Assembly: GCA_020725885.1 (NCBI GenBank)
Contig: DYEA01000017.1
Span: forward strand, 1-64,000
Direction of reading: 5' to 3'
From: Slackia sp.
GTDB taxonomy: Bacteria > Actinomycetota > Coriobacteriia > Anaerosomatales > Anaerosomataceae
DNA: 64,000 bases
The notes under the pieces are model-generated. The model was not told the DNA's origin. It ran no database searches and worked only from the letters and a program-made list of their open reading frames with translations. How positions within the stretch are numbered: position 1 is the stretch's first letter; every line of letters starts with the position of its first letter. Shown here piece by piece: positions 1 to 64,000 of this stretch. Made by a program: the position numbers and the translations under genes.

Positions 1-51
1 AGGGGACTGAAAATCCCCGTGTCGGCGGTTCAAGTCCGTCTCTGGCCACCA
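1..51 (+). tRNA. tRNA-Phe (GAA), 3' part
   Basis: The window opens inside a tRNA. Bases 2-6 and 14-18 pair as the anticodon stem around the loop CTGAAAA, giving anticodon GAA (9-11), so phenylalanine. A short variable loop follows, then a T-arm (24-28/36-40, loop TTCAAGT), the 3' acceptor strand (41-47), discriminator A48 and an encoded CCA (49-51). The D-arm and the 5' acceptor strand lie outside the window. Confidence 0.9.
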
Positions 52-61
52 TCCGACTGCG

Positions 62-90
62 AGCCGGCTCCCCCGGGGGCCGGCTTCTTT
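62..90 (+). terminator. Rho-independent terminator after tRNA-Phe
   Basis: A perfect 7-bp inverted repeat AGCCGGC (62-68) / GCCGGCT (79-85), extended inward by C/G runs, is followed by TCTTT. It lies 10 bases after the tRNA CCA end and is the expected end of that transcript. Confidence 0.75.
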
Positions 91-209
91 CATCGGATCG
101 CTCTCGGACGACCTCTGAGCCGCCTCATCCGCGTGCGCTGCTCGGATTCCCTGCCGCTGCTACAAGCGAAGACGCCGTGCTGCACCGACATCCTCGCGTG
201 AGCGTCCGT

Positions 210-710
210 CTACGGGCCCTCCGTGCCAGCGGTCCGGGCCTTCTCGAGCCAGACGAGCGTCAAGGCGTCGCTTTGCCGCTGCCGCCTGGTCTCCTGGTAC
301 CCGAGCGACCGATACAGCCGGATCGTCTCCTCGCTCTGGTGCCCGGTGAACAGCTCGAACCGCCTCGCTTGAGGCAGGCTACGCTCCAGCGCGACCATAA
401 GAGCGCGCCCGATCCCGCGGCGCTGGAACGCGGGGTCGACCACGAGCCGCGCGACGTGGCAGACGCCGTCGCTGTCCAGCCGCCCTTGCACGCTTCCCAC
501 GATGGCGCCGTCGTACGTCGCTTTGAACACCACGCTGTCTTCGTACCGAGCGAGGTGCTCCGCAAGCGTCTCGTCGAGAGGCGGAAGCGAGGGCACGCCG
601 TACTGCCTTGCGACGGGGGCGAATGCCCGCTTGATGAGCGCGAGGATCTCGGCGGCGTCGTCAACGGTGGCTCGCGCGATGATCGCCTGGTTCGCTGGGC
701 CCGCTTCCAT
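210..710 (-). CDS. GNAT family N-acetyltransferase
   Basis: A 166-residue protein with the GNAT fold signature: the acetyl-CoA pyrophosphate-binding loop QRRGIGRAL at residues 96-104, preceded by the beta4 strand VARLVVDP and followed by a beta5 region with LYRSLGYQE near the C-terminus. The family transfers an acetyl group from acetyl-CoA to an amine on a small molecule or protein; the substrate cannot be read from the sequence. It stands alone between a tRNA and a divergent exported protein gene. Length is normal for a single-domain GNAT. The ATG at 710 has only a weak ribosome-binding site. Confidence 0.85.
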   Translation of the reverse strand: MEAGPANQAIIARATVDDAAEILALIKRAFAPVARQYGVPSLPPLDETLAEHLARYEDSVVFKATYDGAIVGSVQGRLDSDGVCHVARLVVDPAFQRRGIGRALMVALERSLPQARRFELFTGHQSEETIRLYRSLGYQETRRQRQSDALTLVWLEKARTAGTEGP

Positions 711-805
711 GCCCGTAGGCTAGCACACCCGTCGACCTCGTCTGAGCACCCCCGATGCTGCTATCCTATTCGACGCACCGAAGGGCGAGACGACCGGAGC
801 GTCGT

Positions 806-1996
806 ATGCGCCGCCGATCCCGCATGACAGTCCCTGCAGCGTTCCTCCTCGCCGCCGCCCTCCTCGCCGGCGTCGCGACGCCCGCTGCTGCCGCTCCCGT
901 CGACGCCCAGATCCAGCAGAAGGAGGCGGAGCGGCAAGCCGCGCTCGCCGAAGTCGCGCAGCTGCAGGCGCAGCTCGAAGAGCAGATCCGCTCGTACCTC
1001 GACCTCGTGGCGCGGATCGACCAAGCTCGGCAGGACGTGTTCGATGCGCAAGGGCGCGTGGCAGAGGCCGAGCTCGAGCTTGAGCGGGCGCGGGAAGCGT
1101 TCAACGCGCGCGCCGCGGAACTGTACCGCTCCGGACGCGTGGACTACCTCGAGGTGCTGCTGTCCGCCGACTCGGTCCCTGACCTGTTCCAACGCATCGA
1201 CTACCTGTTCTTCGTCACCAGGTACGACACGCGCGTCGTCGAGGACCTGACCGTCGCCAAGCGGCAGCGGGCCTTCGAGCAGCGCGAGTACGAGGACCGC
1301 GTCGTGCGCCTCGAGCAGATGCGTATCGAAGCCGAGGCGCGCCGCAAGGCGATCGAGCAGGCTATCCAAGACCAACAGGCCCGCGCGGCAGCGCTTGGGG
1401 AAGACATCGCCGAGCTTATGCGCCGCAGGGCGGCCGAGGCCGCGCGCGGCGGGACGCCGGGAAGGGACTTCGCTCCTGACACGATCATCTCCGACGCCAA
1501 CTTCCGCGATGCGCGGTCGATGAGCGTCTCGGACGTCCAGGCCTTCCTCGAGGGGCTTTCGAGCACGCTCGCGACGTACCGCGGGCGAGACTATGCGGGG
1601 CGCGAGCGGACCGCGGCCGAGATGATCGTGGACGCCGCGATCGCGTGGAACGTCTCGCCGAAGGTGATCCTCGTGACGCTCCAGAAGGAGCAGTCGTTGC
1701 TCGAGGACAGGAGCCCGTCGCAGTACGCGTACGATTGGGCGATGGGGTGCGGCAAGACCGACAGCTCCACGCTCACGCAGTACAAGGGGTTCGGGAACCA
1801 GATCTGGTACGGCGCGCGGGCGCTCGACCGCAACGCCGACGGCTGGTACCCGGGCGTCCGCCTCACGATCGACGGCAGCCCTGTCTTCCCCACGAACGCG
1901 TCGACGTACTCGCTTTACCGCTACACCCCGCACCTGCACGGCAACACGTCGTTCTGGATGCTGTACTGGCGCTACTTCGGCGACCCCGTCTCGTGA
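806..1996 (+). CDS. Exported coiled-coil protein with lysozyme-like C-terminal domain
   Basis: Starting at the ATG at 806 (GGAG six bases upstream) the product is 396 residues. A signal peptide with a hydrophobic core and AAAAP cleavage region is followed by about 200 residues of coiled coil with a PcsB-type hinge (ARAAELYRSG... LLSADSVPDLFQRIDYL). The C-terminal ~130 residues carry VSPKVILVTLQKEQSLL, AMGCG and KGFGNQIWYGA, recognisable from exported actinobacterial proteins with a lysozyme-like fold. I infer a cell-wall hydrolase or wall-binding protein whose coiled coil restrains the catalytic head. An in-frame upstream ATG at 755 has no ribosome-binding site. The gene precedes a two-component system but has its own stop and a 75-base gap. 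Confidence 0.75.
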   Translation: MRRRSRMTVPAAFLLAAALLAGVATPAAAAPVDAQIQQKEAERQAALAEVAQLQAQLEEQIRSYLDLVARIDQARQDVFDAQGRVAEAELELERAREAFNARAAELYRSGRVDYLEVLLSADSVPDLFQRIDYLFFVTRYDTRVVEDLTVAKRQRAFEQREYEDRVVRLEQMRIEAEARRKAIEQAIQDQQARAAALGEDIAELMRRRAAEAARGGTPGRDFAPDTIISDANFRDARSMSVSDVQAFLEGLSSTLATYRGRDYAGRERTAAEMIVDAAIAWNVSPKVILVTLQKEQSLLEDRSPSQYAYDWAMGCGKTDSSTLTQYKGFGNQIWYGARALDRNADGWYPGVRLTIDGSPVFPTNASTYSLYRYTPHLHGNTSFWMLYWRYFGDPVS

Positions 1997-2071
1997 GCGG
2001 ACCTCCGGCGGCATCGCTCGTCCCGCCTGCGTCGTTATACACTCGTGCAGGCGTCGAACGGGAGGAGCGCG

Positions 2072-2764
2072 ATGCCACGGGCCTTGGTGGTTGACGACGA
2101 ACGCAACATCAGGGACCTAGTGAAGGTCTACCTCGTTGCGGCTGGTTTCGAAGTGGACGAGGCTGCGGACGGCCCGACGGCGGTCGAGATGGTGGCCCAG
2201 TGGCAGTACGACGCGGTCGTGTTGGACATCATGCTCCCAGGTGCTGACGGCGCCGAGGTGTGCCGGCGCATCCGAGAGACCTCCGACGTCCCGGTCGTCA
2301 TGCTGACGGCGCGCGATACGGAAGCCGACAAAGTAGGGCTTCTGGACGCTGGAGCGGACGACTACGTGACCAAGCCGTTCTCGCCACCGGAGCTCGTCGC
2401 ACGGGTCAGGGCGGCCGTCCGGCGGTACCGCGGATCTCAAGCCTCTGCTGACCACGCGGTCTTGCGCGCCGGCGGCCTGGTGCTCGATCCAGCCGCGCAC
2501 GAGGTCAGCGTGGACGGTGAGCCGGTCGTGCTCACGGCCAAGGAGTTCGCCATCCTCGAGGTCATGATGTGCCAGCCGGGGATCGTGCTCACGCGGCGGC
2601 AGATCCTGGATGCGGCGTGGGGATTCAGCGACTTTGTGGATGAGCGCGGAGTGGACGTCCACGTCCGGCACCTGCGCGAAAAGCTCGGTGATGATGCCGC
2701 AAGCCCGCGCTTCATCGAGACCGTCAGGGGCGTCGGATACCGGTTCAAGAAGGATGCGAGGTGA
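2072..2764 (+). CDS. OmpR/PhoB-family DNA-binding response regulator
   Basis: 230 residues. The receiver domain has the acidic pair D8/D9, phosphoacceptor D52 in VVLDIMLPG, T79 and K101 in YVTKPF. The C-terminal winged helix carries LTAKEFAILEVM and the recognition-helix/wing region VDVHVRHLREKL with GVGYRF, the OmpR-type hallmark. It should bind DNA as a phosphorylation-dependent dimer. The ATG at 2072 is chosen because GGGAGGAG lies just upstream; an upstream GTG at 2045 has no such site. Its stop overlaps the start of the downstream histidine kinase, so the pair is translationally coupled. The regulon is unknown. Confidence 0.95.
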   Translation: MPRALVVDDERNIRDLVKVYLVAAGFEVDEAADGPTAVEMVAQWQYDAVVLDIMLPGADGAEVCRRIRETSDVPVVMLTARDTEADKVGLLDAGADDYVTKPFSPPELVARVRAAVRRYRGSQASADHAVLRAGGLVLDPAAHEVSVDGEPVVLTAKEFAILEVMMCQPGIVLTRRQILDAAWGFSDFVDERGVDVHVRHLREKLGDDAASPRFIETVRGVGYRFKKDAR

Positions 2765-4158
2765 GGAGCCTGCCCGCTTCGCGCTCGACGCTCGCCGCTC
2801 GTGTACGGCGCGCCACGGTGCTTGCGGCCGCGTTGTCTGTGCTCGTCGCGGCCATCGCCTTCTACGCCGTGTGGTCCGTGCAGATCGTCGCGACGCGCAC
2901 CCAGGAGCTCGGGCGGCAAGTCGGGGCGCTCGCGAGCGGCCTCCGTGCCGGTGGACCGCTCGATGCGTCGGTCGACGCCGGCCTGCGGGGTCGTTTGCTT
3001 CGCACGCAAGCTGCGCTCATCGGGGCGCGGCTGCTCGTTGTTGATGGGTCCGGCCGGGTGGCCTTCTCGACGTTCGAGCAGGGCGCCGGACCGCGTTCGA
3101 TCGACCTGCAGGCGTTCAAGGACGCAGGCGACGGCGTGCGCGTCGCGGTCAGAGACGTCGGCTCTGGCGAGCGGCTGCTGCTCGTCGCAGCGCCCATCGA
3201 CGGCAACAGCTACCTGATCGGCGCCCAGACGGTGCGCGACGTGCAGCGCGCCCGAACACCCCTGATTGCGACCCTCGTCGCGTGCATGGCCCTTGCGCTC
3301 ACGGCGGCGTGGGTCGCTGGCGGCGCGAGCGCCGCCAGGATCGCCGCGCCGATCACCCGCCTTCGCGACGGCGCGGAGGCGATCGCCGCCGGCCAGTGGG
3401 GGCTCGAGGTAGCGGTCGAGGGCGACGAAGAGACTGCGGCGCTGGCCGAGGCGTTCAACGCCATGTCCCGGCGCGTCGCGGCCGTCTACGAAGCCCAGAA
3501 GTCCTTCGTGAGCGACGTGTCTCACGAGATCAGGACGCCGGTCTCGTCGATCGCCGGCTACGCCCAGGCGATCGCGGACGGCACGGCGAGCGACCGCGAG
3601 ACCGTCACGCGGTTCGCTGGCGTCATCCGGGAGGAGGCGCACCGGCTCGCGGACATCACCAAGACGTTGCTTGCGCTCGCGGACCTTGACGCGGGCCGGG
3701 TCGAACTGCGCTGGGAGCCCGTCGACGGCCGCTTCCTGTCAGAGGCGATCCAGAGCCGGTTCGTGCAGGCGGCCAAGCGGCTCGACGTGGGGCCGCTCGA
3801 GCCGGACGGGGCCCGCCCGTACGCCGACCGGGAGCGGTTGCTGCAGGTGGTGAGCATCCTGGTGGACAACGCCCTCAAACACGCGCCGCCTGAAGGGCGC
3901 GTGCGCGTGAGCGCGACGCGTTCCTCGGGCTCGTGGTCTCTCCTGGTCGACGACGAGGGGCCCGGCGTGCCAACAGAGGACAGAGAGCGCATATTCGAGC
4001 GGTTCGTCCGGCTGGACCGTGCGAGAGCGTCGGGGGGCGGTTCGGGGCTGGGTCTGCCTATCGCCCGCCGGCTCGTGGAGCTGATGGGTGGTTCCATCTC
4101 CGTGCAGGAAAGCCCGCTCGGCGGCGCACGGTTCGTCGTCACGCTGCCGGAGGCGTGA
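2761..4158 (+). CDS. Sensor histidine kinase (HAMP, HisKA, HATPase)
   Basis: 465 residues starting with GTG inside GTGA, which also holds the regulator's stop codon. Layout: N-terminal membrane helix (about 20-42), a short extracytoplasmic sensor of about 130 residues, a second helix (about 165-187), HAMP, a dimerisation helix with H-box SHEIRTPVSS (H255), N-box VDNALKHAP (about 367-375), G1 DDEGPGVP and G2 GGGSGLGLP. Every catalytic element is intact, so this is an active autokinase and the partner of the upstream OmpR-type regulator. The sensor domain matches nothing I recognise, so the stimulus is unknown. Confidence 0.95.
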   Translation: MRSLPASRSTLAARVRRATVLAAALSVLVAAIAFYAVWSVQIVATRTQELGRQVGALASGLRAGGPLDASVDAGLRGRLLRTQAALIGARLLVVDGSGRVAFSTFEQGAGPRSIDLQAFKDAGDGVRVAVRDVGSGERLLLVAAPIDGNSYLIGAQTVRDVQRARTPLIATLVACMALALTAAWVAGGASAARIAAPITRLRDGAEAIAAGQWGLEVAVEGDEETAALAEAFNAMSRRVAAVYEAQKSFVSDVSHEIRTPVSSIAGYAQAIADGTASDRETVTRFAGVIREEAHRLADITKTLLALADLDAGRVELRWEPVDGRFLSEAIQSRFVQAAKRLDVGPLEPDGARPYADRERLLQVVSILVDNALKHAPPEGRVRVSATRSSGSWSLLVDDEGPGVPTEDRERIFERFVRLDRARASGGGSGLGLPIARRLVELMGGSISVQESPLGGARFVVTLPEA

Positions 4159-4282
4159 ACGGCTCAACAGATTCGCAACACTGCCCCAACGGCTGCGCAA
4201 TGCGTCGCGCCGACTATGAGGGCAGACGATGGATCCGGCCCGGGCTTGCCGGACGGAGTAGAATCGAAGCGAGGTGACGGAG

Positions 4283-4825
4283 ATGGCGTCCATCTTCGAG
4301 AAGCGCACGATCGCGATTGTCGCGGTGATCGCCGTGGCGGCCGTGGCCGTCCCGGCAGCAGCCAGCGCGCTTCCGCGCACGGCGCGGCCGGCAGCGTCTT
4401 CGAGCGCGACTGCCCAGGCGAACCAGGCCACAGTCACGGAAAACCTGCGGAACCGCATCGAGAACGTGCTGCGCGCCCATGAGGCCCGTTTCGACGCCGC
4501 TTCCGCATTGCTGGCCAAGCGCCAGGAGCGGCTCCAGGTTCTCGCCAGCAAGGTCGAGTCGCTGGGCGCTGACGTGACGTCGGTGCGCGCGAAGATCGAG
4601 GAGTCGCGTCAGCTGCTCGTCCAAGCGCGCGAGCGCGAGCGTGTCGCCGCGGCCGCGATGCGGGGCGTCGCGGACGCCGAAGATCGCCGCGGCGCGTTCC
4701 GTCAGGCGCGTCTGCAGGTCCGGGAAGCTGTCATGCTCCTCAAGCAGTCCCGGGTGAAGCTTCGCGAAGCGGCTCTCGAGCTCCGCAAGATCGCGATCCA
4801 GCTGAAGGAGGCTGCGGACGAGTGA
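4283..4825 (+). CDS. Exported coiled-coil protein of unknown function
   Basis: 180 residues from the ATG at 4283 (GAGGTG six bases upstream; a GTG at 4274 is inside that site). Residues ~10-30 form a hydrophobic signal or anchor segment (TIAIVAVIAVAAVAVPAAAS), then almost the whole protein is Arg/Glu/Ala-rich heptad coiled coil with no Cys and no catalytic motif. It lies downstream of the two-component system and its stop codon overlaps the start of a small lipoprotein gene, so the two are expected to be made together, probably as an envelope stress-type pair. No family recognised. Confidence 0.75.
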   Translation: MASIFEKRTIAIVAVIAVAAVAVPAAASALPRTARPAASSSATAQANQATVTENLRNRIENVLRAHEARFDAASALLAKRQERLQVLASKVESLGADVTSVRAKIEESRQLLVQARERERVAAAAMRGVADAEDRRGAFRQARLQVREAVMLLKQSRVKLREAALELRKIAIQLKEAADE

Positions 4826-5139
4826 GCAGGCTCGCCCCGGCCGTTGTCGCGCTCGTGCTCGTGGCGCTCGTCGTTGTGGCGGGCGCCACGGGATGTTCTC
4901 GTGCGCGCCGTTTTGAAGGCGGGACGGGTGCGTCCGTCGCGGCGACCGCCTCTGTCGCAGCGAGCGCTACGAGCGAAGCCGCGTCGCCGTCCGCCAGCGG
5001 CGTCTCGGACGACGTCAAACCGGCGCCGCAAGACGCCGCGGCCGTCATCCGTGAGCTTGACGCGATCGAGCGTGAGCTCGGAGGCATGGATCTTCCCAGC
5101 GAGATGGATTTCGACGGGCTGGAAGGCGAGATCCGCTGA
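4822..5139 (+). CDS. Small predicted lipoprotein
   Basis: 105 residues, GTG start overlapping the preceding TGA (GTGA). The N-terminus is a lipoprotein signal: hydrophobic core VVALVLVALVVVAGATGC with a lipobox AGATGC, followed by a low-complexity Ala/Ser linker and an acidic C-terminus (DAIERELGGMDLPSEMDF). It should be lipidated and held on the outer face of the membrane. Co-translated with the coiled-coil protein upstream, possibly its partner. Function not recognised. Confidence 0.7.
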   Translation: MSRLAPAVVALVLVALVVVAGATGCSRARRFEGGTGASVAATASVAASATSEAASPSASGVSDDVKPAPQDAAAVIRELDAIERELGGMDLPSEMDFDGLEGEIR

Positions 5140-5174
5140 CCTCGCGGTTCGCGGCCACCCCCCAGTCCTGAGCG

Positions 5175-6656
5175 CTACAAGTACTGCCAGACGTCGTCGA
5201 TGCCTGCCTCGGCGGCAGGGACTGCTTCAACGATGGAGAGCGCGAAGCCCCCTGCTTCTGACGAAACGAGCCGCAGGTCGACGACTTCGGGGAACTCGAG
5301 CCACCGCCCGTCCGCATCGATCAGGCGCTTGACCTTCGGCCTGAGCAAGTCGTCGCGGTTGACGCGGAACACCACGCCGATGCTCCCGTCGCTCAAGCGC
5401 ACCACGGCTCCCATGGGGTAGATGCCGAGCAGCGCGACGAGCGCCTTGGTGAGCGACGGGTCGTACGCCTTGTTCCTGCCCTGCATGAGCACCGCGAGGG
5501 CCTTGTCCGGCCGGATCTCGCGGCGGAACGGCCGGCGCGTGGTCATCGCATCGTATGCGTCGCACAAGGCCACGATTTTCGAGAACAGGTGCTGCTCTCG
5601 TGGCTCCTTCGGCTCCGGGTAGCCCTGAAGGTCGTGGCGCAGGTGGTGCTCGTAGGCGACCACCATGGGCATCTGGTCGACGAGCTGGATGCGCTTGAGC
5701 AGGTCGGCGCCTTCGGTCGTGTGGCTCTTGACGATCTGCCATTCATCAGCCGTGAGCGGTCCTTCCTTGAGCAGGATGTCCTCGGGGATGCGGACCTTGC
5801 CGAGGTCATAGAGCAGCGCGGACAGTCCGAGCGACTTGAGCGACTCAGAGTCCAGTCCGAGCGACGCCCCGAGCGCCAGCGACAGGATGCACACGTTGAT
5901 GGAGTGGTTGAGCGTGTAGTCGTCGTGGCTTTTGATCGCGGTCAGGCCCAAGACGGCCGCGGGGTCCTTCAGCAGCATGTCAAGCAGGCCGCTCACCACC
6001 GACTGCAGCGGCTCGACCTCGAAGACCTTGCCGAGCTTCGCTTTCGTCTCGACGTCGTGCATCACTTCGAGCCCGCGGTCGTACTCCCGGCGGGCCTGCG
6101 CTTTGTGCTCCTGGGCTTCCGTCTCGCGTGCGGTCTCGTCGAGGTCGGTAGTCTCCGACACCGTGACCGCAGTCGCCCCACGCGCGGCGAGCGCCGCGGC
6201 CGCAGCTTCGGCGTCAGTGATGTCCGGGTCGTTGAGGACCGAGACGAGCGCGCGCGCATCGTCCTGGGTGAATCCGAGGCCCAACGTGATCGCGGAGACG
6301 CCGCGAGCGAGCGTGTCCTCGATGACCTTCCGGTACGTGACGCTCTCTTCGGGCAGCACGTGGTTCTCGATGAACAGCGTGCCCTTGTAGATGTTCACCG
6401 TGACCGACTCGAAGCCCAGGTCCATGACGTCGGACACGGCTTGCACCAGAGCTTCCAGCGACTGCACGACGAGCGGGTGGGTCTCGGGGTACAGCGATGC
6501 GTTCGTGGTCGAGACGGCGAGCGCTCTGGCGAGGTCTCGGGCGCGCTGCAGCCGTTTGGCCGTCGCGAATGGCGTCCGGGCAGCCGGTTGCGCAAGCGCC
6601 GCGATCTCCTCGTTCGTCTCGAGCCGGTCATCTCGCGGCATGCTCTCGTCACTCAC
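5175..6656 (-). CDS. HD-GYP-like protein with substituted HD motif
   Basis: 493 residues. Residues ~35-145 form an N-terminal module (SLYPETHPLV... FTQDDARALVSVLND) also found in the upstream neighbour. Residues ~245-400 are an HD-GYP domain: H251, H312, H337/H338, GYP (345-347) and D366 are present, but the defining HD pair is Y283-D284 (LLYDLGK) and the usual HHExxDGxGYP reads HHLRHDLQGYP. Active HD-GYP proteins hydrolyse cyclic di-GMP with a two- or three-metal centre; here one metal-ligand His is missing, so it may bind without cleaving or have altered activity. Its start overlaps the end of the HEAT-like gene by 8 bases, indicating translational coupling. Confidence 0.85.
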   Translation of the reverse strand: MSDESMPRDDRLETNEEIAALAQPAARTPFATAKRLQRARDLARALAVSTTNASLYPETHPLVVQSLEALVQAVSDVMDLGFESVTVNIYKGTLFIENHVLPEESVTYRKVIEDTLARGVSAITLGLGFTQDDARALVSVLNDPDITDAEAAAAALAARGATAVTVSETTDLDETARETEAQEHKAQARREYDRGLEVMHDVETKAKLGKVFEVEPLQSVVSGLLDMLLKDPAAVLGLTAIKSHDDYTLNHSINVCILSLALGASLGLDSESLKSLGLSALLYDLGKVRIPEDILLKEGPLTADEWQIVKSHTTEGADLLKRIQLVDQMPMVVAYEHHLRHDLQGYPEPKEPREQHLFSKIVALCDAYDAMTTRRPFRREIRPDKALAVLMQGRNKAYDPSLTKALVALLGIYPMGAVVRLSDGSIGVVFRVNRDDLLRPKVKRLIDADGRWLEFPEVVDLRLVSSEAGGFALSIVEAVPAAEAGIDDVWQYL

Positions 6657-8469
6657 GTGGATCGCTCCCCTCCGCAGTCGTGCCGTGGTCGATGGCCGTC
6701 AGTGCCTCGCGCGCCCGCTGCACGAGCTCGCGCGTCCGTCTGAGCACGGGCCGGCGTGCCGCGATGCGCGCAACCGCGTCGCGCGCAGGCGCGTACCGCG
6801 TCTGCGCGACGCACCTGAGGATTTCGAGCTTGAGCCCATGGTTCCTACGAAGCGGGGCATCTTCCGCGAGCACGCGGACCAACGCGGGCATCGCGTCCAG
6901 GAGATTCGCGCGGCAGATTTCCCGCACCGCTGCGAGGCGTGTCTGCTCGTCTCCGCGGTGTACTGCGGAGACGATGGCAGCCACAGCTTCCGGTGTCGCG
7001 TTCTCCGCGAGCGCCCGCAGCGTGCCGAGCCGCACCGCGGCGGAGGCATGCTGAACGCCGCGCGCGGCGATCCCGACGAGGCGTTTGTCGCCCATGGCGA
7101 GCAGGAGCTCGACTGCCGCAAGCGCGCGACGGTCGTCGTCTCCGCCGAGGTCGGATGATGCCGCGGCGGCGACCTGCTCGGTGAGCTTCATGGCGGCGTT
7201 GAGAAGCGGCGCGCGTTGGGCGCCCTCGAGCCGCGCCGCTGCGTCGAGGATTTCGCGGGCGAGGCGCCTGGCCGCAGCGGACGCCTCGGTAGCAAGGTCG
7301 GGTGTCGCGGCAGACTGCGCGATGAGCGCAGCGGCCTCGTCCAGCCGCCCGCTCGTTCCTGCGCGGAGCGTCCGGGAGGCGGCCTCTGCGAGCGCTGCGA
7401 GCGACTCAGCGTCGGCGTGGCGCGTGAAGACGTCGATGCATGCGTCGAGCGCGCGCTCTGCGGCCGCAGCGGGAGTAGCGGCGCGCACGAGTCCTTCGAT
7501 GGAGATCTGGTCGGCCTCGTCGGTCTCCGCTTCAGCGGCGATCGCCGCCGGATCGACCTGCTCCGGGACGCCTCGCACGGGATCCGCCTGCGGTATCGGC
7601 TGAACGAGCGCCTTGATCTCGCGCAAGACGTCGGGCGGCAGCGGGACCTCGTGCAGCAACACGTCCGGCCGGGTGTTCCGCTGCTCGGCCGTGAGGCGCA
7701 GCAGGCGCGCGAGAGCGGCCGGCGGGAGCTTGGCGAGCGCGGAGAGCATGCCGTCCATCGGCCGGCCGTCGGGCGTGCGGGACAGCGCGTCTTGCAGCAG
7801 GCGTATGCGCGTGTCCTCGTCGAGCAACAGCAGGGACTGCGCGATCCGGGCGAGCGCGAGGTCCCGCATGGCAGGCTCGACGCCCTGGAGCGTCCGTGCG
7901 ACCTCATCGACGGGGTCGTCCGTGCCTGCGGATCGGCGCCACTGCTCGCATGCGCCAGGCAGCAGCGGCGCGATGTCGGAGAGCGGGGCGGCTACGAGGT
8001 CGACGCCCGCCAGCCCCTTCTCCTCGCTTGCTCGCAGCGAGACTTCGACGACGGCGATGTTCTGAGCTCCAGCAGCCACCAGCGCAGCGCGAGCGCCGCC
8101 GCCCATGCGCACCTCGCGCGCGTCACGTGCGAGCAGGTCCAGCAACGCGCCGACCTCGGCGGCAGACACGTGCGGACCCACGATGAGCTGTCCGACCTGC
8201 AATGCGTGCAGTGACTCGGCAAGCGCGGCCGTCGCTTGCCGTCCCTCGCCGACAGGTACGCCGTCGAGCAGGAAGCGCTCTCTGTCGACGGCCAGCCGTA
8301 CCGGCTCACCTGGCACCATGGCTCGCAGCGCGTCGGTAGCCCGATGCACGGCGTCCTCGCGCATCGGAGACGAGGGAGGGTATAGCCGGACGGCGGCCGC
8401 GGCGGATGCGAGCGCGCGCAGCGCGTTCTCCGCCGCCGCTGTCCGCTCGTTGTCCAACGCCCGTGCCAC
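6649..8469 (-). CDS. Large alpha-helical HEAT-repeat-like protein
   Basis: 606 residues from the GTG at 8469, chosen because GGGAGG lies directly upstream; the open frame extends further but without a site. Residues ~20-120 (RLYPPSSPMRED... VSAAEVGALLDLLARD) align by eye with the N-terminal module of the HD-GYP-like protein downstream. The rest is Ala/Leu-rich helical repeat with typical HEAT-like phrases near the C-terminus (AVELLLAMGDKRLVGIAARGV, AVRLGTLRALAEN, ARDAVARIAARRP). No catalytic motif or export signal. It is probably a cytoplasmic scaffold that works with the HD-GYP-like protein, to which it is translationally coupled. Confidence 0.75.
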   Translation of the reverse strand: MARALDNERTAAAENALRALASAAAAVRLYPPSSPMREDAVHRATDALRAMVPGEPVRLAVDRERFLLDGVPVGEGRQATAALAESLHALQVGQLIVGPHVSAAEVGALLDLLARDAREVRMGGGARAALVAAGAQNIAVVEVSLRASEEKGLAGVDLVAAPLSDIAPLLPGACEQWRRSAGTDDPVDEVARTLQGVEPAMRDLALARIAQSLLLLDEDTRIRLLQDALSRTPDGRPMDGMLSALAKLPPAALARLLRLTAEQRNTRPDVLLHEVPLPPDVLREIKALVQPIPQADPVRGVPEQVDPAAIAAEAETDEADQISIEGLVRAATPAAAAERALDACIDVFTRHADAESLAALAEAASRTLRAGTSGRLDEAAALIAQSAATPDLATEASAAARRLAREILDAAARLEGAQRAPLLNAAMKLTEQVAAAASSDLGGDDDRRALAAVELLLAMGDKRLVGIAARGVQHASAAVRLGTLRALAENATPEAVAAIVSAVHRGDEQTRLAAVREICRANLLDAMPALVRVLAEDAPLRRNHGLKLEILRCVAQTRYAPARDAVARIAARRPVLRRTRELVQRAREALTAIDHGTTAEGSDPRE

Positions 8470-8621
8470 GCTGCCTCCCAGAACGCTTTGTCTGGTGTAT
8501 CGGCTCGACGAAGGCCGCGTATCGCGACCTTCGTCACACATCGGGGCTCGCCGACTGGACGATTGCTGCCGATATGCACATAGTAACCCTCGGACGCATG
8601 GTTCGTACCCGGAGGATGCGC

Positions 8622-9116
8622 GTGGCGCTCCGGACCGACGCATACTACCGGCAGATAGCCGAGAAGGCTGTGCGAGACGCCGGCATCGAAGAGCCGCCGG
8701 TCCCTGTGGCCGCGATCGCCGAACGCATGGGGGTCCCGATCTTCCGGATCGCGTTCCCGCACTGGTTCACCGGCATGCTCGTGCACGAGGACGGCATGCC
8801 GCTCGTGGTGCTCAACGCCATCAAGGACCGGGCGGTGCAAGACGCGGCGGTCGCGCACCTGCTCGGGCACATCCTGATCCTGCTCGACGATGCGAGCGAG
8901 CGCTATCCCCGCGGCGACCTCGACAGCCACAGGGCCGCCGACGTCGTGGCGGAGGAGCTCGTGGTTCCAGGCTTCATGGTCGTCGAGCAGGCGGCGAAGT
9001 GGTTCAACGACTACCGGTACCTGGCGCGGCTCTTCGGCGTGAGCGAGAAACGGATGCTCGAGAAGATGCAGGCGCTCGGGTTGATCAAGCTCCGCGGGAT
9101 ACTGTGGGACTACTAG
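8622..9116 (+). CDS. IrrE/ImmA-like protein lacking the catalytic Glu
   Basis: 164 residues from the GTG at 8622 (GGAGG seven bases upstream). The fold resembles the IrrE/ImmA (M78) family: AIAERMGVPIFRI, a helix with HLLGHILILLDD (79-90), then HRAADVVAEELVVP. The family motif is HExxH with a downstream Glu; here the Glu between the histidines is Leu (HLLGH) and the downstream EreA motif reads RAAD. A C-terminal helix-turn-helix-like tail follows (RLFGVSEKRMLEKMQALGLI). I infer a regulatory pseudo-peptidase. It is divergent from the HEAT/HD-GYP operon across a 152-base intergenic region in which I see no convincing promoter. Confidence 0.7.
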   Translation: MALRTDAYYRQIAEKAVRDAGIEEPPVPVAAIAERMGVPIFRIAFPHWFTGMLVHEDGMPLVVLNAIKDRAVQDAAVAHLLGHILILLDDASERYPRGDLDSHRAADVVAEELVVPGFMVVEQAAKWFNDYRYLARLFGVSEKRMLEKMQALGLIKLRGILWDY

Positions 9117-9195
9117 GCGTCCGGGCGGCTGCCCGGCGTGCGCTATCATCAGGCGGTCAGCCTCGTCTCTGATGGGACGGCAGGAGGTCGTGCGC

Positions 9196-10170
9196 ATGAG
9201 GTCGTCATACGCGGTCGGGGTAGACGTCGGAGGGACGCGGATCGCCGCGGGGCTCGTGGAGCGCAAGGGTCGGGTCGTGCGCGAGGCGCGCTGCCTCACC
9301 CCGAAGAATGGGCCGTTCGCCATCGCGGACGCCATCATCGACCTCGTGCAGGAGGTCTCCGAAGGCGTGCAGCGCTCCGAGCTCGCGGGCATCGGCGTCG
9401 GCCTGCCGGCGCAGATCGACTTCGCGAAGCAGACGATCGAGTTCTGCACGAACCTGCCGCTCGCGGGCGTCGACGTGCGCTCGCTCGTGATGTCGCGCGT
9501 CAAGCACGACGTGGTGCTCGACAACGACGGTCACTGCGCGGGCATCGGCGAGTCGCGCTTCGGCGTCGCAAGGGGCGTGCGCGACTTCGTGATGATCACG
9601 CTGGGCACCGGCGTGGGCGGCGCGCTGTTCCTCGACGGTGAGCCCTACCGAGGCTCTCGGGGGCTGGGCGGCGAGATCGGGCACGTGGTGGTGCGGCTCG
9701 ATGGCCCACAGTGCCCGTGCGGCGGCTACGGCCACCTCGAAGCGTACCTCGGGCGTCCCGCGCTCGCGGCGCGGGGGCGCGAAGCCGCCCGCACGTTCGC
9801 GGCGCAGACGCTCCGCGAGCTCGCCGGCGGCGACCCAGACGCCGTGACCGCCGAGCACGTCGTGGAGGCGGCCAAGCGAGGCGACGAGAGCGCACGGGAG
9901 ATCCTGTACGAGGCAGGTCACGTGCTCGGTCAGGCGCTGGTGGGCGTCGTGAACCTGCTCAACCCGAAGGCGATCGTCATCGGCGGGGGCATCGGGGAGA
10001 GCGCGCCGATCGTCGTCGAGCAGGCGGCGAAGATCATCGAGGAAGAGGCGCTCGCGGGACGTCGCGACGTGTCGGTGGTCCGCGCCGCGCTCGGCAACGA
10101 CGCGGGCGTGCTCGGTGCGGCGGCGCTCGCGTTCGACGAGCACGACAGCAGGGAGGCGTTGCACCGGTGA
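9196..10170 (+). CDS. ROK-family sugar kinase (glucokinase-like)
   Basis: 324 residues from ATG 9196 (AGGAGG eight bases upstream). The N-terminal phosphate-binding loop is VGVDVGGTRIAAG, the catalytic Asp region is LDNDGHCAGIGES, and GTGVGGALFLDGE and SRGLGGEIGH form the ROK signature. The zinc-binding loop is CPCGGYGHLE, where the third Cys found in many ROK proteins is missing. The family phosphorylates glucose or another hexose with ATP, or acts as a regulator; without an N-terminal winged helix this is a kinase. The stop overlaps the GTG of the DUF362 gene. Substrate specificity is not decided by the sequence. Confidence 0.85.
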   Translation: MRSSYAVGVDVGGTRIAAGLVERKGRVVREARCLTPKNGPFAIADAIIDLVQEVSEGVQRSELAGIGVGLPAQIDFAKQTIEFCTNLPLAGVDVRSLVMSRVKHDVVLDNDGHCAGIGESRFGVARGVRDFVMITLGTGVGGALFLDGEPYRGSRGLGGEIGHVVVRLDGPQCPCGGYGHLEAYLGRPALAARGREAARTFAAQTLRELAGGDPDAVTAEHVVEAAKRGDESAREILYEAGHVLGQALVGVVNLLNPKAIVIGGGIGESAPIVVEQAAKIIEEEALAGRRDVSVVRAALGNDAGVLGAAALAFDEHDSREALHR

Positions 10171-11276
10171 GCCCGGCGAAGGTCTACTTCACGCCCGTCC
10201 GCACCTCGATGAAGCGGAGCCTGGTCGCACGGGCTGGCGCGCTGCTCGAACGGGCCGGGTTGCGTGACGCCGTCGCCGAGGGGGACCTCGTCGCGGTCAA
10301 GCTCCACTTCGGCGAGGCAGGCAACACAGGGTTCGTGCATCCCGTGTTCGTCCGGGAGGTCGTGCAGCGCGTGAAGGCGGCGGGCGGGAAACCCTTCTTG
10401 ACCGACGCGAACACCTTGTATCGCGGCGAGCGTGCGAATGCGGTGGACCACATCGCCTGCGCGCTCCACAACGGCTTCTCGTACGCAACCGTCGAGGCGC
10501 CCATCATCATCGCTGACGGGCTCGACGGGCGTGACGCCGTCGAGGTGCCGGTCGACGGCAAGCACTTCCGCTCCGTGCGAATCGGGTCGGCAGCGATGCA
10601 CGCGGACGCGATGGTCGTCGTCACGCACGTCAAAGGCCACGAGGCGGCGGGCTTCGGCGGCGCGCTCAAGAACGTCGGCATGGGGCTGGGTTGCCGGTCG
10701 GCGAAGCAGCGGATGCACGCGGACTTCCGGCCCGAGGTCGAGGCGGCGAAGTGCCGTTCGTGCGGCCGGTGCGTGCGGTGGTGCCCCGTGGACGCCATCG
10801 CCCTCGGGCCCGACCGCGTCGCCGTCGTCGACTATGCTCTGTGCTACGGGTGCGGCGAGTGCGTGGCGGCGTGCCCGTACGGGGCGATCGCCACGCAGTG
10901 GAAGACGACGCCGGAGGCGCTGCAGGAGAAGATCGTGGAACACGCCGCGGGTGCGCTCTCGGGCAAGCAGGGCAAGACCGTCTACCTGTCGTTCGTCACG
11001 AACGTCACGCCCGACTGCGACTGCTGGCACTTCTCGGACGCAAGCGTCGTGCCGGACATCGGCGTGCTCGCGTCCGACGACATCGTCGCCATCGACCAAG
11101 CCGCGTACGACCTCGTCAAGGCTGCCCCGGGTCTGCCCGGCACCCGAGGAGCAGAGCTCGGAGAGGGCGAGGACAAGTTCACCCGCATCACGGGCGTCGA
11201 TGGGACGCACGCGATGCGGTACGCGGAGACGCTCGGCCTCGGGACCAGGGAGTACGAGCTCGTGACCGTGGAATGA
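10167..11276 (+). CDS. DUF362 protein with two 4Fe-4S ferredoxin motifs
   Basis: 369 residues, GTG start overlapping the kinase stop (GTGA). The N-terminal ~185 residues are the DUF362 domain (VAVKLHFGEAGNTGFVHP, LTDANTLYRGERANAVDH, THVKGHEAAGFGGALKN). Residues ~190-250 hold two ferredoxin-type clusters, CRSCGRCVRWCP and CYGCGECVAACP, and a C-terminal part continues with NVTPDCDCWHF, also Cys-rich. Such proteins are common in anaerobes; the reaction is not established. The mixture suggests an electron-transfer or cluster-dependent enzyme in the cytoplasm. Tight coupling to a sugar kinase is the only functional clue. Confidence 0.85.
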   Translation: MSPAKVYFTPVRTSMKRSLVARAGALLERAGLRDAVAEGDLVAVKLHFGEAGNTGFVHPVFVREVVQRVKAAGGKPFLTDANTLYRGERANAVDHIACALHNGFSYATVEAPIIIADGLDGRDAVEVPVDGKHFRSVRIGSAAMHADAMVVVTHVKGHEAAGFGGALKNVGMGLGCRSAKQRMHADFRPEVEAAKCRSCGRCVRWCPVDAIALGPDRVAVVDYALCYGCGECVAACPYGAIATQWKTTPEALQEKIVEHAAGALSGKQGKTVYLSFVTNVTPDCDCWHFSDASVVPDIGVLASDDIVAIDQAAYDLVKAAPGLPGTRGAELGEGEDKFTRITGVDGTHAMRYAETLGLGTREYELVTVE

Positions 11277-11329
11277 CGATGCGCTAGGCTTGCGCCGGTG
11301 ACCGTAGACGCCGAGGCCGAGGGGGTGCC

Positions 11330-12454
11330 GTGGACTACTTCGACGTGCTCAAGCAGGCGCTCAAGATCGCCTGGACGCACAAGCGCCTATGGGTGCTTGG
11401 GTTCTTCGTGGCAGGCGCCGCGAGCGTCCCGAGCCCCTCGTACATGCAGACGATGCCGGGTCCCGAGCAGCCAGAGGCCGTCGCGCAAGTCGAGCCTCTG
11501 GTGCGGTGGGCGGAGGCCAACCCCGGGCTGCTCGCGGCGCTGGCCGGGGTCCTCGCTTTCGTCGGGCTGGTGCTGTTCGTGCTGTCGATAGCAGCGCACG
11601 GGGGCCTCGTGTGGGCGGCGAACGAGGCCGCCGAGGGGCGCTCGGTCCGGCTCGCGGACGCCTGGGGAGCCGGGTTCAGCCGATGGGGCCGGACCTTCAT
11701 GATCGGGCTGTGCCTGCTCGTGCCGACGGCGTTCCTCGTGGGCGCGCTGGTCGCCGCGGCTCTGGTGCCGGCGCTGAGCGCAGAGGGGGTCACGGGGGAG
11801 GCGGCGGCGGCCGGCGTGTTCGGTACCGTGTGCTGCGGGTTTCCGATCCTGTTCGCGGGCGTGGTCGTGGCGAGCGTGCTCGTCGGTTTGCTGTTCAACC
11901 TCGCCGTGCGCTACGGCGTCCTCGAAGACATGGGCTTCGGCGCTTCGATCAAAGCCGCCTGGAGTGCCGTCTGGGGCAAGCGTGGCGTTTGGACGATGTG
12001 GCTCGTCATGCTGCTGCCCGGCCTGGTCTTCGGCGCAGCGGTCGGCGTCGTCGCCTTGTTGCTGGCGGCCCCCGCGGCGTTCGCGTTCTATTCGGGTCAG
12101 GTGGTCACAGGGGCTGGCATCTTCGTGCTAGTCGGCCTCGTGCTCGCCGTGCCGCAGGCGGCGTTCTCGACCTTCGTGTCGTCTGCCTGGACGGTGTTCT
12201 TCCGCCGCATGACGGGCATGGAGCAGGCGCACCCCGCAGCGCCGCCGGCATACCCGTCTGCTCCGCAGGCCCCCGGGGCCGTGCCCGCGCAGGCGTTCGG
12301 GGCGCCGCCGCCCCCGCCGGCGCCTGCGCCCGGAGAGATCCTCCCGCCGCCCCCGCCGCCGTTGCAGGCCCCTCCGCAGCCACCGGCGATGCCGGAAGTC
12401 CCTCAGCAGCCGTCAGCGGCGCCGGAGGTGCCGCCGGACGATGGAAGACCCTAA
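11330..12454 (+). CDS. Multi-pass membrane protein with Pro-rich tail
   Basis: 374 residues, GTG start. The first 290 residues contain an amphipathic start (FDVLKQALKIAWTHKRLW) and about six hydrophobic segments, with a central RLADAWGAGFSRWGRTF loop; the pattern resembles uncharacterised DUF-type membrane proteins related to the glycerophosphodiesterase membrane domain. The last ~85 residues are Pro/Ala-rich, low complexity and probably cytoplasmic. No enzymatic motif. The gene overlaps rsmI by 14 bases, so the two are probably co-transcribed. Function not recognised. Confidence 0.7.
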   Translation: MDYFDVLKQALKIAWTHKRLWVLGFFVAGAASVPSPSYMQTMPGPEQPEAVAQVEPLVRWAEANPGLLAALAGVLAFVGLVLFVLSIAAHGGLVWAANEAAEGRSVRLADAWGAGFSRWGRTFMIGLCLLVPTAFLVGALVAAALVPALSAEGVTGEAAAAGVFGTVCCGFPILFAGVVVASVLVGLLFNLAVRYGVLEDMGFGASIKAAWSAVWGKRGVWTMWLVMLLPGLVFGAAVGVVALLLAAPAAFAFYSGQVVTGAGIFVLVGLVLAVPQAAFSTFVSSAWTVFFRRMTGMEQAHPAAPPAYPSAPQAPGAVPAQAFGAPPPPPAPAPGEILPPPPPPLQAPPQPPAMPEVPQQPSAAPEVPPDDGRP

Positions 12455-13301
12455 GACAGGCCGCCTGCTCGTCTGCGCGACGCCGATCGGCAACCTCGGC
12501 GACGTGACGCTTCGCGTGCTGGACGCGCTGCGTGAAGCAGACGTCACGCTGGCCGAGGACACGCGCGTGACGCGCAAGCTCTTCGCGCGCTACGGCATCG
12601 ACACGCCGCTCGAGCGCTTCGACGAGACCGTGGCGGCTGCCAAGACCCCGCGGGTCCTGGAGCGTGTCGCGTCGGGCGAGACGGTCGCCTTGGTCTCGGA
12701 CGCGGGCACTCCGGGCATCTCCGACCCCGGATCGCGCCTGATCGCCGCATGCGTCGAGCGCGGCCTCGAGGTCGAGGTGTTGCCTGGGCCCTCGGCGGTC
12801 ATCACCGCACTGGTGGCGAGCGGGCTTCCGACCCACGCGTTCTTCTTCGGCGGGTTCTTGCCGCGCAAAGCAGGCGAACGCGAGCGGCTTCTCCGGGCCG
12901 TCGCAGAGCTCGATGCCACGCTGGTGTTCTTCGAGTCGCCGAGGCGACTTGCAGCCGCGCTTGCGTCGATCGGTGAAGCGATGCCTGGGAGGCGCGCGGC
13001 CGTCGCCCGGGAGCTCACCAAGGTGCACGAGGAGGTGGCGAGGGGGCCGGTGGAGGAGCTGGCCCGGCGCTTCGCAGAGTGCGAGGTCAAGGGCGAGGTC
13101 GTGGTCGTCATAGGCCCGCCAGAAGAGGCGCCCGCGCGGGTCGCAGCGGACGAGCTCGCTTCAGAGGTCGAGGCGCTGGTCCAGTCGGGCATGAGCAGGA
13201 GCGACGCGGTCAAGCACGTCGCGCGCTTGCGGGGAGTGCCGCGCTCTCAGGTCTACGACTCAGCGCACGAGGCGAAACGTCGGGACGAGCAGGGCTCCTA
13301 G
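12441..13301 (+). CDS. rsmI: 16S rRNA (cytidine1402-2'-O)-methyltransferase RsmI
   Basis: 286 residues, the family length. It has the tetrapyrrole-methylase fold: CATPIGNLGDVTLRVLDAL at the N-terminus, AEDTRVTRKLF, VALVSDAGTPGISDPG and LPGPSAVITALVASGLP, which shape the S-adenosylmethionine pocket, then FFGGFLPRK and FESPRRL. RsmI methylates the ribose 2'-OH of C1402 in the ribosomal P site. The ATG lies inside the end of the upstream membrane protein gene. Its stop overlaps, tail to tail, the stop of the abrB-like gene. Confidence 0.95.
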   Translation: MEDPKTGRLLVCATPIGNLGDVTLRVLDALREADVTLAEDTRVTRKLFARYGIDTPLERFDETVAAAKTPRVLERVASGETVALVSDAGTPGISDPGSRLIAACVERGLEVEVLPGPSAVITALVASGLPTHAFFFGGFLPRKAGERERLLRAVAELDATLVFFESPRRLAAALASIGEAMPGRRAAVARELTKVHEEVARGPVEELARRFAECEVKGEVVVVIGPPEEAPARVAADELASEVEALVQSGMSRSDAVKHVARLRGVPRSQVYDSAHEAKRRDEQGS

Positions 13302-13540
13302 AGCCGCTTGACCTCCGCGACGCACGCCCCGCACACCGCACGGCCTTTCACGAGCGTCACGTCTTTCTGGCTGCCGCATATCACGCACGAGTCCTTGTGC
13401 TTGGTCAGCACGATGCGCTCGCCTTCGAGCGTGATGGACAGCGGATCCTTGACGTTGATGCCGAGCACGCGGCGCATCTCCATCGGTATGACGATGCGTC
13501 CGAGGTCATCGACGCGACGGACGATCCCTGTGTCGCTCAT
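13298..13540 (-). CDS. AbrB/SpoVT-type transition-state regulator with zinc-ribbon tail
   Basis: 80 residues from ATG 13540, preceded by AAGGCGAG. The N-terminal swapped-hairpin DNA-binding domain is clear (GIVRRVDDLGRIVIPMEMR, residues 5-23). Bacillus AbrB has a different C-terminal dimerisation region; here it is a compact CxxC-x14-CxxC module (C52, C55, C70, C73) that should bind zinc. It probably forms dimers or tetramers on AT-rich promoters. The position between rsmI and metG on the opposite strand is the classical one for abrB. It shares a 155-base divergent spacer with metG. Confidence 0.9.
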   Translation of the reverse strand: MSDTGIVRRVDDLGRIVIPMEMRRVLGINVKDPLSITLEGERIVLTKHKDSCVICGSQKDVTLVKGRAVCGACVAEVKRL

Positions 13541-13695
13541 CTTCTCGCCTTTCCGCTCGCGGCCGCCTGGTCCCGGTGCGCTATCATTGGTCATTCGGAA
13601 GTGCCTTGCATTTCCATGAATGCCCAAGCGCGGCCCTCCGCTAACACGGCGCACTTCGTGCGGCGGGTCGCACGAGACGGAGACGACCGACGGCA

Positions 13696-15252
13696 ATGGA
13701 CGGCAAGCCGAGCTTCTACATCACCACGCCGATCTACTACGTGAACGCTGAGCCGCACCTCGGGACGGCCTACACGACCATCGCCGCTGACGCGCTCGCG
13801 CGCTACCGGCGCATGACAGGCCACGAGGTGTTCTTCCTTACCGGCCTGGACGAGCACGGACAGAAGATCGCGCAGGCCGCGGAGGCGGCGGGCATGGACC
13901 CGCAGTCGTGGGTCGACTCCATCGCGCCGAAGTTCGTCGAGACGTGGCGCATGCTCGACATCAGCAACGACGACTTCATCCGCACCACCGAGCCGCGCCA
14001 CACGCGCGGGGTGCAGGCGTTCTGGGACGAGCTTCATCGGCGGGGCGAGATCTACCAGGGCCACTACGAAGGCTGGTACTGCGTCCCCGACGAGACCTAC
14101 TGGAGCGAGGAGGAGCTCGCCGACGGCAAGTGCCCTCAGTGCGGGCGCGACGTGCAGTTCGTGCGCGAGGACAACTGGTTCTTCCGCCTGTCGGCGTACC
14201 AGGAGCGCCTGCTCGAGTTCTACGAGCGCCGCGAGGCGGAGGGCCGGCCGTTCATCCAGCCCGAGACGCGGCGCAACGAGGTCGTCTCGTTCGTGAAGAG
14301 CGGGCTGAAGGACCTGTCGATCTCGCGCACCACGTTCTCGTGGGGCGTCCCGCTCCCGTTCGCGCCCGACCACGTGACCTACGTGTGGATCGACGCGCTG
14401 CTCAACTACGTCACGGCGCTCGGCTACGGCAGCGACGACCTGTCGCGGTTCGAGCGGTTCTGGCCGGCCGACTACCACTTCGTCGGCAAGGACATCATCC
14501 GCTTCCACTGCGTGATCTGGCCCGCGATGCTCATGGCGGCAGGCATCGAGCCCCCGAAGACCGTCTTCGCACACGGGTTCCTGCTCGCCAAGGGCGAGAA
14601 GATGAGCAAGTCGAAAGGCAACGTCCAGACGCCCGCCTCGCTCGTGGCGAAGTTCGGCGTGGACGCGTACCGGTACTACTTCTTGCGCGACGTGGTCTTC
14701 GGCCAGGACGGCTCCATCTCGATGGAGTCGATGGTGCAGCGCTACAACGGCGACCTCGCGAACGACTGGGGTAACCTCGTCTCCCGGCTCCTCAACATGA
14801 CGGAGAAGTACCTCGGCGGCGTGACGCCGGCTGCGCCCGAGCGTCTCGAGGAGGCCGACGCCGAGCTACCAGCCAGCGCACGCGACCTGCCGCGCCGCTA
14901 CGAGGAAGCGATGCAGCGGCTCGACTACGCCGCGGCGCTCGAGGCGACGTGGGACCTCATCAAGGCCGCCAACCGGTACATCGAGACGCAGGCGCCATGG
15001 AACGCGGCGAAGGCAGGCGACGATGAGCGCGTGGCGGCGATCCTGTACCACGCGCTTGAAGCGGTCCGCATCGCCGCGCTGTTCTGCGCCCCGGTGATGC
15101 CAAGGACCTCCGCGGAGGTGTGGCGCCGACTCGGCCTGGGCGACGTCCACGCGGTGGACGACCTCGCCGAAGCGGCGCAGTGGGGCGGGCTGCCGGCTGG
15201 GCTTCCGGTCACGAAGGGCGAGCCGCTCTTCCCGCGCATCTACGAGGAGTAG
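13696..15252 (+). CDS. metG: Methionyl-tRNA synthetase
   Basis: 518 residues. Class I features: the HIGH-type motif PHLGTAYTT near the N-terminus, a zinc/knuckle insertion with YCVPDETYW and CPQC, a WIDALLNYV editing/active-site helix, and the KMSKSKGN loop that binds ATP. An anticodon-binding helical domain follows. There is no C-terminal Trbp/OB dimerisation domain, so this is the short monomeric form. It charges both initiator and elongator tRNA-Met. The tatD gene follows after three bases, so metG and tatD are one transcription unit. Confidence 0.97.
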   Translation: MDGKPSFYITTPIYYVNAEPHLGTAYTTIAADALARYRRMTGHEVFFLTGLDEHGQKIAQAAEAAGMDPQSWVDSIAPKFVETWRMLDISNDDFIRTTEPRHTRGVQAFWDELHRRGEIYQGHYEGWYCVPDETYWSEEELADGKCPQCGRDVQFVREDNWFFRLSAYQERLLEFYERREAEGRPFIQPETRRNEVVSFVKSGLKDLSISRTTFSWGVPLPFAPDHVTYVWIDALLNYVTALGYGSDDLSRFERFWPADYHFVGKDIIRFHCVIWPAMLMAAGIEPPKTVFAHGFLLAKGEKMSKSKGNVQTPASLVAKFGVDAYRYYFLRDVVFGQDGSISMESMVQRYNGDLANDWGNLVSRLLNMTEKYLGGVTPAAPERLEEADAELPASARDLPRRYEEAMQRLDYAAALEATWDLIKAANRYIETQAPWNAAKAGDDERVAAILYHALEAVRIAALFCAPVMPRTSAEVWRRLGLGDVHAVDDLAEAAQWGGLPAGLPVTKGEPLFPRIYEE

Positions 15253-15255
15253 GCG

Positions 15256-16116
15256 GTGGCAGCGCTCGCCGTCGACTACGCTTCCCTGGCGCTGGGGGCG
15301 CCCGTCGCGGACGCCCACGCCCACCTCGACATGCTCGAGGACCCGGTCGCTGCGCTCGTGAACGCGGCCGTCGCGGGCGTGCGGTTCATCGCGACCGTCG
15401 TCGACCTGAGCGAAGATCGGCGGACGTTCGATGAGCTTGCATCGTGGCAGGCCGAAGCAGCCGAACGTCTGCGCGAGCGCGGTCTGGACGCCTCGGCGGT
15501 CGCGGAGGTGCGCGTCGTCGCCGGCGTGCACCCGCACAACGCGAGCGAGGCGGCCTCTGCCGAGCGCGACCTTCGAGAGCTTGCCGCAAGCGGGCTCGTG
15601 GCGGCCATCGGCGAGTGCGGGCTGGACTTCCACTACGACCATTCCCCGCGAGACGTGCAGCGCGCGGCCTTCGAGCGGCACCTCGGCATCGCGCACGAAG
15701 CCGGGCTGCCCGCGATCGTCCACCTGCGCGAGGCGCACGACGAGGGGTATCAGATGCTGTCCAGCGTCGGCGTGCCGCCGGCGGGATGCGTGATCCACTG
15801 CTTCACCGAAGACGCAGCGACGGCGATGCGCTTCGTGGAACTCGGGTGCTTCGTGTCGTTCGCCGGCGTGACGACCTTCAAGAAGGCGCAGGCGGTCCGC
15901 GACGCGGCGGCAGCGGTCCCGCTCGATCGGCTGCTGGTCGAGACGGACTGCCCGTTCCTCGCTCCCGAGCCGTTCCGCGGGCAGAAGAACGAGCCGGCGT
16001 TCGTCACGCAGGTCGTTCGCGCGGTGGCATCCGCGCGCGGCGTCCAAGCCGCGGAGGTGGCGCGCGTCGCATTCGAGAACGCTGACGCGCTGTTCGGTCG
16101 CGGAGCTACGAAGTGA
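15256..16116 (+). CDS. tatD: TatD-family metal-dependent deoxyribonuclease
   Basis: 286 residues from GTG 15256. Metal ligands characteristic of the amidohydrolase-fold TatD family are visible: DAHAHLDM, GECGLDF, VHLREAHDEG (usually HxREA), IHCFTED and LLVETDCPFLAP. The family has 3'-5' exonuclease activity on DNA and RNA. A ~25-residue stretch after the first strand (DRRTFDELASWQAEAAERLRE) is a little longer than usual. It follows metG closely and overlaps the next gene by four bases, as in many Gram-positive metG-tatD operons. Confidence 0.93.
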   Translation: MAALAVDYASLALGAPVADAHAHLDMLEDPVAALVNAAVAGVRFIATVVDLSEDRRTFDELASWQAEAAERLRERGLDASAVAEVRVVAGVHPHNASEAASAERDLRELAASGLVAAIGECGLDFHYDHSPRDVQRAAFERHLGIAHEAGLPAIVHLREAHDEGYQMLSSVGVPPAGCVIHCFTEDAATAMRFVELGCFVSFAGVTTFKKAQAVRDAAAAVPLDRLLVETDCPFLAPEPFRGQKNEPAFVTQVVRAVASARGVQAAEVARVAFENADALFGRGATK

Positions 16117-16712
16117 ACGGCCCGATCGTCATCGGGCTTGCGGGAAGCCCGCGGGTGGGCGGCAACAGCGACTGCCTGCTCGCGGAGTTCCTTGCTGGCG
16201 TCGCGGGCGGAGGCGTTGCCACGCGGTCCGTGGCTGCTCGAGACCTCGTCTTCACGGCATGCGACGGCTGCGGCGCGTGCTCCAGCACCGGCGAGTGCGT
16301 GCATGGCGACGACGCGACGGTCTTCCTCTCAGAACTCGATGCGGCGGCCGGCCTGGTCATCGCCAGCCCGGTGTACTTCGCTGGGGTGCCTGCCGTGCTG
16401 AAGGCGCTGATCGATCGCATGCAGCCGTGCTGGTCGCGCACGTACCGGTTGCAGACCCCCCGGCGCGTGAAGCGCCCAGGCGCGTTCATCCTGGTCGGCG
16501 GCGGAGGCGACCCCTTCGGCACCGCCGGCGCGGAGGCGACGCTCGCCAGCGCGATGCAGGTGTGCGGGTTCTCGGTCGACGCGCGTTTGCGGCACCTCGG
16601 GCTGGACGCGCCGACGGATGCTCAAGCGCGTCCGGACCTCCTCGCGCAGGTCCGGTCGGAAGGCGCCGCCTTCGCCGCTCGCGTCCTCAAGCGCGCCGGC
16701 GAGGCCTTCTAG
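16113..16712 (+). CDS. NADPH-dependent FMN reductase / flavodoxin-like protein
   Basis: 199 residues, GTG start overlapping the tatD stop. The flavodoxin fold is shown by the phosphate-binding loop GLAGSPRVGGNSDCL, a Cys-rich CDGCGACSSTGEC segment typical of iron-sulfur flavoproteins of anaerobes (with CVHGDD following), and ASPVYFAGVPAVLKALIDR. It likely binds FMN and perhaps a 4Fe-4S cluster and transfers electrons; the partner is unknown. In most Gram-positives rnmV sits near here; this gene instead occupies the spot between tatD and the yabE-like gene. Confidence 0.85.
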   Translation: MNGPIVIGLAGSPRVGGNSDCLLAEFLAGVAGGGVATRSVAARDLVFTACDGCGACSSTGECVHGDDATVFLSELDAAAGLVIASPVYFAGVPAVLKALIDRMQPCWSRTYRLQTPRRVKRPGAFILVGGGGDPFGTAGAEATLASAMQVCGFSVDARLRHLGLDAPTDAQARPDLLAQVRSEGAAFAARVLKRAGEAF

Positions 16713-16754
16713 CCGGCCGTTCGTCGGAAAGGGCGTCTGGGTGCAGGCGGAGTT

Positions 16755-16782
16755 CTGACGCGCCGGCAGGTTTCGCTATAAT
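16755..16782 (+). promoter_or_regulatory. Sigma-A-type promoter of the yabE-like gene
   Basis: CTGACG (16755-16760) and a perfect TATAAT (16777-16782) separated by 16 bases, about 32 bases upstream of the first ATG of the 3D-domain protein gene. It is the best -10 box in the window and lies in the 100-base gap after the flavoprotein gene. Confidence 0.7.
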
Positions 16783-16813
16783 GGCCAAGTCTCCGTTTCG
16801 TTGACGGAGCGTC

Positions 16814-17911
16814 ATGCAACCGACACGGAAGGGTTCTATGGGCAAGCCGGAGAAGCCGGCCCGTGACCTGAAGACCCCGTTTGTCGCCATAGCGCTGATC
16901 GCAGCCATCGTCACACCACTCATCACGGCAGGGTTCGCCTGGGCCAGGCGTGGAGCGACCGTCTTCGTAGACGGCGATCCGATATACGTGCGGACCAGCG
17001 CGTCGACGGTTCAAGAGCTGCTCGCCGAAGCAGCGGTCCCCGTCGACGCGAACGACATCGTCTCTCCGGGGCTTGGCGATGCCGTCGCCGACGGCATCGT
17101 GGTCGTGGTCCGCCACTCGCGCTCCGTGACTATCGATTGCAACGGAGAGCGCCTCGAGCTCGATGTCGTCGGCGCCACCGTCGCAGACGCGCTGGTGGCG
17201 GCAGGTCTGGATCCCTCCATGGGGCTCGACATCGTGCCGGACGTCGACACGCCCCTGTCGGACGGCATGACGATCACCGCTCGCGACGTGTTCGTGCGCT
17301 TGCGGCAAGAGGAGGTCGCTCTGCCGTTCGAGACCGTGGAGCGCCCCGACCCGTCGCTGCCGGAAGGAACTCGCAAAGTGCTCTCAGACGGCGTCCCGGG
17401 CAGAGCGGTGCGGCTCTACGAGGTGCTCGTGGTCGGGGGCGTCGAGCGCGCCAAGTACGTGCGCAGCGAGCAGGTGCTGGTCGAGCCCAAGGACCGCGTC
17501 GTGCTGGTCGGCACCAAGCCGAAGCGTCGCTCGACGCTCGTGGCCATCGCGCCCGTGGCTCCTTCGAGCCGTGCGGCGAAGCCGCCCACGAACGGAGCAA
17601 GGCTCACGGTCGTCTCGACGGCGTACACGCCGTGGGACGCGGGGTGCGGCGGGCTGCGCGTCATCGAGCGCCGCCTGCGGGCATACCGGGTCCCAGAGGG
17701 TTGGGGCATCGTGGCTGTCGATCCCGACGTCATCCCGCTTGGCACGAAGCTGTACGTGCCGGGATACGGCTACGCGGTGGCGGCAGACACGGGTGGAGCG
17801 ATCAAGGGCTCGCGCATCGACGTGTGCTTCTGGAAGGGCGGCCAGAGCGCGGCCCTCAAGGCGGCGCGTGCGTGGGGCCGCCGAAGCGTGACCATCACCA
17901 TCGTCAAGTAG
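16814..17911 (+). CDS. YabE-like DUF348-G5-3D domain exported protein
   Basis: 365 residues from ATG 16814 (an ATG at 16838 with GGAAGGG is an equally good start). After a membrane helix (FVAIALIAAIVTPLITAG) come two DUF348 repeats (VFVDGDPIYVRTSASTVQEL and SVTIDCNGERLELDVVGATV), a G5 domain (LPFETVERPDPSLPEGTRKV) and a C-terminal 3D domain (VVSTAYTPWDAGCGG... AVDPDVIPLGTKLYVPGYG... AADTGGAIKGSRIDVCF) with three Asp of the 3D motif. This is the YabE/Rpf-like architecture, a wall-hydrolase thought to act as a lytic transglycosylase. It directly precedes rsmA, the standard position of yabE. rnmV, usually between them, is absent. Confidence 0.9.
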   Translation: MQPTRKGSMGKPEKPARDLKTPFVAIALIAAIVTPLITAGFAWARRGATVFVDGDPIYVRTSASTVQELLAEAAVPVDANDIVSPGLGDAVADGIVVVVRHSRSVTIDCNGERLELDVVGATVADALVAAGLDPSMGLDIVPDVDTPLSDGMTITARDVFVRLRQEEVALPFETVERPDPSLPEGTRKVLSDGVPGRAVRLYEVLVVGGVERAKYVRSEQVLVEPKDRVVLVGTKPKRRSTLVAIAPVAPSSRAAKPPTNGARLTVVSTAYTPWDAGCGGLRVIERRLRAYRVPEGWGIVAVDPDVIPLGTKLYVPGYGYAVAADTGGAIKGSRIDVCFWKGGQSAALKAARAWGRRSVTITIVK

Positions 17912-17916
17912 GGCGC

Positions 17917-18783
17917 ATGCCGGTCTCACCGCTGGCTTCTCCGTCGGCGACGATCGACGTCTTGGTCCGTCATGGGCTTGCGACGCGCAAGCGCCTCGGA
18001 CAGCACTTCCTCGTCGACGACAACGTGGTGGGCCGGATACTGCGCCTTGCGGACCTGCACGGGCCGGAGCACGTCCTCGAGATCGGTCCCGGGATCGGCA
18101 CGCTCACATGGGCGCTTGCTCAGAGCGCCAGATCCGTGGTCTCGGTGGAGCGCGACGAGCGGCTGCGCCCCGCCCTCGAAGAGGTCGTGCGCGCATGCCC
18201 GAACGTCCGCGTGGTGTTCGCCGACGCCCTCGATGTGGTGCCGGATGCGCTCCGTGATGAGGACGGGGCGATGCCCTCGGCGTTGGTTGCCAACCTCCCG
18301 TACTCCGTTGCTGCGACGCTCGTGCTGCGTTGTTTCGAGCGCATGGCCGACCTCGGAGCCGCCACGGTGATGGTGCAGGCCGAAGTGGCGGATCGCATGG
18401 CTGCCGCACCCGGCAGCAAGCAGTACGGCGCGTACACGGTCAAGCTGGCGCTCCAGGCGAGCGTCGCTGGCCGGTTCCCGGTTTCCCGGGAGTGCTTCCT
18501 GCCGCCTCCCCGCGTCGATTCAGCGGTGGTGCGCTTGGAGCGCACGCGCGAGCGGTCAGCCAGAGACGTCGAGGTCGGCAGCGCGGCCGCAGACGCGGCG
18601 TTCTCGCAGCGGCGCAAGACGGTGCGGAACGCCATCGCTTCTGCGCTCGGCGTGAAGCCGGACGACGTTGGCCAGGTCCTGCTCGAGGAGGGGCTCGACC
18701 CTCAGAGGCGGGCGGAGGAGTTCGCTCCGGCCGAGTACGTGCGGATGGGTCACGCGCTGAGTCGAAACGGCCTCTTACCTTGA
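17917..18783 (+). CDS. rsmA: 16S rRNA (adenine1518-N6/adenine1519-N6)-dimethyltransferase RsmA/KsgA
   Basis: 288 residues from ATG 17917. Conserved features: KRLGQHFLVDDNVVGRIL at the N-terminus, the S-adenosylmethionine loop LEIGPGIGTLTWAL, the acidic VVSVERDERL, and the catalytic NLPYSVAATLVL (NLPY motif). The C-terminal helices contain FSQRRKTVRNAI, where KsgA contacts the helix-45 loop. It dimethylates two adjacent adenines late in 30S assembly. Only five bases separate it from the yabE-like gene. Its stop codon overlaps the -35 box of the veg promoter. Confidence 0.97.
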   Translation: MPVSPLASPSATIDVLVRHGLATRKRLGQHFLVDDNVVGRILRLADLHGPEHVLEIGPGIGTLTWALAQSARSVVSVERDERLRPALEEVVRACPNVRVVFADALDVVPDALRDEDGAMPSALVANLPYSVAATLVLRCFERMADLGAATVMVQAEVADRMAAAPGSKQYGAYTVKLALQASVAGRFPVSRECFLPPPRVDSAVVRLERTRERSARDVEVGSAAADAAFSQRRKTVRNAIASALGVKPDDVGQVLLEEGLDPQRRAEEFAPAEYVRMGHALSRNGLLP

Positions 18784-18808
18784 GTTTTCCAGTTCGCTGT
18801 GGTATAGT
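18780..18808 (+). promoter_or_regulatory. Sigma-A-type promoter of veg
   Basis: TTGAGT (18780-18785), 17-base spacer, TATAGT (18803-18808), followed by GAGGAGGAG ahead of the ATG at 18833. The -35 box overlaps the rsmA stop. A strong veg promoter at this position is classical in Gram-positives. Confidence 0.8.
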
Positions 18809-18832
18809 CGCGCTCACTTGAGGAGGAGTCTC

Positions 18833-19114
18833 ATGGAGTCTATGAACCAGCTCGAGGTCGTGGGGCGGATCAGGAGCGATCTCGAGAACCTCACCGGCAC
18901 GCGCGTCCGTCTCAAGGCGAACATGGGTCGATCGAAGGTGTTCGAGCGCGAAGCCACGCTGGAGCAGACGCATCCGAGCCTGTTCGTCTTGCGCATCGAG
19001 GAGAAGCGCGGCCGTACGGCCAGGGTCTCCTACAGCTACGTCGACATCCTCACGGGCACGGTGGAGCTCAGGCACTGCGATACCGGCGAGTGCCTGTTCC
19101 CCTGGATGAACTGA
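18833..19114 (+). CDS. veg: Veg-like small protein
   Basis: 93 residues from ATG 18833, preceded by a very strong GAGGAGGAG. The sequence has the Veg pattern: VVGRIRSDLENLTGTRVRLKANMGR, a basic start, then an SH3-like beta barrel (RVSYSYVDILTGTVELR) and an unusually Cys-containing tail (RHCDTGECLF). Veg is a short highly expressed protein implicated in biofilm formation and spore physiology in Bacillus. Here it keeps the rsmA-veg-ispE order of Firmicutes. The biochemical role is not established. Confidence 0.88.
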   Translation: MESMNQLEVVGRIRSDLENLTGTRVRLKANMGRSKVFEREATLEQTHPSLFVLRIEEKRGRTARVSYSYVDILTGTVELRHCDTGECLFPWMN

Positions 19115-19163
19115 TCCCGCCTGCGACTTCGAACGCGCCCGCTCAGCCGACGGAAGACCGGAC

Positions 19164-20054
19164 GTGCCTGACCGCGTGACGCTCATCGCTCCCGCAAAGG
19201 TGAACCTGTACCTCGCTGTAGGCGAGCGAGGCCCCGACGGATACCACGCGCTGACGACCATCTTCCAGGCCCTCGACGAGCGGCTTTCGGACCTCGTGGA
19301 GGTGCGCGAAGCCTCCGCATTCGCGATCCGAATGAGCCCGGACCTCGGGGTCCCGCCGCGTGACAACCTCGCGTTGCGCGGCGCCCTGATGCTCGCCGAA
19401 GAGGCCGGCGTCGAGGCGGGACTGGAGATCGCCATCGACAAGCGGATTCCCGCTGGCGGAGGTCTCGGCGGAGCGAGCTCAGATGCCGCGGCGACGCTGC
19501 TCGGCGCATGCGTGCTGTGGGGCCTGGATCCGGCGAGCGAGGTCGTGCGGCGGTGCGTCCGTTCTCTTGGGGCCGACGTCGCCTTCTTCCTCGACGGCGG
19601 CACCGGGTTGTACACGGGGCGGGGGGACGTTTGCGCGGCGGCGCTCCCCACACCTGCGCTCGACCTCGTCGTCGTCTCAGCGGGTGAGCCGGTCTCGACG
19701 AGCGCCGCCTACGCGCTCTTCGATCGAATGCCGCGGGCGACGGCCCCCGGGCCGGAACGCATCGTCGATGCCATCGCGTCCGGTGACGCCGCGGCGATCG
19801 CGGGAGCGCTCCACAACGACCTTGCGCCCGCTGCCCGCGCCCTGTCTGCAGGAGTGGCCGAGGTCGAAGCGTGGTTGAGCCGACAGGATGGCGTCTTGGG
19901 CGCGGCGGTCACGGGCAGCGGGTCGTGCGTCTTCGGGGTGTGCTCGTCGAACGAGGCGGCTGCGCGCGTCGCGGGCGCAGCGGCGGACGCCGGCTGGTGG
20001 GCACGTGCCTGCTCCACCGCTCCTGCCGGAGCCCGGGTGCTCGCGGTCAGCTGA
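19164..20054 (+). CDS. ispE: 4-diphosphocytidyl-2-C-methyl-D-erythritol kinase
   Basis: 296 residues, GTG start. GHMP kinase motifs: APAKVNLYLAVGERGPDGYH at the N-terminus, the ATP loop PAGGGLGGASSDAAATL, and GSGSCVFGV near the C-terminus. It phosphorylates CDP-ME in the non-mevalonate isoprenoid pathway. The N-terminal DGYH and the catalytic Asp region GADVAFFLDGG are present. It lies 49 bases downstream of veg and is followed by spoVG, the usual order (purR between them is absent). Confidence 0.97.
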   Translation: MPDRVTLIAPAKVNLYLAVGERGPDGYHALTTIFQALDERLSDLVEVREASAFAIRMSPDLGVPPRDNLALRGALMLAEEAGVEAGLEIAIDKRIPAGGGLGGASSDAAATLLGACVLWGLDPASEVVRRCVRSLGADVAFFLDGGTGLYTGRGDVCAAALPTPALDLVVVSAGEPVSTSAAYALFDRMPRATAPGPERIVDAIASGDAAAIAGALHNDLAPAARALSAGVAEVEAWLSRQDGVLGAAVTGSGSCVFGVCSSNEAAARVAGAAADAGWWARACSTAPAGARVLAVS

Positions 20055-20135
20055 GTCTCATCCGTCTCGCCATTGGCAGGGAATCCCGCCGTCGCGGCGA
20101 AAACCAACAGGCGAAGGCCGCACAAGGGGGATCGC

Positions 20136-20435
20136 ATGAGAGTCACCAAAGTCACGCTGCGCCCCGTGTCGATGAACAAGGTGTGCGCGATTGCGAGCAT
20201 CGTCATCGACGACGAGTTCGTCGTCCACGACCTGCGGGTCGTCAACGGCGACAAGGGGCTGTTCGTCGCGATGCCGTCGCGGAAGCTCCCGAGCGGGGAG
20301 TTCCGCGACATCTGCCATCCGATCAACACCGAGACGCGCCAGATGATCCAGGACGCCGTCTTGCAGGAGTTCGCCGCCGAGGGCGGCGTCGAGGCCTTCA
20401 AGGCAGCGGCGGAGGCTCTCGAGTCAGCCAGCTGA
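20136..20435 (+). CDS. spoVG: SpoVG regulatory RNA/DNA-binding protein
   Basis: 99 residues from ATG 20136, preceded by AAGGGGG. The sequence begins [20 protein letters not shown] and has [31 protein letters not shown] and [10 protein letters not shown], the SpoVG core that binds nucleic acids. The C-terminal tail is short and acidic. SpoVG affects septation, virulence and cell-wall genes in Gram-positives; presence in an organism with Veg and AbrB supports a Firmicutes-like regulatory set. It precedes tRNA-Gln and glmU. Confidence 0.95.
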
Positions 20436-20512
20436 CGCCCGTCCGGGCCTGAGCCGTGTGGTATACTCCGTGCGCTCGCCAAGCGCGCGTCCGGGCGCGC
20501 TCGCGGAGGCGC

Positions 20513-20586
20513 TGGGGCGTAGCCAAGCGGCAAGGCAGGGGACTTTGGATCCTCGATCGTAGGTTCGAATCCTACCGCCCCAGCCA
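20513..20586 (+). tRNA. tRNA-Gln (UUG)
   Basis: Acceptor TGGGGCG (20513-20519) pairs with CGCCCCA (20576-20582), discriminator G and encoded CCA follow. The anticodon loop CTTTGGA gives UUG, glutamine. The T-loop TTCGAAT is canonical. A TATACT at 20462-20467 upstream may be its -10 box, but no good -35 is visible. It separates spoVG from glmU. Confidence 0.93.
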
Positions 20587-20621
20587 GTTTGCCTGGTCGT
20601 CGGATCCGCTGGAAGGTGAGA

Positions 20622-21998
20622 ATGGGCGCGTCGGCATTGATCCTCGCGGCAGGCGAGGGCACGAGGATGCGGTCCCGCCTCCCGAAAGTCGCCCACGAGA
20701 TCCTCGGCGTCCCCATGGTCCGCTATGTCGTCGAGGCCGCCCGGGAGAGCGGGTGCGACCCGATCGTCGTGGTCACCGGGCACGGAGCGGAGACCGTCGA
20801 GGCGCTGCTCGACGACGTGCGTACCGTGCGGCAGGAGCAGCAGCTCGGAACGGGGCACGCAGTCCAGTGCGCCGAACCCGCGTTCGCGGGCCGCGACGGG
20901 TCTCTCGTGGTCCTGTCGGGCGACTCGCCGCTGATCACCGCGGACACGATCCGGTCCCTCGTCGAAGCCAGGGAGTCCTCGGCGGCCGCGGCTGCGGTGC
21001 TGACGGCGCTCATGGACGAGCCATACGGATACGGGCGCATCGTCCGCGACGAGGCCGGCAGGCTCGTCAGGATCGTCGAAGAGAAGGACGCGACCGACGA
21101 CGTCCGTGCTATCCGCGAGGTCAACACGGGCTTCTACTGCTTCGACGCCCGCGTCTTGTTCGAGCACGTCCATGCGCTCGACAACGCCAACGCGCAAGGC
21201 GAGTTCTACCTCACGGACGTGATCGACCTCCTGAACGCAGAGGGTCTGCCGGTCGCCACGGTGCAAGCGCCCGATCCGCGTGAGACGCTCGGCGTCAACA
21301 ACCGCGCGCAGCTTGCCGAAGCCGCGAAGGTCCTCCAGCGGCGCATCAACCTCGCGCACATGCTCGCTGGCGTCACGATGACCGATCCGGACCTCGTCTG
21401 GATCGGCCCGAACGTCTCGCTGGGGCGCGACGTGACGCTCGAGCCGATGACGTTCCTCCTCGGCGAAACGAGCATCCAGGACGGGTGCGTGATCGGCCCC
21501 GGCTCTCGCATCGTCGACAGCGTGGTCGGCCCGGACGCGGTCGTCGACAGCTCGATCGTCGTCGGGTCGTGCGTGTGCGAGGGCGCGAAGGTCGGGCCTC
21601 GCGCCTACCTCAGGCCTGGCACCGTGGTCAGGCCCGGCGCCAAGGTCGGCACCAGCGTCGAGGTCAAGAACTCGATCATCGGCGAGGGCAGCAAGGTTCC
21701 GCACCTGTCGTACATCGGCGACGCCGAGATCGGCGCTGACGTGAACGTCGGCGCGGGTACGATAACGTGTAACTACGACGGCAGACGCAAGCATCGCACG
21801 GTCATCGAAGACGGCGCGTTCGTCGGGTCAGACACCATGCTCGTCGCGCCCGTGCGCGTCGGAGCGGGGGCCGTGACGGGAGCGGGAAGCGCGATCACGC
21901 ACGACGTGCCCGCAGGCGCGTTGGCGGTGGAGCGGGCGGAGCAGCGCATCGTCGAGGGGTGGGCGGAGCGCAAGCGCAAGCAGGACGACGAGGAGTAG
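20622..21998 (+). CDS. glmU: Bifunctional UDP-N-acetylglucosamine pyrophosphorylase / glucosamine-1-phosphate N-acetyltransferase
   Basis: 458 residues from ATG 20622 (GGAAGGTGAG upstream). The N-terminal half has the uridyltransferase loop LILAAGEGTRMRSRLPKV, QEQQLGTGHAVQ, LSGDSPLI, KDATDDVRAIREVNTGFY. The C-terminal half is a left-handed beta-helix of hexapeptides with the acetyl-CoA site (VGAGTITCNYDG) and APVRVGAGAVTGAGS. It makes UDP-GlcNAc for peptidoglycan in the cytoplasm. It starts 36 bases after tRNA-Gln and is followed by prs after 12 bases. Confidence 0.97.
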   Translation: MGASALILAAGEGTRMRSRLPKVAHEILGVPMVRYVVEAARESGCDPIVVVTGHGAETVEALLDDVRTVRQEQQLGTGHAVQCAEPAFAGRDGSLVVLSGDSPLITADTIRSLVEARESSAAAAAVLTALMDEPYGYGRIVRDEAGRLVRIVEEKDATDDVRAIREVNTGFYCFDARVLFEHVHALDNANAQGEFYLTDVIDLLNAEGLPVATVQAPDPRETLGVNNRAQLAEAAKVLQRRINLAHMLAGVTMTDPDLVWIGPNVSLGRDVTLEPMTFLLGETSIQDGCVIGPGSRIVDSVVGPDAVVDSSIVVGSCVCEGAKVGPRAYLRPGTVVRPGAKVGTSVEVKNSIIGEGSKVPHLSYIGDAEIGADVNVGAGTITCNYDGRRKHRTVIEDGAFVGSDTMLVAPVRVGAGAVTGAGSAITHDVPAGALAVERAEQRIVEGWAERKRKQDDEE

Positions 21999-22010
21999 GA
22001 GCTGGCGCCG

Positions 22011-22973
22011 ATGGGAGAGAGCGGCAAGCGGCTGATGGTCTTCTCGGGCACCCACAACCGGGAGCTCGCCGAAGGCATCGTGCGGCACATGGGCATCGAG
22101 CTCGGCAACATCAAGATCTCGAAGTTCGCCAACGGCGAGATCTACGTGCGTTACCTCGAGAGCGTGCGAGGCGCCGACGTGTTCCTCGTGCAGTCCATGT
22201 GCCAGCCGGTGAACTCGTCGATCATGGAGCTTCTGATCATGGTCGACGCAGCCAAGCGCGCGAGCGCCCGGACGATCACCGCTGTCATCCCGCACTACGC
22301 GTATGCGCGGCAGGACAAGAAGTCGGCGGCTCGCGAACCGATCACCGCCAAGCTGCTCGCGGACCTGCTGACGGTGGCCGGCGTGGACCGGGTCATCGCG
22401 ATGGACCTGCACCAGGGGCAGATCCAAGGCTTCTTCAACCAGCCGGTGAACCACCTCACGGCGCTGCCGATCCTCGCCGACTACTTCGAGAGCCTGAAGC
22501 TGCAGGACCTTGTGGTGGTCTCTCCCGACGTCGGACGTGTGAAGGTGTGCAAGAAGCTCTCCGACATGCTCGGAGCGTCGCTTGCGATCATGCACAAGGG
22601 CCGGCCCGAGCACAACGTCGCCGAGATCACGCACGTCATCGGCGACGTCGAAGGCAAGACCTGCATCATCGCGGACGACATGATCGACACGGCCGGCTCG
22701 GTGACCGAGGGCGCCCGCGCGCTCGCGAACAACGGCGCCCGCGCGGTGTACGTCGCTGCGACGCACGGCATCTTCTCGCCGCCCGCGTACGAGCGCATCG
22801 AGTCGGCGCCGATCGAGGAGGTCGTCGTGACCAACACCCTTCCCGTGCCCGAAGAGCGCCGGCACGGGAAGATCCGGGTGCTGTCGGTCGCGCCGCTGTT
22901 CGCGCACGCCATCGAGAACGTGTACAACGACGAGTCGGTGTCTGAGCTGTTCGACCCGGACTTCCAGCTGTAG
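22011..22973 (+). CDS. prs: Ribose-phosphate pyrophosphokinase
   Basis: 320 residues, family length. Features: FSGTHNRELAEGIVRHMG, GEIYVRYLESVRG, DAAKRASARTITAVIPHYAYARQDKK (PRPP synthase signature), the flexible loop, and the PRPP-binding loop IIADDMIDTAGSV. It makes PRPP from ribose-5-phosphate and ATP for nucleotide, His and Trp synthesis. Position after glmU and before rplY/ctc is the classical Gram-positive order. The ATG has AGGAG 10 bases upstream. Confidence 0.97.
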   Translation: MGESGKRLMVFSGTHNRELAEGIVRHMGIELGNIKISKFANGEIYVRYLESVRGADVFLVQSMCQPVNSSIMELLIMVDAAKRASARTITAVIPHYAYARQDKKSAAREPITAKLLADLLTVAGVDRVIAMDLHQGQIQGFFNQPVNHLTALPILADYFESLKLQDLVVVSPDVGRVKVCKKLSDMLGASLAIMHKGRPEHNVAEITHVIGDVEGKTCIIADDMIDTAGSVTEGARALANNGARAVYVAATHGIFSPPAYERIESAPIEEVVVTNTLPVPEERRHGKIRVLSVAPLFAHAIENVYNDESVSELFDPDFQL

Positions 22974-23009
22974 CGCCGCTCGCAACGACACGAGGAGGTT
23001 GTCTGACCG

Positions 23010-23651
23010 ATGACTGAGACGATCGAGATCGCCGCGGAGTCACGCACCAAAGTCGGCAAGAGCGCACGGGCCCTGGCCCGCGAGGGCAAGCTGCCGGCCG
23101 TGCTGTACGGCGCCGGCATCGGCTCGAAGCCCATCCAGATCGACCGGCACGAGTTCGAGCAGATCGCAGCCAAGGAGGGCGTGACGGCGACGCTGTTCAA
23201 GGTGTCGGTGGACGGGCACAAGCCGGTGAACGCGATGATCAAGGAGATCGCGCACGACCGGGTGAAGGGCACTGTGCTGCACGTCGACTTCTGGGCCATC
23301 AAGATGAACCAGCCGGTGACGACCGTCGTCCCGCTCAACTTCGTCGGCCCGTCGGCGGGGGAGAAGGCTGGCGGCGTGCTGCTGCACGAGCTGCGGGAGG
23401 TGCACATCGAGGCGCTGCCCGCCGACCTGCCCGAGCACATCGACGTCGACACCACGCCGTTGCAGGTGGGCGACTCGCTGCACGTGAGCGACCTCGTGCC
23501 GCCTGCTGGCGTGACGCTTCTCGACGATCCGGAGACCATCGTCTGCTCGGTCACCACGCCGCAGAAGGGCATCGAGGCCGAAGAGGCGGCGGCTGCCGCC
23601 GAGGCGGCCGAGCCCGAGGTCATCGGCAGCAAGGCGTCCGAGGAGGAATAG
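23010..23651 (+). CDS. rplY: 50S ribosomal protein L25 / general stress protein Ctc
   Basis: 213 residues: an N-terminal L25 5S-rRNA-binding domain (AESRTKVGKSARALAREGKLPA, AVLYGAG) and the long TL5/Ctc-type C-terminal domain (PLNFVGPSAGEKAGGVL, LHELREVHIEALPADLP, VGDSLHVSDL), with an acidic Ala/Glu tail. It binds 5S rRNA on the large subunit; the long form is a stress protein in Bacillus. The ATG follows GAGGAGG. It sits between prs and pth in the expected order. Confidence 0.96.
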   Translation: MTETIEIAAESRTKVGKSARALAREGKLPAVLYGAGIGSKPIQIDRHEFEQIAAKEGVTATLFKVSVDGHKPVNAMIKEIAHDRVKGTVLHVDFWAIKMNQPVTTVVPLNFVGPSAGEKAGGVLLHELREVHIEALPADLPEHIDVDTTPLQVGDSLHVSDLVPPAGVTLLDDPETIVCSVTTPQKGIEAEEAAAAAEAAEPEVIGSKASEEE

Positions 23652-23660
23652 GCTCCGCGC

Positions 23661-24227
23661 ATGGCACGCCTGATCGTGGGGCTCGGCAATCCGGGCGAGG
23701 AGTATGCCCGGACGCGCCACAACGCAGGGTTCATGGTCGTCGACACGTTGGCTGAGAACCTCGGCGTCCCGTACTGGCGTGAAGAGGCCGGCGCCCGGCT
23801 CGGTATCGTGCGGGTCGGCGACGACGACTTCCTCTTGGCGAAGCCCCAGACGTACATGAACCGCTCAGGCGGCGCCGTCAAGCGTCTGCTCGAGCGCTAC
23901 GAAGTCCCGCTTTCGAGGCTCGTCGTGGTGCACGATGACCTCGACCTGCCCGAGGCGGTCGTCCGGGTCAAGCGCGGCGGCGGCCACGGCGGTCACAACG
24001 GGCTGCGGTCACTGATCGAGTCGCTCGGGACGGGCGACTTCGTGCGCGTGCGTCTCGGCATCGGGAGACCGCCGGGGAGGCAGGACCCCGCCGACTACGT
24101 CTTGGAGCCGATGCGGGGCGACGTGGCCGAGCGGATCGAGGGCGCTGTGCCTCATGCCGCCGCTGCCGTGATGCACGTCATCGAGCGAGGCGTCGAGGAC
24201 GCGATGCGGGAGTTCAACGGCGTCTAG
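23661..24227 (+). CDS. pth: Peptidyl-tRNA hydrolase
   Basis: 188 residues. Active-site features: GLGNPGEEYARTRHNAGF with the catalytic His, KPQTYMNRSG, VVHDDLDLP with the conserved Asp, and GGHGGHNGLRS. It hydrolyses peptidyl-tRNA released by abortive translation. It follows rplY by nine bases. In many Gram-positives mfd follows; here an oppositely oriented M23 peptidase gene follows instead. Confidence 0.97.
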   Translation: MARLIVGLGNPGEEYARTRHNAGFMVVDTLAENLGVPYWREEAGARLGIVRVGDDDFLLAKPQTYMNRSGGAVKRLLERYEVPLSRLVVVHDDLDLPEAVVRVKRGGGHGGHNGLRSLIESLGTGDFVRVRLGIGRPPGRQDPADYVLEPMRGDVAERIEGAVPHAAAAVMHVIERGVEDAMREFNGV

Positions 24228-24263
24228 GCTCGGCGTGCCGGGTCTGGCTCCAGCCGCCGGCGC

Positions 24264-25490
24264 TTACCGCAGGTACGGCATCGGGTCGGTCGGCGTGCCG
24301 TTGATGCGCACTTCGAAGTGGAGGTGCGGACCCGTCGACAGCCCCGTGCTGCCGACGGCCCCGATCGGCTGGCCCTTGCTCACGTGGTCGCCGACGCTCA
24401 CGCGGAACGAGCCGCTTCGCTGGTGCGCGTACAGCGTGGCCACGCCGTCGCTGTGGTCGATGATGATCGTGTTGCCGTAGCCGCCGCGGTATCCGGCGTA
24501 GATGACCGTCCCCGCTCCGGCCGCGACGATCGTAGCGCCGTCGATGGAGCGCGGCGGATCGAGGTTGCGCCCGATGTCGATGCCCGTGTGGAGCTTGCGC
24601 ACCCCGAGGATCGGGTGGATTCGGTACCCGAACGGCGACGCGACTCGGTAGAAGCCGGGGACAGGCCAGGCCATGACGCCTGCGAAGTACCCGGAGCCGT
24701 GGCCGTACAGCTCGGCTGCGATGCGGCGCGACTCCTCTTCCTCTTCCTCTGCCAGCTTGCGCAGCCGCTCCGCCTCGGCCTTGTTCTTGGCCATCAAGTC
24801 GGCCTTCTGCTGCTTGACAGCCTCCTGCTCCGCGAGGCGCGAGCGGTGCTGTGCGCGCAGGTCACGGAGGCGCTTCTCTTCGGCGGCCGCCTCTTGGCGC
24901 TTCAGGTCGACGGCCTCGAGCGTGCGCGCGAGCTCCGTCTTCGCGGCTTCAAGGCGGTGCTGGGTGTCTTCCAAGGCTGCTGCGGTCTGCTGGTTGTCAC
25001 GGATGACGCGTTCGACCAGGGAAGTGCGAGCGAGGAGGTCCTCGATGTCTTGGGCGTCGAGCAAGAACTGGACGAAGAAGAACTCGCCTTGCTTGTAGGT
25101 CTCCTGGAGCCGTTGCGCCAGCAAGGCGCTTTGCCGGTCGTACTCGGCCTGGACCGACGCGATCTCCGACTCTTTGGCGGCCACCTGCGCGCGCAGGTCC
25201 GCGACTTCGGCGTTGAGGCGGCGCGTGCGTTCGGTGGCTTGCGCGATGTCGTCGGCAAGCCCGGCGATGGCGGACTCGATCTCCGCCATCCGCTCTTCGA
25301 GGCTCTCGATCTGTCCGGCCAGCGCCTTCGCGCGCGCGTCGGCTTCCTCGGCGGCCTTGCGGGCGTCAGCGGCGGCCTTCTCGTGCGCCTCGAGGTCGGA
25401 GCGCGTGTAGGCGTGCGCAAGCGGTGCCGCGAGCACGGTGGCGAGGAGGAATGACGCGAGAAGCGAAACGAGGGCGCGTCTGTGTCTCAT
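24264..25490 (-). CDS. Exported coiled-coil M23 peptidoglycan endopeptidase (EnvC/NlpD-like)
   Basis: 408 residues from ATG 25490 (GGAGGAG upstream). Signal peptide with PLAHAY cleavage region, about 240 residues of coiled coil carrying a PcsB-type hinge (QRLQETYKQG... LLDAQDIEDLLARTSLVERV), then a C-terminal LytM domain with the zinc motifs HTGIDIG and HLHFEVR. It should cleave peptide cross-links in the wall, held inactive by its coiled coil until activated. Ends 36 bases from pth, tail to tail. Same hinge occurs in two other exported hydrolases of this window. Confidence 0.93.
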   Translation of the reverse strand: MRHRRALVSLLASFLLATVLAAPLAHAYTRSDLEAHEKAAADARKAAEEADARAKALAGQIESLEERMAEIESAIAGLADDIAQATERTRRLNAEVADLRAQVAAKESEIASVQAEYDRQSALLAQRLQETYKQGEFFFVQFLLDAQDIEDLLARTSLVERVIRDNQQTAAALEDTQHRLEAAKTELARTLEAVDLKRQEAAAEEKRLRDLRAQHRSRLAEQEAVKQQKADLMAKNKAEAERLRKLAEEEEEESRRIAAELYGHGSGYFAGVMAWPVPGFYRVASPFGYRIHPILGVRKLHTGIDIGRNLDPPRSIDGATIVAAGAGTVIYAGYRGGYGNTIIIDHSDGVATLYAHQRSGSFRVSVGDHVSKGQPIGAVGSTGLSTGPHLHFEVRINGTPTDPMPYLR

Positions 25491-25622
25491 GCTGCATCTC
25501 CTCCGGGGGGAGGTCGTGTCCGTCCGCCGGAAGGCGCTCCGCACGCGATTCTAGCAGCGTGGGGCATATACTGCAATCAGAGCGCGCCGCGCTCGGAGGG
25601 CGAACACGGAAGGGGAGGCGCC

Positions 25623-25988
25623 ATGTCTGACGAGGTCAACCAGGTCCCGCCTGCACCGGACACCGGGATTCCTGGCCCGGAGAGCGACACGAGCAAGATC
25701 CTCGCGGTGCTCGGGTACCTGACGGGGATCGCGGCGATCATCGCGCTCCTGATCGAGCCCTACAAGGACGAGAAGTGGCTGCGGCTGCACGCGGTCCAGG
25801 CGCTCGGGCTCGCGGTCGCGGCGATCGTCGCGCAGGTCGTCCTTTCGATCCCCGTCATCGGGTGGGTCGCGGGTCCGCTGGTCAGCCTGGCCGTGCTGGT
25901 GCTCGCGATCATCGGCATCGTGAAAGCGTGGCAGGGCGAGTACTACCAGATGCCGGTGATCTACGACCTGGTGAAGCAGTTCGTCTAA
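25623..25988 (+). CDS. DUF4870-like small membrane protein
   Basis: 121 residues from ATG 25623 (AAGGGGAGG upstream). A Pro-rich N-terminus is followed by three hydrophobic segments (ILAVLGYLTGIAAIIALLIE, LHAVQALGLAVAAIVAQVV, VAGPLVSLAVLVLAIIGIVKA), with EKWLRLHAVQALGL and AWQGEYYQMPVI matching the Tic20/DUF4870 pattern of small transmembrane proteins. Role unknown. A TATACT box at 25567-25572 may be its -10. Its stop overlaps the apbE stop tail to tail by four bases. Confidence 0.75.
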   Translation: MSDEVNQVPPAPDTGIPGPESDTSKILAVLGYLTGIAAIIALLIEPYKDEKWLRLHAVQALGLAVAAIVAQVVLSIPVIGWVAGPLVSLAVLVLAIIGIVKAWQGEYYQMPVIYDLVKQFV

Positions 25989-27031
25989 GGCGTTTCGACT
26001 GCTTCGATGCGCACGCCTGTGCCTGCCGCTCCGTCGTGCGAGCGGACGGCGCCCGCCGCATCGACGAGCCAGACCGACACGGAGCGCTCGCGCGCATAGG
26101 CGAGCGCTCCGTCGCGTCCGCGCACGAAGAGCGCCGTCGACAGGATGTCGCTTTCGAGCCCCGAGATGCGCCCTGCGACGGTGAGGGACTGGATGCCTGC
26201 GGCAGGCCGTCCGGTCGCCGGATCCAGGATGTGGTGGTAGCGCACGCCGTCGACCTCGAACGACTGCTGGTAGTCGCCGGAGGTCGACAGCGCCGCGTCG
26301 CCTGTCCATTCCGCGACGGCCATGACCGTGCCGGTCCTGCGCGGGTGCTCGACGCCGATGTGCCACGGCTCGCCGCCGGGTTTCGTGCCGAGCGTGACGG
26401 TGGTGCTGCCCGCGGTGAGCAGCGCCGCCTGGACGCCGTGCGCACGCAGCGCCTCGCGGGCGCGGTCGAGCGCGAGCCCCTTGGCGGCGCCGCCGAAGTC
26501 GAGGCCTGGGGCGAGCGGGCCGCCTGGTTCGAGGCGCGGGTCCGGCGTCTTCAGGCGCGCGAACACGCCGGTGGCCGCCGTCGGCCTGCGGAAGCCTCGG
26601 GCGGCGGCTACGGAGAGCGACAGGTCGTCCGGCGCGGGCACGGTCGGGGTCGTCCCGAAGCCGTACAGGCGCACCGGTGCGAGCAGCGCGGACGAGAACT
26701 CAGCGCCCACCCCGAGCCGCTCGACTTCGTCGAGGATGGTGATGGCCTCTTCTGGCAGTCGCCGTTCGGTGTAGGGGTCGGCATTGAAGGCGGCGATGGT
26801 CGACGTCGGGCTGTAGGCGTCGAGAGCGCGCTCGACGCGGGCGATCTCGTCGAACGCCGCGTCGATGGCGATGCGAAGGGCGGCTTCGTCGGTCCCGTAC
26901 GCCTCGATGGTGACGACGGTGCCGAGCGCGGGCCTGCTGTCCCGGAGAGGTGTAGGCCCGCTGGCGCAACCCGCGGCGAGAAGCGCCGCGGCAAGCCACG
27001 CCGCCGCTCCGAAGCGCAGCGTCCGAGCCAC
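25985..27031 (-). CDS. apbE: FAD:protein FMN transferase ApbE, lipoprotein
   Basis: 348 residues, GTG start with GGAAGGAGGG upstream. A lipoprotein signal with lipobox AAGC places it outside the membrane. ApbE features: LGTVVTIEAYG, AAKGLALDRAREAL, GDAALSTSGDYQ, HHILDPATGRPAAG, SDILSTALFVRG. The enzyme uses FAD to attach FMN covalently to Thr in target proteins such as Rnf, Nqr and extracellular flavin-linked reductases. No target gene is seen in this window; it matches the extracellular electron-transfer theme set by the large cytochrome. Confidence 0.93.
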   Translation of the reverse strand: MARTLRFGAAAWLAAALLAAGCASGPTPLRDSRPALGTVVTIEAYGTDEAALRIAIDAAFDEIARVERALDAYSPTSTIAAFNADPYTERRLPEEAITILDEVERLGVGAEFSSALLAPVRLYGFGTTPTVPAPDDLSLSVAAARGFRRPTAATGVFARLKTPDPRLEPGGPLAPGLDFGGAAKGLALDRAREALRAHGVQAALLTAGSTTVTLGTKPGGEPWHIGVEHPRRTGTVMAVAEWTGDAALSTSGDYQQSFEVDGVRYHHILDPATGRPAAGIQSLTVAGRISGLESDILSTALFVRGRDGALAYARERSVSVWLVDAAGAVRSHDGAAGTGVRIEAVETP

Positions 27032-27105
27032 CCAGCGCCCTCCTTCCGCACGGCCGCTGCGAGTATATACTGGGCAGCACCGTCGGTCGCATGAGATGAG
27101 GTTCG

Positions 27106-27945
27106 ATGTTCCAGATCGTGCACAAGCGCCAGCTGTCGGAGTCCGTCTTCGAGATGGGCGTCGAGGCGCCGCAGATCGCCCGCAAGGTGCGCGCAGGCCA
27201 GTTCCTGATGCTTCGCGTCAACGAGACCGGCGAGCGCATCCCGCTCACCTTCAGCGACTGGTCGGCGGACGAGGGCTGGATCCGCTTCATCTTCATGCGC
27301 GTGGGCAAGACGACGCACCTGCTGTCGCACCTGGAGGCCGGCGATGCGCTCGCGGACGTCGTCGGTCCGCTCGGCACGCCGACGCACGTCGAGGGGCTCG
27401 GACGCGTCGCGGTCATCGGCGGCGGAGTCGGCACGGCGGTGGCGTACCCGGTGGCGCGCGCGATGCTCGAGTCGGGCAACGAGGTCACGGCCATCGTCGG
27501 AGCCCGCTCGAAGGACCTGCTCATCCTCATCGACGAGTTCGAGGCGCTGCCCTTGAAGGAGCTCATCGTCGTCACCGACGACGGCTCGGCGGGCGAGAAG
27601 GGCCTCGTGACGCAGCCGCTCGCGCGCCTGTGCGACGCCGGCGCGATCGACCACGCGATGGCGATCGGGCCGGCGATCATGATGAAGTTCTGCGCCCAGA
27701 CCACCAAAGAGCGCGGCGTGCCGTGCACCGTCTCGCTCAACCCCATCATGGTGGACGGCACGGGCATGTGCGGCGCGTGCCGCGTGACGGTGGGTGACCA
27801 GACGAAGTTCGGGTGCGTGGACGGCCCCGACTTCGACGGGCACCTCGTCGACTTCGAGGAACTGATGAGCCGCCAGCGCGTCTACGCCGACATGGAGCGC
27901 GAGGCGGATTCCGAGTACAGCAAGGAGTGCTCATGCCACCTGTAG
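27106..27945 (+). CDS. nfnA: Flavoprotein subunit with 2Fe-2S, NfnA/SudB-like
   Basis: 279 residues. Ferredoxin-NADP reductase-type fold: FAD region ERIPLTFSDW, NAD(P)-binding GGGVGTAVAYPVARA, then a C-terminal 2Fe-2S motif GTGMCGACRVTVG with FGCVDGP. It resembles NfnA of NADH-dependent ferredoxin:NADP oxidoreductase and the sulfide dehydrogenase small subunit. It overlaps the large-subunit gene by 13 bases, so the two form one complex. Bifurcating Nfn couples NADPH, NADH and ferredoxin in anaerobes; whether this pair bifurcates cannot be told from sequence alone. Confidence 0.88.
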   Translation: MFQIVHKRQLSESVFEMGVEAPQIARKVRAGQFLMLRVNETGERIPLTFSDWSADEGWIRFIFMRVGKTTHLLSHLEAGDALADVVGPLGTPTHVEGLGRVAVIGGGVGTAVAYPVARAMLESGNEVTAIVGARSKDLLILIDEFEALPLKELIVVTDDGSAGEKGLVTQPLARLCDAGAIDHAMAIGPAIMMKFCAQTTKERGVPCTVSLNPIMVDGTGMCGACRVTVGDQTKFGCVDGPDFDGHLVDFEELMSRQRVYADMEREADSEYSKECSCHL

Positions 27946-29360
27946 ACGAGACCGGACGCCGCCGGCCGTCGAGGGCGCCGCGCACGCCGATGCCCGAGCG
28001 GGACCCGGTCGAGCGCGCGCAGGACTTCGACGAGGTCGCCTTGGGGTACACCGAGGAGCAGGCGCTCGCGGAGGCCGACCGCTGCTTGCAGTGCGCGAAT
28101 CCCACGTGCATCGAGGGGTGCCCCGTGAACATCGACATCAAGTCCTTCATCGCGCGCATCCTCGAGCGCGACTACGCGGGCGGCGTGGCCGTCATCAAGG
28201 AGCGCAACGCGCTTCCGGCCGTCTGCGGGCGCGTGTGCCCGCAAGAGGAGCAGTGCGAGGCCGCCTGCGTGCTGTCGCGCAAGGGCGAGCCGGTGGCGAT
28301 CGGGCGGCTCGAGCGGTTCTTGGGCGACTACGATCTCGCGTGCGACCTCGAGCACCGCTGCCGGCCGGAAGTCGGCACCGACACCGGTTTCAAAGTGGCG
28401 GTGATCGGCTCTGGCCCCGCGGGGCTCGCGTGCGCGGGCGAGCTTCGGCGCTTCGGGCACGCGGTGACGATCTTCGAGTCGCTCCACGCCGCAGGCGGCG
28501 TGCTCACCTACGGCATCCCGGAGTTCCGGCTGCCCAAGTCGATCGTCCAGGCGGAGATCGAGGCGCTTGAGGAGATGGGGGTGGAGATCGTCACCGACGC
28601 CGTGGTGGGCGCGACCTACACGCTCGACGAGCTCATGGGCGAGCACGGATACGACGCCGCGTTCATCGGCGTGGGCGCCGGGCTTCCCGTGTTCCTCGGC
28701 GTGCCGGGCGAGAATCTGAACGGCGTGTACTCCGCCAACGAGTTCCTCACGCGCGTCAACCTGATGCGCGCCTACGAGTTCCCGAAAGCCGACACGCCGG
28801 TGTGGCGCGGGCGCAAGGTCGCAGTCGTCGGCGGCGGCAACGTCGCGATGGACGCGGCGCGAACCGCCAAACGGCTCGGCGCGGAGCAGGTGTTCCTGGT
28901 CTACCGGCGCTCTGAGGAGGAGATGCCGGCGCGGCGGGAAGAGGTGCACCACGCGCGCGAAGAGGGCATCGAGTTCAAGATGCTGTGCTCGCCGCAGGAG
29001 ATCCTCGGCCGCGACGGCTGGGTCACGGGCATGGTGGTCACGCGCATGGAGCTCGGAGAGCCGGACGAGAGCGGCCGCCGCGCGCCGGTGTGCGTCGTCG
29101 GCTCGGAGCACACCATCGAGTGCGACACCGTGATCGTGGCAGTCGGTACGCGCGCCAACCCGCTGCTCACGAAGGCGACGCCGGGTCTGGAGGTCTCCTC
29201 CCGCGGCTACATCCTCACCGATGCTGACGGCGCGACGAGCCTGCCCGGCGTGTTCGCCGGCGGCGACATCGTCACCGGCGCCGCGACGGTCATCCTCGCG
29301 ATGGGCGCGGGCAAGCGGGCGGCCCGGGCGATCGACCGGTACCTGGCGGGGTGCGGCTAG
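27933..29360 (+). CDS. nfnB: NfnB/GltA-type NADPH oxidoreductase large subunit
   Basis: 475 residues from ATG 27933 within the end of nfnA. The N-terminal ~110 residues have the two 4Fe-4S motifs of GltD-type proteins (CLQCANPTCIEGCPVN and CGRVCPQEEQCEAAC). FAD binding is GSGPAGLACAGEL, NADP binding is GGGNVAMDAARTA, and the C-terminus has GVFAGGDIVTGAATV. It can act as the NADPH-handling subunit of Nfn or of glutamate synthase; adjacency to NfnA favours Nfn. There is no gltB homologue in the window. Confidence 0.88.
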   Translation: MPPVDETGRRRPSRAPRTPMPERDPVERAQDFDEVALGYTEEQALAEADRCLQCANPTCIEGCPVNIDIKSFIARILERDYAGGVAVIKERNALPAVCGRVCPQEEQCEAACVLSRKGEPVAIGRLERFLGDYDLACDLEHRCRPEVGTDTGFKVAVIGSGPAGLACAGELRRFGHAVTIFESLHAAGGVLTYGIPEFRLPKSIVQAEIEALEEMGVEIVTDAVVGATYTLDELMGEHGYDAAFIGVGAGLPVFLGVPGENLNGVYSANEFLTRVNLMRAYEFPKADTPVWRGRKVAVVGGGNVAMDAARTAKRLGAEQVFLVYRRSEEEMPARREEVHHAREEGIEFKMLCSPQEILGRDGWVTGMVVTRMELGEPDESGRRAPVCVVGSEHTIECDTVIVAVGTRANPLLTKATPGLEVSSRGYILTDADGATSLPGVFAGGDIVTGAATVILAMGAGKRAARAIDRYLAGCG

Positions 29361-29396
29361 CGACGAAAGGGCAGCCAAGGGTATACTCGCGGTAGA

Positions 29397-29433
29397 ATGA
29401 GCGCTCACTGGTTTTTTCTGGGGGATGAGCGGC
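29397..29433. promoter_or_regulatory. LytTR-like 9-mers upstream of the LytTR regulator gene
   Basis: ATGAGCGCT (29397-29405) and ATGAGCGGC (29425-29433), 28 bases apart, in the 114-base gap upstream of the receiver-LytTR gene at 29475. The second copy fits AYGARCGGY exactly and the first differs in one base. The 28-base spacing recurs in the repeat set near 31650. Autoregulation is inferred. TATACT at 29382-29387 is a possible -10 box just upstream. Confidence 0.45.
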
Positions 29434-29474
29434 TCGACGCACGCTGAGTAGACCGGCCGTCGGAAGGAACGCCG

Positions 29475-30218
29475 ATGGATGAGCCCATCACCGTGCTCGT
29501 CGTCGACGACGATCCTGCGATCGTCGACATGATCCAGATGGGGCTCGAAGCGGACGGCATGCGCGTGCTGTCCGCAAGCGACGGGGGCGAGGCGCTCGAC
29601 GTGCTCGCGCGCGAAGCGGTGGATGTCATCCTGCTCGACATCATGATGCCGCGCGTCGACGGCTGGATGGCGCTCATGGAGATCCGCAACAACCCGGAGA
29701 CCGCCGACATCCCCGTCATCATGCTGACCGCCAAGACGCAGGACCTCGCGAAGATCCTGGCGTTCAAACAAGGCGTGCAGCAGTACGTGACCAAGCCGTT
29801 CAACCTCATGGAGCTCTCCGCCCGCGTGCAGAGCCTCGTCAAGCATCGGCCGCGGGGGAGCATGCGGGTCCGGGACGGCGAGAGCGAGTTCCGCAAACTC
29901 GCGGTCCGCAAGGGCGGGCGTACGGTGCTGCTCAGCATCGACGACGTCGTCTACATCTCGGCAAAGAACAAGTCCACGTACGTGCACACCTACGAGAACC
30001 AGTACCTCGTGGACCTTACGCTCACCGAGCTCGAAGAGCGGCTCGGGAAGGAGCGGTTCGAGCGTGTGCACCGGAGCTTCATGGTCAATCTCGAGAAGAT
30101 CAAGGAGATCCTCCGGGTCGACGGCGCGTACGTCATCGTCGTGTCCGATCGTGACGAGACACAGATTCCCGTGGCTAGGCGCCACCTCAAGCACTTCAAA
30201 GAGGCGGTGGGTCTGTGA
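29475..30218 (+). CDS. Response regulator: CheY/PhoB-type receiver + LytTR DNA-binding domain
   Basis: 247 residues. Receiver (1-~120): acidic DDD at the N-terminus, phosphoacceptor Asp in ILLDIMMP, Thr in IMLTAKT, Lys in YVTKPF. LytTR domain (~140-247): LLSIDDVVYISAKNKSTYVHT, RVHRSFMVNLEKIKEILR and DETQIPVARRHLKHFKEAV, typical of the fold that inserts into the major groove of direct repeats. No histidine kinase is adjacent, so it is an orphan in this window. Its stop overlaps the WxLIP-like gene (GTGA), coupling the regulator to a surface protein. Sites resembling LytTR half-sites occur upstream of itself and of several exported proteins. Confidence 0.93.
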   Translation: MDEPITVLVVDDDPAIVDMIQMGLEADGMRVLSASDGGEALDVLAREAVDVILLDIMMPRVDGWMALMEIRNNPETADIPVIMLTAKTQDLAKILAFKQGVQQYVTKPFNLMELSARVQSLVKHRPRGSMRVRDGESEFRKLAVRKGGRTVLLSIDDVVYISAKNKSTYVHTYENQYLVDLTLTELEERLGKERFERVHRSFMVNLEKIKEILRVDGAYVIVVSDRDETQIPVARRHLKHFKEAVGL

Positions 30219-31282
30219 GGCGCCACGCGGCGCTGGCCGTTTTCGTCGTCCTCGTCGCCGCGTTGCTCGTGCCCGGTTCGGCATCGGCGGAGCGGACGCT
30301 CGCGCTGTCGACCGGCTCCTTCGAGTTCCAGGTGGCCGCCGGCCAGACGGGCAAGGGCTCGGTCATCGTGATGAACCCGAGCAAGGAGCCCATCGAGGTC
30401 TACATCTACGCCGGGAACCAGGTGGTCGACGAAGAGGGGCGCGTCTCGTTCGAGATACCGAAACCGGGAGACGTCGGCGGAGTGGGCAACCCGGCTTCGT
30501 GGCTGCAGGTCACGATGTCGGCTGACATGAAGTCGCGCGGCAACGTGCCGTACATCGAGCTCGACCCGAACGAGCGCAAGCAGGTCGACTTCACCTTCGA
30601 GGTTCCCGAAGGTGTCCCGCCGGGCGACCACCAGATCCTGCTGTTCTTCGAGATGGCGCCGCCGAAGAACGTGCAAGCGGATGAGGCGCACGCGCTGGTG
30701 TCGGGACGCCTAGCGGCGCGCATCCGCATCCGCGTGAAGGGCGAGATCGTCGAGCGCGTGCTCATCAAGCCGTTCGTGGTGCGCTCGTTCATCATCGGCG
30801 ACCGCGTGCCATACTCGTACGCGATCCGCAACGAGGGCAACATCGACAAGATCGTGCGGGCGAGTGTCACGCTCATCGCGTCGTCGGGCGCCGAGCTGGT
30901 GAGCCAGGAGCAGACCGAGACGACCGTCTACGCGGGCGCGATGGCGGAGAATGCCGGCGTCGTGCGGCCGCCTGGGACGATGCTCGGCCGCTACACCGTG
31001 CGGCTCGACGTGGAGTACCCGCGCGAGGGGGCGCAGACCGACATCCCTGAGCGGCTGACCGAGCAGCGCACCGTCTGGGTAGTCCCCCTGTGGCTCGCGA
31101 TCGCCGTCATCCTGGTGCTCGGCGGGCTCGCGATGTGGGCATCGTGGCGGGCGAGCTTGAAGGCGGCGAGGCGCAAGATCGAGCGGGAGCGGCGGGAAGC
31201 GCGGCGGCGGGAAGCGCGAGCGCGCGCAGAAGCTGGTTCCGACGAGCCGGTCTGGGCGGACGAGGACTCGGGCGAGCGCTAG
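30215..31282 (+). CDS. WxLIP-like (DUF916/DUF3324-type) membrane-anchored surface protein
   Basis: 355 residues, GTG start overlapping the regulator stop. Signal peptide (AVFVVLVAALLVPGSASA), two beta-sandwich domains (~25-150 and ~155-285) with DUF916-like phrases (FEFQVAAGQTGKGSVIVMNP, PEGVPPGDHQILLFFEM), then a single transmembrane helix (WVVPLWLAIAVILVLGGLAM) and a highly basic cytoplasmic tail (RRKIERERREARRR). This is the layout of WxL-interacting proteins that hold WxL-domain proteins on the Gram-positive wall. Assignment is by layout and weak sequence resemblance. It sits in one operon with the LytTR regulator and faces the small exported proteins. Confidence 0.75.
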   Translation: MRRHAALAVFVVLVAALLVPGSASAERTLALSTGSFEFQVAAGQTGKGSVIVMNPSKEPIEVYIYAGNQVVDEEGRVSFEIPKPGDVGGVGNPASWLQVTMSADMKSRGNVPYIELDPNERKQVDFTFEVPEGVPPGDHQILLFFEMAPPKNVQADEAHALVSGRLAARIRIRVKGEIVERVLIKPFVVRSFIIGDRVPYSYAIRNEGNIDKIVRASVTLIASSGAELVSQEQTETTVYAGAMAENAGVVRPPGTMLGRYTVRLDVEYPREGAQTDIPERLTEQRTVWVVPLWLAIAVILVLGGLAMWASWRASLKAARRKIERERREARRREARARAEAGSDEPVWADEDSGER

Positions 31283-31285
31283 CCG

Positions 31286-31579
31286 CTAGTTCCAGATGAG
31301 CGAGTAAGCCGCGGTGTCCGCGGGGAGCGTCACGACGGTGCCGCTCGTCTTGGAACCGTCGACGCGGACGACGCCGTCCGCCGTCTCGACCTCGAGCGTC
31401 CACGGGGTGTTGGCCTGGACGCGAACGTGGGACGCGTCGATCTGAGTGACGGCCGCGTACGCCCGGACGCGAGCGGTGACGGCGACGGTGCCGCTCGACG
31501 CGGCGATTGCCGTGGACGCGAGGAGCAGCGCGGCGAGCGCCCCGGCCGTGACCGCCGCTGCCACCTTCGTCCGCTTCAC
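31286..31579 (-). CDS. Small exported beta-rich protein
   Basis: 97 residues, GTG start with AAGGAGG upstream. Signal peptide MKRTKVAAAVTAGALAALLL, then ~70 residues of alternating beta-type sequence (TVAVTARVRAYAAVTQIDAS, TPWTLEVETADGVVRVDG) without Cys. The signal peptide and SSGTVAVTARV opening resemble its neighbour at 31807-32217 (TSGTVTVNATV), so the two are probably paralogues. Convergent with the WxLIP-like gene (three bases apart). Preceded by a sigma28-like -10 box and LytTR-like repeats. Likely a wall or surface subunit. Confidence 0.7.
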   Translation of the reverse strand: MKRTKVAAAVTAGALAALLLASTAIAASSGTVAVTARVRAYAAVTQIDASHVRVQANTPWTLEVETADGVVRVDGSKTSGTVVTLPADTAAYSLIWN

Positions 31580-31611
31580 CGTCCTCGCCTCCTTCTGCCT
31601 GCCTGTTGTCT

Positions 31612-31638
31612 ATATCGGCAACAAACGGCAGAATATGA
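31612..31638 (-). promoter_or_regulatory. Sigma28/WhiG-like promoter of the small exported protein gene
   Basis: On the minus strand, -10 box GCCGATAT (31612-31619) matches the SigD/WhiG -10 consensus perfectly. Fifteen bases upstream is TCAT (31635-31638) in place of the consensus TAAA. The predicted transcript would start about 25-30 bases before the GTG at 31579. Confidence 0.55.
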
Positions 31639-31686
31639 GCGACGAACGGCAGTATGAGCCGTTTATCTGACGAACGGTACCGTTCG
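31621..31686. promoter_or_regulatory. Three LytTR-like 9-mers and a 16-bp palindrome
   Basis: ACAAACGGC (31621-31629) and ACGAACGGC (31642-31650) are separated by exactly 12 bases, the LytTR spacing. A third copy ACGAACGGT (31670-31678) follows after 19 bases and is part of a perfect palindrome CGAACGGTACCGTTCG (31671-31686). The first copy overlaps the spacer of the sigma28-like promoter. Confidence 0.55.
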
Positions 31687-31756
31687 GGTGTGCGCAACGG
31701 AGCTGCCGTCAGGCGTTGGGCTGTGGCGAGAGCGGCCGGAGTGTGCGAGGAAAAGA

Positions 31757-31784
31757 GGAAGCCCCCGCGTCTGCGGGGGCTTCC
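31757..31784 (-). terminator. Rho-independent terminator of the 31807-32217 gene
   Basis: A perfect 12-bp inverted repeat GGAAGCCCCCGC / GCGGGGGCTTCC with a 4-base loop lies 22 bases after the stop of the minus-strand gene. In the minus direction it is followed by TCTTTTC. Confidence 0.85.
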
Positions 31785-31806
31785 ATGCGATCCGTGTCGC
31801 AGGTGC

Positions 31807-32217
31807 TTACGGCTGGGCGATCGTGTAGGTTACCGAGCCGCTCACGACCGTGCCGGCGTCGACATCCCAGTCTACGGTGCCGGTGAGGTTGTCGGTATAG
31901 CTCAGGTTGCCGCCCTTGCCCCAGGCGATCGGGGTGGCTGCAGCGGCCGTGCTGGACAGCGTCGTGAACGTGCCCTTGCTGACCGATGCCGACAACGTGG
32001 CGTTCTTGTTGGACTTGCCGGTGACCGTGACGCTGCCTGTTGCTGGCGTGTACGGATCGACATTGGAGAGCGTCACGGTGCCGGGGACCGTGATCTCCAT
32101 CTGCGGATTCACGGTCGCGTTCACCGTGACCGTGCCGCTGGTTGCGGCGTTCGCGTAGGCCACGACGCCGAACACGAGCGCCGCGACTGCGGCTGCGATC
32201 AGTAGCGTCCTTTTCAT
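31807..32217 (-). CDS. Small exported WxL-like beta-sandwich protein
   Basis: 136 residues from ATG 32217 (AAAGGA upstream). Signal peptide TLLIAAAVAALVFGVVAYANA, then a single Thr/Val/Ser-rich beta-sandwich domain (TVTVNATVNPQMEITVPGTV, TGSVTVTGKSNKNATLSASV, ending SGSVTYTIAQP) without Cys. This resembles the beta-sandwich of small WxL proteins, though no Trp-x-Leu motif is present. It ends like the large surface protein at 32425 (VVYTVIAR). A perfect terminator follows. It is preceded by a sigma28-like promoter and LytTR-like repeats. Probably a secreted subunit of the same surface complex as the WxLIP-like protein. Confidence 0.72.
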   Translation of the reverse strand: MKRTLLIAAAVAALVFGVVAYANAATSGTVTVNATVNPQMEITVPGTVTLSNVDPYTPATGSVTVTGKSNKNATLSASVSKGTFTTLSSTAAAATPIAWGKGGNLSYTDNLTGTVDWDVDAGTVVSGSVTYTIAQP

Positions 32218-32300
32218 CGTCAGTTCCTTTCTCCTGTGAACCGGTCGCCCTGCCCGGGCAGTTCCTCCGTGTCTTGGGCCTTCCGGCCCGTCTGGTGCGT

Positions 32301-32328
32301 GTATCGGCCTACGCACCACCTCGCTTGA
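32301..32328 (-). promoter_or_regulatory. Sigma28/WhiG-like promoter of the WxL-like gene
   Basis: On the minus strand, -10 box GCCGATAC (32301-32308) and a -35 TCAA (32325-32328) 16 bases away. The leader to the ATG at 32217 would be ~75-80 bases long and holds two GC hairpins (GGGCCGGAAGGCCC and CTGCCCGGGCAG). Confidence 0.55.
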
Positions 32329-32358
32329 CGCTCGTCTGCCGCACGGCGGAATAGCGTG

Positions 32359-32387
32359 ACGAGCGGCACACGACGCAGATGAGCGGC
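32359..32387. promoter_or_regulatory. LytTR-like 9-mer pair upstream of the WxL-like gene
   Basis: ACGAGCGGC (32359-32367) and ATGAGCGGC (32379-32387), 11 bases between them, about 30 bases upstream of the -35 box. The flanking block is nearly identical to that of the large surface protein gene (35178-35207): GTGCCGCTCGTCAC followed by TATTCCG on the minus strand in both. Confidence 0.5.
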
Positions 32388-32424
32388 GCGTCTCGCGGGA
32401 GGTGGAACCTATGCGTCCGCCGCT

Positions 32425-35100
32425 TCATCGCGCGATCACCGTGTAGACGACGTAAGCAGAATACGTGCCAGGGTCGGTGTCCCACGGCACGTCGATGCGG
32501 ATCGCGTCGACATAGGCGCGCTCGCCGCTCGCCTGGCTGAAGAGCGACCCGAGCTGCGTCGTGAGGCCCAGCGCAGAAGCCGCGCCGGAAATCGACTTGA
32601 TGAGATCGAAAGTGACGTTGGCCCGTACGAGCACGCCGAGGTTCGGGCGCTCGTAGACTACGCCGGGCACGACGTCGCCGAAGTCGACCTGCGTTTCAGA
32701 GAGCGTCAGCTCAAGCCACGGGACGCCAGGTACGGCGGTGAAGACGGTCTCGGCGCGGGCGATCGTGAGGCCGGAGCTTGCGGTCCAGATCGCGCTTAAG
32801 CGGTACTCGCTCGCGACGGGGAGGCTCATCGTCGGCGCCGTCCAGACGAGCGTGACCTGCGCTCCGCTGCCGACCGAGAGGCCGGCGCTCTCGCGGGTAT
32901 AGCCGCTGCCCGTGCCGTAGGTCTGCCACGAGCCGTCGGACGCGAGGTATCCGTCGCCCGGGCCGAAGACGCCGTCGGAGTTCTCGTCCCGCCAGACCAC
33001 CCAGCGCGCGGTGGTGTTCGCGAGCGCGACCGCGCCTTCGTTCGCGAAGGTCGTGGAGACCGTCAGCGTCGATTCGACCGCATCGCCGCCGGTCACCGTG
33101 AGCGCGCTGATGCGAGCCCGGTACCCGACGTAGAACGGCACCGTGGCGATGACCCCGCCTGAGCTGTTGAGCAGCGTCACTGTCCACGTGCCCACAGGTG
33201 CTGTGGTGCCGATCGTGTACGCGTCCTGCGCCACGCCTGTGGAGTCGGCGTTGATGAGGTTCGACGTCCGCACTACCGTGCCGTTCGGGTCGGCCCACCG
33301 GAAACGCACCTGCGTGCCGGCGGTGAGCCCCATGCCCCGGGAGTACACGATGTCTCCGAGCTGGAACGTGTCTTGCGGCGAGCCGAACCCGCCGACGCCG
33401 TACGTCGCGAGCGAGCTCACGGTCGTCCGGTCGACGGCGGTCGCTGTGTGCGGGTTGGCGGTGCAGGTGAGGGTGGTGTCGTCGATGGTGCCCGACGCGG
33501 TGCCAGCGGGGACGCGCACGCGCACCACGACCTCCGCGCCCGCCCCGTTCGGGCCGAGGGTGAGCGTGGTGATGGGCGTGATGCCGTCTGCGGCGAGCAC
33601 CTGGACGGTCCAGCCGCGCGAGGAGACCGCCGACAACGTCACCGTGCGCGTCGTCGGCCAGCTGTTGACGACGGTGTGTCGGTACGAGACCGAGCTCCCG
33701 GCGCCGGCCGGGGCCGAGGCGGCGGCCGGAGTCACGCTGAGCGCCGCTCGCGCGGTGGTGGTGTCGTAGCCCTTGCCCTTGAGGTTGGGAGCGCCCACGA
33801 CCTGGCCTTGGATCGTCGTCACGTTCACGGTGCCGAGCGTGGCGCCGGATGGCACCTGGACGAGCACCGATATGGTCGTGCTTGCTCGCGGAGCGAGCGT
33901 CACTGAAGTTATGACGGAGGCGGCCGCGGCGTCGCGGATCTCGGCAGGCCAGCCTTTGTCCGAGGTCGCCGTGAGCGCGATCGTGCGCGTCTCCTCGGTG
34001 TTGTTCGTGACCGTGTTGCGGTAGGTGATCGTCTGCCCCGGCGCCATCGAGCCGTACTGGTCAGGGATGATGATCACAGGGCCGACTGTCGTGATGTCGA
34101 CGGCAGGATCCGTGGCTGACGGTACGTCGCGGTGGGTAGCGGTGACGGTGAGCGTGTCCCGGGTGCCGTCTGGAGCGTTCGCGGGAACCTTCAGGAGCAC
34201 CGCGATGTCGACAGAGGCTCCGGGGGCGAGGGTCACGGTCGTGACCTGTGCGCCTGTGGCTGCGAGGGTGATGGTGGCGGTCCACTTCTTCGACGACGAG
34301 GCCGAAAGCACGAACGTCGACAGCGTGTTGCCGAGGTTCCTGACGGTGTGGACGTACGTCACCGTGGTGTCGGCCGAGGCGCCAGACGCGCGGTCCGGTT
34401 CGACGGAGACGCCGTACCGCTGCAGCGCGACGACGTCCGTCGAGTCCCACGCGCTGCCGAGCGAGGAGTAGAACTGCATCCGGATCGGCGTGTCCGGCGG
34501 TACGCCGAGGGCGCTGAGCGGGACGCGAGCCTCGATCTCGACGCCGCCCGGAGCGCCGGCGCCGGAGATGGCGGCCGCGACTTGCGCTCCCAGCGAGCCG
34601 GCGGGCTTGCCAGCGTCTCCTGGCATCGGGTCGCCGTTGGCCGCGTCCGCCGGGGCGTAGCGATACAGCGTGCCGGAGGAGAACGTGTTCCCGCCGGTGA
34701 GCTTGTACACGACGGCCATGTCGGTGCTCTCGAGACGGCCGTCGCCGTCGAGGTCGAGGTAGACGGTGTAGTCCGGAGCCGCCGCGCCGCCGCCCGTGGC
34801 CGCTCGGCGGACGTAGTGGTAGAGGTAGGCGCCGTCGTACGTTGCAGCAACCACGGTGAGGTCCGTGTTCGAGCTCGAGGAATCGCCTGTGGCGTCGTAT
34901 ACGCAGTTCGCAGGATCCTCGAAGACGCGGGCCCAATCGGCGAACGCGCCATCGATCGTGATGGTGGTGCTGACGAGCGCCACGGTCGGGAACGTCGGGG
35001 CAAGCAGCATCGCGGCGAGCAGCACCGCGAGCACGGCGAAGCGGCGGCGCGCGCCGCCACGTCCGTTCCTCGAACGGCCCTGAAGTGCTGTGCTGCGCAT
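32425..35100 (-). CDS. Large exported multi-domain surface protein
   Basis: 891 residues from ATG 35100 (AAGGG upstream). Signal peptide, then a CBM9/DOMON-like domain (ITIDGAFADWARVFE... DYTVYLDLDGDGRLES, ~45-230), three tandem Ig-like domains of ~100 residues each with the shared pattern YxHTVxN...TLSAxSS..W...TLxPGA...VxVPAG..GT (~240-560), an EF-hand-like calcium stretch (WRDENSDGVFGPGDGY, ~740) and a C-terminal beta domain (LSETQVDFGDVVPG... YSAYVVYTVIAR) resembling the small WxL-like protein. No wall-sorting motif or transmembrane helix at the C-terminus, so it must be held by another protein, plausibly the WxLIP-like product. Adhesin or scaffold is inferred. Confidence 0.82.
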   Translation of the reverse strand: MRSTALQGRSRNGRGGARRRFAVLAVLLAAMLLAPTFPTVALVSTTITIDGAFADWARVFEDPANCVYDATGDSSSSNTDLTVVAATYDGAYLYHYVRRAATGGGAAAPDYTVYLDLDGDGRLESTDMAVVYKLTGGNTFSSGTLYRYAPADAANGDPMPGDAGKPAGSLGAQVAAAISGAGAPGGVEIEARVPLSALGVPPDTPIRMQFYSSLGSAWDSTDVVALQRYGVSVEPDRASGASADTTVTYVHTVRNLGNTLSTFVLSASSSKKWTATITLAATGAQVTTVTLAPGASVDIAVLLKVPANAPDGTRDTLTVTATHRDVPSATDPAVDITTVGPVIIIPDQYGSMAPGQTITYRNTVTNNTEETRTIALTATSDKGWPAEIRDAAAASVITSVTLAPRASTTISVLVQVPSGATLGTVNVTTIQGQVVGAPNLKGKGYDTTTARAALSVTPAAASAPAGAGSSVSYRHTVVNSWPTTRTVTLSAVSSRGWTVQVLAADGITPITTLTLGPNGAGAEVVVRVRVPAGTASGTIDDTTLTCTANPHTATAVDRTTVSSLATYGVGGFGSPQDTFQLGDIVYSRGMGLTAGTQVRFRWADPNGTVVRTSNLINADSTGVAQDAYTIGTTAPVGTWTVTLLNSSGGVIATVPFYVGYRARISALTVTGGDAVESTLTVSTTFANEGAVALANTTARWVVWRDENSDGVFGPGDGYLASDGSWQTYGTGSGYTRESAGLSVGSGAQVTLVWTAPTMSLPVASEYRLSAIWTASSGLTIARAETVFTAVPGVPWLELTLSETQVDFGDVVPGVVYERPNLGVLVRANVTFDLIKSISGAASALGLTTQLGSLFSQASGERAYVDAIRIDVPWDTDPGTYSAYVVYTVIAR

Positions 35101-35139
35101 CGGTGCCCTTCGTCGCTGCCGTTCCGGCAGTCGCCCCAT

Positions 35140-35166
35140 ATATCGGTACGCGCGTAAGCAACGACC
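35140..35166 (-). promoter_or_regulatory. Sigma28/WhiG-like -10 of the large surface protein gene
   Basis: On the minus strand ACCGATAT (35140-35147) lies ~40 bases before the ATG at 35100. The -35 region 15 bases upstream reads GGTC and does not match TAAA, so the call rests on the -10 and on similarity with the other three promoters. Confidence 0.4.
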
Positions 35167-35197
35167 AGGCCATTCCGCCGAATGTCGGAATAATGTG

Positions 35198-35226
35198 ACG
35201 AGCGGCACGAAATCCCGACGAACGAC
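35198..35226. promoter_or_regulatory. LytTR-like 9-mer pair upstream of the large surface protein gene
   Basis: ACGAGCGGC (35198-35206) and ACGAACGAC (35218-35226), 11 bases apart. The second copy sits in the loop of an inverted repeat TCCCGAC/GTCGGGA (35213-35219/35232-35238) that could also be the terminator of the upstream UPF0210 gene, which makes it less certain. Confidence 0.4.
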
Positions 35227-35266
35227 CGCTTGTCGGGACCTGCATCGAGCCTGCCGCGACGCCGCC

Positions 35267-36631
35267 TCAGTTCCGCAGGCTCGCGAGCGGCGCAGGCACG
35301 CGCCCGCCACGGCGCACGAGCGTCGTCCCGGCCCACTCGTTCACGCTCATCACGGGCGCCGAGCCGAGCAGCCCGCCGAACACGGCGGTGTCTCCCGGAC
35401 TCTTTCCGGGCACGGGGATGATGCGTGCAGCGGTGGTCTTGCCGTTGATGACGCCGATCGCGCAGGCGTCGGAGATGATGGCGGCGACGGTCTCGACGGG
35501 CGTGTCGCCGGGAATCGCGATCATGTCGAGCCCCACGGAGCAGACGGCCGTCATCGCCTCCAGCTTCTCGAGCGTGAGCGCTCCTGACGCGGCCGCGCGC
35601 GACATCGCGGCGTCCTCGGACACGGGGATGAACGCGCCGGAAAGCCCGCCGATGCTCGATGTCCCCATCGCGCCGCCCTTCTTGACGGCGTCGTTCAGAA
35701 GCGCGAGCGCGGTCGTCGTGCCCGGCCCGCCGCAGCGCGCCACCCCGATGGCCTCGATGATCTCGGCGACGCTGTCGCCTTCTGCAGGCGTCGGCGCGAG
35801 CGAGAGGTCGACGATGCCCATCGCGACGCCGAGCCGAGCCGCCGCCTCCCGCGCGATGAGCTCGCCAGCCCGCGTGATCTTGAACGCCGTGGCTTTGATG
35901 GCCTCCGCGACTTCTGTGAGGTCGGCGTCTTCAGGAAGCGAGCGAACGACGGCGCGGACGACGCCCGGCCCCGAGATGCCGACGTTCACGCAGGCGTCCG
36001 GCTCGCCTGCGCCGTGGACGGCGCCAGCCATGAACGGGTTGTCCTCCACCATGTTGCAGAACGCGACGAGCTTCGCGCACCCGACGCCGTCGCGGTCGGC
36101 CGTCGCTTCGGCGGTCGCGCGCACAGCTTCGGCCACCATGAGCACGGCGTCCATGTTGATGCCCGCGCGAGTCGAGGCGACGCTCACGGACGCGCACACG
36201 CGCTCCGTCGTCGAGAGCGCTTCTGGCAGCGAGGCGATGAGCGCCCGGTCGGCAGCGCCCACGCCCTTGTGCACGAGCGCGGAGAAGCCGCCGATGAAGT
36301 CGATGCCGATGGCCTGCGCAGCGCGCTCCAGCGCGTGCGCGATCGGGGCGAGGTCGCCCGCGCCCGCGGGCGCGATCTCGGCCACAGGCGTCACCGCCAC
36401 GCGCGTGTTGACGATCGGCACGCCGAACTCGCGCGCGAGACGCTCGCACGTCGGCACGAGGTTCTCGGCGGCCCGAACGACGCGCTCGTACACGCGCTCC
36501 GCGACCCCGTCGACCGAATCCGCGGCGCAGCCGGTTAGCGACAGCGACAGCGTCACCGTCCGGATGTCGAAGTGCTGCTGGGTGATCATCGTGAGGGTCT
36601 CGGCGATCTCCTCAGGCGAGAGCTGGAGCAC
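35267..36631 (-). CDS. UPF0210 (DUF711, PFL-like) family protein
   Basis: 454 residues, GTG start with GGGGAGG upstream. Full-length member of the UPF0210 family, a fold related to glycyl-radical enzymes but without their radical glycine motif: VAERVYERVVRAAENLVPTC, IDFIGGFSALVHKG, NMVEDNPFMAGAVHG, GRCGGPG-type segment (VARCGGPGTTTALALLN) and KSPGDTAVFGGLLGSAPVM. Biochemical role unknown. It follows the UPF0237 ACT-domain gene by 12 bases; this pair is conserved across many bacteria and archaea, suggesting an ACT-regulated partner. Confidence 0.92.
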   Translation of the reverse strand: MLQLSPEEIAETLTMITQQHFDIRTVTLSLSLTGCAADSVDGVAERVYERVVRAAENLVPTCERLAREFGVPIVNTRVAVTPVAEIAPAGAGDLAPIAHALERAAQAIGIDFIGGFSALVHKGVGAADRALIASLPEALSTTERVCASVSVASTRAGINMDAVLMVAEAVRATAEATADRDGVGCAKLVAFCNMVEDNPFMAGAVHGAGEPDACVNVGISGPGVVRAVVRSLPEDADLTEVAEAIKATAFKITRAGELIAREAAARLGVAMGIVDLSLAPTPAEGDSVAEIIEAIGVARCGGPGTTTALALLNDAVKKGGAMGTSSIGGLSGAFIPVSEDAAMSRAAASGALTLEKLEAMTAVCSVGLDMIAIPGDTPVETVAAIISDACAIGVINGKTTAARIIPVPGKSPGDTAVFGGLLGSAPVMSVNEWAGTTLVRRGGRVPAPLASLRN

Positions 36632-36643
36632 GGCCGCCTCCCC

Positions 36644-36919
36644 TCAGATGCGGTGCATGAGCCGGAAGACGTCCTCGCGCTGCAGCGTGATCTGCAGCCC
36701 GAGGTCGTTGGCGACTTCCGCGAGCCGCGCCTGCACGCGGTCGAACGCGCACGCGTCTTCGTCCACCGTCACGAGCATCGTCATGGAGAACACGCCAGAG
36801 ATGATCGTCTGGCGGATGTCCTCGATGTTCACGCCGCACTCCGCGAGCGCGCCCGAGACGGCGGCGACGATGCCGACGCGGTCCTCGCCGAGCACGGACA
36901 AGATGGCGCGGGTCTTCAC
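36644..36919 (-). CDS. UPF0237 ACT-domain protein
   Basis: 91 residues: a single ACT domain with TRAILSVLGEDRVGIVAAVSG and CGVNIEDIRQTIISGVFSMTMLV, then the second half of the fold (ACAFDRVQARLAEVANDLG). ACT domains bind amino acids or other small ligands. Always paired with UPF0210; together they are a likely regulatory/catalytic unit of unknown substrate. Preceded on the minus strand by GAGGAGGGAC. Confidence 0.93.
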   Translation of the reverse strand: MKTRAILSVLGEDRVGIVAAVSGALAECGVNIEDIRQTIISGVFSMTMLVTVDEDACAFDRVQARLAEVANDLGLQITLQREDVFRLMHRI

Positions 36920-37063
36920 GGGCGTCCCTCCTCACAAACTGTTCGCCGCTCCACGGTATACTCGCGGCATGAGGGGTGCAAGCGGCGCTCGGGTGAGGAT
37001 CCGCCTAACCAGAGCGTCGCTGCGCCGTAGCCGGCGGAGCGTGCGTCGACCAGGGAGCGTGGC

Positions 37064-37339
37064 ATGGCGATACCCATCGTGCCGATCCGCATCGGGGACG
37101 TCGTGCGGCTGAAGAAGCCGCACCCGTGCGGCGCGAACGAGTGGGAGGTCACGAAGCTCGGCATGGACATCGGGCTGAAGTGCCGCGGCTGCGGTCGCGC
37201 CGTGCGGCTCATGCGGTACGACTTCGACCGCAGGTTCCGCGGGTACGTGGAGCGCGCGCAGCCGGAACCGGGCGCGAGCGCTCAGGAGCCGTCCTCGAGT
37301 CCAGAAGGCGGCGCCGAGGGCTCGACGCGGTTGAGCTGA
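37064..37339 (+). CDS. DUF951 family protein
   Basis: 91 residues. The first ~65 are the DUF951 core: IRIGDVVRLKKPHPCGANEWEV, LGMDIGLKCRGCGRAVRLMRYDFDRR, with the CGxNEW element and a CxxC that should bind metal or nucleic acid. The tail is Ser/Pro/Glu-rich. A TATACT box at 36957-36962 may be its -10. Its last 58 bases overlap, antiparallel, the end of the M23-like gene. Confidence 0.9.
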   Translation: MAIPIVPIRIGDVVRLKKPHPCGANEWEVTKLGMDIGLKCRGCGRAVRLMRYDFDRRFRGYVERAQPEPGASAQEPSSSPEGGAEGSTRLS

Positions 37340-38124
37340 AGGTGCACGTGGTCGCCGCCGTTGCGCGTGTAGGCGGCGAGCTGCAGCTCGGTCTTGTCAG
37401 ACATCTTGCGCACGCGCGCCAGTCGCGTGACGCCGCCCTCGACGCGGTCGCCCGCCTCGACGCTCACGTCGTCGACGTGGATGAGCACGAGGTCGAGGTC
37501 GTCGTAGCCGTCAGGCCGGATGTGGATCTCGTAGTCGTCGTAGCGGCCGTAGAGCTTGTACGGGCGGACGGCGACGACGACGCCTGAAAGCGGCGCGACC
37601 ACGTCCGTGCCGGCGTTCGCCCCGCAGTCGATCGCGGTGTCAGGCGCTCCGCGCCGGTTGCTACGCCACAGACGGATGACGGTGCCGTTCCAGATGGTGG
37701 CCGCCTCTTCGGCGTCCGTCGCGGCCGTGGCCTCCGGCGGCACGACGCCGCGCAGCGCCGCGGCCGCCTGGACGCTCGCTTCGGGGACGAGCGCGTCGAG
37801 GTGCACGGCTTTGCCGCCAGACGCCTGGTGGAAGGCCACCTGCGTGACTGCGGCCGGGTCGACCGGCAGCCGCAGGTACAGGTCGCCGTAGCGGGCGAGC
37901 AACGGGGTGGGGTCGCGAAGCGGCGCTGCGCCGTTGGCCGCCTTCGCGAGCGGCCGCTCCCTGAGGCTTGCCGGCCCGGCGGCGCGGTCGCCGGCGAGCA
38001 GGCCGGTGGCAGCAGCGGCAAGCACGAGCGCGATACCGGCGATCCCGTACATGCCGACCGGAACACTCTTGCGTGCGCGGCGGTAGCGTCGGGCACGCAG
38101 CGTGATGGGCCGGTCCGGGCTCAC
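37282..38124 (-). CDS. Membrane-anchored degenerate M23 (LytM-like) protein
   Basis: 280 residues, GTG start with GAAGAGGCGG upstream. A basic N-terminus and one transmembrane helix (MYGIAGIALVLAAAATGLLA) lead to an extracytoplasmic domain whose C-terminal half is LytM-like (VVAPLSGVVVAVRPYKLYG, ILIHVD-type strand VLIHVDDVSVEAGDRV, and HVHLQL). The first zinc ligand motif HxxxD reads NAGTD with the His missing, while HxH is kept. So a zinc-binding or purely structural role, not hydrolysis, is likely. The 3' end overlaps the DUF951 gene on the other strand by 58 bases. Confidence 0.72.
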   Translation of the reverse strand: MSPDRPITLRARRYRRARKSVPVGMYGIAGIALVLAAAATGLLAGDRAAGPASLRERPLAKAANGAAPLRDPTPLLARYGDLYLRLPVDPAAVTQVAFHQASGGKAVHLDALVPEASVQAAAALRGVVPPEATAATDAEEAATIWNGTVIRLWRSNRRGAPDTAIDCGANAGTDVVAPLSGVVVAVRPYKLYGRYDDYEIHIRPDGYDDLDLVLIHVDDVSVEAGDRVEGGVTRLARVRKMSDKTELQLAAYTRNGGDHVHLQLNRVEPSAPPSGLEDGS

Positions 38125-38280
38125 AGGGCCGCCTCTTCGGGGTCATCCGTCGGCGCGCTCGTGGAGATGATGTCTCTCATGTCGTTATGCACAGCACGTA
38201 GGGTACCAAGACGCGCCGGAGAATACCCGTGCAGTGCTAGAATCGTGCGACACGGTGCCCGAGTTCAGAAGGGGCGAGGC

Positions 38281-38586
38281 ATGGATCGGCTCGAGAGCGT
38301 GTTGCGGGCAGAAGACGACGCCCGCGCGCGCGTGCAGGCGGCCCGCGAGGAAGCCAAGCGCATCCGCGCTCGCGCGAAGGAGGAGGCCGAACGTCTCGTA
38401 CGCGAGGCGGAGGAGCGTGCACGTACAGAAGCAGCGAAGCGCGCGCAGGCCGTGCGGGCGAAGGCGGAGTCCGAAGCGGCGGCGATCGTCGAGGACTCGG
38501 CGGAGCGGGCGCGCGCTGCGGTCGCTGCGGCGAAAGCCCGCGTCCCCGAGGCCGTGGCTGCGATCGTCGAGGAGCTGGTGGGCTGA
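38281..38586 (+). CDS. ntpF: V-type ATPase subunit G/H-like (NtpF) peripheral stalk
   Basis: 101 residues, ATG 38281. One continuous Ala/Glu/Arg-rich helix (AREEAKRIRARAKEEAERLV, RAKAESEAAAIVEDSAERAR), typical of the G/H stalk that pairs with subunit E. First gene of the V-ATPase operon, two bases before ntpI. It was chosen on the strong coiled coil and its position; sequence identity in this family is always low. Confidence 0.85.
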   Translation: MDRLESVLRAEDDARARVQAAREEAKRIRARAKEEAERLVREAEERARTEAAKRAQAVRAKAESEAAAIVEDSAERARAAVAAAKARVPEAVAAIVEELVG

Positions 38587-38588
38587 CC

Positions 38589-40775
38589 ATGGCCGTCGCG
38601 CGGATGCTGAAGGCCACGGTGCTCGTCCACAGGGCGGCGGCGAGCGACGCCGTGGAGCGGCTGCAGGCCGCCGGCGCGCTCGACGTCGAGGCGACGCCGT
38701 ACGAGCTCGACCGCGCGCTCGCGCCGGAGGACGAGGCTCGCCTGCACTGGCTGGACGAGCAGATCGCCGATGCGCGGTTCGTCGTCGACGTGCTGGGCAA
38801 GCGGCGCGAGGACGACCGCCCGTTCGCGGCGTTCGTGTCCGAGAAGATCCACGTGGATGCAGAGCGGTTCGAGGCGCTCGAGCCCGACGAGACGTTCCGC
38901 TCGCTGTATCAGGAATGCCTCACGTTGACCGACCGCATGGCCTCCGGAGAACGGGAGCGCGAGCGGCTGCGCCACCTCGTCGCGGAGCTCGAGCCGTGGC
39001 GCGACCTGCACCTCCAGGTCGAGCGGCTGCGCGACACGACGCAGGTGCGGCTTATGACCGGCACCGTGCCGGCGGCGCAGGGCGCGGCGATCCGCCAGCG
39101 ACTGCGCGAGGTCTCGCCGCTCATCTCCGTCGAGGAGCTCGGCCCGGTGGGGTCGCGGGCGGCGTGGGTGGTGCTGATCCACCGCTCCGTCGTGGAAGAA
39201 GCCCGCGCGGCTCTCGCCGCCACGGCGTTCCGCGAGGTGAGCTTTCCGGCGGGCGTGCGCGGCTACCCGGCCGAGGAGATCGAGATCGCCCGCGACGCGA
39301 TCGCGCGCATTGAAGAGGAGCACGCGCTGTTCGAGGAGCGGCTGCGCGAGCTCGCGGAGAAGCACTACCGCGACGTGGCGACGCTGCTCGAGGCGCTCGT
39401 CTCGGAGCGGGAGGCGGTGCTCGCGCGCGAGCTCATGGGCGCGACCGAGCGGACGGTGGTGATCACCGGCTGGGTGCCGGCGAAGCGGCGCCACGACCTC
39501 GAAGCATCCCTCGCTGCCGCAGGCGACCTCGTGGACTGGGAGCTGCGCGACCCGCTGCCGGACGAGGAGCCGCCGGTCGAGCTGGAGAACCCCCCGCTCC
39601 TCAAGCCGTTCGAGCTGCTGACCGACCTCTACGGCCGGCCGAAGTACCGCGAGATCGATCCCACACCGCTTCTGGCGCCGTTCTTCTTGCTGTTCTTCTC
39701 GATCTGCATCGGCGACGTCGGGTACGGGCTGATGCTCATCGCCGGGTTCTGGTTCATCAAGCACCGGATCGACGTGGCGCCCGGCGTGAAGCGCTTCTGC
39801 GACCTGATGATGCTCGGCGGCGCGGGCGCGATCGCGGCAGGCGTCGCGTTCGGGTCGTACTTCGCGCTGGATTACGAGGCGGTGCGCGCCGTGGTGCCCG
39901 TGCCGCGGCTGCTCGACCCGCTCGGCGAGCTCACGACGTTCCTGCTCGTCACGGTCGTGATCGGCATGGCGCAGGTCTTCTTCGGCGTGCTCGTCGCCGC
40001 GTACCAGGCGGCACGGGAGCGTGACTGGTCGTCGGCCGTCGGCGACCAGCTCTCGACGATCCTGCTCGCCGCACTGATCGGCGTGGCTGCGGCGGTGCCG
40101 GGAGCGGCCGGGTGGGCGCTTGCGCTCGGGCTCGGCTTCACGATGCTGCTGAAAGGCCACGCGCTCGAGGCGGCGCTTGCGCGCGACGCGGAGGTCGCTT
40201 CTTGGGACCGGGCGCTCGGCATCGGCTGGGTCGCGCTGTTCGTGGTGTGGCTGGCGGTGCTCGCGTTCGGCGGGCCTGCGGTCGTCGGGTGGGTGCTGCT
40301 CGCGGGCACGGTCGTCGGACTCGCCGTCTCGAAGAGCGTCCGTCGCGCCGTGGTCGGTCTGCTCGGCGGCGCGTATGCGGTGTACGGGATGACCTCGTTC
40401 ATGGGCGACATCTTGAGCTACACGCGGCTCGCTGCGCTCGGGCTGTCTGGAACGCTCGTCGGCATGGTGTTCAACATCCTCGCGAAGCTCGTGTGGAGCG
40501 GGGCGGAAGGGCTGTTCTCGAAAGGCCCCGTGGGCATCGTTTTCGGAGCGGTCGTGGCGGCGCTCGCCGCCGCGGTCTTCGTCGGCGGCCACACCTTCAA
40601 CGTGGTCATCAACCTGCTCGGCGCGTTCGTGCATCCCGCGCGTCTGCAGTTCGTGGAGTTCTTCGGCAAGTTCTACGGCAACGGCGGGACCCCGTTCTCG
40701 CCGCTTTCGTACAAGACCAAGGCAGTCGTGCTGCACCCGGCAGGGGTCCAGCAGGAAGGAGGCGCACGATCGTGA
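38589..40775 (+). CDS. ntpI: V-type ATPase subunit I (a)
   Basis: 728 residues. The N-terminal ~330 residues are cytoplasmic and helical; the C-terminal part has about seven to eight transmembrane helices (PFFLLFFSICIGDVGYGLML is the hallmark segment, followed by EAVRAVVPVPRLLDPL and GMTSFMGDILSYTRLAALGL). The essential Arg of the ion half-channel lies in the last of these segments (SYTRLAALGLSG). It forms the stator channel next to the K ring. The stop overlaps ntpK by four bases. Confidence 0.96.
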   Translation: MAVARMLKATVLVHRAAASDAVERLQAAGALDVEATPYELDRALAPEDEARLHWLDEQIADARFVVDVLGKRREDDRPFAAFVSEKIHVDAERFEALEPDETFRSLYQECLTLTDRMASGERERERLRHLVAELEPWRDLHLQVERLRDTTQVRLMTGTVPAAQGAAIRQRLREVSPLISVEELGPVGSRAAWVVLIHRSVVEEARAALAATAFREVSFPAGVRGYPAEEIEIARDAIARIEEEHALFEERLRELAEKHYRDVATLLEALVSEREAVLARELMGATERTVVITGWVPAKRRHDLEASLAAAGDLVDWELRDPLPDEEPPVELENPPLLKPFELLTDLYGRPKYREIDPTPLLAPFFLLFFSICIGDVGYGLMLIAGFWFIKHRIDVAPGVKRFCDLMMLGGAGAIAAGVAFGSYFALDYEAVRAVVPVPRLLDPLGELTTFLLVTVVIGMAQVFFGVLVAAYQAARERDWSSAVGDQLSTILLAALIGVAAAVPGAAGWALALGLGFTMLLKGHALEAALARDAEVASWDRALGIGWVALFVVWLAVLAFGGPAVVGWVLLAGTVVGLAVSKSVRRAVVGLLGGAYAVYGMTSFMGDILSYTRLAALGLSGTLVGMVFNILAKLVWSGAEGLFSKGPVGIVFGAVVAALAAAVFVGGHTFNVVINLLGAFVHPARLQFVEFFGKFYGNGGTPFSPLSYKTKAVVLHPAGVQQEGGARS

Positions 40776-41269
40776 AGGACGTGATTCTCGGGATGACGGG
40801 CACGGACTGGGCGCTGCTCGGCGCAGGCATCGCCGCCATCCTCGGCGGCATCGGCTCTGCGGTCGGCATCACCATCGCCTCGAGCACGGCCTCGGGCATC
40901 CTGTCGGAGGACGGGAGCAAGTTCGGCAAGCTCCTGCCGCTCGCCGCGATGCCGGGCACGCAGGGCATCTACGGCTTCATCGCCGCGGTGCTCGTCGTCA
41001 TCTTCTTCGACGTGCTCGGCGGAAAGATCGACCTGCCCGCGGCCATCGGCTTCAAGATCTTCCTCGCGTGCTTGCCGGTGGCGTTCCTGTGTTTGGTGAG
41101 CGCCATCTACCAGGGCATGACGGGTGCGGCCGCGGCGGGCATCGTCGCGGCGGACCAGCCGGCGCCGGCGCTCATCTTCCCGGCGCTCGTCGAGACCTAC
41201 GCGGTGCTTTCGCTGATCGTCACCATCCTCATGCTGCTCGGCCTGCAGAGCGCCGCGCAGGCGCTGTAG
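40772..41269 (+). CDS. ntpK: V-type ATPase rotor subunit K with sodium-type ion site
   Basis: 165 residues, GTG start overlapping the ntpI stop, with AAGGAGG upstream. Four transmembrane helices as two hairpins, the duplicated V-type form. The residues that coordinate sodium in Enterococcus hirae NtpK have counterparts: M60 (L61), T63/Q64 in MPGTQGIYGF, Q114 in IYQGMTGAAAAGI and E141 in PALVETYAVLSL. This strongly suggests sodium coupling. The ring turns as the A3B3 head hydrolyses or makes ATP. Confidence 0.95.
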   Translation: MKDVILGMTGTDWALLGAGIAAILGGIGSAVGITIASSTASGILSEDGSKFGKLLPLAAMPGTQGIYGFIAAVLVVIFFDVLGGKIDLPAAIGFKIFLACLPVAFLCLVSAIYQGMTGAAAAGIVAADQPAPALIFPALVETYAVLSLIVTILMLLGLQSAAQAL

Positions 41270-41279
41270 AGGAGGAGCG

Positions 41280-41891
41280 GTGGCGCTCGCCGACATCCTC
41301 GAGCAGATAGCCGCGGACGCCGAGGCCGAGGCGCGGGCGATCCTCGAGCAGGCGGAAGCCGAGGCACGAGCTGTGCGCGAGGCCGCGGAGAAGCGCGCCT
41401 CGGAGCGCGCGGCTCGCATCCTCGCGGAGGCGGAGACGGCCGCGCGGCTCGAGGCGGAAGCGTCGCTCGCGGCCGCACGGCTGCGCGCTCGGGACGAAGC
41501 GCTCGCGGCGAAGCAGGCGCTGATCGCCGAGGCGCTCGAGCAGGTCGCGAAAGGCGTCGTCGCGGTCGAGCCGCACCGGTACGCCCGGTTCGTCGCGCAG
41601 CGCATCGTCGCCGTCGCTCGCGGAGACGAGCAGGTCCTGGTGGCGGAGGCAGACCGCGAGCGCCTCGCCGGCCTCGCGGACGCGGTCGCGCAGGCCGCGA
41701 AGGAGGCAGGCCGCGACGGGCTCTCGCTCCGCTTCTCCGGCGAGGCGGCCCCGGTCGCTCACGGTGTGGTGCTCAAGGGCGAGCGGGACTCGGTCGATCT
41801 GTCGGTGGAAGGTCTGATCGCAGCCGAGCGCGACCGGCTCGTCGCCAGGCTCGCAGGGGCGCTGTTCCCGGGAGAGGAGGGGGAGGGCTAG
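41280..41891 (+). CDS. ntpE: V-type ATPase subunit E (peripheral stalk)
   Basis: 203 residues, GTG start with GAGGAGCG upstream. A long N-terminal helix (EQIAADAEAEARAILEQAEAE...) and a globular C-terminal domain (VAHGVVLKGERDSVDLSVEGLIAAERDRLVARL), the subunit E layout. It forms the peripheral stalk together with the G/H-like NtpF. Follows ntpK by ten bases. Confidence 0.92.
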   Translation: MALADILEQIAADAEAEARAILEQAEAEARAVREAAEKRASERAARILAEAETAARLEAEASLAAARLRARDEALAAKQALIAEALEQVAKGVVAVEPHRYARFVAQRIVAVARGDEQVLVAEADRERLAGLADAVAQAAKEAGRDGLSLRFSGEAAPVAHGVVLKGERDSVDLSVEGLIAAERDRLVARLAGALFPGEEGEG

Positions 41892-41894
41892 GCC

Positions 41895-42944
41895 ATGCGG
41901 CCCCCGCTCCTCAAAGCGGTCCGCGACTCGGTGCGGTACGGCTACGCGGTCGGGCGCGTGCGCGCGCTCGAGACGCGGGTGTTCCGCGACGCGGTGTACG
42001 AGCGCCTTGTCGATGCGCCCACGTTCTCCGAGCAGCGCCGCATCCTGTCTGACACCGCCTACGGCCAGCACCTCGAAGGCGTCGAGACGGCCGACGGGGT
42101 CGAGCGCGCGCTCGAGGCGGCGTTGGGCGAGGTGTACGCGCTCGTCGAGGACCTCGGGCTGCCCCAGCCGATCGTCCGCTTCTTCCGCATCCGGCACGAC
42201 TTCGCGAACCTGCGGGCGCGTCTGAAGGCGGAGGCGCTCGGGGCGTCGGTGGAGGCCGACTTGGATGCGCTCGGCACCGTGCCGCCGGAGGTGGTCGCCG
42301 GGCCTGTCGAAGCGCTGCCGGACCACCTGCGCCGCGCGGCAGAAGAGGCCCGCGCAGCGATCGCGGCGCTCGAAGAGCGCGCCGAGCGGACAGGCGGCAA
42401 GGTGCCGTCTCGGGAGCGGCTGGATGCGATCGACCGCGTCGTGGAGCGCGCCGAGCACGCGGAGCTCGCGGAGGCCGCGCGCGCCTCGCGGAGCGACTTC
42501 CTGCGCGAGTACGTCGCGCTTTCGATCGACCTCGCAAACGTCAAGCGGGTGCTGCGCGCCCGCAGGCGCGGGGTTGCGCTGGCCGAGGTCGAGCCCGCGC
42601 TGCTCGAAGGCGGCCGCATCCCGCGCGCAGCGCTCGCGGAGGCGTACGCGCTGCCGCTCGAGGAGCTGGCCGAGCGGCTCGCTTCGCACCGCGCGCTGCG
42701 AGGCGTGGCCGCCGAGGACCTGCTCGCGCTCGACCGCCTCGATGTCGCGACCGACGCGCTCGCGGTGCGCATGATGCGCGCAGGGCGCGCCGTTCCGCTC
42801 GGCGCCGAGCCGGTGGTCGCGTACGTGCTCGCGCGCGAAGCCGAGGTGCGGCAGCTTAGGGTGCTGCTCATCGGCAAGCTCGCCGGCCTGGGCCCTGACG
42901 ACCTCAGGAAACGGCTGAGGAAGGTGTACGTGGGCCGTGGCTGA
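41895..42944 (+). CDS. ntpC: V-type ATPase subunit C (NtpC, d-like) linking rotor and ring
   Basis: 349 residues. All-helical protein with the family's threefold repeat: SVRYGYAVGRVRALETRVF at the N-terminus, the LADTAYG-type segment (ILSDTAYGQHLEGVE), RFFRIRHDFANLRARLKAE, and ending REAEVRQLRVLLIGKLAGL. It sits on the K ring and links it to the central stalk. Overlaps ntpG by eight bases. Confidence 0.93.
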   Translation: MRPPLLKAVRDSVRYGYAVGRVRALETRVFRDAVYERLVDAPTFSEQRRILSDTAYGQHLEGVETADGVERALEAALGEVYALVEDLGLPQPIVRFFRIRHDFANLRARLKAEALGASVEADLDALGTVPPEVVAGPVEALPDHLRRAAEEARAAIAALEERAERTGGKVPSRERLDAIDRVVERAEHAELAEAARASRSDFLREYVALSIDLANVKRVLRARRRGVALAEVEPALLEGGRIPRAALAEAYALPLEELAERLASHRALRGVAAEDLLALDRLDVATDALAVRMMRAGRAVPLGAEPVVAYVLAREAEVRQLRVLLIGKLAGLGPDDLRKRLRKVYVGRG

Positions 42945-43266
42945 CAAGATCGCGTTCATCGGCGACTCCACGAGCGTGGCGGGCTTCCGGCCGCTCGGAG
43001 TCGCCGTGTTCCCCGTGTCGGATTCCGCGCAGATGCGCGCGGCGTGGGACGAGGTCGCCCGAGGCGGCTTCGGCATCGTGTTCGTGACCGAGCCCGTGTA
43101 CGCGGAGCTCGCAGACGAGATCGCCGCGACGGCCGACCGGCCGGTGCCGGCGGTGACCGTCGTGCCCGGCGCGGGAAGCGTGGGCGGCGTAGGAGAAGCG
43201 AAGCTGGCGCGCGCGATCGAGCGCGCGGTCGGCACGAGCGCACTGATCCGGGAAGAGGAAGCGTGA
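42937..43266 (+). CDS. ntpG: V-type ATPase subunit F (NtpG)
   Basis: 109 residues, GTG start. Rossmann-like fold of the V-ATPase F subunit: [44 protein letters not shown]. It is part of the central rotor stalk with subunit D and modulates ATP hydrolysis. Overlaps ntpC by eight bases and ntpA by one base (TGATG). Confidence 0.93.
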
Positions 43267-45056
43267 TGGAGCAAGGGCGCATCATCAAGGTCGCAGGGCC
43301 GCTCGTCGTGGCGGAAGGGCTCGTCGAGTCGAAGATGTACGACCTCGTGAAGGTCGGCGACGAGGGGCTGATGGGCGAGATCATCGAGATGCGCGGCGAC
43401 CGCGCCTCGATCCAGGTCTACGAGGAGACCGAGGGGCTCGGCCCGGGCGACCCGGTCGTCTCGACGGGAGCGCCGCTTTCCGTGGAGCTGGGGCCTGGCA
43501 TGCTCGAGCAAGTCTACGACGGCGTCCAGCGGCCGCTGGATGTGCTGCAAGCGCAGGCGGGCGCGTTCATCGCCCGCGGCCTGTCCGCGCCGGCGCTCGA
43601 CCGGGAGCGGCGGTGGGCGTTCGAGCCGCGCGTCAAGCCGGGGGATGCCGTGGCGGGCGGCGACGTCATCGGCGTCGTGCAGGAAAACGTGGTCGTCGAG
43701 CACCGGATCATGGTGCCGCCGCACCTCTCAGGCGAGATCGTCGAGACGTTCGCCGGCGAGCACACCGTGACCGACACCGTGGCGCGCCTGCAGGTGGCGG
43801 ACGGGACCGTCCACGACCTCACGATGATGCAGGTCTGGCCGGTGCGCGTGCCGCGGCCGTACCGCGAGAAGCTCTCGGCCACCGAGCCGCTCGTGACGGG
43901 CACGCGCGTGATCGACACCTTCTTCCCGGTCGTCAAAGGCGGCGTGGCGTGCATCCCGGGCCCGTTCGGCGCCGGCAAGACCGTCACGCAGCACCAGATC
44001 GCGAAGTGGTCGAACGCGGAGATCGTCGTGTTCATCGGCTGCGGCGAGCGCGGCAACGAGATGACCGACGTGCTCATGGAGTTCCCCGAGCTCACCGACC
44101 CGTACTCCGGGCAGCCGCTCATGAAGCGCACGGTGCTCGTCGCCAACACCTCGAACATGCCTGTGGCGGCGCGCGAGGCGAGCGTGTACACCGGCATCAC
44201 GATGGCGGAGTACTTCCGCGACATGGGCTACAACGTGGTGCTGCAGGCAGACTCGACGAGCCGCTGGGCCGAGGCGATGCGCGAGATCTCCGGGCGCCTC
44301 GAGGAGATGCCGGGCGACGAGGGCTTCCCGGCGTACCTCGGCACGCGGCTCGCGTCGTTCTACGAGCGGGCGGGCAAGGTGCGCGCGCTCGGCAGCGACG
44401 GGCGCGAGGGGTCGGTCACGGTCGTCGGGTCGGTCTCGCCGCCAGGCGGCGACCTGTCTGAGCCCGTCGTGCAGAACACGCTTCGCGTCGTGAAGGTCTT
44501 CTGGGCGCTTCAGGACCAGCTCGCGTTCCAGCGCCACTTCCCGGCGATCGACTGGCTCACGTCATACTCGCTCTACCTCGACAAGGTGACGCCGCACTGG
44601 TCGGAGCAGGTCTCGCCCGAGTTCCGCACGCGACGCGACGAGGCGATGGCGATCCTGCAGCGCGAAGCCGAGCTCGCCGAGATCGTGCGGCTCGTCGGCA
44701 TCGAGGCGCTCTCGCCCGAAGAGCGCGTGCTCATGGAGACCGCCAAGTCCATCCGCGAGGACTTCTTGCAGCAGAACGCCTTCCGGGACGACGACCAGTT
44801 CTCGTCGCTTCGCGAGCAAGACGCGCTCCTTCGCGTGATCCTGCTGTTCCGCGACAAGGCGTTCGAAGCGCTTGCGCGCGGCGCGTCGCTCGAGGCGATC
44901 TTCTCGGCGCCGGTGCGCGAACGCATCGCGCGGGCGAAGTACCTGAGCGCAGACGACATCGGCGAGTTCGACGCGATCGCGTCTGACATCGAGACGCAGC
45001 TGGTGGGCGGCGAGGAAGAAGAGCCGCTTTCGGTGTACGCGGGAGGTGAGCGCTGA
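43266..45056 (+). CDS. ntpA: V-type ATPase catalytic subunit A
   Basis: 596 residues from ATG 43266 in TGATG. Has the non-homologous region typical of A subunits, the P-loop [13 protein letters not shown], catalytic Glu region [29 protein letters not shown] and [11 protein letters not shown]. It forms alternating A3B3 heads and hydrolyses or synthesises ATP. Followed directly by ntpB, again with a TGATG overlap. Confidence 0.98.
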
Positions 45057-46483
45057 TGCGGGAGTACATGACCACGCGCGAGATCGTCGGCCCGCTTCTG
45101 CTCATCGACAGCGTCGTCGACGTGACGTACGGCGAGCTCGTCGAGCTCGAGTACCCGGACGGCACGCGCTCGCTCGGAAACGTGCTCGAGGTGAACGGGT
45201 CGGTCGCGCTCGTGCAGGCCTTCGAGGGCACGCGCGGCTCGAACCCTGCCGGCACGAAGGCGAAGTTCCTCGGCCGCCCGCTCGAGCTCGGCGTGAGCCG
45301 CGACATGCTCGGGCGCGTGTTCGACGGCCTCGGCCGTCCGATCGACGGCGGGCCTGAGATCATCCCGGAGCGGCGGCTGCCGATCCACGGCTCGCCGATC
45401 AACCCGACGGCGCGCGACTTCCCCGATGACTTCATCCAGACCGGCATCTCGGCGATCGACGGCCTGAACCCGCTCGTGCGCGGGCAGAAGCTGCCGATCT
45501 TCTCGGGCTCGGGCCTGCCGCACAACGAGCTCGCGGCGCAGATCGCCCGCCAAAGCGCGGTGCTCGTCCGAAGCGAGCGGCCGGATGAGGTCGGCGAGAA
45601 GATGGAAGGCGAGTTCGCGGTCGTGTTCGCCGCGATGGGCATCACCTTCGAAGACGCCGAGTTCTTCCGCAACGAGTTCCGCTCGACCGCGGCCATCGAG
45701 CGCGCGGTGCTCTTCTTGAACCTCGCGGACGACCCGGCCGTGGAGCGCATCGCCACGCCGCGCATGGCGCTCACGGCGGCCGAGCACCTCGCGTACGAGT
45801 GCGACATGCACGTGCTCGTCATCCTCACGGACATGACGTACTACTGCGAGGCGCTGCGCGAGGTCTCGGCGGCGCGCAAGGAGGTGCCGGGCCGGCGCGG
45901 CTATCCGGGCTACCTGTACACCGACCTCGCGACCATCTACGAGCGCGCGGGCCGCATCAAGGGCAAGCACGGCTCGATCACGCAGGTGCCGATCCTGTCG
46001 ATGCCAGATGACGACAAGACGCACCCCATTCCGGACCTCACCGGCTACATCACCGAAGGCCAGATCATCTTGGACCGCAACCTGCACCGGCGCGGCGTCT
46101 ACCCGCCGGTCGCGGTGCTGCCGTCGCTCTCGCGCCTGAAGCAGAAGGGCATCGGGCCTGGCAAGACGCGCGAGGACCACGCCGACCTCTCGAACCAGCT
46201 GTTCGGCGCGTACGCGCGCGGGCTGCAGGCCAAGGAGCTTGCGGTGATCCTTGGCGAGGCGGCGCTTTCGGAGACGGACAAGGCGTTCGTGGCGTTCGCG
46301 GACGCGTTCGAGGACCGCTTCATCCGCCAGGGCAAGCACGAGGAGCGCTCGGTCGCCGAGACGCTCGCCATCGGCTGGGAGCTGGCGGCGATGCTGCCGC
46401 GCAGCGAGCTGAAGCGTATCAAGGACGCGTACGTCGAGAAGTACCTGCCCGCGACAGAGGCGTCGAGCGCGGGGGAGGCGTAA
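45056..46483 (+). CDS. ntpB: V-type ATPase non-catalytic subunit B
   Basis: 475 residues, ATG in TGATG with GGAGGTGAG upstream; an ATG four codons later is also possible. B subunit signs: no intact P-loop ([18 protein letters not shown]), [40 protein letters not shown], and [20 protein letters not shown]. Completes the A3B3 head. Six bases before a small membrane protein gene. Confidence 0.98.
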
Positions 46484-46489
46484 GGCCGC

Positions 46490-46702
46490 ATGGGCGGGCT
46501 CGTCGAATCGCTGCGCATCGCGCTCGTCGTCGGGATGGCGCTGTTCTTCCTCGCGCTCGTGGCGTTCAACGCGTACATGGCGCGGATGTACAAGCGCGCC
46601 GGCGCGACCGCGCCCACTGGCGTCGTCATCATCCGCGTGATGAACGCGATCCTGCTGCTCGTGGCTGCGGCGATCGTCGTGAGCGCGCTGGTGCGGAGGT
46701 AG
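46490..46702 (+). CDS. Small two-helix membrane protein inside the V-ATPase operon
   Basis: 70 residues, ATG. Two hydrophobic segments (IALVVGMALFFLALVAF and VIIRVMNAILLLVAAAIVVSALV) with a short basic linker (YMARMYKRAGATAPTG). It sits between ntpB and ntpD with gaps of 6 and 4 bases, so it is translated with the complex. In E. hirae the corresponding region runs straight from B to D. An assembly factor or accessory subunit of the membrane sector is possible; no family recognised. Confidence 0.7.
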   Translation: MGGLVESLRIALVVGMALFFLALVAFNAYMARMYKRAGATAPTGVVIIRVMNAILLLVAAAIVVSALVRR

Positions 46703-46706
46703 CGCG

Positions 46707-47357
46707 ATGGCGGTGCTGCGCGTCAACCCGAACCGGATGGAGCTGCTCAAGCTCAAGCGCAGGCGCGACGTCGCGGTGCGCGGGCACAAGCTGCTCAAGG
46801 ACAAGTTCGACGAGCTCCTGAAGGAGTTCCTGGCGCGCATCGCCGACAGCAGGCGGCTTCGGCGCGAGGTCGAGGCGCGGCTTGCGCGCGCGTACGGGCT
46901 GCTCGCGGTGGCGCGCGCGGAAGCCGGCAGGACGGACATCACCCAGGCGCTGCTCGCGGGCGAGCCCGCGCCGCTCATCTCGACGAGCGAGCGCAACGTG
47001 ATGAGCGTGAAGGTGCCGGAGATCGAGGCGGGAGAGGTGCCGCAGCCCGGCGGCTACTCGCTCGGCACGATGCCCGCGGTGCTCGACGAGGCGCTGGAGG
47101 CGCTCGCCGAGACGTTGCCGCTCATGATCGAGCTCGCCGCGCGCGAGAAGGCGATCGAGCTGCTCGCCGCCGAGATCGAGCGGACGCGCCGGCGCGTGAA
47201 CGCGCTCGAGCACGTGCTCATCCCTTCGATCGTGGAGACGATCAAGAGCGTGCAGATGAAGCTCGACGAGGCCGAGCGCGGCAACCTCACGCGGCTGATG
47301 AAGGTCAAGGAGATGCTCGAGCAGCAGCGCGCCGAGGAGCAGGGAAGCGCGGGGTAG
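46707..47357 (+). CDS. ntpD: V-type ATPase subunit D (central stalk)
   Basis: 216 residues. Long antiparallel helices: LRVNPNRMELLKLKRRRDVAVRGHKLLKDK at the N-terminus and LLAAEIERTRRRVNALEHVLIPSI... at the C-terminus, the D subunit signature that forms the rotating shaft inside A3B3. Last gene of the operon. Preceded by GGAGG. Confidence 0.95.
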   Translation: MAVLRVNPNRMELLKLKRRRDVAVRGHKLLKDKFDELLKEFLARIADSRRLRREVEARLARAYGLLAVARAEAGRTDITQALLAGEPAPLISTSERNVMSVKVPEIEAGEVPQPGGYSLGTMPAVLDEALEALAETLPLMIELAAREKAIELLAAEIERTRRRVNALEHVLIPSIVETIKSVQMKLDEAERGNLTRLMKVKEMLEQQRAEEQGSAG

Positions 47358-47399
47358 GGGCGTCTCAGGCGGAATCCGGCGCCTCGCCTCTCAGGCAGG

Positions 47400-47429
47400 T
47401 TGGCGGAGCATGCCTCTCGCGGGTACGAT
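47400..47429 (+). promoter_or_regulatory. Possible promoter of the mntA-hepT pair
   Basis: TTGGCG (47400-47405), 18-base spacer, TACGAT (47424-47429), ahead of GAGGAGG and the GTG at 47451. It lies in the gap after ntpD. Confidence 0.5.
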
Positions 47430-47450
47430 GGAGGCGAGAGGAGGAGCGTC

Positions 47451-47759
47451 GTGGCGAACGTTCTCGAGGACAAGAAGCAGGCGATCGCCGAGGCGTGCCG
47501 CCGGTTCAAGGTCGCGCGCATGTACGTGTTCGGCTCTGCGCTTCGCGACGACTTCACTCCGGGCACGAGCGACGTCGACTTGCTCGTGGAGTTCGAGGAC
47601 ATGTCGCCCTTCGATCTCGTCGATGCGTACTTCGGCCTGCTCGCGGAGCTTGAGCGGATCCTTGATTCGCCGGTCGACCTCGTGATGGCTGACGCGATCA
47701 AGAACCGCTACATCGCCGAGGACATCGAGCGCACCAGGCGGTTGATGTATGCCGCGTGA
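47451..47759 (+). CDS. mntA: MntA-type nucleotidyltransferase antitoxin
   Basis: 102 residues from GTG 47451 (GGAGGAG upstream; the open frame extends further without a site). Minimal nucleotidyltransferase fold with the metal motif in FGSALRDDFTPGTSDVDLLV (Gly28-Ser29 and the catalytic D41/D43). The spacing between GS and DVD is 11 residues, one more than the common GSX10DXD. MntA antitoxins AMPylate HepT toxins at a conserved Tyr. The stop lies within the start region of hepT (10-base overlap), typical of this module. Confidence 0.9.
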   Translation: MANVLEDKKQAIAEACRRFKVARMYVFGSALRDDFTPGTSDVDLLVEFEDMSPFDLVDAYFGLLAELERILDSPVDLVMADAIKNRYIAEDIERTRRLMYAA

Positions 47760-48111
47760 CGCGCGCGCATACATAGCGGACATCCTCGACAGCTGCGATG
47801 CGATCGGCCATGCGCTTGCCGGGCTTGAGCTGGAGGCTTACAAGTCCAACAGGCTGGTGCGCTCTTCTGTCGAGCGGGAGTTCATCATCATCGGCGAGGC
47901 CGCCGCTGCGCTGTCGCGCATCGCTCCCGATACCTTCGCCTCGATATCCCACGCGCGTCGCATCGTCGACTTCCGAAACCGGCTCACTCACGAGTACCCC
48001 AACGTCAACGACGCAATCGTCTGGGGTATCGCCCAACGTGACGTGCCAGTGCTCCGGGACGAGTGTGCTGCGCTGATGCGGGCGCTGGATGAGGTCGGCG
48101 AATCATCTTGA
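47749..48111 (+). CDS. hepT: HepT-type HEPN ribonuclease toxin
   Basis: 120 residues. HEPN fold with the catalytic motif RX4HXY: R76 N R L T H81 E Y83. HepT dimers cleave RNA and are silenced by poly-AMPylation of the Tyr by MntA. Residues 41-55 (VEREFIIIGEAAAAL) match the family. Overlaps mntA by 10 bases. Followed by a 119-base gap in which I see nothing. Confidence 0.92.
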   Translation: MPRDARAYIADILDSCDAIGHALAGLELEAYKSNRLVRSSVEREFIIIGEAAAALSRIAPDTFASISHARRIVDFRNRLTHEYPNVNDAIVWGIAQRDVPVLRDECAALMRALDEVGESS

Positions 48112-48230
48112 GACGTGTGTCCAGCAGATGGTCCCGCAGTGCAACCGTCACGAGGCGCATCGGCTGAAGAGGATGGATCAGGCGAGTGACGTGGTAGCGC
48201 TGCAAGCGAACTTGCAGCCGTTCGCCCGCG

Positions 48231-49592
48231 CTACGCCGTCGAGCCGGTGAACCGCCAGGCTGCAAGCGCGAGCGCGGGCACGAGCGTCGAGCCGCCGCCC
48301 TCTGTGCCGATAAGCTCGCGGTCGCGGCCGATCGCGACGAGCCCCTTGAGCGCCTCGACGACGCTTTGCGTGAAGCGCGCGTTGGCGAGCGGCTTCGTGA
48401 GGCGGCCGTCCTCGATGAGGAAGGCGCCGTCGCGCGTCATGCCGGTGAGCAGGACGCTTACCGGGTCCTCGACGTTGACGTAGTGAAAGCGCGTGACGTA
48501 CACGCCGCGCTCGATGCCGGCGATCATCTCGTCGATCGTCGCGTCGCCGGGCTCGATGGCGAGGTCGAGCGGGAGTGGGCCGTAGGGGTTCGGCGCGGGA
48601 AGCGCGTGCCCGGTGTTTTCCCGCCCGAGCTTGGCCGCCCAATACGAGTCAGTGACGACGGCCGCTGGGCGGCCGCGGTCGACAAGCGCGACGCGGCGCC
48701 TCGGGACGCCCTCGTAGTCGAAGGGCAGGCCGATGGCGGCCGGGTGGAGGGCGTCGTCGACGATCGTGAGGGACTCGGGGAAGAGCTGCTCGCCTTCGTG
48801 GAGGGCGACGAAGGAGCGCCGCTCGTGGTAGTCGCGTGCGCCGAAGGACGTGTAGCCGAGGAAGTCGACGAGGTCCGCGACGGCGTCCGGCGCGAGCACG
48901 ACGGGGTAGACGCCCGGCTCGAGGGGCTGCGCGCCTGCAGAGCGCTGGGCGAGCAGCGCTGCGCGGTCGCCGAGGGAGTCGGCGGGGAGGGCCGTGGGGT
49001 CGGCGCCGAGCCACGACGCCCAGCCGCTTCCGCCCGAATCGTCCATCGAGAGCACCGTTGCGCGAGCCGCGCCTCGGGTGGCTGCGGACCGGATGCCGCG
49101 CGAGTTCACGACCGCGACGCCGGCGACCGAGGCAGAGACCGTTCCAGCGGCGGTAAGCCCGCGTTCAGCCGACTGCGCGATGATGGCTGCAGCGGCGTCG
49201 GCGCGCGCGTCGGCGTCGAAGGCGTCGAGGTCGAAGGAGGGGCGAGCGGGGGCGGACGGAGCGGCAGCGACAGGGGCGGGCAGCCCCGGGAACGACGGGT
49301 CTTCGGGCGCGCGCAGCGCGGCCTCGCGAGCGCGGGCGCAGCAGCGCGCGAGCGCGTCGTCGCCAGTGAGGTCGGTCGCGGCCACGCCTTGCCGCGTGCC
49401 GATGACGACGCGAACAGAGACGCTCGACGCGCGCTCGGCGACGTTCTGGTGGATGCGGTTGTTCGCGAAGCGGGTGAGCGCGGAACGCTCGACCGCGGCC
49501 AGCACCTCGACCTCATCGCCGTCGGCGAGCGCAAACGCGCGCTGCGCGAGCTCGAGCGCGGCTTCGTGCGGCATCGGTGTGCCCGTGCTCAT
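48231..49592 (-). CDS. tldE: TldE/PmbA metalloprotease partner subunit
   Basis: 453 residues from ATG 49592 (GGGGGTGG upstream). TldE-like: lacks the HExxxH zinc motif but has the shared fold (NSRGIRSAATRGAARATV, LGYTSFGARDYHERRSFVAL, and FDYEGVPRRRVALVDRG). TldD and TldE form a heterodimeric metalloprotease that degrades unfolded peptides and matures microcins and CcdA-like antitoxins. Overlaps tldD by four bases (ATGA). Confidence 0.93.
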   Translation of the reverse strand: MSTGTPMPHEAALELAQRAFALADGDEVEVLAAVERSALTRFANNRIHQNVAERASSVSVRVVIGTRQGVAATDLTGDDALARCCARAREAALRAPEDPSFPGLPAPVAAAPSAPARPSFDLDAFDADARADAAAAIIAQSAERGLTAAGTVSASVAGVAVVNSRGIRSAATRGAARATVLSMDDSGGSGWASWLGADPTALPADSLGDRAALLAQRSAGAQPLEPGVYPVVLAPDAVADLVDFLGYTSFGARDYHERRSFVALHEGEQLFPESLTIVDDALHPAAIGLPFDYEGVPRRRVALVDRGRPAAVVTDSYWAAKLGRENTGHALPAPNPYGPLPLDLAIEPGDATIDEMIAGIERGVYVTRFHYVNVEDPVSVLLTGMTRDGAFLIEDGRLTKPLANARFTQSVVEALKGLVAIGRDRELIGTEGGGSTLVPALALAAWRFTGSTA

Positions 49593-51031
49593 CGCGCCAC
49601 CCCCACCTGGACGTTGCGGAAGCGTGCGGGCGCCGCGCCGTGCGCGACGTGCGCCACCTGCATCGGCTCGCCTTTGCCGCAGTTCGGGACGCCCCAGACC
49701 TGCCAGTGCGCTGCCGAGCAGACCGCGTCGCACGACGCCCAGAACTGCGGGGTGATGCCGGTGTAGTTGGGGTTCTTGATCATGCGGCCGAGCTTGCCGC
49801 CTTTGATCTCCCAGCCGATCTCGCATGCGAACTGGAAGTTCAGGCGCTTGTCGTCGATCGACCAGGAGCTGTTCGTCTCCATGAGGATGCCGTCGTCGGT
49901 GTCGGCGATGAGCGCATCGAGGTCCCACGCGCCCGGCTCGAGCGAGACGGTCGTCATGCGCACGAGCGGGATGCGGTTCCAGCCGCTCGCGCGGGCGCAC
50001 CCGGTGCTCGCGCGCCCGATGGCGGCCGCTGACTCGCGCGAGGAGAGAAAGCCTGCGAGCACGCCCTCGCGCACGACGTCGAAGCGCTGCGCGGGCACGC
50101 CCTCGTCGTCGTAACCGAAGCTGCCGAGCGAGCCCGGCGTCGTGGCGTCAGCCACGACGTTCACGTGCTCGGAGCCGTAGCGGAGCGTGCCGAGGTCGGC
50201 GGCGCGCACCCACGACGTGCCCGCGAACGCCGCCTCGTCGCCCAGCACGCGGTCGAGCTCGGTGGGATGGCCGATCGACTCGTGCACCTGCAGCGCCATC
50301 TGGCTGCCGTCGAGGATGACGGTGGTGGTGTCGCTCGGGCAGGGGATCGCGTGCGCGAGCGCGGCGGCCTGCTCGGCGACGCGCGGCGCATTGCCGACGA
50401 GGTCCATCGCGAGCACGGCCTCCCAGCCGGCCTGCACGTGCTGACCGCCGTGGGAGTTCGGGTACGAGCGCGTGAGCACCTCGCCGTCCGTCACCACGCG
50501 CGCGACGATGCCCGCCCCGACCTCGGTGTGCGACTGCTCGATCAGTGCTCCCGCCGTCGAGGCGAAGACCTTGCGGACCGAAAGCGCGTCGAGCGACGCT
50601 TCGGTCACGCGCACGGACGGTTCCGCGCGCAGCGCTTCTTCCGCGGCGATCAGCAGCGCGAGCTTGTCGTCGAGCGCAACCGAGAACGGGTCGACCTCGC
50701 ACCGCCCATGCCACTCGTCGCGCACGGCGGGCGAGTCCGCGAGCCGTACGGGCGCCTGCCACGTCCGGGCCGCCGCCCGGGCGAGCCAGACGGCCTCGCG
50801 CGCAGCGGCCGCCACAGCGCCCGCGCCGAGGTCGGATGTCGCCGCGAAGCCCCACGCGCCGTCGGCGATCACGCGGATGCCGAGCCCGAGCGTCTCGCTC
50901 GACGCGATGCCGTCCACGCGTCCGGTGCGCACGGAGATGCGCTCGGAGCGCTCGCTCACGACTCGGGCCTCGGCATAGGCCGCGCCTGCGACCTCAGCGG
51001 CGTCGAGCGCCGCAGCGACGATGTCGCGCAT
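49589..51031 (-). CDS. tldD: TldD metalloprotease catalytic subunit
   Basis: 480 residues, ATG. The zinc-binding motif HESIGH lies in LQVHESIGHPTELDRVLGDE. Other family elements: SLGSFGYDDEGVPAQRFDVV, RESAAAIGRASTGCARASGW (substituted middle), and a C-terminal ILMETNSSWSIDDKRLNFQF with a Cys-containing end (NCGKGEPM). Forms a heterodimer with TldE made from the next gene. Confidence 0.94.
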   Translation of the reverse strand: MRDIVAAALDAAEVAGAAYAEARVVSERSERISVRTGRVDGIASSETLGLGIRVIADGAWGFAATSDLGAGAVAAAAREAVWLARAAARTWQAPVRLADSPAVRDEWHGRCEVDPFSVALDDKLALLIAAEEALRAEPSVRVTEASLDALSVRKVFASTAGALIEQSHTEVGAGIVARVVTDGEVLTRSYPNSHGGQHVQAGWEAVLAMDLVGNAPRVAEQAAALAHAIPCPSDTTTVILDGSQMALQVHESIGHPTELDRVLGDEAAFAGTSWVRAADLGTLRYGSEHVNVVADATTPGSLGSFGYDDEGVPAQRFDVVREGVLAGFLSSRESAAAIGRASTGCARASGWNRIPLVRMTTVSLEPGAWDLDALIADTDDGILMETNSSWSIDDKRLNFQFACEIGWEIKGGKLGRMIKNPNYTGITPQFWASCDAVCSAAHWQVWGVPNCGKGEPMQVAHVAHGAAPARFRNVQVGVAR

Positions 51032-51043
51032 GGTCCCCCCTCG

Positions 51044-52180
51044 TCAGTCTACGGTGGTGCGTGCTCCCTCGGGCGGCGCAGAGCGCGGCGACCACTCGTA
51101 CCGCCGCGCACCGGCGTAGTCCCGCCGGTCGGCGAGCCGCGCGAGCCGCACCACGTCCCCCGTGCGCGGTGCGTGCACGAACCAGCCGCCGCCGACGTAG
51201 ATCCCGACGTGGTACACCGGATTGCCGAAGAATACCGCATCGCCAGGCTGCAAGTCAGCCGGCGCGACCCGCTCGCCGAGCGCGAACTGCGCCCGCGAGT
51301 AGTGCGGCAGTTGCACGCCGTGCTGGCGGAACACATACATGACGAGCCCCGAGCAGTCGAAGCCGGCCGTCGGGCTCTCGCCGCCCCAGACGTACGGCAC
51401 GCCGAGGTACGCGAGCGCCGTCTCGACCGGCGAGCCGGGCGTCACGGTGACGGTGCCGTCGGGCGAGCCGGCGAGCAGGCGCCGCAGGAACTCGGCCTCC
51501 TCTTGCTGCCGCGCCGCTGCCTGCTCTGCGAGCAGCCCCAGCACCTCTGCCTGCGCGTTCGCGAGCAGCTCCTGGCGCTCTTGGATCCGGAGCTCGATCT
51601 CGATCTTGCGGGCGGCGAGCTCGAACTCGAGCTCTTCGGCGCGCCGAGCGGCCGCTTCGGCTTCCTCGGCGGTGCGCCGAGCGAGGTCGCGCTGCGCCTC
51701 GAGGGAGGCGGCAGTGCGGGCATCCGCCTCGCCGATCGCACCTAGGAACCGCAGGCGCGCCAGCAGGTCCGCAAGCGACTTCGCCTGGAGCAGCGTGGCG
51801 AGCGGGTGCTCCGCCCCGTCGCGGTAGATGGCAGCGGCCCGCTCCTCGAGCAGCCGCTGCTGCTCTTGGAGGGCGACTTCAGCTGCCGCGAGGTCGACCA
51901 CGGCAGCGTCCGCGCGGGCGCGCGCAAGCGCGAGCTGGTCGCGCGCCGCGTTCCACTCCTCGGCGGCGATGCCAAGTTCGCGGTCGAGCGCTTCGAGCTC
52001 GGCTGTGAGCGAGTCCACGCGCGACTGGAGGTCGGCGAGGCGAGCGGTGTCAGGCGCTGCTGCCGTCGGCGCAGGAGAACGGTCCGGCGGAAGTGCCGCA
52101 GCAGGGAAGGTGCCGCCGAGCGCGACTGCTACGGCGAGTGCGGCTGCCACGAACATGCGGTATGAACGCCGATGAATCAT
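51044..52180 (-). CDS. Exported coiled-coil NlpC/P60 peptidoglycan endopeptidase
   Basis: 378 residues from ATG 52180 (weak site). Signal peptide, ~220 residues of coiled coil with the same PcsB-type hinge as two other hydrolases here (ERAAAIYRDG... LLQAKSLADLLARLRFL), then an NlpC/P60 catalytic domain: catalytic Cys in FDCSGLVMYVF and His in HVGIYVGGGWFVHAP, plus AYLGVPYVWGG. It should cut the stem peptide of peptidoglycan. Probably activated when its coiled coil binds an FtsX-like protein. Confidence 0.93.
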   Translation of the reverse strand: MIHRRSYRMFVAAALAVAVALGGTFPAAALPPDRSPAPTAAAPDTARLADLQSRVDSLTAELEALDRELGIAAEEWNAARDQLALARARADAAVVDLAAAEVALQEQQRLLEERAAAIYRDGAEHPLATLLQAKSLADLLARLRFLGAIGEADARTAASLEAQRDLARRTAEEAEAAARRAEELEFELAARKIEIELRIQERQELLANAQAEVLGLLAEQAAARQQEEAEFLRRLLAGSPDGTVTVTPGSPVETALAYLGVPYVWGGESPTAGFDCSGLVMYVFRQHGVQLPHYSRAQFALGERVAPADLQPGDAVFFGNPVYHVGIYVGGGWFVHAPRTGDVVRLARLADRRDYAGARRYEWSPRSAPPEGARTTVD

Positions 52181-52223
52181 GCCGAACCGTACTCTAGCAC
52201 GGCTCATGCCAGCGATGAACACG

Positions 52224-52252
52224 GCACGAGCCGGGTGTTCCCCGGCTCGTGC
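52224..52252 (-). terminator. Possible terminator of the cytochrome operon
   Basis: A perfect 12-bp inverted repeat GCACGAGCCGGG (52224-52235) / CCCGGCTCGTGC (52241-52252) lies 22 bases after the cytochrome stop. No T-run follows in the minus direction (CGTGTTC), so it could instead protect the 3' end of the message. Confidence 0.5.
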
Positions 52253-52274
52253 GTCGTCTGCAACACGTTGCGGA

Positions 52275-55200
52275 TCACGGCCAGTACGGGCTGATCGCGG
52301 TGTTGTGCCCGCCGCAGTTCGTCGTGCAGTTGTCCTTGGGCCAGTTGGCTCGGCCGCTGTTGAGCGTGATGTTCGAGAGGCCGATGCGAGTCAAGCCGGA
52401 CGTGGCTCCAGCATAGATACCGTCGGCATTCACGTACACGAGCAGCCGCGGCCGCTTCCAGCCGTGCGGGACCTTGATGTGGCACCGGATGCAGCCGCCG
52501 TCGGTGATGTTGCCCTGGTGGTCTCCAGTGCTATGCACGTTATTCGACCAGGTGCCACTGGGGCCGTTGAGGTCGTGACATTTCGCACAGATGATGGTGG
52601 TTGAGCTCATGCCGTTTGCGGTGTTCTGCAGGAACGCTGTCTTCCAGTCCGTCGGATACGCCGGATCGAGCAGCCACTGCACGCTCGATCCGTGCGGGCC
52701 CTTTGCGCTCGCGGTGGAGTTTGTGTGGCACTCCGTGCAGGTCATCATCGAGTTCGTCGTCCACGAGCTTCCTGATACGAAGAAGCTGACTGTGGGGACT
52801 TCCCACGTGACCGTCCGCTGCGTTCCGCCCGAGTCAACGAACGTGAACGAGGACTTCATGCCGACGCTCTGGCCGAGGACGTTGTGGTACGAGAAGTTGC
52901 TCGGGTTGAACTCGAGCGCCTGGTCGGTCGACGTGTAGGTCGCGTTGTTGCTTCTGGTCGCCGTGAACGGCTGGCCGCTGTAGGAGCTGTGGCACTTGAA
53001 GCAGAGGTACGCCTCGTAGTCAGTGCTCTGGCCGTCGAGGCGCTCGGTCGTCCAGTTGCCGGCGGGCACCGCCGTCCAGTTTGCAGGCCACGCGGTGGGC
53101 TTCACGCCGGTCGCGCCGCGGATCGCCTCGCCCGCAAGCGAGCTGCCCGTGGTGTGGCGGCCGCGCCGGAGCGCGTGCGGGTCGTGGCAGTCCACGCACT
53201 CCGCGTGGCGGTTCGATGCGCCGAGCTGCGAGGCGGTCTCGGTGTCGCTGTGGCGGCCAGAGCGCTCCACCGGGTGGCGGTACGTCAGGCCGAACGCGGT
53301 TTGGACGTTGATGGCATCGATCGCGGTCGTGTGGCACGCACCGCCCGTGCAGTTCGGTGTGCGCGAGCTCGTGTGGCACGCGTAGCACAGCGCCTCTTCC
53401 GCGTATGCGGATGTGTTGTTGCGCCGCTGGCTGATGTGGGCGCCAGGCGGGCTTGCACCGACGTAGTACGCCGTGAGTGCCGTCAGGCGTGCATTCTGCG
53501 AGGCGTGTGGATCGTGGCACGAGCTGCACTCGGGCGTCATCCGCGGGACGAGCGAGTTCTTATGGCCGCTGCTCGCCCAGTCCAGGCCGGTCGCCGACTT
53601 GTTCCAGCCAGGGAAGAACGGCGCCGTCTGGTCGGAGAACGCTACAGTGTACGGGACGATCGTCGTGGCATTCGTGGCCGATGCCGGCGGCGTTCCGTCG
53701 TGGCAGCGCAGGCAGAAGTCGGTCGGAGATGTCGGGGCCGCCAGCTTCGTGTTGTCGGGGTCGCTTGCGCGGGTCATGTCCCACACCTCGGTGCCGCCTT
53801 TGCTGACGGAGTGCACGTTGTGGCAGTTCGCGCAGGTGAGCGAGCCGGAGGTCACGACCAGCCGGTCGTACAGCCCCGTGAGCGTCCAGTCGTAGAGCCA
53901 CGGGGTGTCAAGGCCGTTGCTCGAAGAGAGGTTGGCGCGCAGCCGCAGCTTCGGGTACGCGGCCGTGCTGTACGCGGTCAGGTCTACCGGCCCGGAGTTC
54001 GCGCCGCTCACGAGCGTCTGCCACGACGAGCCGTTGTAGCCCTCGACGGTCACGGTCAGCCCGGTGTTCGCCGGCTCGCTTTCGGTCCAGGTCAGCACGC
54101 CCCAGTGGTGCACCGAACCGGCCGGCGTGATGTCCGGCGTCGTCGCAGTGCCGGAAGAGTAGTACAAGACAACCGAGTACGAGGGCGGATCGGCTGTCGC
54201 GAACGCGATGCCGGCACCCTCGTTCTGCGTCCACGGCGTGCCGGTGAGCGTCTCCCAGTTGCCCCAGTTGGCCGCGGTGCCGGCGTTGGATGCCGGGATG
54301 CGGATGCGCGCCATCGCGGTGCTCGTGCCGCCCTGGATGGCGTACAGGTAACCGCCGTTCACGCCGTCCCACTTCAAGTCGCAACCGTCCGCGAGCGCGG
54401 CTCCGAACGGGAACTTGTTGAGGTCCGTCTTCGCAGGCGTGCCGCCCAGGTTCGTCACGATGACGGTGTCGTCTGCACCGCCGGTGTCCTTGCCGATCAT
54501 CATCAGGTACTCGACGCCGCCGCCGTCGCGGAAGTACGCGAGGCGGTTGTAGTCGGTGTTGCTGGTGTTGCGAGTGACCTGGAGGTTGCTGTTCGTGAAG
54601 TTCTGGTTGCCGGTGAGCACGCCGGGGTTGGCGAGGTAGTACAGGTTGCCAACGCCGGTTCCGGTGGCGGTGCCGTTACGCCGCAGCACGAACAGCCGGT
54701 TGGCGGTGGGCGCGTACGCGATGGCCGATCCGGCCCCGAGGTTGGTGGCCGTGCCGCCTGGCGCGAACACCATGTTGTTCTCACTGTTGTTGTCGTAACG
54801 GAACCAGTTGATGTTGCTGGAGCCGCCGCCTGCCGAGATGTACACCACGCTCGAGCCGGTGTTGACCGCGGACTGCGCCCCCTGCCCGAACGCCGAGTTG
54901 AAGGTGATAGCGATGGACGCCCAGGTGCCATTGCCGGAGTTCGCCAGCGGCGTGTAGGCGGTGATCTGCGGGCTCGTTTGTGTGTTGCGCGTCACATAGA
55001 CTTTTCCGCCAGCCGAGAACAGCACGGAGCCAGACCCCGTGTTGAACGACCCGTTGACCGGCGGGTCGAAGCGCCCGTAGTTGTCGGCGTTCCACGCGTC
55101 GTCAGCCGGCCGGTACTGCTCGAAGTCCTGGGCGCCGCCATCGTGCGCGAAGAGGTAGGTCTCCGCTGGCGGGTCGATGACCGCTGTATACCGCGACAGC

Positions 55201-56528
55201 ACGATCTCACCGCCTGCGGTGTTCGTGGTAGTGGCGTTGACGAGCGTATAGGTGTTGAAGTCGCTCTGCAGGGTGTGCGCAAGCACCGTCGAGGTCTCGG
55301 TGACGTACGACCCGCTCGTCACTTGGTACGGATGGCGCGAGTTGTACGTCGTGAACTGCGCCTGCACGTCGCGGCCGTTCCACGCGTACGGCTTGGTGCC
55401 GACGAGGCGCGTGTCGGTCGTCGAGTTCGAGTGGCACGCGAAGCACACCGCAGCGCCGCCTGCTTGCGATGCCGTCGTGCCCTGCGACCGGTAGTCGACG
55501 AGCTTGTCGGCGCGGCTCGCGTGCTTGTTGTGGCAGGCGGTGCACTGGATGCCGGGGTTCGGGTCGGTGGTGTTCGAAAGCACCGTCGACGGGCCGTGCG
55601 CGGCCGTCGCGTACCCGGCCGAGTTGTGGTCGCCGCCGGAATCGGCGTAGGCGTTCGCGCCGCCGACGATCGCGATCGGGCCGGAGTTGGCGCCGTGGCA
55701 GCCGAAGCAGAAGGCGTTGCCCTGCGGGCTGTCGTTGCGGCTGTAGTAGGTGTAGGTGTTCGCCGGATACTCGATGCGCAGCATCCGCCGGTAGCTCAGC
55801 GACGCCTGGTACACGCCGGCCGCGTCGTAGAAGAACGGCGAGCGGTGCGGCGTGTGGCACGCGGTGCACTCCTGCCGGGTGGAGGTCATGTTCGCGTTGC
55901 GGTGCTTCGATCCGGCAGTCACGGTGCCGGTGTCGAAGAACGACGCCTCGACGTTGTAGGTGCTCTTCGCGCCGGTGGCGAACGATGCGCCGGTCGAGCC
56001 GTGGCAGTAGTAGCACGACTCCTTCGTCTGGTACGGGAAGCGGTACGCGCCGTGGACCTGGTGGCACCGCGGGCACGAGACCTGGCTCGGGTCGGTGCGG
56101 TTGCTATGCACGTTCGGCGACATGTTGTACGAGACGCCCGACTTGTTGCCGAGCGAGTCGCGCGCAACGACGGCGTAGTACCAGACGTAGGACTGCGTGG
56201 TCTCAGCGGAGGCGGCGTTGACGATGGCGCTGGTGCCGGTGACGCCGGTCGCGACCGGGGTGAGGCCGCGGGAGACGATGGTGGCGGCGGTAACGGGGAT
56301 GACGTCGCGGTAGACGTCGTAGACGATCGCGTGGCCGGACGCGTCTGTCGATGCGCTCCACTGGACCGTGACGGTCGGCGACGTCAACAGGCTCGCGCGC
56401 GGCGTGACGAAGACGTCGCGCATGGTCGGCGTCGTCGGCGTCGCGGCGTACGCAACGCCGGCTCCGAGCGCGCACGCGACCGCGGCCGCGAGCACCGCCG
56501 CTCGCAGCAGGGTCTGCCATCTGCTCAT
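52275..56528 (-). CDS. Giant 16-haem c-type cytochrome with a haem-free central region
   Basis: 1417 residues from ATG 56528 (GGAGGTGG upstream; a GTG at 56537 lies within that site). Signal peptide (LLRAAVLAAAVACALGAGVAYA), a fibronectin-like domain (~45-130), six CxxCH motifs at ~152-362, a ~500-residue haem-free part (400-890) of repeated beta-blade-like segments (SVLFSAGGKVYVTRNT, SVVYISAGGGSSNINWFRYD) ending in a beta-sandwich, then nine CxxCH and one CX4CH (NCTGGACH) to residue ~1390. No transmembrane helix or wall anchor. It is expected to be matured outside the membrane and carry electrons at the surface. One operon with the upstream small exported protein. Confidence 0.93.
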   Translation of the reverse strand: MSRWQTLLRAAVLAAAVACALGAGVAYAATPTTPTMRDVFVTPRASLLTSPTVTVQWSASTDASGHAIVYDVYRDVIPVTAATIVSRGLTPVATGVTGTSAIVNAASAETTQSYVWYYAVVARDSLGNKSGVSYNMSPNVHSNRTDPSQVSCPRCHQVHGAYRFPYQTKESCYYCHGSTGASFATGAKSTYNVEASFFDTGTVTAGSKHRNANMTSTRQECTACHTPHRSPFFYDAAGVYQASLSYRRMLRIEYPANTYTYYSRNDSPQGNAFCFGCHGANSGPIAIVGGANAYADSGGDHNSAGYATAAHGPSTVLSNTTDPNPGIQCTACHNKHASRADKLVDYRSQGTTASQAGGAAVCFACHSNSTTDTRLVGTKPYAWNGRDVQAQFTTYNSRHPYQVTSGSYVTETSTVLAHTLQSDFNTYTLVNATTTNTAGGEIVLSRYTAVIDPPAETYLFAHDGGAQDFEQYRPADDAWNADNYGRFDPPVNGSFNTGSGSVLFSAGGKVYVTRNTQTSPQITAYTPLANSGNGTWASIAITFNSAFGQGAQSAVNTGSSVVYISAGGGSSNINWFRYDNNSENNMVFAPGGTATNLGAGSAIAYAPTANRLFVLRRNGTATGTGVGNLYYLANPGVLTGNQNFTNSNLQVTRNTSNTDYNRLAYFRDGGGVEYLMMIGKDTGGADDTVIVTNLGGTPAKTDLNKFPFGAALADGCDLKWDGVNGGYLYAIQGGTSTAMARIRIPASNAGTAANWGNWETLTGTPWTQNEGAGIAFATADPPSYSVVLYYSSGTATTPDITPAGSVHHWGVLTWTESEPANTGLTVTVEGYNGSSWQTLVSGANSGPVDLTAYSTAAYPKLRLRANLSSSNGLDTPWLYDWTLTGLYDRLVVTSGSLTCANCHNVHSVSKGGTEVWDMTRASDPDNTKLAAPTSPTDFCLRCHDGTPPASATNATTIVPYTVAFSDQTAPFFPGWNKSATGLDWASSGHKNSLVPRMTPECSSCHDPHASQNARLTALTAYYVGASPPGAHISQRRNNTSAYAEEALCYACHTSSRTPNCTGGACHTTAIDAINVQTAFGLTYRHPVERSGRHSDTETASQLGASNRHAECVDCHDPHALRRGRHTTGSSLAGEAIRGATGVKPTAWPANWTAVPAGNWTTERLDGQSTDYEAYLCFKCHSSYSGQPFTATRSNNATYTSTDQALEFNPSNFSYHNVLGQSVGMKSSFTFVDSGGTQRTVTWEVPTVSFFVSGSSWTTNSMMTCTECHTNSTASAKGPHGSSVQWLLDPAYPTDWKTAFLQNTANGMSSTTIICAKCHDLNGPSGTWSNNVHSTGDHQGNITDGGCIRCHIKVPHGWKRPRLLVYVNADGIYAGATSGLTRIGLSNITLNSGRANWPKDNCTTNCGGHNTAISPYWP

Positions 56529-56562
56529 CGTTCCCACCTCCGGCTCACGCGTTCCATATATC

Positions 56563-57249
56563 TTACCAAAGCCTCGTGACCTGGCTCACTACGAGACTGC
56601 CCGAATCGTTGAGCGGATCGAGCGTCGTGAGGCGCCATCCGTCCTTTGTGTACCGCAGCGGGATGGCGATCGTGTGCTCCGAATCGATGCCGCCGTCGTG
56701 CCACACGACCTGAGCGAACGCGAGGTAGACGGTGGTTGTGCTGGCCGTGCGGATCTGCACCGAGGGCAGCGGCGCGCCGCTCACGAGCTTCGGCTGTGCC
56801 GCGAGGCGGCGCTGGGCGACGGCTTCCGGGGAGAGGCCTTCGTCGGCTGCGGCGATCGCAGCGAGCGCACCGGTGTCGCCGGCCGTCAGCGCCTTCAGTG
56901 CGCGCTCGAGGGTCTGCTTGAGCGAAGCCGCGTTGTCGCGCACCGTCGCCTCGGCCTTCGAGACGTACTCGTCGTACGCGGCGCGGTCTTCGGGGGAGAG
57001 GTCCTCGAGGGAGGACGTCGCGAGCTTCTGGAGAGCGCGCTCGGGAAGGGCCAGCGGGTCGCGGATGCCGGCGGTGTCGGGTGCCGTGCGGGCCTCCGGC
57101 GGAGGAACGATGCCGCCGTCCGCTGGGCCGGCGCCCGGCTCGAGCTGCACGCCGGGCGCGCCGGCCGATCCGGGGCGCAAGAACGCCACGCCGAGGGCGG
57201 CAACCGCCACCACGGCCAGCACGGCGATCGTTGTCTGCGCGCGGGTCAG
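56563..57249 (-). CDS. Exported or anchored protein of unknown function upstream of the cytochrome
   Basis: 228 residues if translation begins at the CTG at 57249. N-terminal membrane helix (TTIAVLAVVAVAALGVAFL), a Pro/Gly-rich linker, a helical region (~60-140; SPEDRAAYDEYVSKAEATVR) and a C-terminal beta region with VYLAFAQVVWHDGGIDSEHT. No Cys and no haem motif. The CTG start is proposed because AAGGAGG lies five bases before it, while upstream ATGs (57285, 57324) lie at or before the predicted transcript start (~57284). The cytochrome gene follows after 34 bases, so this is likely a partner, perhaps for anchoring. Confidence 0.68.
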   Translation of the reverse strand: MTRAQTTIAVLAVVAVAALGVAFLRPGSAGAPGVQLEPGAGPADGGIVPPPEARTAPDTAGIRDPLALPERALQKLATSSLEDLSPEDRAAYDEYVSKAEATVRDNAASLKQTLERALKALTAGDTGALAAIAAADEGLSPEAVAQRRLAAQPKLVSGAPLPSVQIRTASTTTVYLAFAQVVWHDGGIDSEHTIAIPLRYTKDGWRLTTLDPLNDSGSLVVSQVTRLW

Positions 57250-57290
57250 CTCGGCCTCCTTCGTGCGATGGGCAGACCAGTACATCACGG

Positions 57291-57317
57291 TTATCGGTAC
57301 AGGGCTTTGTGATTTGA
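57291..57317 (-). promoter_or_regulatory. Sigma28/WhiG-like promoter of the cytochrome operon
   Basis: On the minus strand, -10 ACCGATAA (57291-57298), 15-base spacer, -35 TCAA (57314-57317). Predicted start ~57284 gives a ~35-base leader to the CTG with AAGGAGG at the right distance. Confidence 0.55.
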
Positions 57318-57359
57318 GGCACACGCAGCGGGTTTCCGCCAGAAGCAGGGATGCGTGCG

Positions 57360-57412
57360 ACGAGCGGCTGGCTAGCGGAGTGATGAACGGCAGGTTTGCG
57401 AATATGAACGGT
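57360..57412. promoter_or_regulatory. Three LytTR-like 9-mers upstream of the cytochrome operon
   Basis: ACGAGCGGC (57360-57368), ATGAACGGC (57383-57391) and ATGAACGGT (57404-57412). The last two are separated by exactly 12 bases; read on the minus strand they are ACCGTTCAT and GCCGTTCAT, the first matching the published LytTR half-site [TA][AC][CA]GTTN[AG][TC] at every position. The outermost copy ends 18 bases from the insertion sequence. Confidence 0.6.
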
Positions 57413-57420
57413 CACGGATG

Positions 57421-57429
57421 CTTCGTCCG
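57421..57429. repeat. Target-site duplication, left copy
   Basis: CTTCGTCCG immediately left of the insertion sequence; the identical nine bases recur on the right side at 58810-58818. Perfect copies suggest a recent insertion. Confidence 0.85.
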
Positions 57430-58809
57430 AGAAGCATCTAATACAGGGGGGTCAGGCGGCGTCGGCGAACCGTGACTCCCAGTGAGCGTCCCACTCGTTG
57501 TTGAAGCGTAGCAGCTTGAGCTTGAGGATCCCGAGGGCCCCTGGCTTGAGCCAACTCATGCCGCGGCACTTCAAGCGTCTGGAGACCAAGACGTCCACCG
57601 CTTTTTCCAGAGATCCCGAACCGAACAGATCGGTGCGCGTGTAGTTCCGAATGCCCTCCGCGTTGACAGTGATGTAGTTGATGAGCCGCCGGTGGACCTG
57701 GCGGACCCTGTCGTCGGGGCCCGGATCGTATGAGCGCAGGATGCGGACCGCCGCATGCGGCCTGCCTGCCACGCACTCGCTCAGCACGCGCTCGCGCCAC
57801 GCAGCGTCCTTTTCGCGGGAGAACAGCTCCGAGATGCGGCGCTTGAGGTGGTAGAGGTCGAGCACGTAGACGGCATCGGGGAACCAGTCGCGCGCGGTCC
57901 GTCTGATCCAGCCCGCGCCGTCCCCGATCACGATCGTCGTGCCTGCGGTGGTCATCCCCGCCTTCACGGCAAGCGTCGACATCTTGCGTGCGAAGGTCGC
58001 CGTGTCCTCGATCCCGGCGTGGGCGGTGCGGCCGAGCAGCGTCCGGCGCCCTTCCGAGACGTCGGCCACCCCGCTCCACACCACGCCGACCCGTGCCTCG
58101 AAGCGCTCGCCCGTCGCCCGGTCGGCGACAAGCCCTCCATCCATGGCCACGACGACCGTGTCTTGGCCATCGCGCTCCACACACCCTGGCGGGCAGACCC
58201 CGCAGGAGAACAGCTCGTCTGTCTCGCGCTCGAGTTCCACGCCGATGCGCGTGGCCTCGGAAAGGGCGAATCTGCGTATCTGCTCGTGGCTGACCGTGGC
58301 GCCTGTGAGGCGGGCAAGCAGGTCCGAGGACTTCGCGTACCCGAGCTCTGTGGCCAGGCGCAGCGCACGTTCGGTGACAGGCAGCGTGTGCCGTGCTTCG
58401 GGCAGGAACGCCGCAAGCGGGGCCGAGCGCGCCTTGCACTCCTTGCACCGCAAGCGTCTGACAGGCACGCTCACGGCGCCTGCGAGCATCACGACACTCC
58501 TGTGATCGACATCTGAGACGGTCAGGACACCGCCGCACGAGGGGCACGTCCGTTCCTTGAGCAGGCCGGCCTCGATCTGACTGCACGCTTCGGAGAACGC
58601 CGCACGCTGCACCTCCTTGATCCTTTCTTCGAGATCACGGTCGAGCACGTGGACGGAAGCGTCATCGGGAAGCTCGATCTCCACGACACCGAGCTCGATG
58701 CGGACTATCATCGACATGCGGACTCCTCTCATCAGGTTGGTTGTGGTGACCCCACTGATGAAGGAGTCCGCACTCTTCGTCAACCAGCCCCCGAGTTTGT
58801 GATGCTTCC
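57430..58809 (-). mobile_element. Insertion sequence, 1380 bp, ISKra4/ISLre2-like
   Basis: One transposase gene bounded by imperfect terminal inverted repeats: both ends read xGAAGCATC...A.AC..GGGGG over ~27 bases (left from 57430, right from 58809 inward). A perfect 9-bp duplication CTTCGTCCG flanks it. The single ORF, DDE-type transposase and 9-bp duplication fit the ISKra4 or ISLre2 families. It has landed between the cytochrome-operon regulatory repeats and the initiator tRNA promoter, 18 bases from the outermost repeat and 17 bases from the tRNA -35 box. Confidence 0.88.
57452..58717 (-). CDS. DDE transposase of the insertion sequence (ISKra4/ISLre2-like)
   Basis: 421 residues from ATG 58717 (GAGAGGAG upstream). 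N-terminal zinc-ribbon pairs CPSC and CKEC lead to a DDE domain with candidate acidic residues in VVVAMDGGL, VIGDGAGWI and GSLEKAVDVLVSRRLKCRG, plus DLYHLKRRISELF. Frame is intact, so the element may be active. GSGSLEKAV near the C-terminus with RGMSW is typical of the ISKra4/ISLre2 group; the exact family needs a database comparison. Confidence 0.87.
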   Translation of the reverse strand: MSMIVRIELGVVEIELPDDASVHVLDRDLEERIKEVQRAAFSEACSQIEAGLLKERTCPSCGGVLTVSDVDHRSVVMLAGAVSVPVRRLRCKECKARSAPLAAFLPEARHTLPVTERALRLATELGYAKSSDLLARLTGATVSHEQIRRFALSEATRIGVELERETDELFSCGVCPPGCVERDGQDTVVVAMDGGLVADRATGERFEARVGVVWSGVADVSEGRRTLLGRTAHAGIEDTATFARKMSTLAVKAGMTTAGTTIVIGDGAGWIRRTARDWFPDAVYVLDLYHLKRRISELFSREKDAAWRERVLSECVAGRPHAAVRILRSYDPGPDDRVRQVHRRLINYITVNAEGIRNYTRTDLFGSGSLEKAVDVLVSRRLKCRGMSWLKPGALGILKLKLLRFNNEWDAHWESRFADAA

Positions 58810-58818
58810 CTTCGTCCG
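58810..58818. repeat. Target-site duplication, right copy
   Basis: CTTCGTCCG, identical to 57421-57429. It lies next to the tRNA promoter. Confidence 0.85.
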
Positions 58819-58826
58819 GGTCCGGC

Positions 58827-58855
58827 TTGCGCTGGCCGCGCTGGGCTGCTAGAAT
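58827..58855 (+). promoter_or_regulatory. Promoter of the initiator tRNA gene
   Basis: TTGCGC (58827-58832), 17-base spacer, TAGAAT (58850-58855), twenty bases before the tRNA. The -10 lies in an inverted repeat CTGCT/AGCAG. Confidence 0.7.
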
Positions 58856-58874
58856 CAGCAGCCGCTTCACAGAG

Positions 58875-58951
58875 TGCGGGGTGGAGCAGTCTGGTAGCTC
58901 GTCGTGCTCATAACCCGAAGGTCGCAGGTTCGAATCCTGCCCCCGCGACCA
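58875..58951 (+). tRNA. Initiator tRNA-Met (CAU) with an anticodon-stem mismatch
   Basis: Loop CTCATAA gives CAU. GAGCAGTCTGGTAGCTC (D-arm with A11-T24) is the initiator form, and the 1:72 position is T-G, not a Watson-Crick pair, as expected for an initiator. T-arm GCAGG-TTCGAAT-CCTGC; acceptor TGCGGGG/CCCCGCG; CCA encoded. The usual three consecutive G:C pairs of the initiator anticodon stem read GTG/CCC, i.e. a T.C mismatch in the middle pair (58905/58915). Confidence 0.9.
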
Positions 58952-58960
58952 AGACGATTA

Positions 58961-58987
58961 ACGGCCGGCGCTGAGCGCGCCGGCCGT
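58961..58987. terminator. Strong hairpin between tRNA-Met and herA
   Basis: ACGGCCGGCGC (58961-58971) / GCGCCGGCCGT (58977-58987), perfect 11-bp stem, followed by TTCG on the plus strand. It ends the tRNA transcript and, being palindromic, may also end the oppositely transcribed herA. Confidence 0.75.
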
Positions 58988-59012
58988 TTCGCGTTGGGTG
59001 GCGAGGTGCGGC

Positions 59013-60668
59013 TTAGGCGGAAGAACCGGGGCCGGGCAGGTCCTTCAGGAAGTCCTCCTCCTCGTGCTTTCCCTCACTGATGCTCTTGTCGACCCGCACC
59101 ATCACAGGAATCCGGACGAATGAGCCGGACAGGAGCGCCTCGCCCGTGCTGAGGTTCGGAAGTGCATGCGCTTCCGCTTCTCCGAGGGTTTCGACGACAT
59201 CGCGGATGTACCGCTGATCATTCGGGTTCACGATGCGCAGGATGAGGTAGCTGTTCGCCTGCGAGAGCACCGTCGCGTCGATGCGGCTTGGCCGCTGCGA
59301 TATGAGTATCAGCCCCATGCCGTACTTGCGTCCTTCGGTGGCGATCTGCTTTATCACTGGCAACGATGGAGCGACTCGGTCGTTGTCCCCGACCGCGGTC
59401 CAGCCCGGGATGAAGTTGTGGGCTTCCTCGATCACTGTGAGGAAGCGGGGTATCTTGCCGCCTACGCGGTCTTGCAGCAGCTGCTGCATCAGATTCGCCA
59501 CGATCGACTGGCGCAGTTCGTCGGAGTAGCCCTCGAGCGAGACAATGGAAACCCGCTTGTACGCGATCAGCTCGTGGAGCTGTTGTGTCGACGGTAACTC
59601 GCGAGCGTCGCCGCTATATGTCTTGTTCGTCCGTACCATGTTCAAGTACTGCTTGCCGGCTCTGCGGCACTGGCGGGCGACAGCGTTTGCCGTGGAGCTC
59701 TGACAGTTGAGGCTCTGAGAGATCTTGCGCATCCGGTCGGGCAGCGGCCTTCGGTCATCTACCGCCTTAAGCTCCGCAATCCTGTCGGCTAGTTCAGCGA
59801 GTGCGAAGAAGTGGTCCCGGTCGAGTGACTTCGTCAGGGGAGCATAGCCGAACTCTTCCAGAGCCGCATCGAGTTCGTAGCGGCTCTTCTCGTCTTGCAG
59901 CGCGGCCAAGATTCCCGCCGCGAATTGCTCCTGAGGAGCGCTGATGATCTCGCCAGAGAGGCCCCTCAGGTACGACAAGACCTGATCCGGCGACTCGTCT
60001 TGCAGTCGGATTTGCGGCAGGTAGGTCACTACGTCTGTACGTTGTGCGATGTGAAGGCCCGCATAGTCGCCGTGCGGGTCGAAGATGAGTATCGGGTAGC
60101 CGAGACCCATGAGCTCCTCGAGGATCTTCCTCGTGGCTACGGTCTTACCTGCACCGGTTGATGCGAGCACTGCGAGATGCCTCGAGACGATCATGTGGCC
60201 ATCAAGGTAGACCCGCACGTTGTCATTGCCCCGCAGATTCCCGATCCGCAGCCGACGATGCTCCGGAATCCCGCCGGACAGGAAGTCCTCGATCTCTCGG
60301 GCAGGTGGCACGTACACTCGGCCAGCCGGCTGGACGGGGTACTTCGGCGGCTCCAGGCGGCCCTCTCGTTCGACCCCAATGACGGTGCAGGTGGCGGTGA
60401 TCATCTCGCGCGACATCGAGACCACGGAATCGAACGGATCTCGACCCTGGAAGGCCAATTCCTGGGCGGCTTCACGGGGGAACAACGGGTTGAGCCGCTC
60501 GATGGTGGTGACTTTCGCCCACGCACGTAAACGACATTCGCCATCGAGCGTGTCCACGGCGACGAGGTCCTGGACATTTACTGTGTTGGGCCGAACCTGC
60601 ATCTGGAACTCGGTCGTCGAAGTCACGCCGACGACTGTGCCGACCGCGGTCGCGCTGTTCGTCTCCAC
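59013..60668 (-). CDS. herA: HerA-like hexameric ATPase/translocase
   Basis: 551 residues, GTG start directly after the nurA stop (GGAGGTG upstream). N-terminal HAS-barrel (~10-110; VGTVVGVTSTTEFQMQV), Walker A STGAGKT (170-176), FDPHGDYAG, Walker B FLTVIEEAHNF (~410), then ISQRPSRIDATVLSQ with sensor Gln/Arg. FtsK/HerA-type pumps that feed DNA to NurA nuclease. In bacteria HerA with a nuclease is a known anti-phage arrangement. Base composition is less GC-rich at third positions than the neighbouring housekeeping genes, suggesting transfer. Confidence 0.92.
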   Translation of the reverse strand: METNSATAVGTVVGVTSTTEFQMQVRPNTVNVQDLVAVDTLDGECRLRAWAKVTTIERLNPLFPREAAQELAFQGRDPFDSVVSMSREMITATCTVIGVEREGRLEPPKYPVQPAGRVYVPPAREIEDFLSGGIPEHRRLRIGNLRGNDNVRVYLDGHMIVSRHLAVLASTGAGKTVATRKILEELMGLGYPILIFDPHGDYAGLHIAQRTDVVTYLPQIRLQDESPDQVLSYLRGLSGEIISAPQEQFAAGILAALQDEKSRYELDAALEEFGYAPLTKSLDRDHFFALAELADRIAELKAVDDRRPLPDRMRKISQSLNCQSSTANAVARQCRRAGKQYLNMVRTNKTYSGDARELPSTQQLHELIAYKRVSIVSLEGYSDELRQSIVANLMQQLLQDRVGGKIPRFLTVIEEAHNFIPGWTAVGDNDRVAPSLPVIKQIATEGRKYGMGLILISQRPSRIDATVLSQANSYLILRIVNPNDQRYIRDVVETLGEAEAHALPNLSTGEALLSGSFVRIPVMVRVDKSISEGKHEEEDFLKDLPGPGSSA

Positions 60669-62030
60669 TCACACCTCCGGTCTCGTCCTACGGCTTCGCC
60701 GCCCGGTTCCTTGGGTGGCGATAAGCATCTTCAGCGACTCGGTGTCAGCCATGTCGATGTAGTCGCCTGCGAGCAGGCGGCCGTACTGCGCAAGTATCAG
60801 TTGACGGTAGGCTTTGGTCATCCACTGCGGTATCGCGGTGTACTTGTCCACGATGTCAAGACCGATTGGGAACGCGTACCCAGGCAGAATTGAGGCATAG
60901 TCGCAAACGCGAGCGAGAACCTCGTTCAGCTCACGGTCGCCGTAATCGCTGGGCACCTCGACTCTGATGGGATACCTCGACTGAGCGACGCAGACGTAGG
61001 TGTCCTTGACGTCAGGAAACAAGCGCGCCCTGTCATCGCGCATCCGCCGGCGTGTCTCGACCGGGTGCCAGTCCAGCGCCTCTCCAGGCTCCAGCACGAG
61101 CGACAGCAGCATCGAGTCGTTGTAGCGAGTGGCGTCGAGGATCGCGTCGACGTGTGGAATCCGACCGGGCCGACGCGTTCCGCCCGTGTCGGTCAGGTGC
61201 TCGAACATCTCCGGACGCTCGATCACGAACCGCTCGATGACGCCGCGTGTGACCGACCGACCTCTTGAGCGTTCGATGACCCCAGCAAGCAGGACGCCTC
61301 GCTCTTGACAGCGACGGAAAACCAGCTGTTGCAGGTACGCGATCATGCAGACAGCCGGTATCCGTCCACCGGCGAGCGCACCGTCGCACACACCGCGGCA
61401 CGTGCTCCCAGAGCAGGCGCACCAGCCCTCGAAGCCCTCAAGGGTGCGGTTGACGTGCGGTCGGCCGCCGCCGAGCATGGTGGCGTAGTCGTCCAGGACG
61501 AACCAGTGCTCGAAGAAGACTCCGGTCACGAACTGGAGCGGCCCGTGGAGCACGAGGATTCGGATGTCAGAGAACCGATCGTCTTCGAGTGCTGCAAGAA
61601 GGGCGGCTTGTTCCACGATGAGCCGCACGACGTCTCCGTAGCGGGAGTCGGCCTTCTTCCCGCTCTTGAGCTCGCCTAGCATCAAGGGGAAGTGCTCGAA
61701 TGTCTCGCGCGCTTCCAGGTCACGCTCGCCCTCTTTGACCCGGAAGATGCCGGCACGGACGATCAGGGGATCGCCGATGCCCATGTCGACACGCGAAAGG
61801 CCGCCATCTACGAAGGCTGCCGCGCAGGGACTCGGGCGTCCTGGCGGAACCTGATGGATGCTCCGGGGGCCGCGGCCAGAGAGGAAGATCGTTCGTGCAG
61901 CGCGGGCGATGCTGAGCGTCGATTCGAAGTACGCGGCGCGCAGGTCTTCTGCGACCAGCAGCGCGCTTTCTGCGATACGCGCAAACAGGTCGGGGTCACT
62001 GCGCAGTTTGGTCCCTGGATCAGAAGCCAC
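60669..62030 (-). CDS. nurA: NurA-domain nuclease with a Cys-rich insertion
   Basis: 453 residues, GTG start. NurA-type elements: the catalytic Asp in AAAFVDGGLSRVDMG (D75), VIERSRGRSVTR, and a C-terminal FPIGLDIVDKYTAIPQ region. 5'-3' nuclease that works with HerA. Residues 204-215 hold four Cys (C204, C206, C211, C215) in a CxCx4CxxxC motif within a loop not usual for NurA; it could bind zinc or an iron-sulfur cluster. Immediately upstream of herA (one-base gap), so one operon. Upstream spacer of 77 bases has a weak TTGAGC-N17-GATTCT on the minus strand. Confidence 0.85.
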   Translation of the reverse strand: MASDPGTKLRSDPDLFARIAESALLVAEDLRAAYFESTLSIARAARTIFLSGRGPRSIHQVPPGRPSPCAAAFVDGGLSRVDMGIGDPLIVRAGIFRVKEGERDLEARETFEHFPLMLGELKSGKKADSRYGDVVRLIVEQAALLAALEDDRFSDIRILVLHGPLQFVTGVFFEHWFVLDDYATMLGGGRPHVNRTLEGFEGWCACSGSTCRGVCDGALAGGRIPAVCMIAYLQQLVFRRCQERGVLLAGVIERSRGRSVTRGVIERFVIERPEMFEHLTDTGGTRRPGRIPHVDAILDATRYNDSMLLSLVLEPGEALDWHPVETRRRMRDDRARLFPDVKDTYVCVAQSRYPIRVEVPSDYGDRELNEVLARVCDYASILPGYAFPIGLDIVDKYTAIPQWMTKAYRQLILAQYGRLLAGDYIDMADTESLKMLIATQGTGRRSRRTRPEV

Positions 62031-62107
62031 GTCTTACCCCCAGGACAGCGGGCGACTGCTACTAGAATCGGCCTCTTGGGCGGCTCGCTCAAGCGCTCTC
62101 AAGGGCG

Positions 62108-63082
62108 TCAACCTCGCCAAACGGTTCCCGCGTGCCATTCGAGCAGCGAACGGTCTGGCTGCATGGCGAGCTCTGACGGCAAGTGGATGCGCTGCTTGTC
62201 GAGCGCGTAGTAGCTCCGGCCGTTGTGGAAGTCCTCGTAGAGGGCCTCGCTCACGCGGAATCGGTAGTCCGGCGTGACCGTCACGTAGCCAGTATCGAAG
62301 AGCCGGTGGATGTCGCTGCGGAGCGCGAGGCCGTTGCGCACGTCGTGCGGACCGCCGTCCGCGAACGGCCGGATGTGCGCGGCCTCCAGGACGGGCAGCG
62401 AGTGCTCTTGCGTGACGGCGCACGCGCGTTCGTACGCGTCGAGCACGGCGATGCGGAACGCCCCCTGGCCGAGCCGCGGGGCGACGAGGGTGGGCGGGCC
62501 GTAGCGCTCGCCTCTAGGCTCGATTCCGACCAGCGAGGGTTGAGCGCTTGCGGCGGACTGGGCGGCCGCGGTCAGCATCGCCGCCCGCTCGCGGCACTCC
62601 ACGAAGATGCGTCGCCCCTCGCCCGATGAGAGGACTTCGGTGCGGCCGGAAACGATGTTCTGATGCCAGTCGGCAGGCTCGCGAACCCACAGGCTCTCAG
62701 GGAAGAACGCTGGCTGAGTGACGATGATGCAGCCGATCTCGAAGTCGCTGGCGCGACCGGTGTCGTCGTGACCCATCCGGCGACGGTACATGAGCAGGCG
62801 TTCGACCATCGCATCCAGCGACTCGGCACCGTTCTCGACGCCGAATGCGTCCCACGCGAGCCACGCTGGAAGGATGCTGAAGCGCGCGAACCAGCCGAAA
62901 CCGGCGATCGCGTTGTGCGGGTGCTTGAGGCGGAAAAAGAAGGGTTCTCCAGGCGAGAGGGCTTTGAACGTCGCGCGGTCAGACGGCCGCCAGAAGTTCA
63001 CCTCGTCGAGCGGCGCCTCCTGGGCGCGCCGTGCCAAAAATCGATACCAGTCGTAGTCGGTGTTGGCGACGAAACCGCGCAT
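62108..63082 (-). CDS. HNH restriction-type endonuclease
   Basis: 324 residues, ATG. C-terminal HNH nuclease: CAVTQEHSLPVLEAAHIRPF, DGGPHDVRNGLALRSDIHRLFD, the second with the N/H pattern of HNH-type restriction proteins. The N-terminal ~200 residues (DYDWYRFLARRAQEAP, FWRPSDRATFKAL, EPFFFRLKHPHNAIAGFGWF) form an EVE-like or specificity domain that resembles those of HNH endonucleases that bind modified DNA. It lies nine bases after hsdR and upstream of nurA. Confidence 0.85.
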   Translation of the reverse strand: MRGFVANTDYDWYRFLARRAQEAPLDEVNFWRPSDRATFKALSPGEPFFFRLKHPHNAIAGFGWFARFSILPAWLAWDAFGVENGAESLDAMVERLLMYRRRMGHDDTGRASDFEIGCIIVTQPAFFPESLWVREPADWHQNIVSGRTEVLSSGEGRRIFVECRERAAMLTAAAQSAASAQPSLVGIEPRGERYGPPTLVAPRLGQGAFRIAVLDAYERACAVTQEHSLPVLEAAHIRPFADGGPHDVRNGLALRSDIHRLFDTGYVTVTPDYRFRVSEALYEDFHNGRSYYALDKQRIHLPSELAMQPDRSLLEWHAGTVWRG

Positions 63083-63091
63083 GGAGGCGCC

Positions 63092-64000
63092 CTACCCTCC
63101 GACCCACTCTTCGGTCAGCACCTCTGCTTGCTCGATGACGAGCTCGACGGCGGCCTCCTGCTTGTCCGGCGGGTACTTGTACTTGCGCAGCAGCCGGCGC
63201 ACCATCACGCGCATTCTCGCGCGCACGCTCTCGCGCACCGCCCAGTCGATGGTAGCGCTGTTGCGCACCTGCTCGGTCAGCTCGTGAGCGATTCGCTTGA
63301 GCGTCTCGTCGCCCAGTTCGCGGACGGCGCTCTCGTTGGCGGCCAATGCGTCGTAGAACGCGAGCTCGTCGTCCGTGAGCCCCAGCTGCTCACCGCGCGC
63401 CTGCGCGTCGCGCATCTGGTGTGCGAGCGAGATGAGCTCCTCGATCACCTGCGCAGTCTCGATCGCGCGGTTCTCGTACTTGCGAATCGCTTGCTCGAGC
63501 AGCTCGGCGAAGGAGCGCGCCTGCACGACGTTGCGCCGCTCGCGCGACTTGATCTCGCCGGTTAGCAGCTTGCGCAGGACCTCCACGGCGAGGTTGCGCT
63601 GCGGCATCGTGCGCACCTCGGCAAGGAACTCATCGGACAGGATGGAGATGTCAGGCTTGTTCAGGCCGGCAGCTGCGAATACGTCGATGACCTGGTCGGA
63701 CGCGATCGCCTTCGAGACGATCTGCCGAATGGCGTGGTCGATGTCCTCGCGCAGGCGGCCCGGCTCGGCGTCATGTTTCGCGAGCGCCGCACGCACCGCC
63801 TGGAAGAAGCCCACGTCATCGCGGATGGCGAGCGCGTCTTCGTGCGGCACCGCGAGCGCAAAGGCCCGCGACAGCGCGGCGACAGCGTCGAGCAGGCGCT
63901 TCTTGCCGTCCTCCTGCGCGAGGATGTGGTCCTGTGCGGCAGGCAGGAGCCCGAGCTTCTGCTCGGGGGTGCCCGTCGTCCACGCTGACCAGTCGAACCC
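63092..64000 (-). CDS. hsdR: Type I restriction enzyme R subunit, C-terminal part (partial)
   Basis: The frame is open to the window edge. The 302 visible residues are the C-terminal helical region of HsdR (DUF3387-type): [76 protein letters not shown] and [32 protein letters not shown]. HsdR is the motor/nuclease subunit; the ATPase and nuclease domains and hsdM/hsdS would lie beyond 64000. Nine bases upstream of the HNH gene, so co-transcribed. Confidence 0.9.

Follow-up and report, generated by a model that had tools for sequence, protein, structure and literature searches.

A LytTR response regulator encoded at 29475 in the window, the whole 64,000-nt stretch analysed here, likely directs a regulon of AlgR-type boxes and WhiG-like promoters and probably limits its own synthesis. 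The original prediction of one LytTR regulon for a WxL-like surface cassette and a cytochrome operon is supported by the intergenic enrichment of the boxes in the window, their conservation relative to control genes, their agreement with a known LytTR-family sequence, and orthologous box arrays ahead of the cytochrome operon of two genomes from the same genus (G001 and G002). The features concerned are as follows.

29425-29433, reverse strand: AlgR-type box in the regulator gene's leader; TATACT lies upstream of it (29382-29387)
29475-30218, forward strand: LytTR response regulator (receiver and LytTR domain, 247 aa), the proposed regulator
30215-31282, forward strand: WxLIP-like exported protein (PF06030 28.1 bits, cut-off 27.3, marginal)
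31286-31579, reverse strand: exported protein B, 97 aa, with an N-x-x-WxL motif
31613-31619, reverse strand: RCCGATA, putative sigma-28/WhiG-like -10 of gene B
31621-31678, reverse strand: box array of gene B, ACCGTTCGT (31670), GCCGTTCGT (31642) and GCCGTTTGT (31621), conserved in relatives
31807-32217, reverse strand: exported protein C, 136 aa
32302-32308, reverse strand: RCCGATA of gene C, with TCAA at 32325-32328 (spacer 16)
32359-32387, reverse strand: box pair of gene C, GCCGCTCAT (32379) and GCCGCTCGT (32359)
32425-35100, reverse strand: large exported Ig-like/NEW3-type surface protein D
35141-35147, reverse strand: RCCGATA of gene D, 59 bases from the box
35198-35206, reverse strand: box of gene D, with a near-copy at 35218
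52275-56537, reverse strand: multihaem cytochrome, 1420 aa, 15 CXXCH
56563-57249, reverse strand: first gene of the cytochrome operon, with a probable CTG start (57249) after AAGGAGG, placed by eye from relatives
57292-57298, reverse strand: RCCGATA of the cytochrome operon, with TCAA 15 bases upstream
57360-57412, reverse strand: box array of the cytochrome operon, ACCGTTCAT (57404), GCCGTTCAT (57383) and GCCGCTCGT (57360)

All nine exact copies of AYGARCGGY reported earlier (29425, 31642, 31670, 32359, 32379, 35198, 57360, 57383 and 57404) are present on the forward strand, the near-copies at 29397, 31621 and 35218 carry one mismatch each, and the pairs 31621/31642 and 57383/57404 do have start spacings of 21 bases. 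The window contains 25 copies of the 9-mer, against a mean of 9.8 and a maximum of 19 among 100 shuffles. Eleven of the 25 are intergenic by our own gene calls, a density of 2.79 per kb compared with 0.233 per kb within genes (12-fold; binomial P ~1e-7), and 2000 permuted motifs gave at most five intergenic matches each. The window sites are real and far from chance. Two intergenic copies, at 2794 and 16716, lie outside the finding, and an Rfam search of the window returned only tRNAs. Genome-wide, the single word is not distinctive: RCCGTTCRTC has 64 matches, compared with 40 for the reversed pattern, and among the matches listed 5 of 30 single sites are intergenic and the other 25 genic; targets were therefore not named from single sites. 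An equal abundance of the 9-mer inside genes, which would speak against a regulon, is thus absent from the window, whereas single sites in the genome sample are mostly genic.

Real sites are set apart by tandem arrays, by their distance to CCGATA and by conservation. Across 30 genomes we found 72 box pairs, compared with 38 for the reversed control, with peaks at start spacings of 12 (n=14), 20 (n=17) and 21 (n=11). A direct-repeat geometry of about 12 bp is present among these candidate binding sites; in the operons of LytTR regulatory systems, direct repeats are mostly 12 bp and sometimes 11 or 13 bp apart (PMC6193735). Outside the genus, the region upstream of gene B holds 16 forward sites in 13 loci (shuffle mean 0.2), that of gene C 5 forward and 2 reverse sites in 11 loci (forward shuffle mean 0.0), and that of the regulator gene 13 forward and 25 reverse sites in 46 loci (forward shuffle mean 0.2), compared with 4 sites altogether, on both strands, for nine control gene families. 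Boxes recur ahead of the same genes across the order, and rarely ahead of neighbouring control genes. Chance occurrence of codon-driven, GC-rich 9-mers without function would agree with the frequency of single 10-mers inside genes, but it is extremely improbable given the intergenic density, the array geometry and the conservation at the same genes across families; for the arrays, conservation already refutes it.

The boxes had been read as LytTR half-sites. They do match a known LytTR-family binding sequence, but the AlgR box describes them better: AlgR, which also belongs to the LytTR regulators, has RCCGTTCRTC as its published binding sequence and binds CCGTTCGTC and, more weakly, CCGTTTGTC, at sites in either orientation (PMC4064291). 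This sequence makes the 29475 protein the likely binder. The protein matches PF00072 (96.6 bits, curated cut-off 30.2) and PF04397 (92.6 bits, curated cut-off 22.6), and its DNA-contact motif FERVHRS fits the FhRhHRS described for LytTR regulators (PMC4227749), albeit with E in place of the first hydrophobic residue. By sequence the receiver resembles those of PhoB and PleD, being closest to PleD/AdeR/PhoP types, and the best NCBIfam model is BtsR at 112 bits, below its cut-off of 246. The CCGTTCGTC box expected of an AlgR ortholog is present at target promoters; comparison of domains, models and neighbours found no AlgR-type full-length protein with an adjacent AlgZ kinase at the locus, where the neighbours are nfnB and the WxLIP-like gene. 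The protein appears to work like AlgR, and we do not file it as AlgR.

Matches to the regulator of at least 62% identity occur in 53 of 61 genomes, including its own. The boxes could instead be bound by a second LytTR protein (98.3 bits), from a BtsS/BtsR-like pair beside a solute-symporter gene (C7:23651-24349), or by both. Many relatives carry LytTR regulators with 33-41% identity to that of the window, and G016 and G042 have one LytTR protein each, in the setting of the second protein, yet keep box promoters, for example that of a 119-aa gene. At the second locus itself, however, boxes are not conserved (three scattered single intergenic boxes in 13 genomes), and G016, G042 and G059 are also without nfnB, so that the absence of the window regulator there is probably an assembly gap. 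Binding by the second protein, alone or in part, is quite unlikely. A presence/absence comparison of regulator and boxes in relatives was uninformative because of these missing nfnB genes, and because the regulator of G057 would, judged by the spacing seen in G060, lie beyond the contig start.

The regulator gene overlaps the WxLIP-like gene by 4 bases, making co-transcription of the two probable. A copy of the 9-mer upstream of the regulator had been reported, and the 29425 box is there, but its orientation is opposite to that at the four target promoters. Both loci read from the same genus (L041 and L042) retain this box but not the near-copy at 29397. The opposite orientation and the position downstream of a sigma-70-like -10 suggest autorepression, and the box is probably the operator for it. 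A box occurs at the regulator's own promoter in 30 of 48 loci (permuted motifs: mean 1.0, maximum 17, 0 of 1000 with as many); the strict box is missing in the other 18, and in L050, L063 and L075 the sole box lies upstream of the -10, so that these fit repression less clearly. The regulator has a broader distribution than the surface cassette: it occurs without the cassette in 12 of 49 loci, only 4 of which have the strict box at the regulator.

In the cassette itself, WxLIP-like protein and small exported proteins lie side by side, as in the WxL/WxLIP surface clusters of Firmicutes, where a WxLIP family protein adjoins small exported proteins with WxL motifs. The WxL tripeptide is present in 15 of 16 aligned B proteins (counted by eye), and the WxL Pfam domain has no match in proteins B, C and D at E 0.1. 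The cassette differs from the Firmicutes clusters in this respect, in belonging to an actinobacterial order and in its apparent control by a LytTR regulator. The ATG start of gene D (35100) was chosen by eye, and the domain search ran from 35103, one codon longer.

The four target promoters of the window share a second element: RCCGATA lies 59 or 70 bases after a box in each, and 59-61 or 70-71 bases from a box at seven promoters of the genome. It matches the -10 of sigma-28/WhiG promoters, GCCGATA(A), the flagellar/WhiG consensus being TAAA and GCCGATAA (PMC8325347). The genome encodes a WhiG-type sigma factor (TIGR02479 282.6 bits, cut-off 189.6), as do 22 of 23 relatives searched (a WhiG-family sigma); the two described isolates of the lineage are non-motile (PMC9686372). 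At the -35 position, three of the four letters of TAAA are matched at gene C, the cytochrome operon and the genes for a diguanylate cyclase and a 193-aa protein, and two at most at gene B, gene D and a CWB2 gene. The column sixteen bases before RCCGATA is T in 36 of 55 rows and is followed by A-rich columns, in an alignment of 56 rows that are not independent and include a few CCGACA or second matches. Box and CCGATA together occur 9 times in the genome (reversed control 1), 7 of them intergenic and facing a gene, and 24 times in three same-genus genomes (reversed control 4), 2 of these being additional boxes at a cytochrome promoter already counted; beyond the genus, the composite is near background, with 69 in 21 genomes and 54 in reversed controls. 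Two composite matches in the genome were discounted as chance: that at C6:269502 falls within a YggT-like gene, and that at C7:96954 overlaps a mutY-like gene at its 3' end. We do not claim helical phasing of the box-to-CCGATA distances (period 10.4, p 0.04), since the best period in relatives is 9.65 and the rows are not independent.

From their sequence, the target promoters look sigma-28/WhiG-type. RCCGATA might instead be a second operator or a variant sigma-70 element in an otherwise genuine LytTR-driven regulon: gene D and the CWB2 gene have no TAAA-like -35, and the promoter of the 119-aa gene combines boxes with a sigma-70-like arrangement lacking CCGATA. This we consider unlikely, in view of the constrained distance at the seven promoters, the T-rich -35 column and the presence of a WhiG-family sigma in a lineage with non-motile isolates.

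Arrays and composite promoters elsewhere in the genome add a PAS-GGDEF diguanylate cyclase, a CWB2 cell-wall-binding protein and two unknown genes, so the predicted regulon extends beyond the surface cassette and the cytochrome operon. Box pairs outside the window are found at C7:156545, C6:269539, C7:104963 and C7:288500. The first was kept as the promoter of the 119-aa gene, with similar promoters in G003, G016 and G042; the C6:269539 pair overlaps the composite match at C6:269502. The CWB2-gene promoter is absent from the composite matches of the three same-genus genomes.

Under the WhiG reading, the receiver-LytTR protein would bind AlgR boxes, often in tandem at 12 or 20-21 bases, mostly 59-114 bases upstream of GCCGATA -10 promoters (for gene B, additional boxes lie 31 and 10 bases upstream), with a TNAA-like -35 often fifteen or sixteen bases further up. 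When phosphorylated, it would activate the WhiG-type holoenzyme there and switch on jointly B, C, D, the multihaem cytochrome operon, the diguanylate cyclase, the CWB2 protein and the two unknown genes. At its own sigma-70-like promoter, regulator bound to the box downstream of the -10 (an inverted repeat in some relatives) would block transcription, giving negative feedback.

The AlgZR regulon of Pseudomonas aeruginosa is similar in its LytTR-domain response regulator, in the box CCGTTCGTC and weaker CCGTTTGTC, in several sites per promoter in both orientations, and in the control of surface structures (PMC4064291). Here, by contrast, the receiver is of another type, no kinase adjoins the regulator, the targets are WxL-like proteins and a multihaem cytochrome, and the promoters look WhiG-type. 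In LytTR regulatory systems such as HdrR/BrsR, the promoter is likewise preceded by direct repeats with a distance of about 12 bp (PMC6193735). Gaps of 3 bp (spacing 12) and triple arrays occur here as well, and most sites lie 59-114 bases upstream of the -10; the own-operon repeats of those systems give positive feedback, whereas the own-gene site here is not in an activator position. In Rubrobacter radiotolerans, predicted non-flagellar WhiG promoters (TAAA and GCCGATAA), whose starts have been mapped, lie ahead of genes for pili and for DGC/PDE enzymes (PMC8325347), and one target here is likewise a DGC; the present promoters differ in their upstream LytTR boxes and in serving a cytochrome operon and WxL-like genes. 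The titles of papers combining LytTR with WhiG, with FliA, or with extracellular electron transfer and cytochromes show no such regulon, the literature searched has no paper joining LytTR with type IV pili and cytochromes in Actinobacteria, and a passage on Geobacter names LytTR only in a list of mutated regulator families (PMC13194489). Pili-like appendages appear on the cultured Parvivirga hydrogeniphila only in the presence of insoluble ferrihydrite (PMC9686372), so that this organism has a described surface programme answering to the electron acceptor; the terms LytTR and sigma factor are absent from that text.

We tentatively propose, as a reading with nearly even prospects, a two-key switch for solid electron acceptors, in which the LytTR regulator, responding to a surface or redox signal, and a c-di-GMP-linked WhiG would both be required at shared promoters, coupling the production of surface fibres and giant cytochromes to c-di-GMP synthesis while the regulator limits itself. 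To our knowledge, how Gram-positive metal-reducers decide to build extracellular electron-transfer machinery is poorly known. The analysis names a regulator and a sigma factor, gives a binding word and lists a small set of targets, all testable in an order that has cultured members. It also points to recognition of the AlgR box well beyond Proteobacteria, in which case regulons could be predicted throughout Coriobacteriia. If the two-key switch is true, a LytTR factor would be acting through promoters of sigma-28 type, and the switch would be a candidate for controlling the ferrihydrite-only appendages of Parvivirga. A little-studied anaerobic group appears to co-switch surface proteins, a giant cytochrome and a c-di-GMP-making enzyme by one conserved switch.

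The AYGARCGGY box (RCCGYTCRT on the other strand) is concentrated between genes: 11 of its 25 copies in the window are intergenic, a density of 2.79 per kb, compared with 0.233 within genes as delimited by simple, crude coding-score calls (all gene calls here are of this kind), and each of 2000 permuted motifs gives at most 5 intergenic matches. Equal frequency inside genes, which the original prediction named as speaking against a regulon, is therefore not what the window displays. All nine predicted positions carry the 9-mer, the three near-copies have one mismatch each, and the two pairs described as 9-12-9 have that geometry. Passages of the AlgZR review (PMC4064291) give CCGTTCGTC as the AlgR sequence and CCGTTTGTC as a weaker site, alongside other variants, in both orientations; the window boxes contain CCGTTCGT, CCGTTCAT, CCGCTCGT and CCGCTCAT, and the weak copy at 31621 contains CCGTTTGT.

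Pairs of CCGYTYRTC number 72 in 30 genomes vs 38 for the reversed pattern, and 25 vs 6 within the genus. Their start spacings peak at 12 (n=14), 20 (n=17) and 21 (n=11), values represented outside the genus by 7, 11 and 9 of 47 pairs. All five pairs in the own genome (1.83 Mb, 17 contigs) lie upstream of genes: a 119-aa gene, a diguanylate cyclase gene, the exported surface-protein genes B (31286..31579) and C (31807..32217), and the multihaem cytochrome operon. In 30 retrieved loci, 8 pairs fall inside called genes and 22 do not; of the latter, one overlaps the start of a called gene, and 4 are followed by no gene on their own strand within the short locus. The distal box of B belongs to a 16-base palindrome, CGAACGGTACCGTTCG (31671-31686), retained in two other loci (L041, L042). 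Another pair, G001:C1:146318-146346 (L168), lies 104 bases 5' of a secreted peptidase-like gene in G001 alone among the four same-genus genomes.

The regulator (29475..30218, + strand) has receiver and LytTR domains, each well above cut-off, an HRS contact motif and a receiver that is PhoB/PleD-like by sequence. Among named organisms, the nearest relatives of the genome are Coriobacteriia, with Coriobacteriaceae bacterium EMTCatB1 and Anaerosomatales among them. Counting the own genome, 57 of 61 genomes match the regulator at E 1e-30 and 53 at 62% identity or more; none of the relatives was found to be cleanly without it. In 49 relatives' loci, the next gene is WxLIP in 31 and DUF711 or DUF951, without the surface cassette, in 12; 3 loci have some other gene there and 3 reach a contig end. 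The regulator is therefore more widespread than the cassette. A second LytTR regulator is encoded elsewhere in the genome:

G000:C7:23651-24349 (L105 7649-8362, - strand), second LytTR regulator, LytS-type kinase gene adjacent

Universal-stress-like, small membrane and solute-symporter genes, named partly by eye, lie downstream. The gene arrangement is largely kept in relatives, and no AlgR-type boxes are conserved there.

Boxes recur upstream of the same gene families outside the genus. Family B has 16 forward and 0 reverse boxes in 13 loci, family C 5 and 2 in 11, and the regulator gene 13 and 25 in 46, with forward shuffle means of 0.2, 0.0 and 0.2, although such shuffles overstate significance because the loci are phylogenetically related. 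Family D is weak (3 forward and 1 reverse in 14 loci; shuffle mean 0.1, maximum 2). Forward CCGATA occurs 10, 10 and 8 times upstream of B, C and D, vs shuffle means of 0.7, 0.4 and 0.7. Control families, drawn from the same loci, have few boxes on either strand: WxLIP 0 in 4, DUF711 0 in 7, ACT 0 in 20, DUF951 1 in 15, M23 0 in 23, atpH 0 in 10, atpI 0 in 5, nfnA 3 in 36 and nfnB 0 in 32. Family B proteins share N-x-x-W-x-L, with WxL in 15 of 16 aligned; no WxL Pfam domain was detected in them. Possibly they partner with the WxLIP protein as minimal WxL proteins.

At the regulator's own promoter, a box lies within 150 bases in 30 of 48 loci: 21 of 30 with the cassette and 9 of 18 others (4 of 12 clearly without it). 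The window's box at 29425 comes 37 bases after TATACT (29382-29387). Many relatives have a box of this orientation between -42 and -50 relative to the start codon, 5 to ~40 bases past a TATACT/TACAAT-like -10. Inverted pairs have a 6-base gap in seven loci and a 4-base gap in one; those of L046 and L047, and the sole boxes of L050, L063 and L075, are upstream of the -10. Location downstream of the -10 suggests that the box may serve repression of the regulator gene.

A second element, RCCGATA, is found on the coding strand at every window target promoter, 59 bases past the start of a box at B, C and D (32425..35100) and 70 at the cytochrome operon. This composite occurs nine times in the genome vs once for the reversed control. 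Four sites are the window target promoters, and three more are intergenic and face a gene:

C15:97140, PAS-PAS-GGDEF protein (the diguanylate cyclase)
C15:127537, 192-residue unknown protein ("193-aa gene")
C16:7391, CWB2 surface protein

The remaining two were set aside as chance. Composite promoters occupy the same positions in G001, G002 and G003 for the B, C, D, GGDEF and 193-aa genes, and that of the cytochrome operon recurs in G001 and G002; the CWB2 promoter recurs in none of the three. At the cytochrome operon, a UPF0236-type transposase gene (57452-58870) ends ~40 bases upstream of the box array, between array and tRNA; the boxes and RCCGATA are intact. The first gene of the operon probably starts at CTG (57247-57249) after AAGGAGG, since RCCGATA directly adjoins the upstream GTG/ATG starts. 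In the gene C promoter (32302-32367), a TCAC(A/G)CTATTCCGCCGTRCGGCA block with inverted-repeat flanks follows the box, as in some relatives, and is possibly a second operator.

Over all aligned promoters, T predominates in the column 16 bases before GCCGATA, where a -35 would start, and the positions after it are A-rich. This region and GCCGATA resemble the flagellar/WhiG consensus as it appears in passages of PMC8325347. One strong FliA/WhiG protein is encoded in the genome, adjoining xerC, a response regulator, rpsB and tsf; no flagellar genes were recognised in the 20 kb examined there (names from translations). The protein is present in 22 of 23 relatives and was not found in G003, a 92%-complete assembly in 120 contigs. 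Outside the genus, the composite is slightly above control (69 vs 54 in 21 genomes), so the putative WhiG coupling is best supported within the genus and, in other families, at the upstream regions of B and C. Conserved intergenic box-like sites with CCCCGATA also occur in G001 and G002 (L118 3751-3813, L119 3376-3438), both flanking genes being on the opposite strand. Two family-f5 genomes carry box-like sites and CCGATA upstream of a gene for a 68-69-residue membrane-type protein by nfnB (L125 4041-4250, L126 3973-4179).

The most likely mechanism is that the phosphorylated regulator would occupy the tandem boxes, recruit or stabilise the WhiG holoenzyme where a promoter's -35 is weak, and repress its own gene. 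In G012, a GAF-HD-GYP-type protein lies behind a promoter similar to the composite, and passages of PMC8325347 link c-di-GMP and WhiG in other actinobacteria. Together with the diguanylate cyclase target, this suggests that c-di-GMP may feed into the same regulator/WhiG switch.

Follow-up and report, generated by a model that had tools for sequence, protein, structure and literature searches.

The window, a 64,000-nucleotide stretch of DNA from Slackia sp. (GCA_020725885.1, DYEA01000017.1:1-64000), carries a gene for a multihaem cytochrome within a run of conserved genes. The nearest named relative of the host is Coriobacteriaceae bacterium EMTCatB1, whose orthologue of this cytochrome is 66-69% identical and lies near 1.2014-1.2055 Mb of BDLO01000001.1. 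Judging from its relatives, the host appears to represent the OPB41/Anaerosomatales lineage; Parvivirga and Anaerosoma are the members of OPB41 in culture (PMC9686372). The host genome is 1.83 Mb in size. The features of the locus are as follows.

48231..50000, minus strand (true start within this range): second TldD-type peptidase (Pfam, synteny)
49589..51031, minus strand: PmbA/TldD-type peptidase, next in the conserved run (Pfam, synteny)
51044..52222, minus strand: conserved downstream gene for an NlpC/P60 peptidoglycan hydrolase with a PcsB-like coiled coil (Pfam, E = 4.5e-26)
52275..56528, minus strand: cytochrome gene, 1417 aa (ORF; orthologues in eight relatives)
52278..52448, minus strand: conserved C-terminal tail (PHGWKRPRLL ... 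C...C..H ... WP), residues 1361-1417, also present in a 33-haem paralogue
52449..53852, minus strand: haem block 2, nine CxxCH motifs and the optional CX4CH, residues 893-1360 (motifs, Pfam)
53331..53351, minus strand: CX4CH motif CTGGACH, residues 1060-1066, optional in the family
53859..54158, minus strand: beta-sandwich after the propeller, residues ~791-890 (conserved block in 13 homologues; repeated in relatives)
54147..55196, minus strand: stretch of apparently foreign ancestry, residues ~445-794 (identity contrast, AU test)
54186..55166, minus strand: predicted six-bladed Kelch-type propeller, residues ~455-781 (model alignment, family profile, Pfam)
55326..56090, minus strand: haem block 1, motifs 1-6, residues 147-401, ending just past the invariant H399
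56091..56444, minus strand: N-terminal FN3-like beta domain, residues 29-146 (family profile against PDB, weak Pfam fn3)
56445..56528, minus strand: signal peptide, residues 1-28 (AYA|ATP; from the sequence)
56563..57324, minus strand: conserved upstream gene for a membrane-anchored protein, 35 bp before the cytochrome (syntenic homologues beside the orthologues)

The cytochrome ORF opens with an ATG preceded by a good ribosome site, GGAGGT, about 9 nt upstream and runs for 1417 codons, and its orthologues in the eight relatives are 49-69% identical over nearly the full length. The original prediction of this reading frame, with 15 CxxCH motifs and one CX4CH motif split 6 + 10, was borne out. 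The split was also considered as an artefact of assembly or frame, which was rejected because at least eight independent genomes carry it in one open frame. The leader is of the signal-peptidase-I type, the orthologues keep the AxA site and have no lipobox cysteine, and the 1417-residue protein contains no C-terminal membrane segment, in agreement with the prediction of a secreted multihaem cytochrome without a membrane anchor; an extracellular site is inferred. The fibronectin domain expected at the N-terminus was recovered as an FN3-like domain by comparing the family profile with the PDB (titin, E = 2e-11; FN3 of chitinase A1, 1k85, E = 1.3e-8), with a weak match to Pfam fn3. An additional haem site near residue 1401 was considered and rejected: the Cys pair at this position is mostly conserved, has no haem motif and may form a disulfide.

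The CxxCH motifs start at residues 152, 172, 221, 274, 329 and 362 in block 1 and at residues 899, 939, 1001, 1048, 1111, 1176, 1264, 1314 and 1346 in block 2, with the CX4CH at residue 1060 and a haem-free stretch of ~490 residues between the two groups. Chance is excluded as the origin of the 15 CxxCH motifs, since shuffled copies of the protein contain 0.03 on average and 1 at most; the protein also matches Pfam Paired_CXXCH_1 (E = 1e-26). The CX4CH motif is missing from all seven no-insert orthologues in the main alignment (see below) and from several long ones, so that it is optional and the conserved core comprises 15 haems, arranged 6 + 9. The predicted tally of motifs in the window's protein thus stands, but 6 + 10 does not describe the conserved core. 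All cores share 18 invariant histidines outside the motifs, so that each of the 15 core haems could have bis-His ligation, and no ligand is obviously missing that a neighbouring subunit would have to supply, as in filaments of the OmcS/OmcE/OmcZ type. One of these candidate ligands is H399, invariant within an ‘S-x-HP’ motif. Sequence searches of the whole protein against the PDB returned nothing convincing, the haem-core profile matched no solved cytochrome at E = 0.01, and the protein has no NrfA-type Pfam match. An AlphaFold2 model of residues 152-1351 (16 motifs, 5-row alignment) reached a mean pLDDT of 32 and a pTM of 0.29, too low for haem distances.

A search for orthologues in 60 related genomes recovered two forms of the cytochrome, long and no-insert, and the main alignment was built from 13 long and 7 no-insert proteins; short N-terminal fragments, which were misaligned, were left out. 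The no-insert orthologues match residues 10-404 and 893-1417 of the window's protein and almost nothing between; where the ‘S-x-HP’ of H399 gives way to ‘GSLTCANCH’, they retain just 0-4 residues of the middle part. As measured in these forms, the insertion site is a loop of 9-13 residues between H399 and motif 7. The spacing of the 15 CxxCH motifs is similar in all forms except for the interval between motifs 6 and 7, which widens from 50-52 residues in the no-insert orthologues to 537 in the window (window: 20,49,53,55,33,537,40,62,47,63,65,88,50,32; no-insert orthologue: 20,52,58,55,37,51,39,58,45,62,68,85,58,34). A matching series, with a 6-to-7 interval of 39-40, occurs in 15-haem relatives elsewhere in the phylum, Candidatus Geothermocultor among them (24,42,38,44,23,40,35,59,31,58,46,57,36,32). 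Altogether, the 15-motif series with a normal 6-to-7 interval was found in the seven no-insert orthologues, in a further, independent one (G035), in two relatives with an insert elsewhere and in the outgroup. Judged from these alignments, the 15 haems form a single ancestral chain into which the middle part was inserted. The original proposal of two haem clusters, parted by this region and dependent on it to join their wires, is not supported, given that orthologues without the region keep the 15-motif series.

Searched alone, the middle region resolved the beta-blade-like repeats noted originally into a propeller of the Kelch type. The family profile of the insert matched a ‘Kelch protein’ in the PDB (9tsn, E = 2.8e-6), and Pfam Kelch_6 was weakly matched in four of the 13 members, with no Pfam match for the window's insert copy alone. 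In the structural model of residues 401-896 (pLDDT 54, thin alignment), the propeller aligned with the Kelch domain of KLHL12 (VIA-align Z 20.8, rmsd 3.6, 267 residues) and with Kelch domains generally (Z ~20 over ~265 residues). A six-bladed Kelch-type fold is well supported by the model and profile matches, but finer details are not. GH43 enzymes, sialidases and lectins, which took the top Foldseek ranks for the middle part, were rejected (TM ~0.2-0.35, rmsd mostly near 20). The predicted beta-sandwich after the repeats was likewise found, as a conserved block in the 13 homologues, although no clear relative of it was identified. The module of propeller and sandwich contains no conserved Cys, His or Met and thus gives no hint of carrying a redox centre itself. 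When 298 class genomes were searched, the insert profile matched only within the same order, and wherever the reading frame of a match was examined, it belonged to a CxxCH protein.

We read the layouts of 31 homologues with per-part profiles and found that the site between motifs 6 and 7 is variable. Nothing is inserted there in seven same-family orthologues, one protein of another family and two proteins with an insert elsewhere, namely G042 and G056, which carry an FG-GAP propeller of ~360 residues between motifs 10 and 11. A single Kelch propeller with sandwich is present in the window and 12 other proteins of the main alignment, and two such units in tandem in G005 (at the same locus as the window gene), G048 and G049, the last with a third sandwich added. 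The same site holds a jelly-roll-like part of 285 residues in G007; in G033 and G006, it is filled by jelly-roll and DUF1349-like parts that together span 680 residues. The inserts of one relative show weak likeness, below cut-off, to CBM_4_9 and F5/8C. Domains of 285 to 1100 residues are thus accommodated between two adjacent haem motifs. The upstream membrane protein (which has no Pfam match), the NlpC/P60 hydrolase, PmbA and TldD flank no-insert, single-Kelch, double-Kelch and jelly-roll versions alike, which identifies these forms in the window's family as true orthologues, and the NlpC/P60 gene adjoins most family-f1 orthologues regardless of insert type. A paralogue with 33 CxxCH motifs in the same genome repeats the theme of haems with an attached surface domain: it contains a block 55% identical to the C-terminal 218 residues of the window's protein, followed by a discoidin-type domain.

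For the history of the insert, a tree was built from the haem core only and rooted on other lineages of the phylum. The no-insert state occupies the outgroup and the deepest ingroup branch, and the tree requires at least three changes between presence and absence, and five among none, Kelch and other. One gain with at least two losses would be the simplest reading, and repeated gain is also compatible with the tree. Within the window's protein, residues ~445-794 show 45-47% identity with the two orthologues of the same genus but 63% with one from a different genus. In the adjoining sandwich and over most of the haem blocks, by contrast, identity with the same-genus pair is ~60-90%. The propeller tree rejects the genus clade (AU test, p = 2e-40). 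By these measures, the ancestry of the propeller differs from that of the rest of its gene. A second, smaller mosaic patch covers residues 1020-1069, so that the mosaicism seen in the sequence extends to haem block 2 and is not confined to the module.

The closest parallels in domain order are MtrC, OmcA and MtrF, the decahaem cytochromes of Shewanella, which share the order beta, haem, beta, haem with the window's protein (PMC12304082). In MtrC, which alternates beta and haem domains, the arrangement of the beta-barrels brings the two pentahaem domains into contact (PMC12304082). The Pfam model PF22113 (MtrC/MtrF II/IV) matches the whole protein with 60.6 bits (cut-off 30; best stretch, residues 1171-1351) and all seven no-insert cores (best E = 2.4e-22). 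However, the window's protein has 15 conserved CxxCH motifs (6 + 9) and an optional CX4CH in place of ten haems, five per haem domain, and FN3 and Kelch/sandwich parts in place of the split beta-barrels I and III. It also lacks a lipoprotein anchor and MtrAB neighbours, having the membrane protein, NlpC/P60 and TldD/PmbA instead, and in its family the middle part is dispensable. The protein would work like MtrC yet is not classed as MtrC. The original view that no described cytochrome has this exact arrangement is upheld insofar as the arrangement is unusual, but the kind is known, since MtrC and OmcA alternate beta and haem domains (PMC12304082).

Among monoderms, OcwA of Thermincola potens is also a surface-type multihaem cytochrome; it has 9 haems, a number that differs from the window's, with an NrfA/HAO-like fold, a three-helix bundle and a small beta-sheet domain (PMC6703420). 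OmhA, SmhB and SmhC of the Gram-positive Carboxydothermus ferrireducens are likewise secreted multihaem proteins without porin or pilin partners, with fewer haems (11, 12 and 6-7, respectively; PMC7829351); neither ‘kelch’ nor ‘fibronectin’ occurs in that paper. Thermincola CwcA and OmcS-type filaments have, as here, a proposed role in moving electrons through the wall (PMC7911101), but they are hexahaem polymers; the window's core profile has no match to a solved cytochrome at the threshold given above. The fold of the insert is that of Kelch propellers such as KLHL12, Keap1 and bacterial Kelch proteins, from which it differs in lying inside a cytochrome and in lacking conserved redox residues; among the results listed in our literature search, no report joined ‘kelch’ with multihaem cytochromes. 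The sister species EMTCatB1, the predominant bacterium of a methane-producing biocathode, expresses multihaem cytochromes on this thermophilic biocathode, which may or may not include the orthologue of the window's gene (PMC7943316).

We consider it reasonably probable that the window encodes the long version of a 15-haem secreted cytochrome (with 16 haems in this case) that combines a continuous relay chain with a lateral docking module. The ancestral haem chain would relay electrons outside the membrane. The Kelch propeller and sandwich, inserted between H399 and haem 7, would project sideways from it, leaving haem 6 close to haem 7 and the chain continuous in both forms. The module may offer a docking surface for a partner protein, a polysaccharide, a mineral or a neighbouring cell, and the neighbouring peptidoglycan hydrolase may aid the passage of so large a protein through the wall. 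Because relatives lack, double or replace the haem-free piece at the same spot, it is probably a docking part rather than a break in the wire. The exchange of whole modules on a retained chain points to a role in docking or recognition, which lends support, as a possibility, to the ligand binding originally suggested for the middle part.

One specific role for the module, which we regard as unlikely, would be that of a wall anchor, retaining the cytochrome in the wall by attachment to peptidoglycan or a secondary wall polymer. A protein without a membrane anchor, the NlpC/P60 hydrolase conserved next door and the weak likeness to CBM_4_9 and F5/8C in one relative's inserts are consistent with this, but no-insert orthologues with the same neighbours would need another anchor, and the propeller differs within the genus although close relatives should share wall chemistry. 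It is improbable that the middle beta part acts as a hinge that makes or breaks contact between the haem blocks, an idea put forward for domains II and IV of MtrC. The domain order, as in MtrC (PMC12304082), and the above-cut-off match of the haem blocks to the Pfam MtrC model favour such a hinge, and the insert could alter how the two blocks are positioned, a shift also proposed for MtrC. However, natural orthologues manage without any middle part, and a precise hinge would hardly be expected to accept unrelated inserts, or ones of twice the size, at this position. Still more doubtful is mere diversification of an exposed tip, whose sequence would turn over under pressure from phages or grazers with no fixed ligand: inserts differ in presence, copy number, type and allele, but many propeller positions are invariant across families. 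A galactose-oxidase-like enzyme feeding electrons into the haem chain, suggested by the Kelch fold, is very improbable, because a module without conserved Cys, His or Met has no galactose-oxidase-type copper or Cys-Tyr site.

The docking reading can be extended, tentatively and at slightly less than even confidence, to a constant 15-haem chassis with a cassette site at haems 6/7, in which exchanging domains would select the electron-transfer partners without altering the wire. Such a cassette, no more firmly held, would cover the gain, loss, doubling, exchange for unrelated folds and replacement by foreign alleles of binding domains.

To conclude, the arrangement of this cytochrome is unusual, but its ‘two clusters’ appear to be one haem chain with an exchangeable Kelch cassette, and the site between motifs 6 and 7 may be a natural attachment place for binding domains on a protein wire. 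At a single locus, different relatives carry this haem chain with the module, without it, with two copies or with a replacement. They form a natural comparison set, so that the contribution of side domains to extracellular electron transfer would be measurable by comparing orthologues.

The second mosaic patch of the cytochrome covers residues 1020-1069 (window 53322-53471), around haem 10 and the CX4CH motif. The first half of this patch is 71% identical to G038, a protein from another family, but only 25% identical to the same-genus orthologues. The site of the FG-GAP propeller in the relatives G042 and G056 lies close to the patch.

Several homologues differ in length or carry additional domains:
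L045:1321-9357, G049, a much larger relative (2679 residues, 42 CxxCH)
L046, G056, a much larger relative (4960-residue open frame)
L058:4977-9152, a paralogue on contig 17 of the same genome (1392 residues, 33 CxxCH)

Both G049 and G056 terminate with the same haem-Kelch-haem unit, and some relatives (L010:58-1527, L057:5272-7101) have an N-terminal extension of about 480 residues, which includes a Big_5 domain as well as propeller-like repeats and precedes the FN3-like domain. The paralogue, directly preceded by a 14-haem protein, shares the C-terminal haem block and tail with the window cytochrome, followed by CarboxypepD_reg and F5/8 type C domains. This tail (window 52278-52448), common to the orthologues and one paralogue, contains PHGWKRPRLL, a mostly conserved cysteine pair and a final WP; it possibly serves as a signal for sorting or assembly.

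Independently of the insert, a gene run comprising an unknown membrane protein, the cytochrome, an NlpC/P60 peptidoglycan hydrolase, PmbA and TldD is retained throughout the family. In the window, the genes flanking the cytochrome, and the element immediately upstream of the run, are:
51044-52222, NlpC/P60 peptidoglycan hydrolase
56563-57324, unknown membrane protein
57452-58870, UPF0236-like transposase

By opening the wall, the neighbouring hydrolase may let the cytochrome pass.
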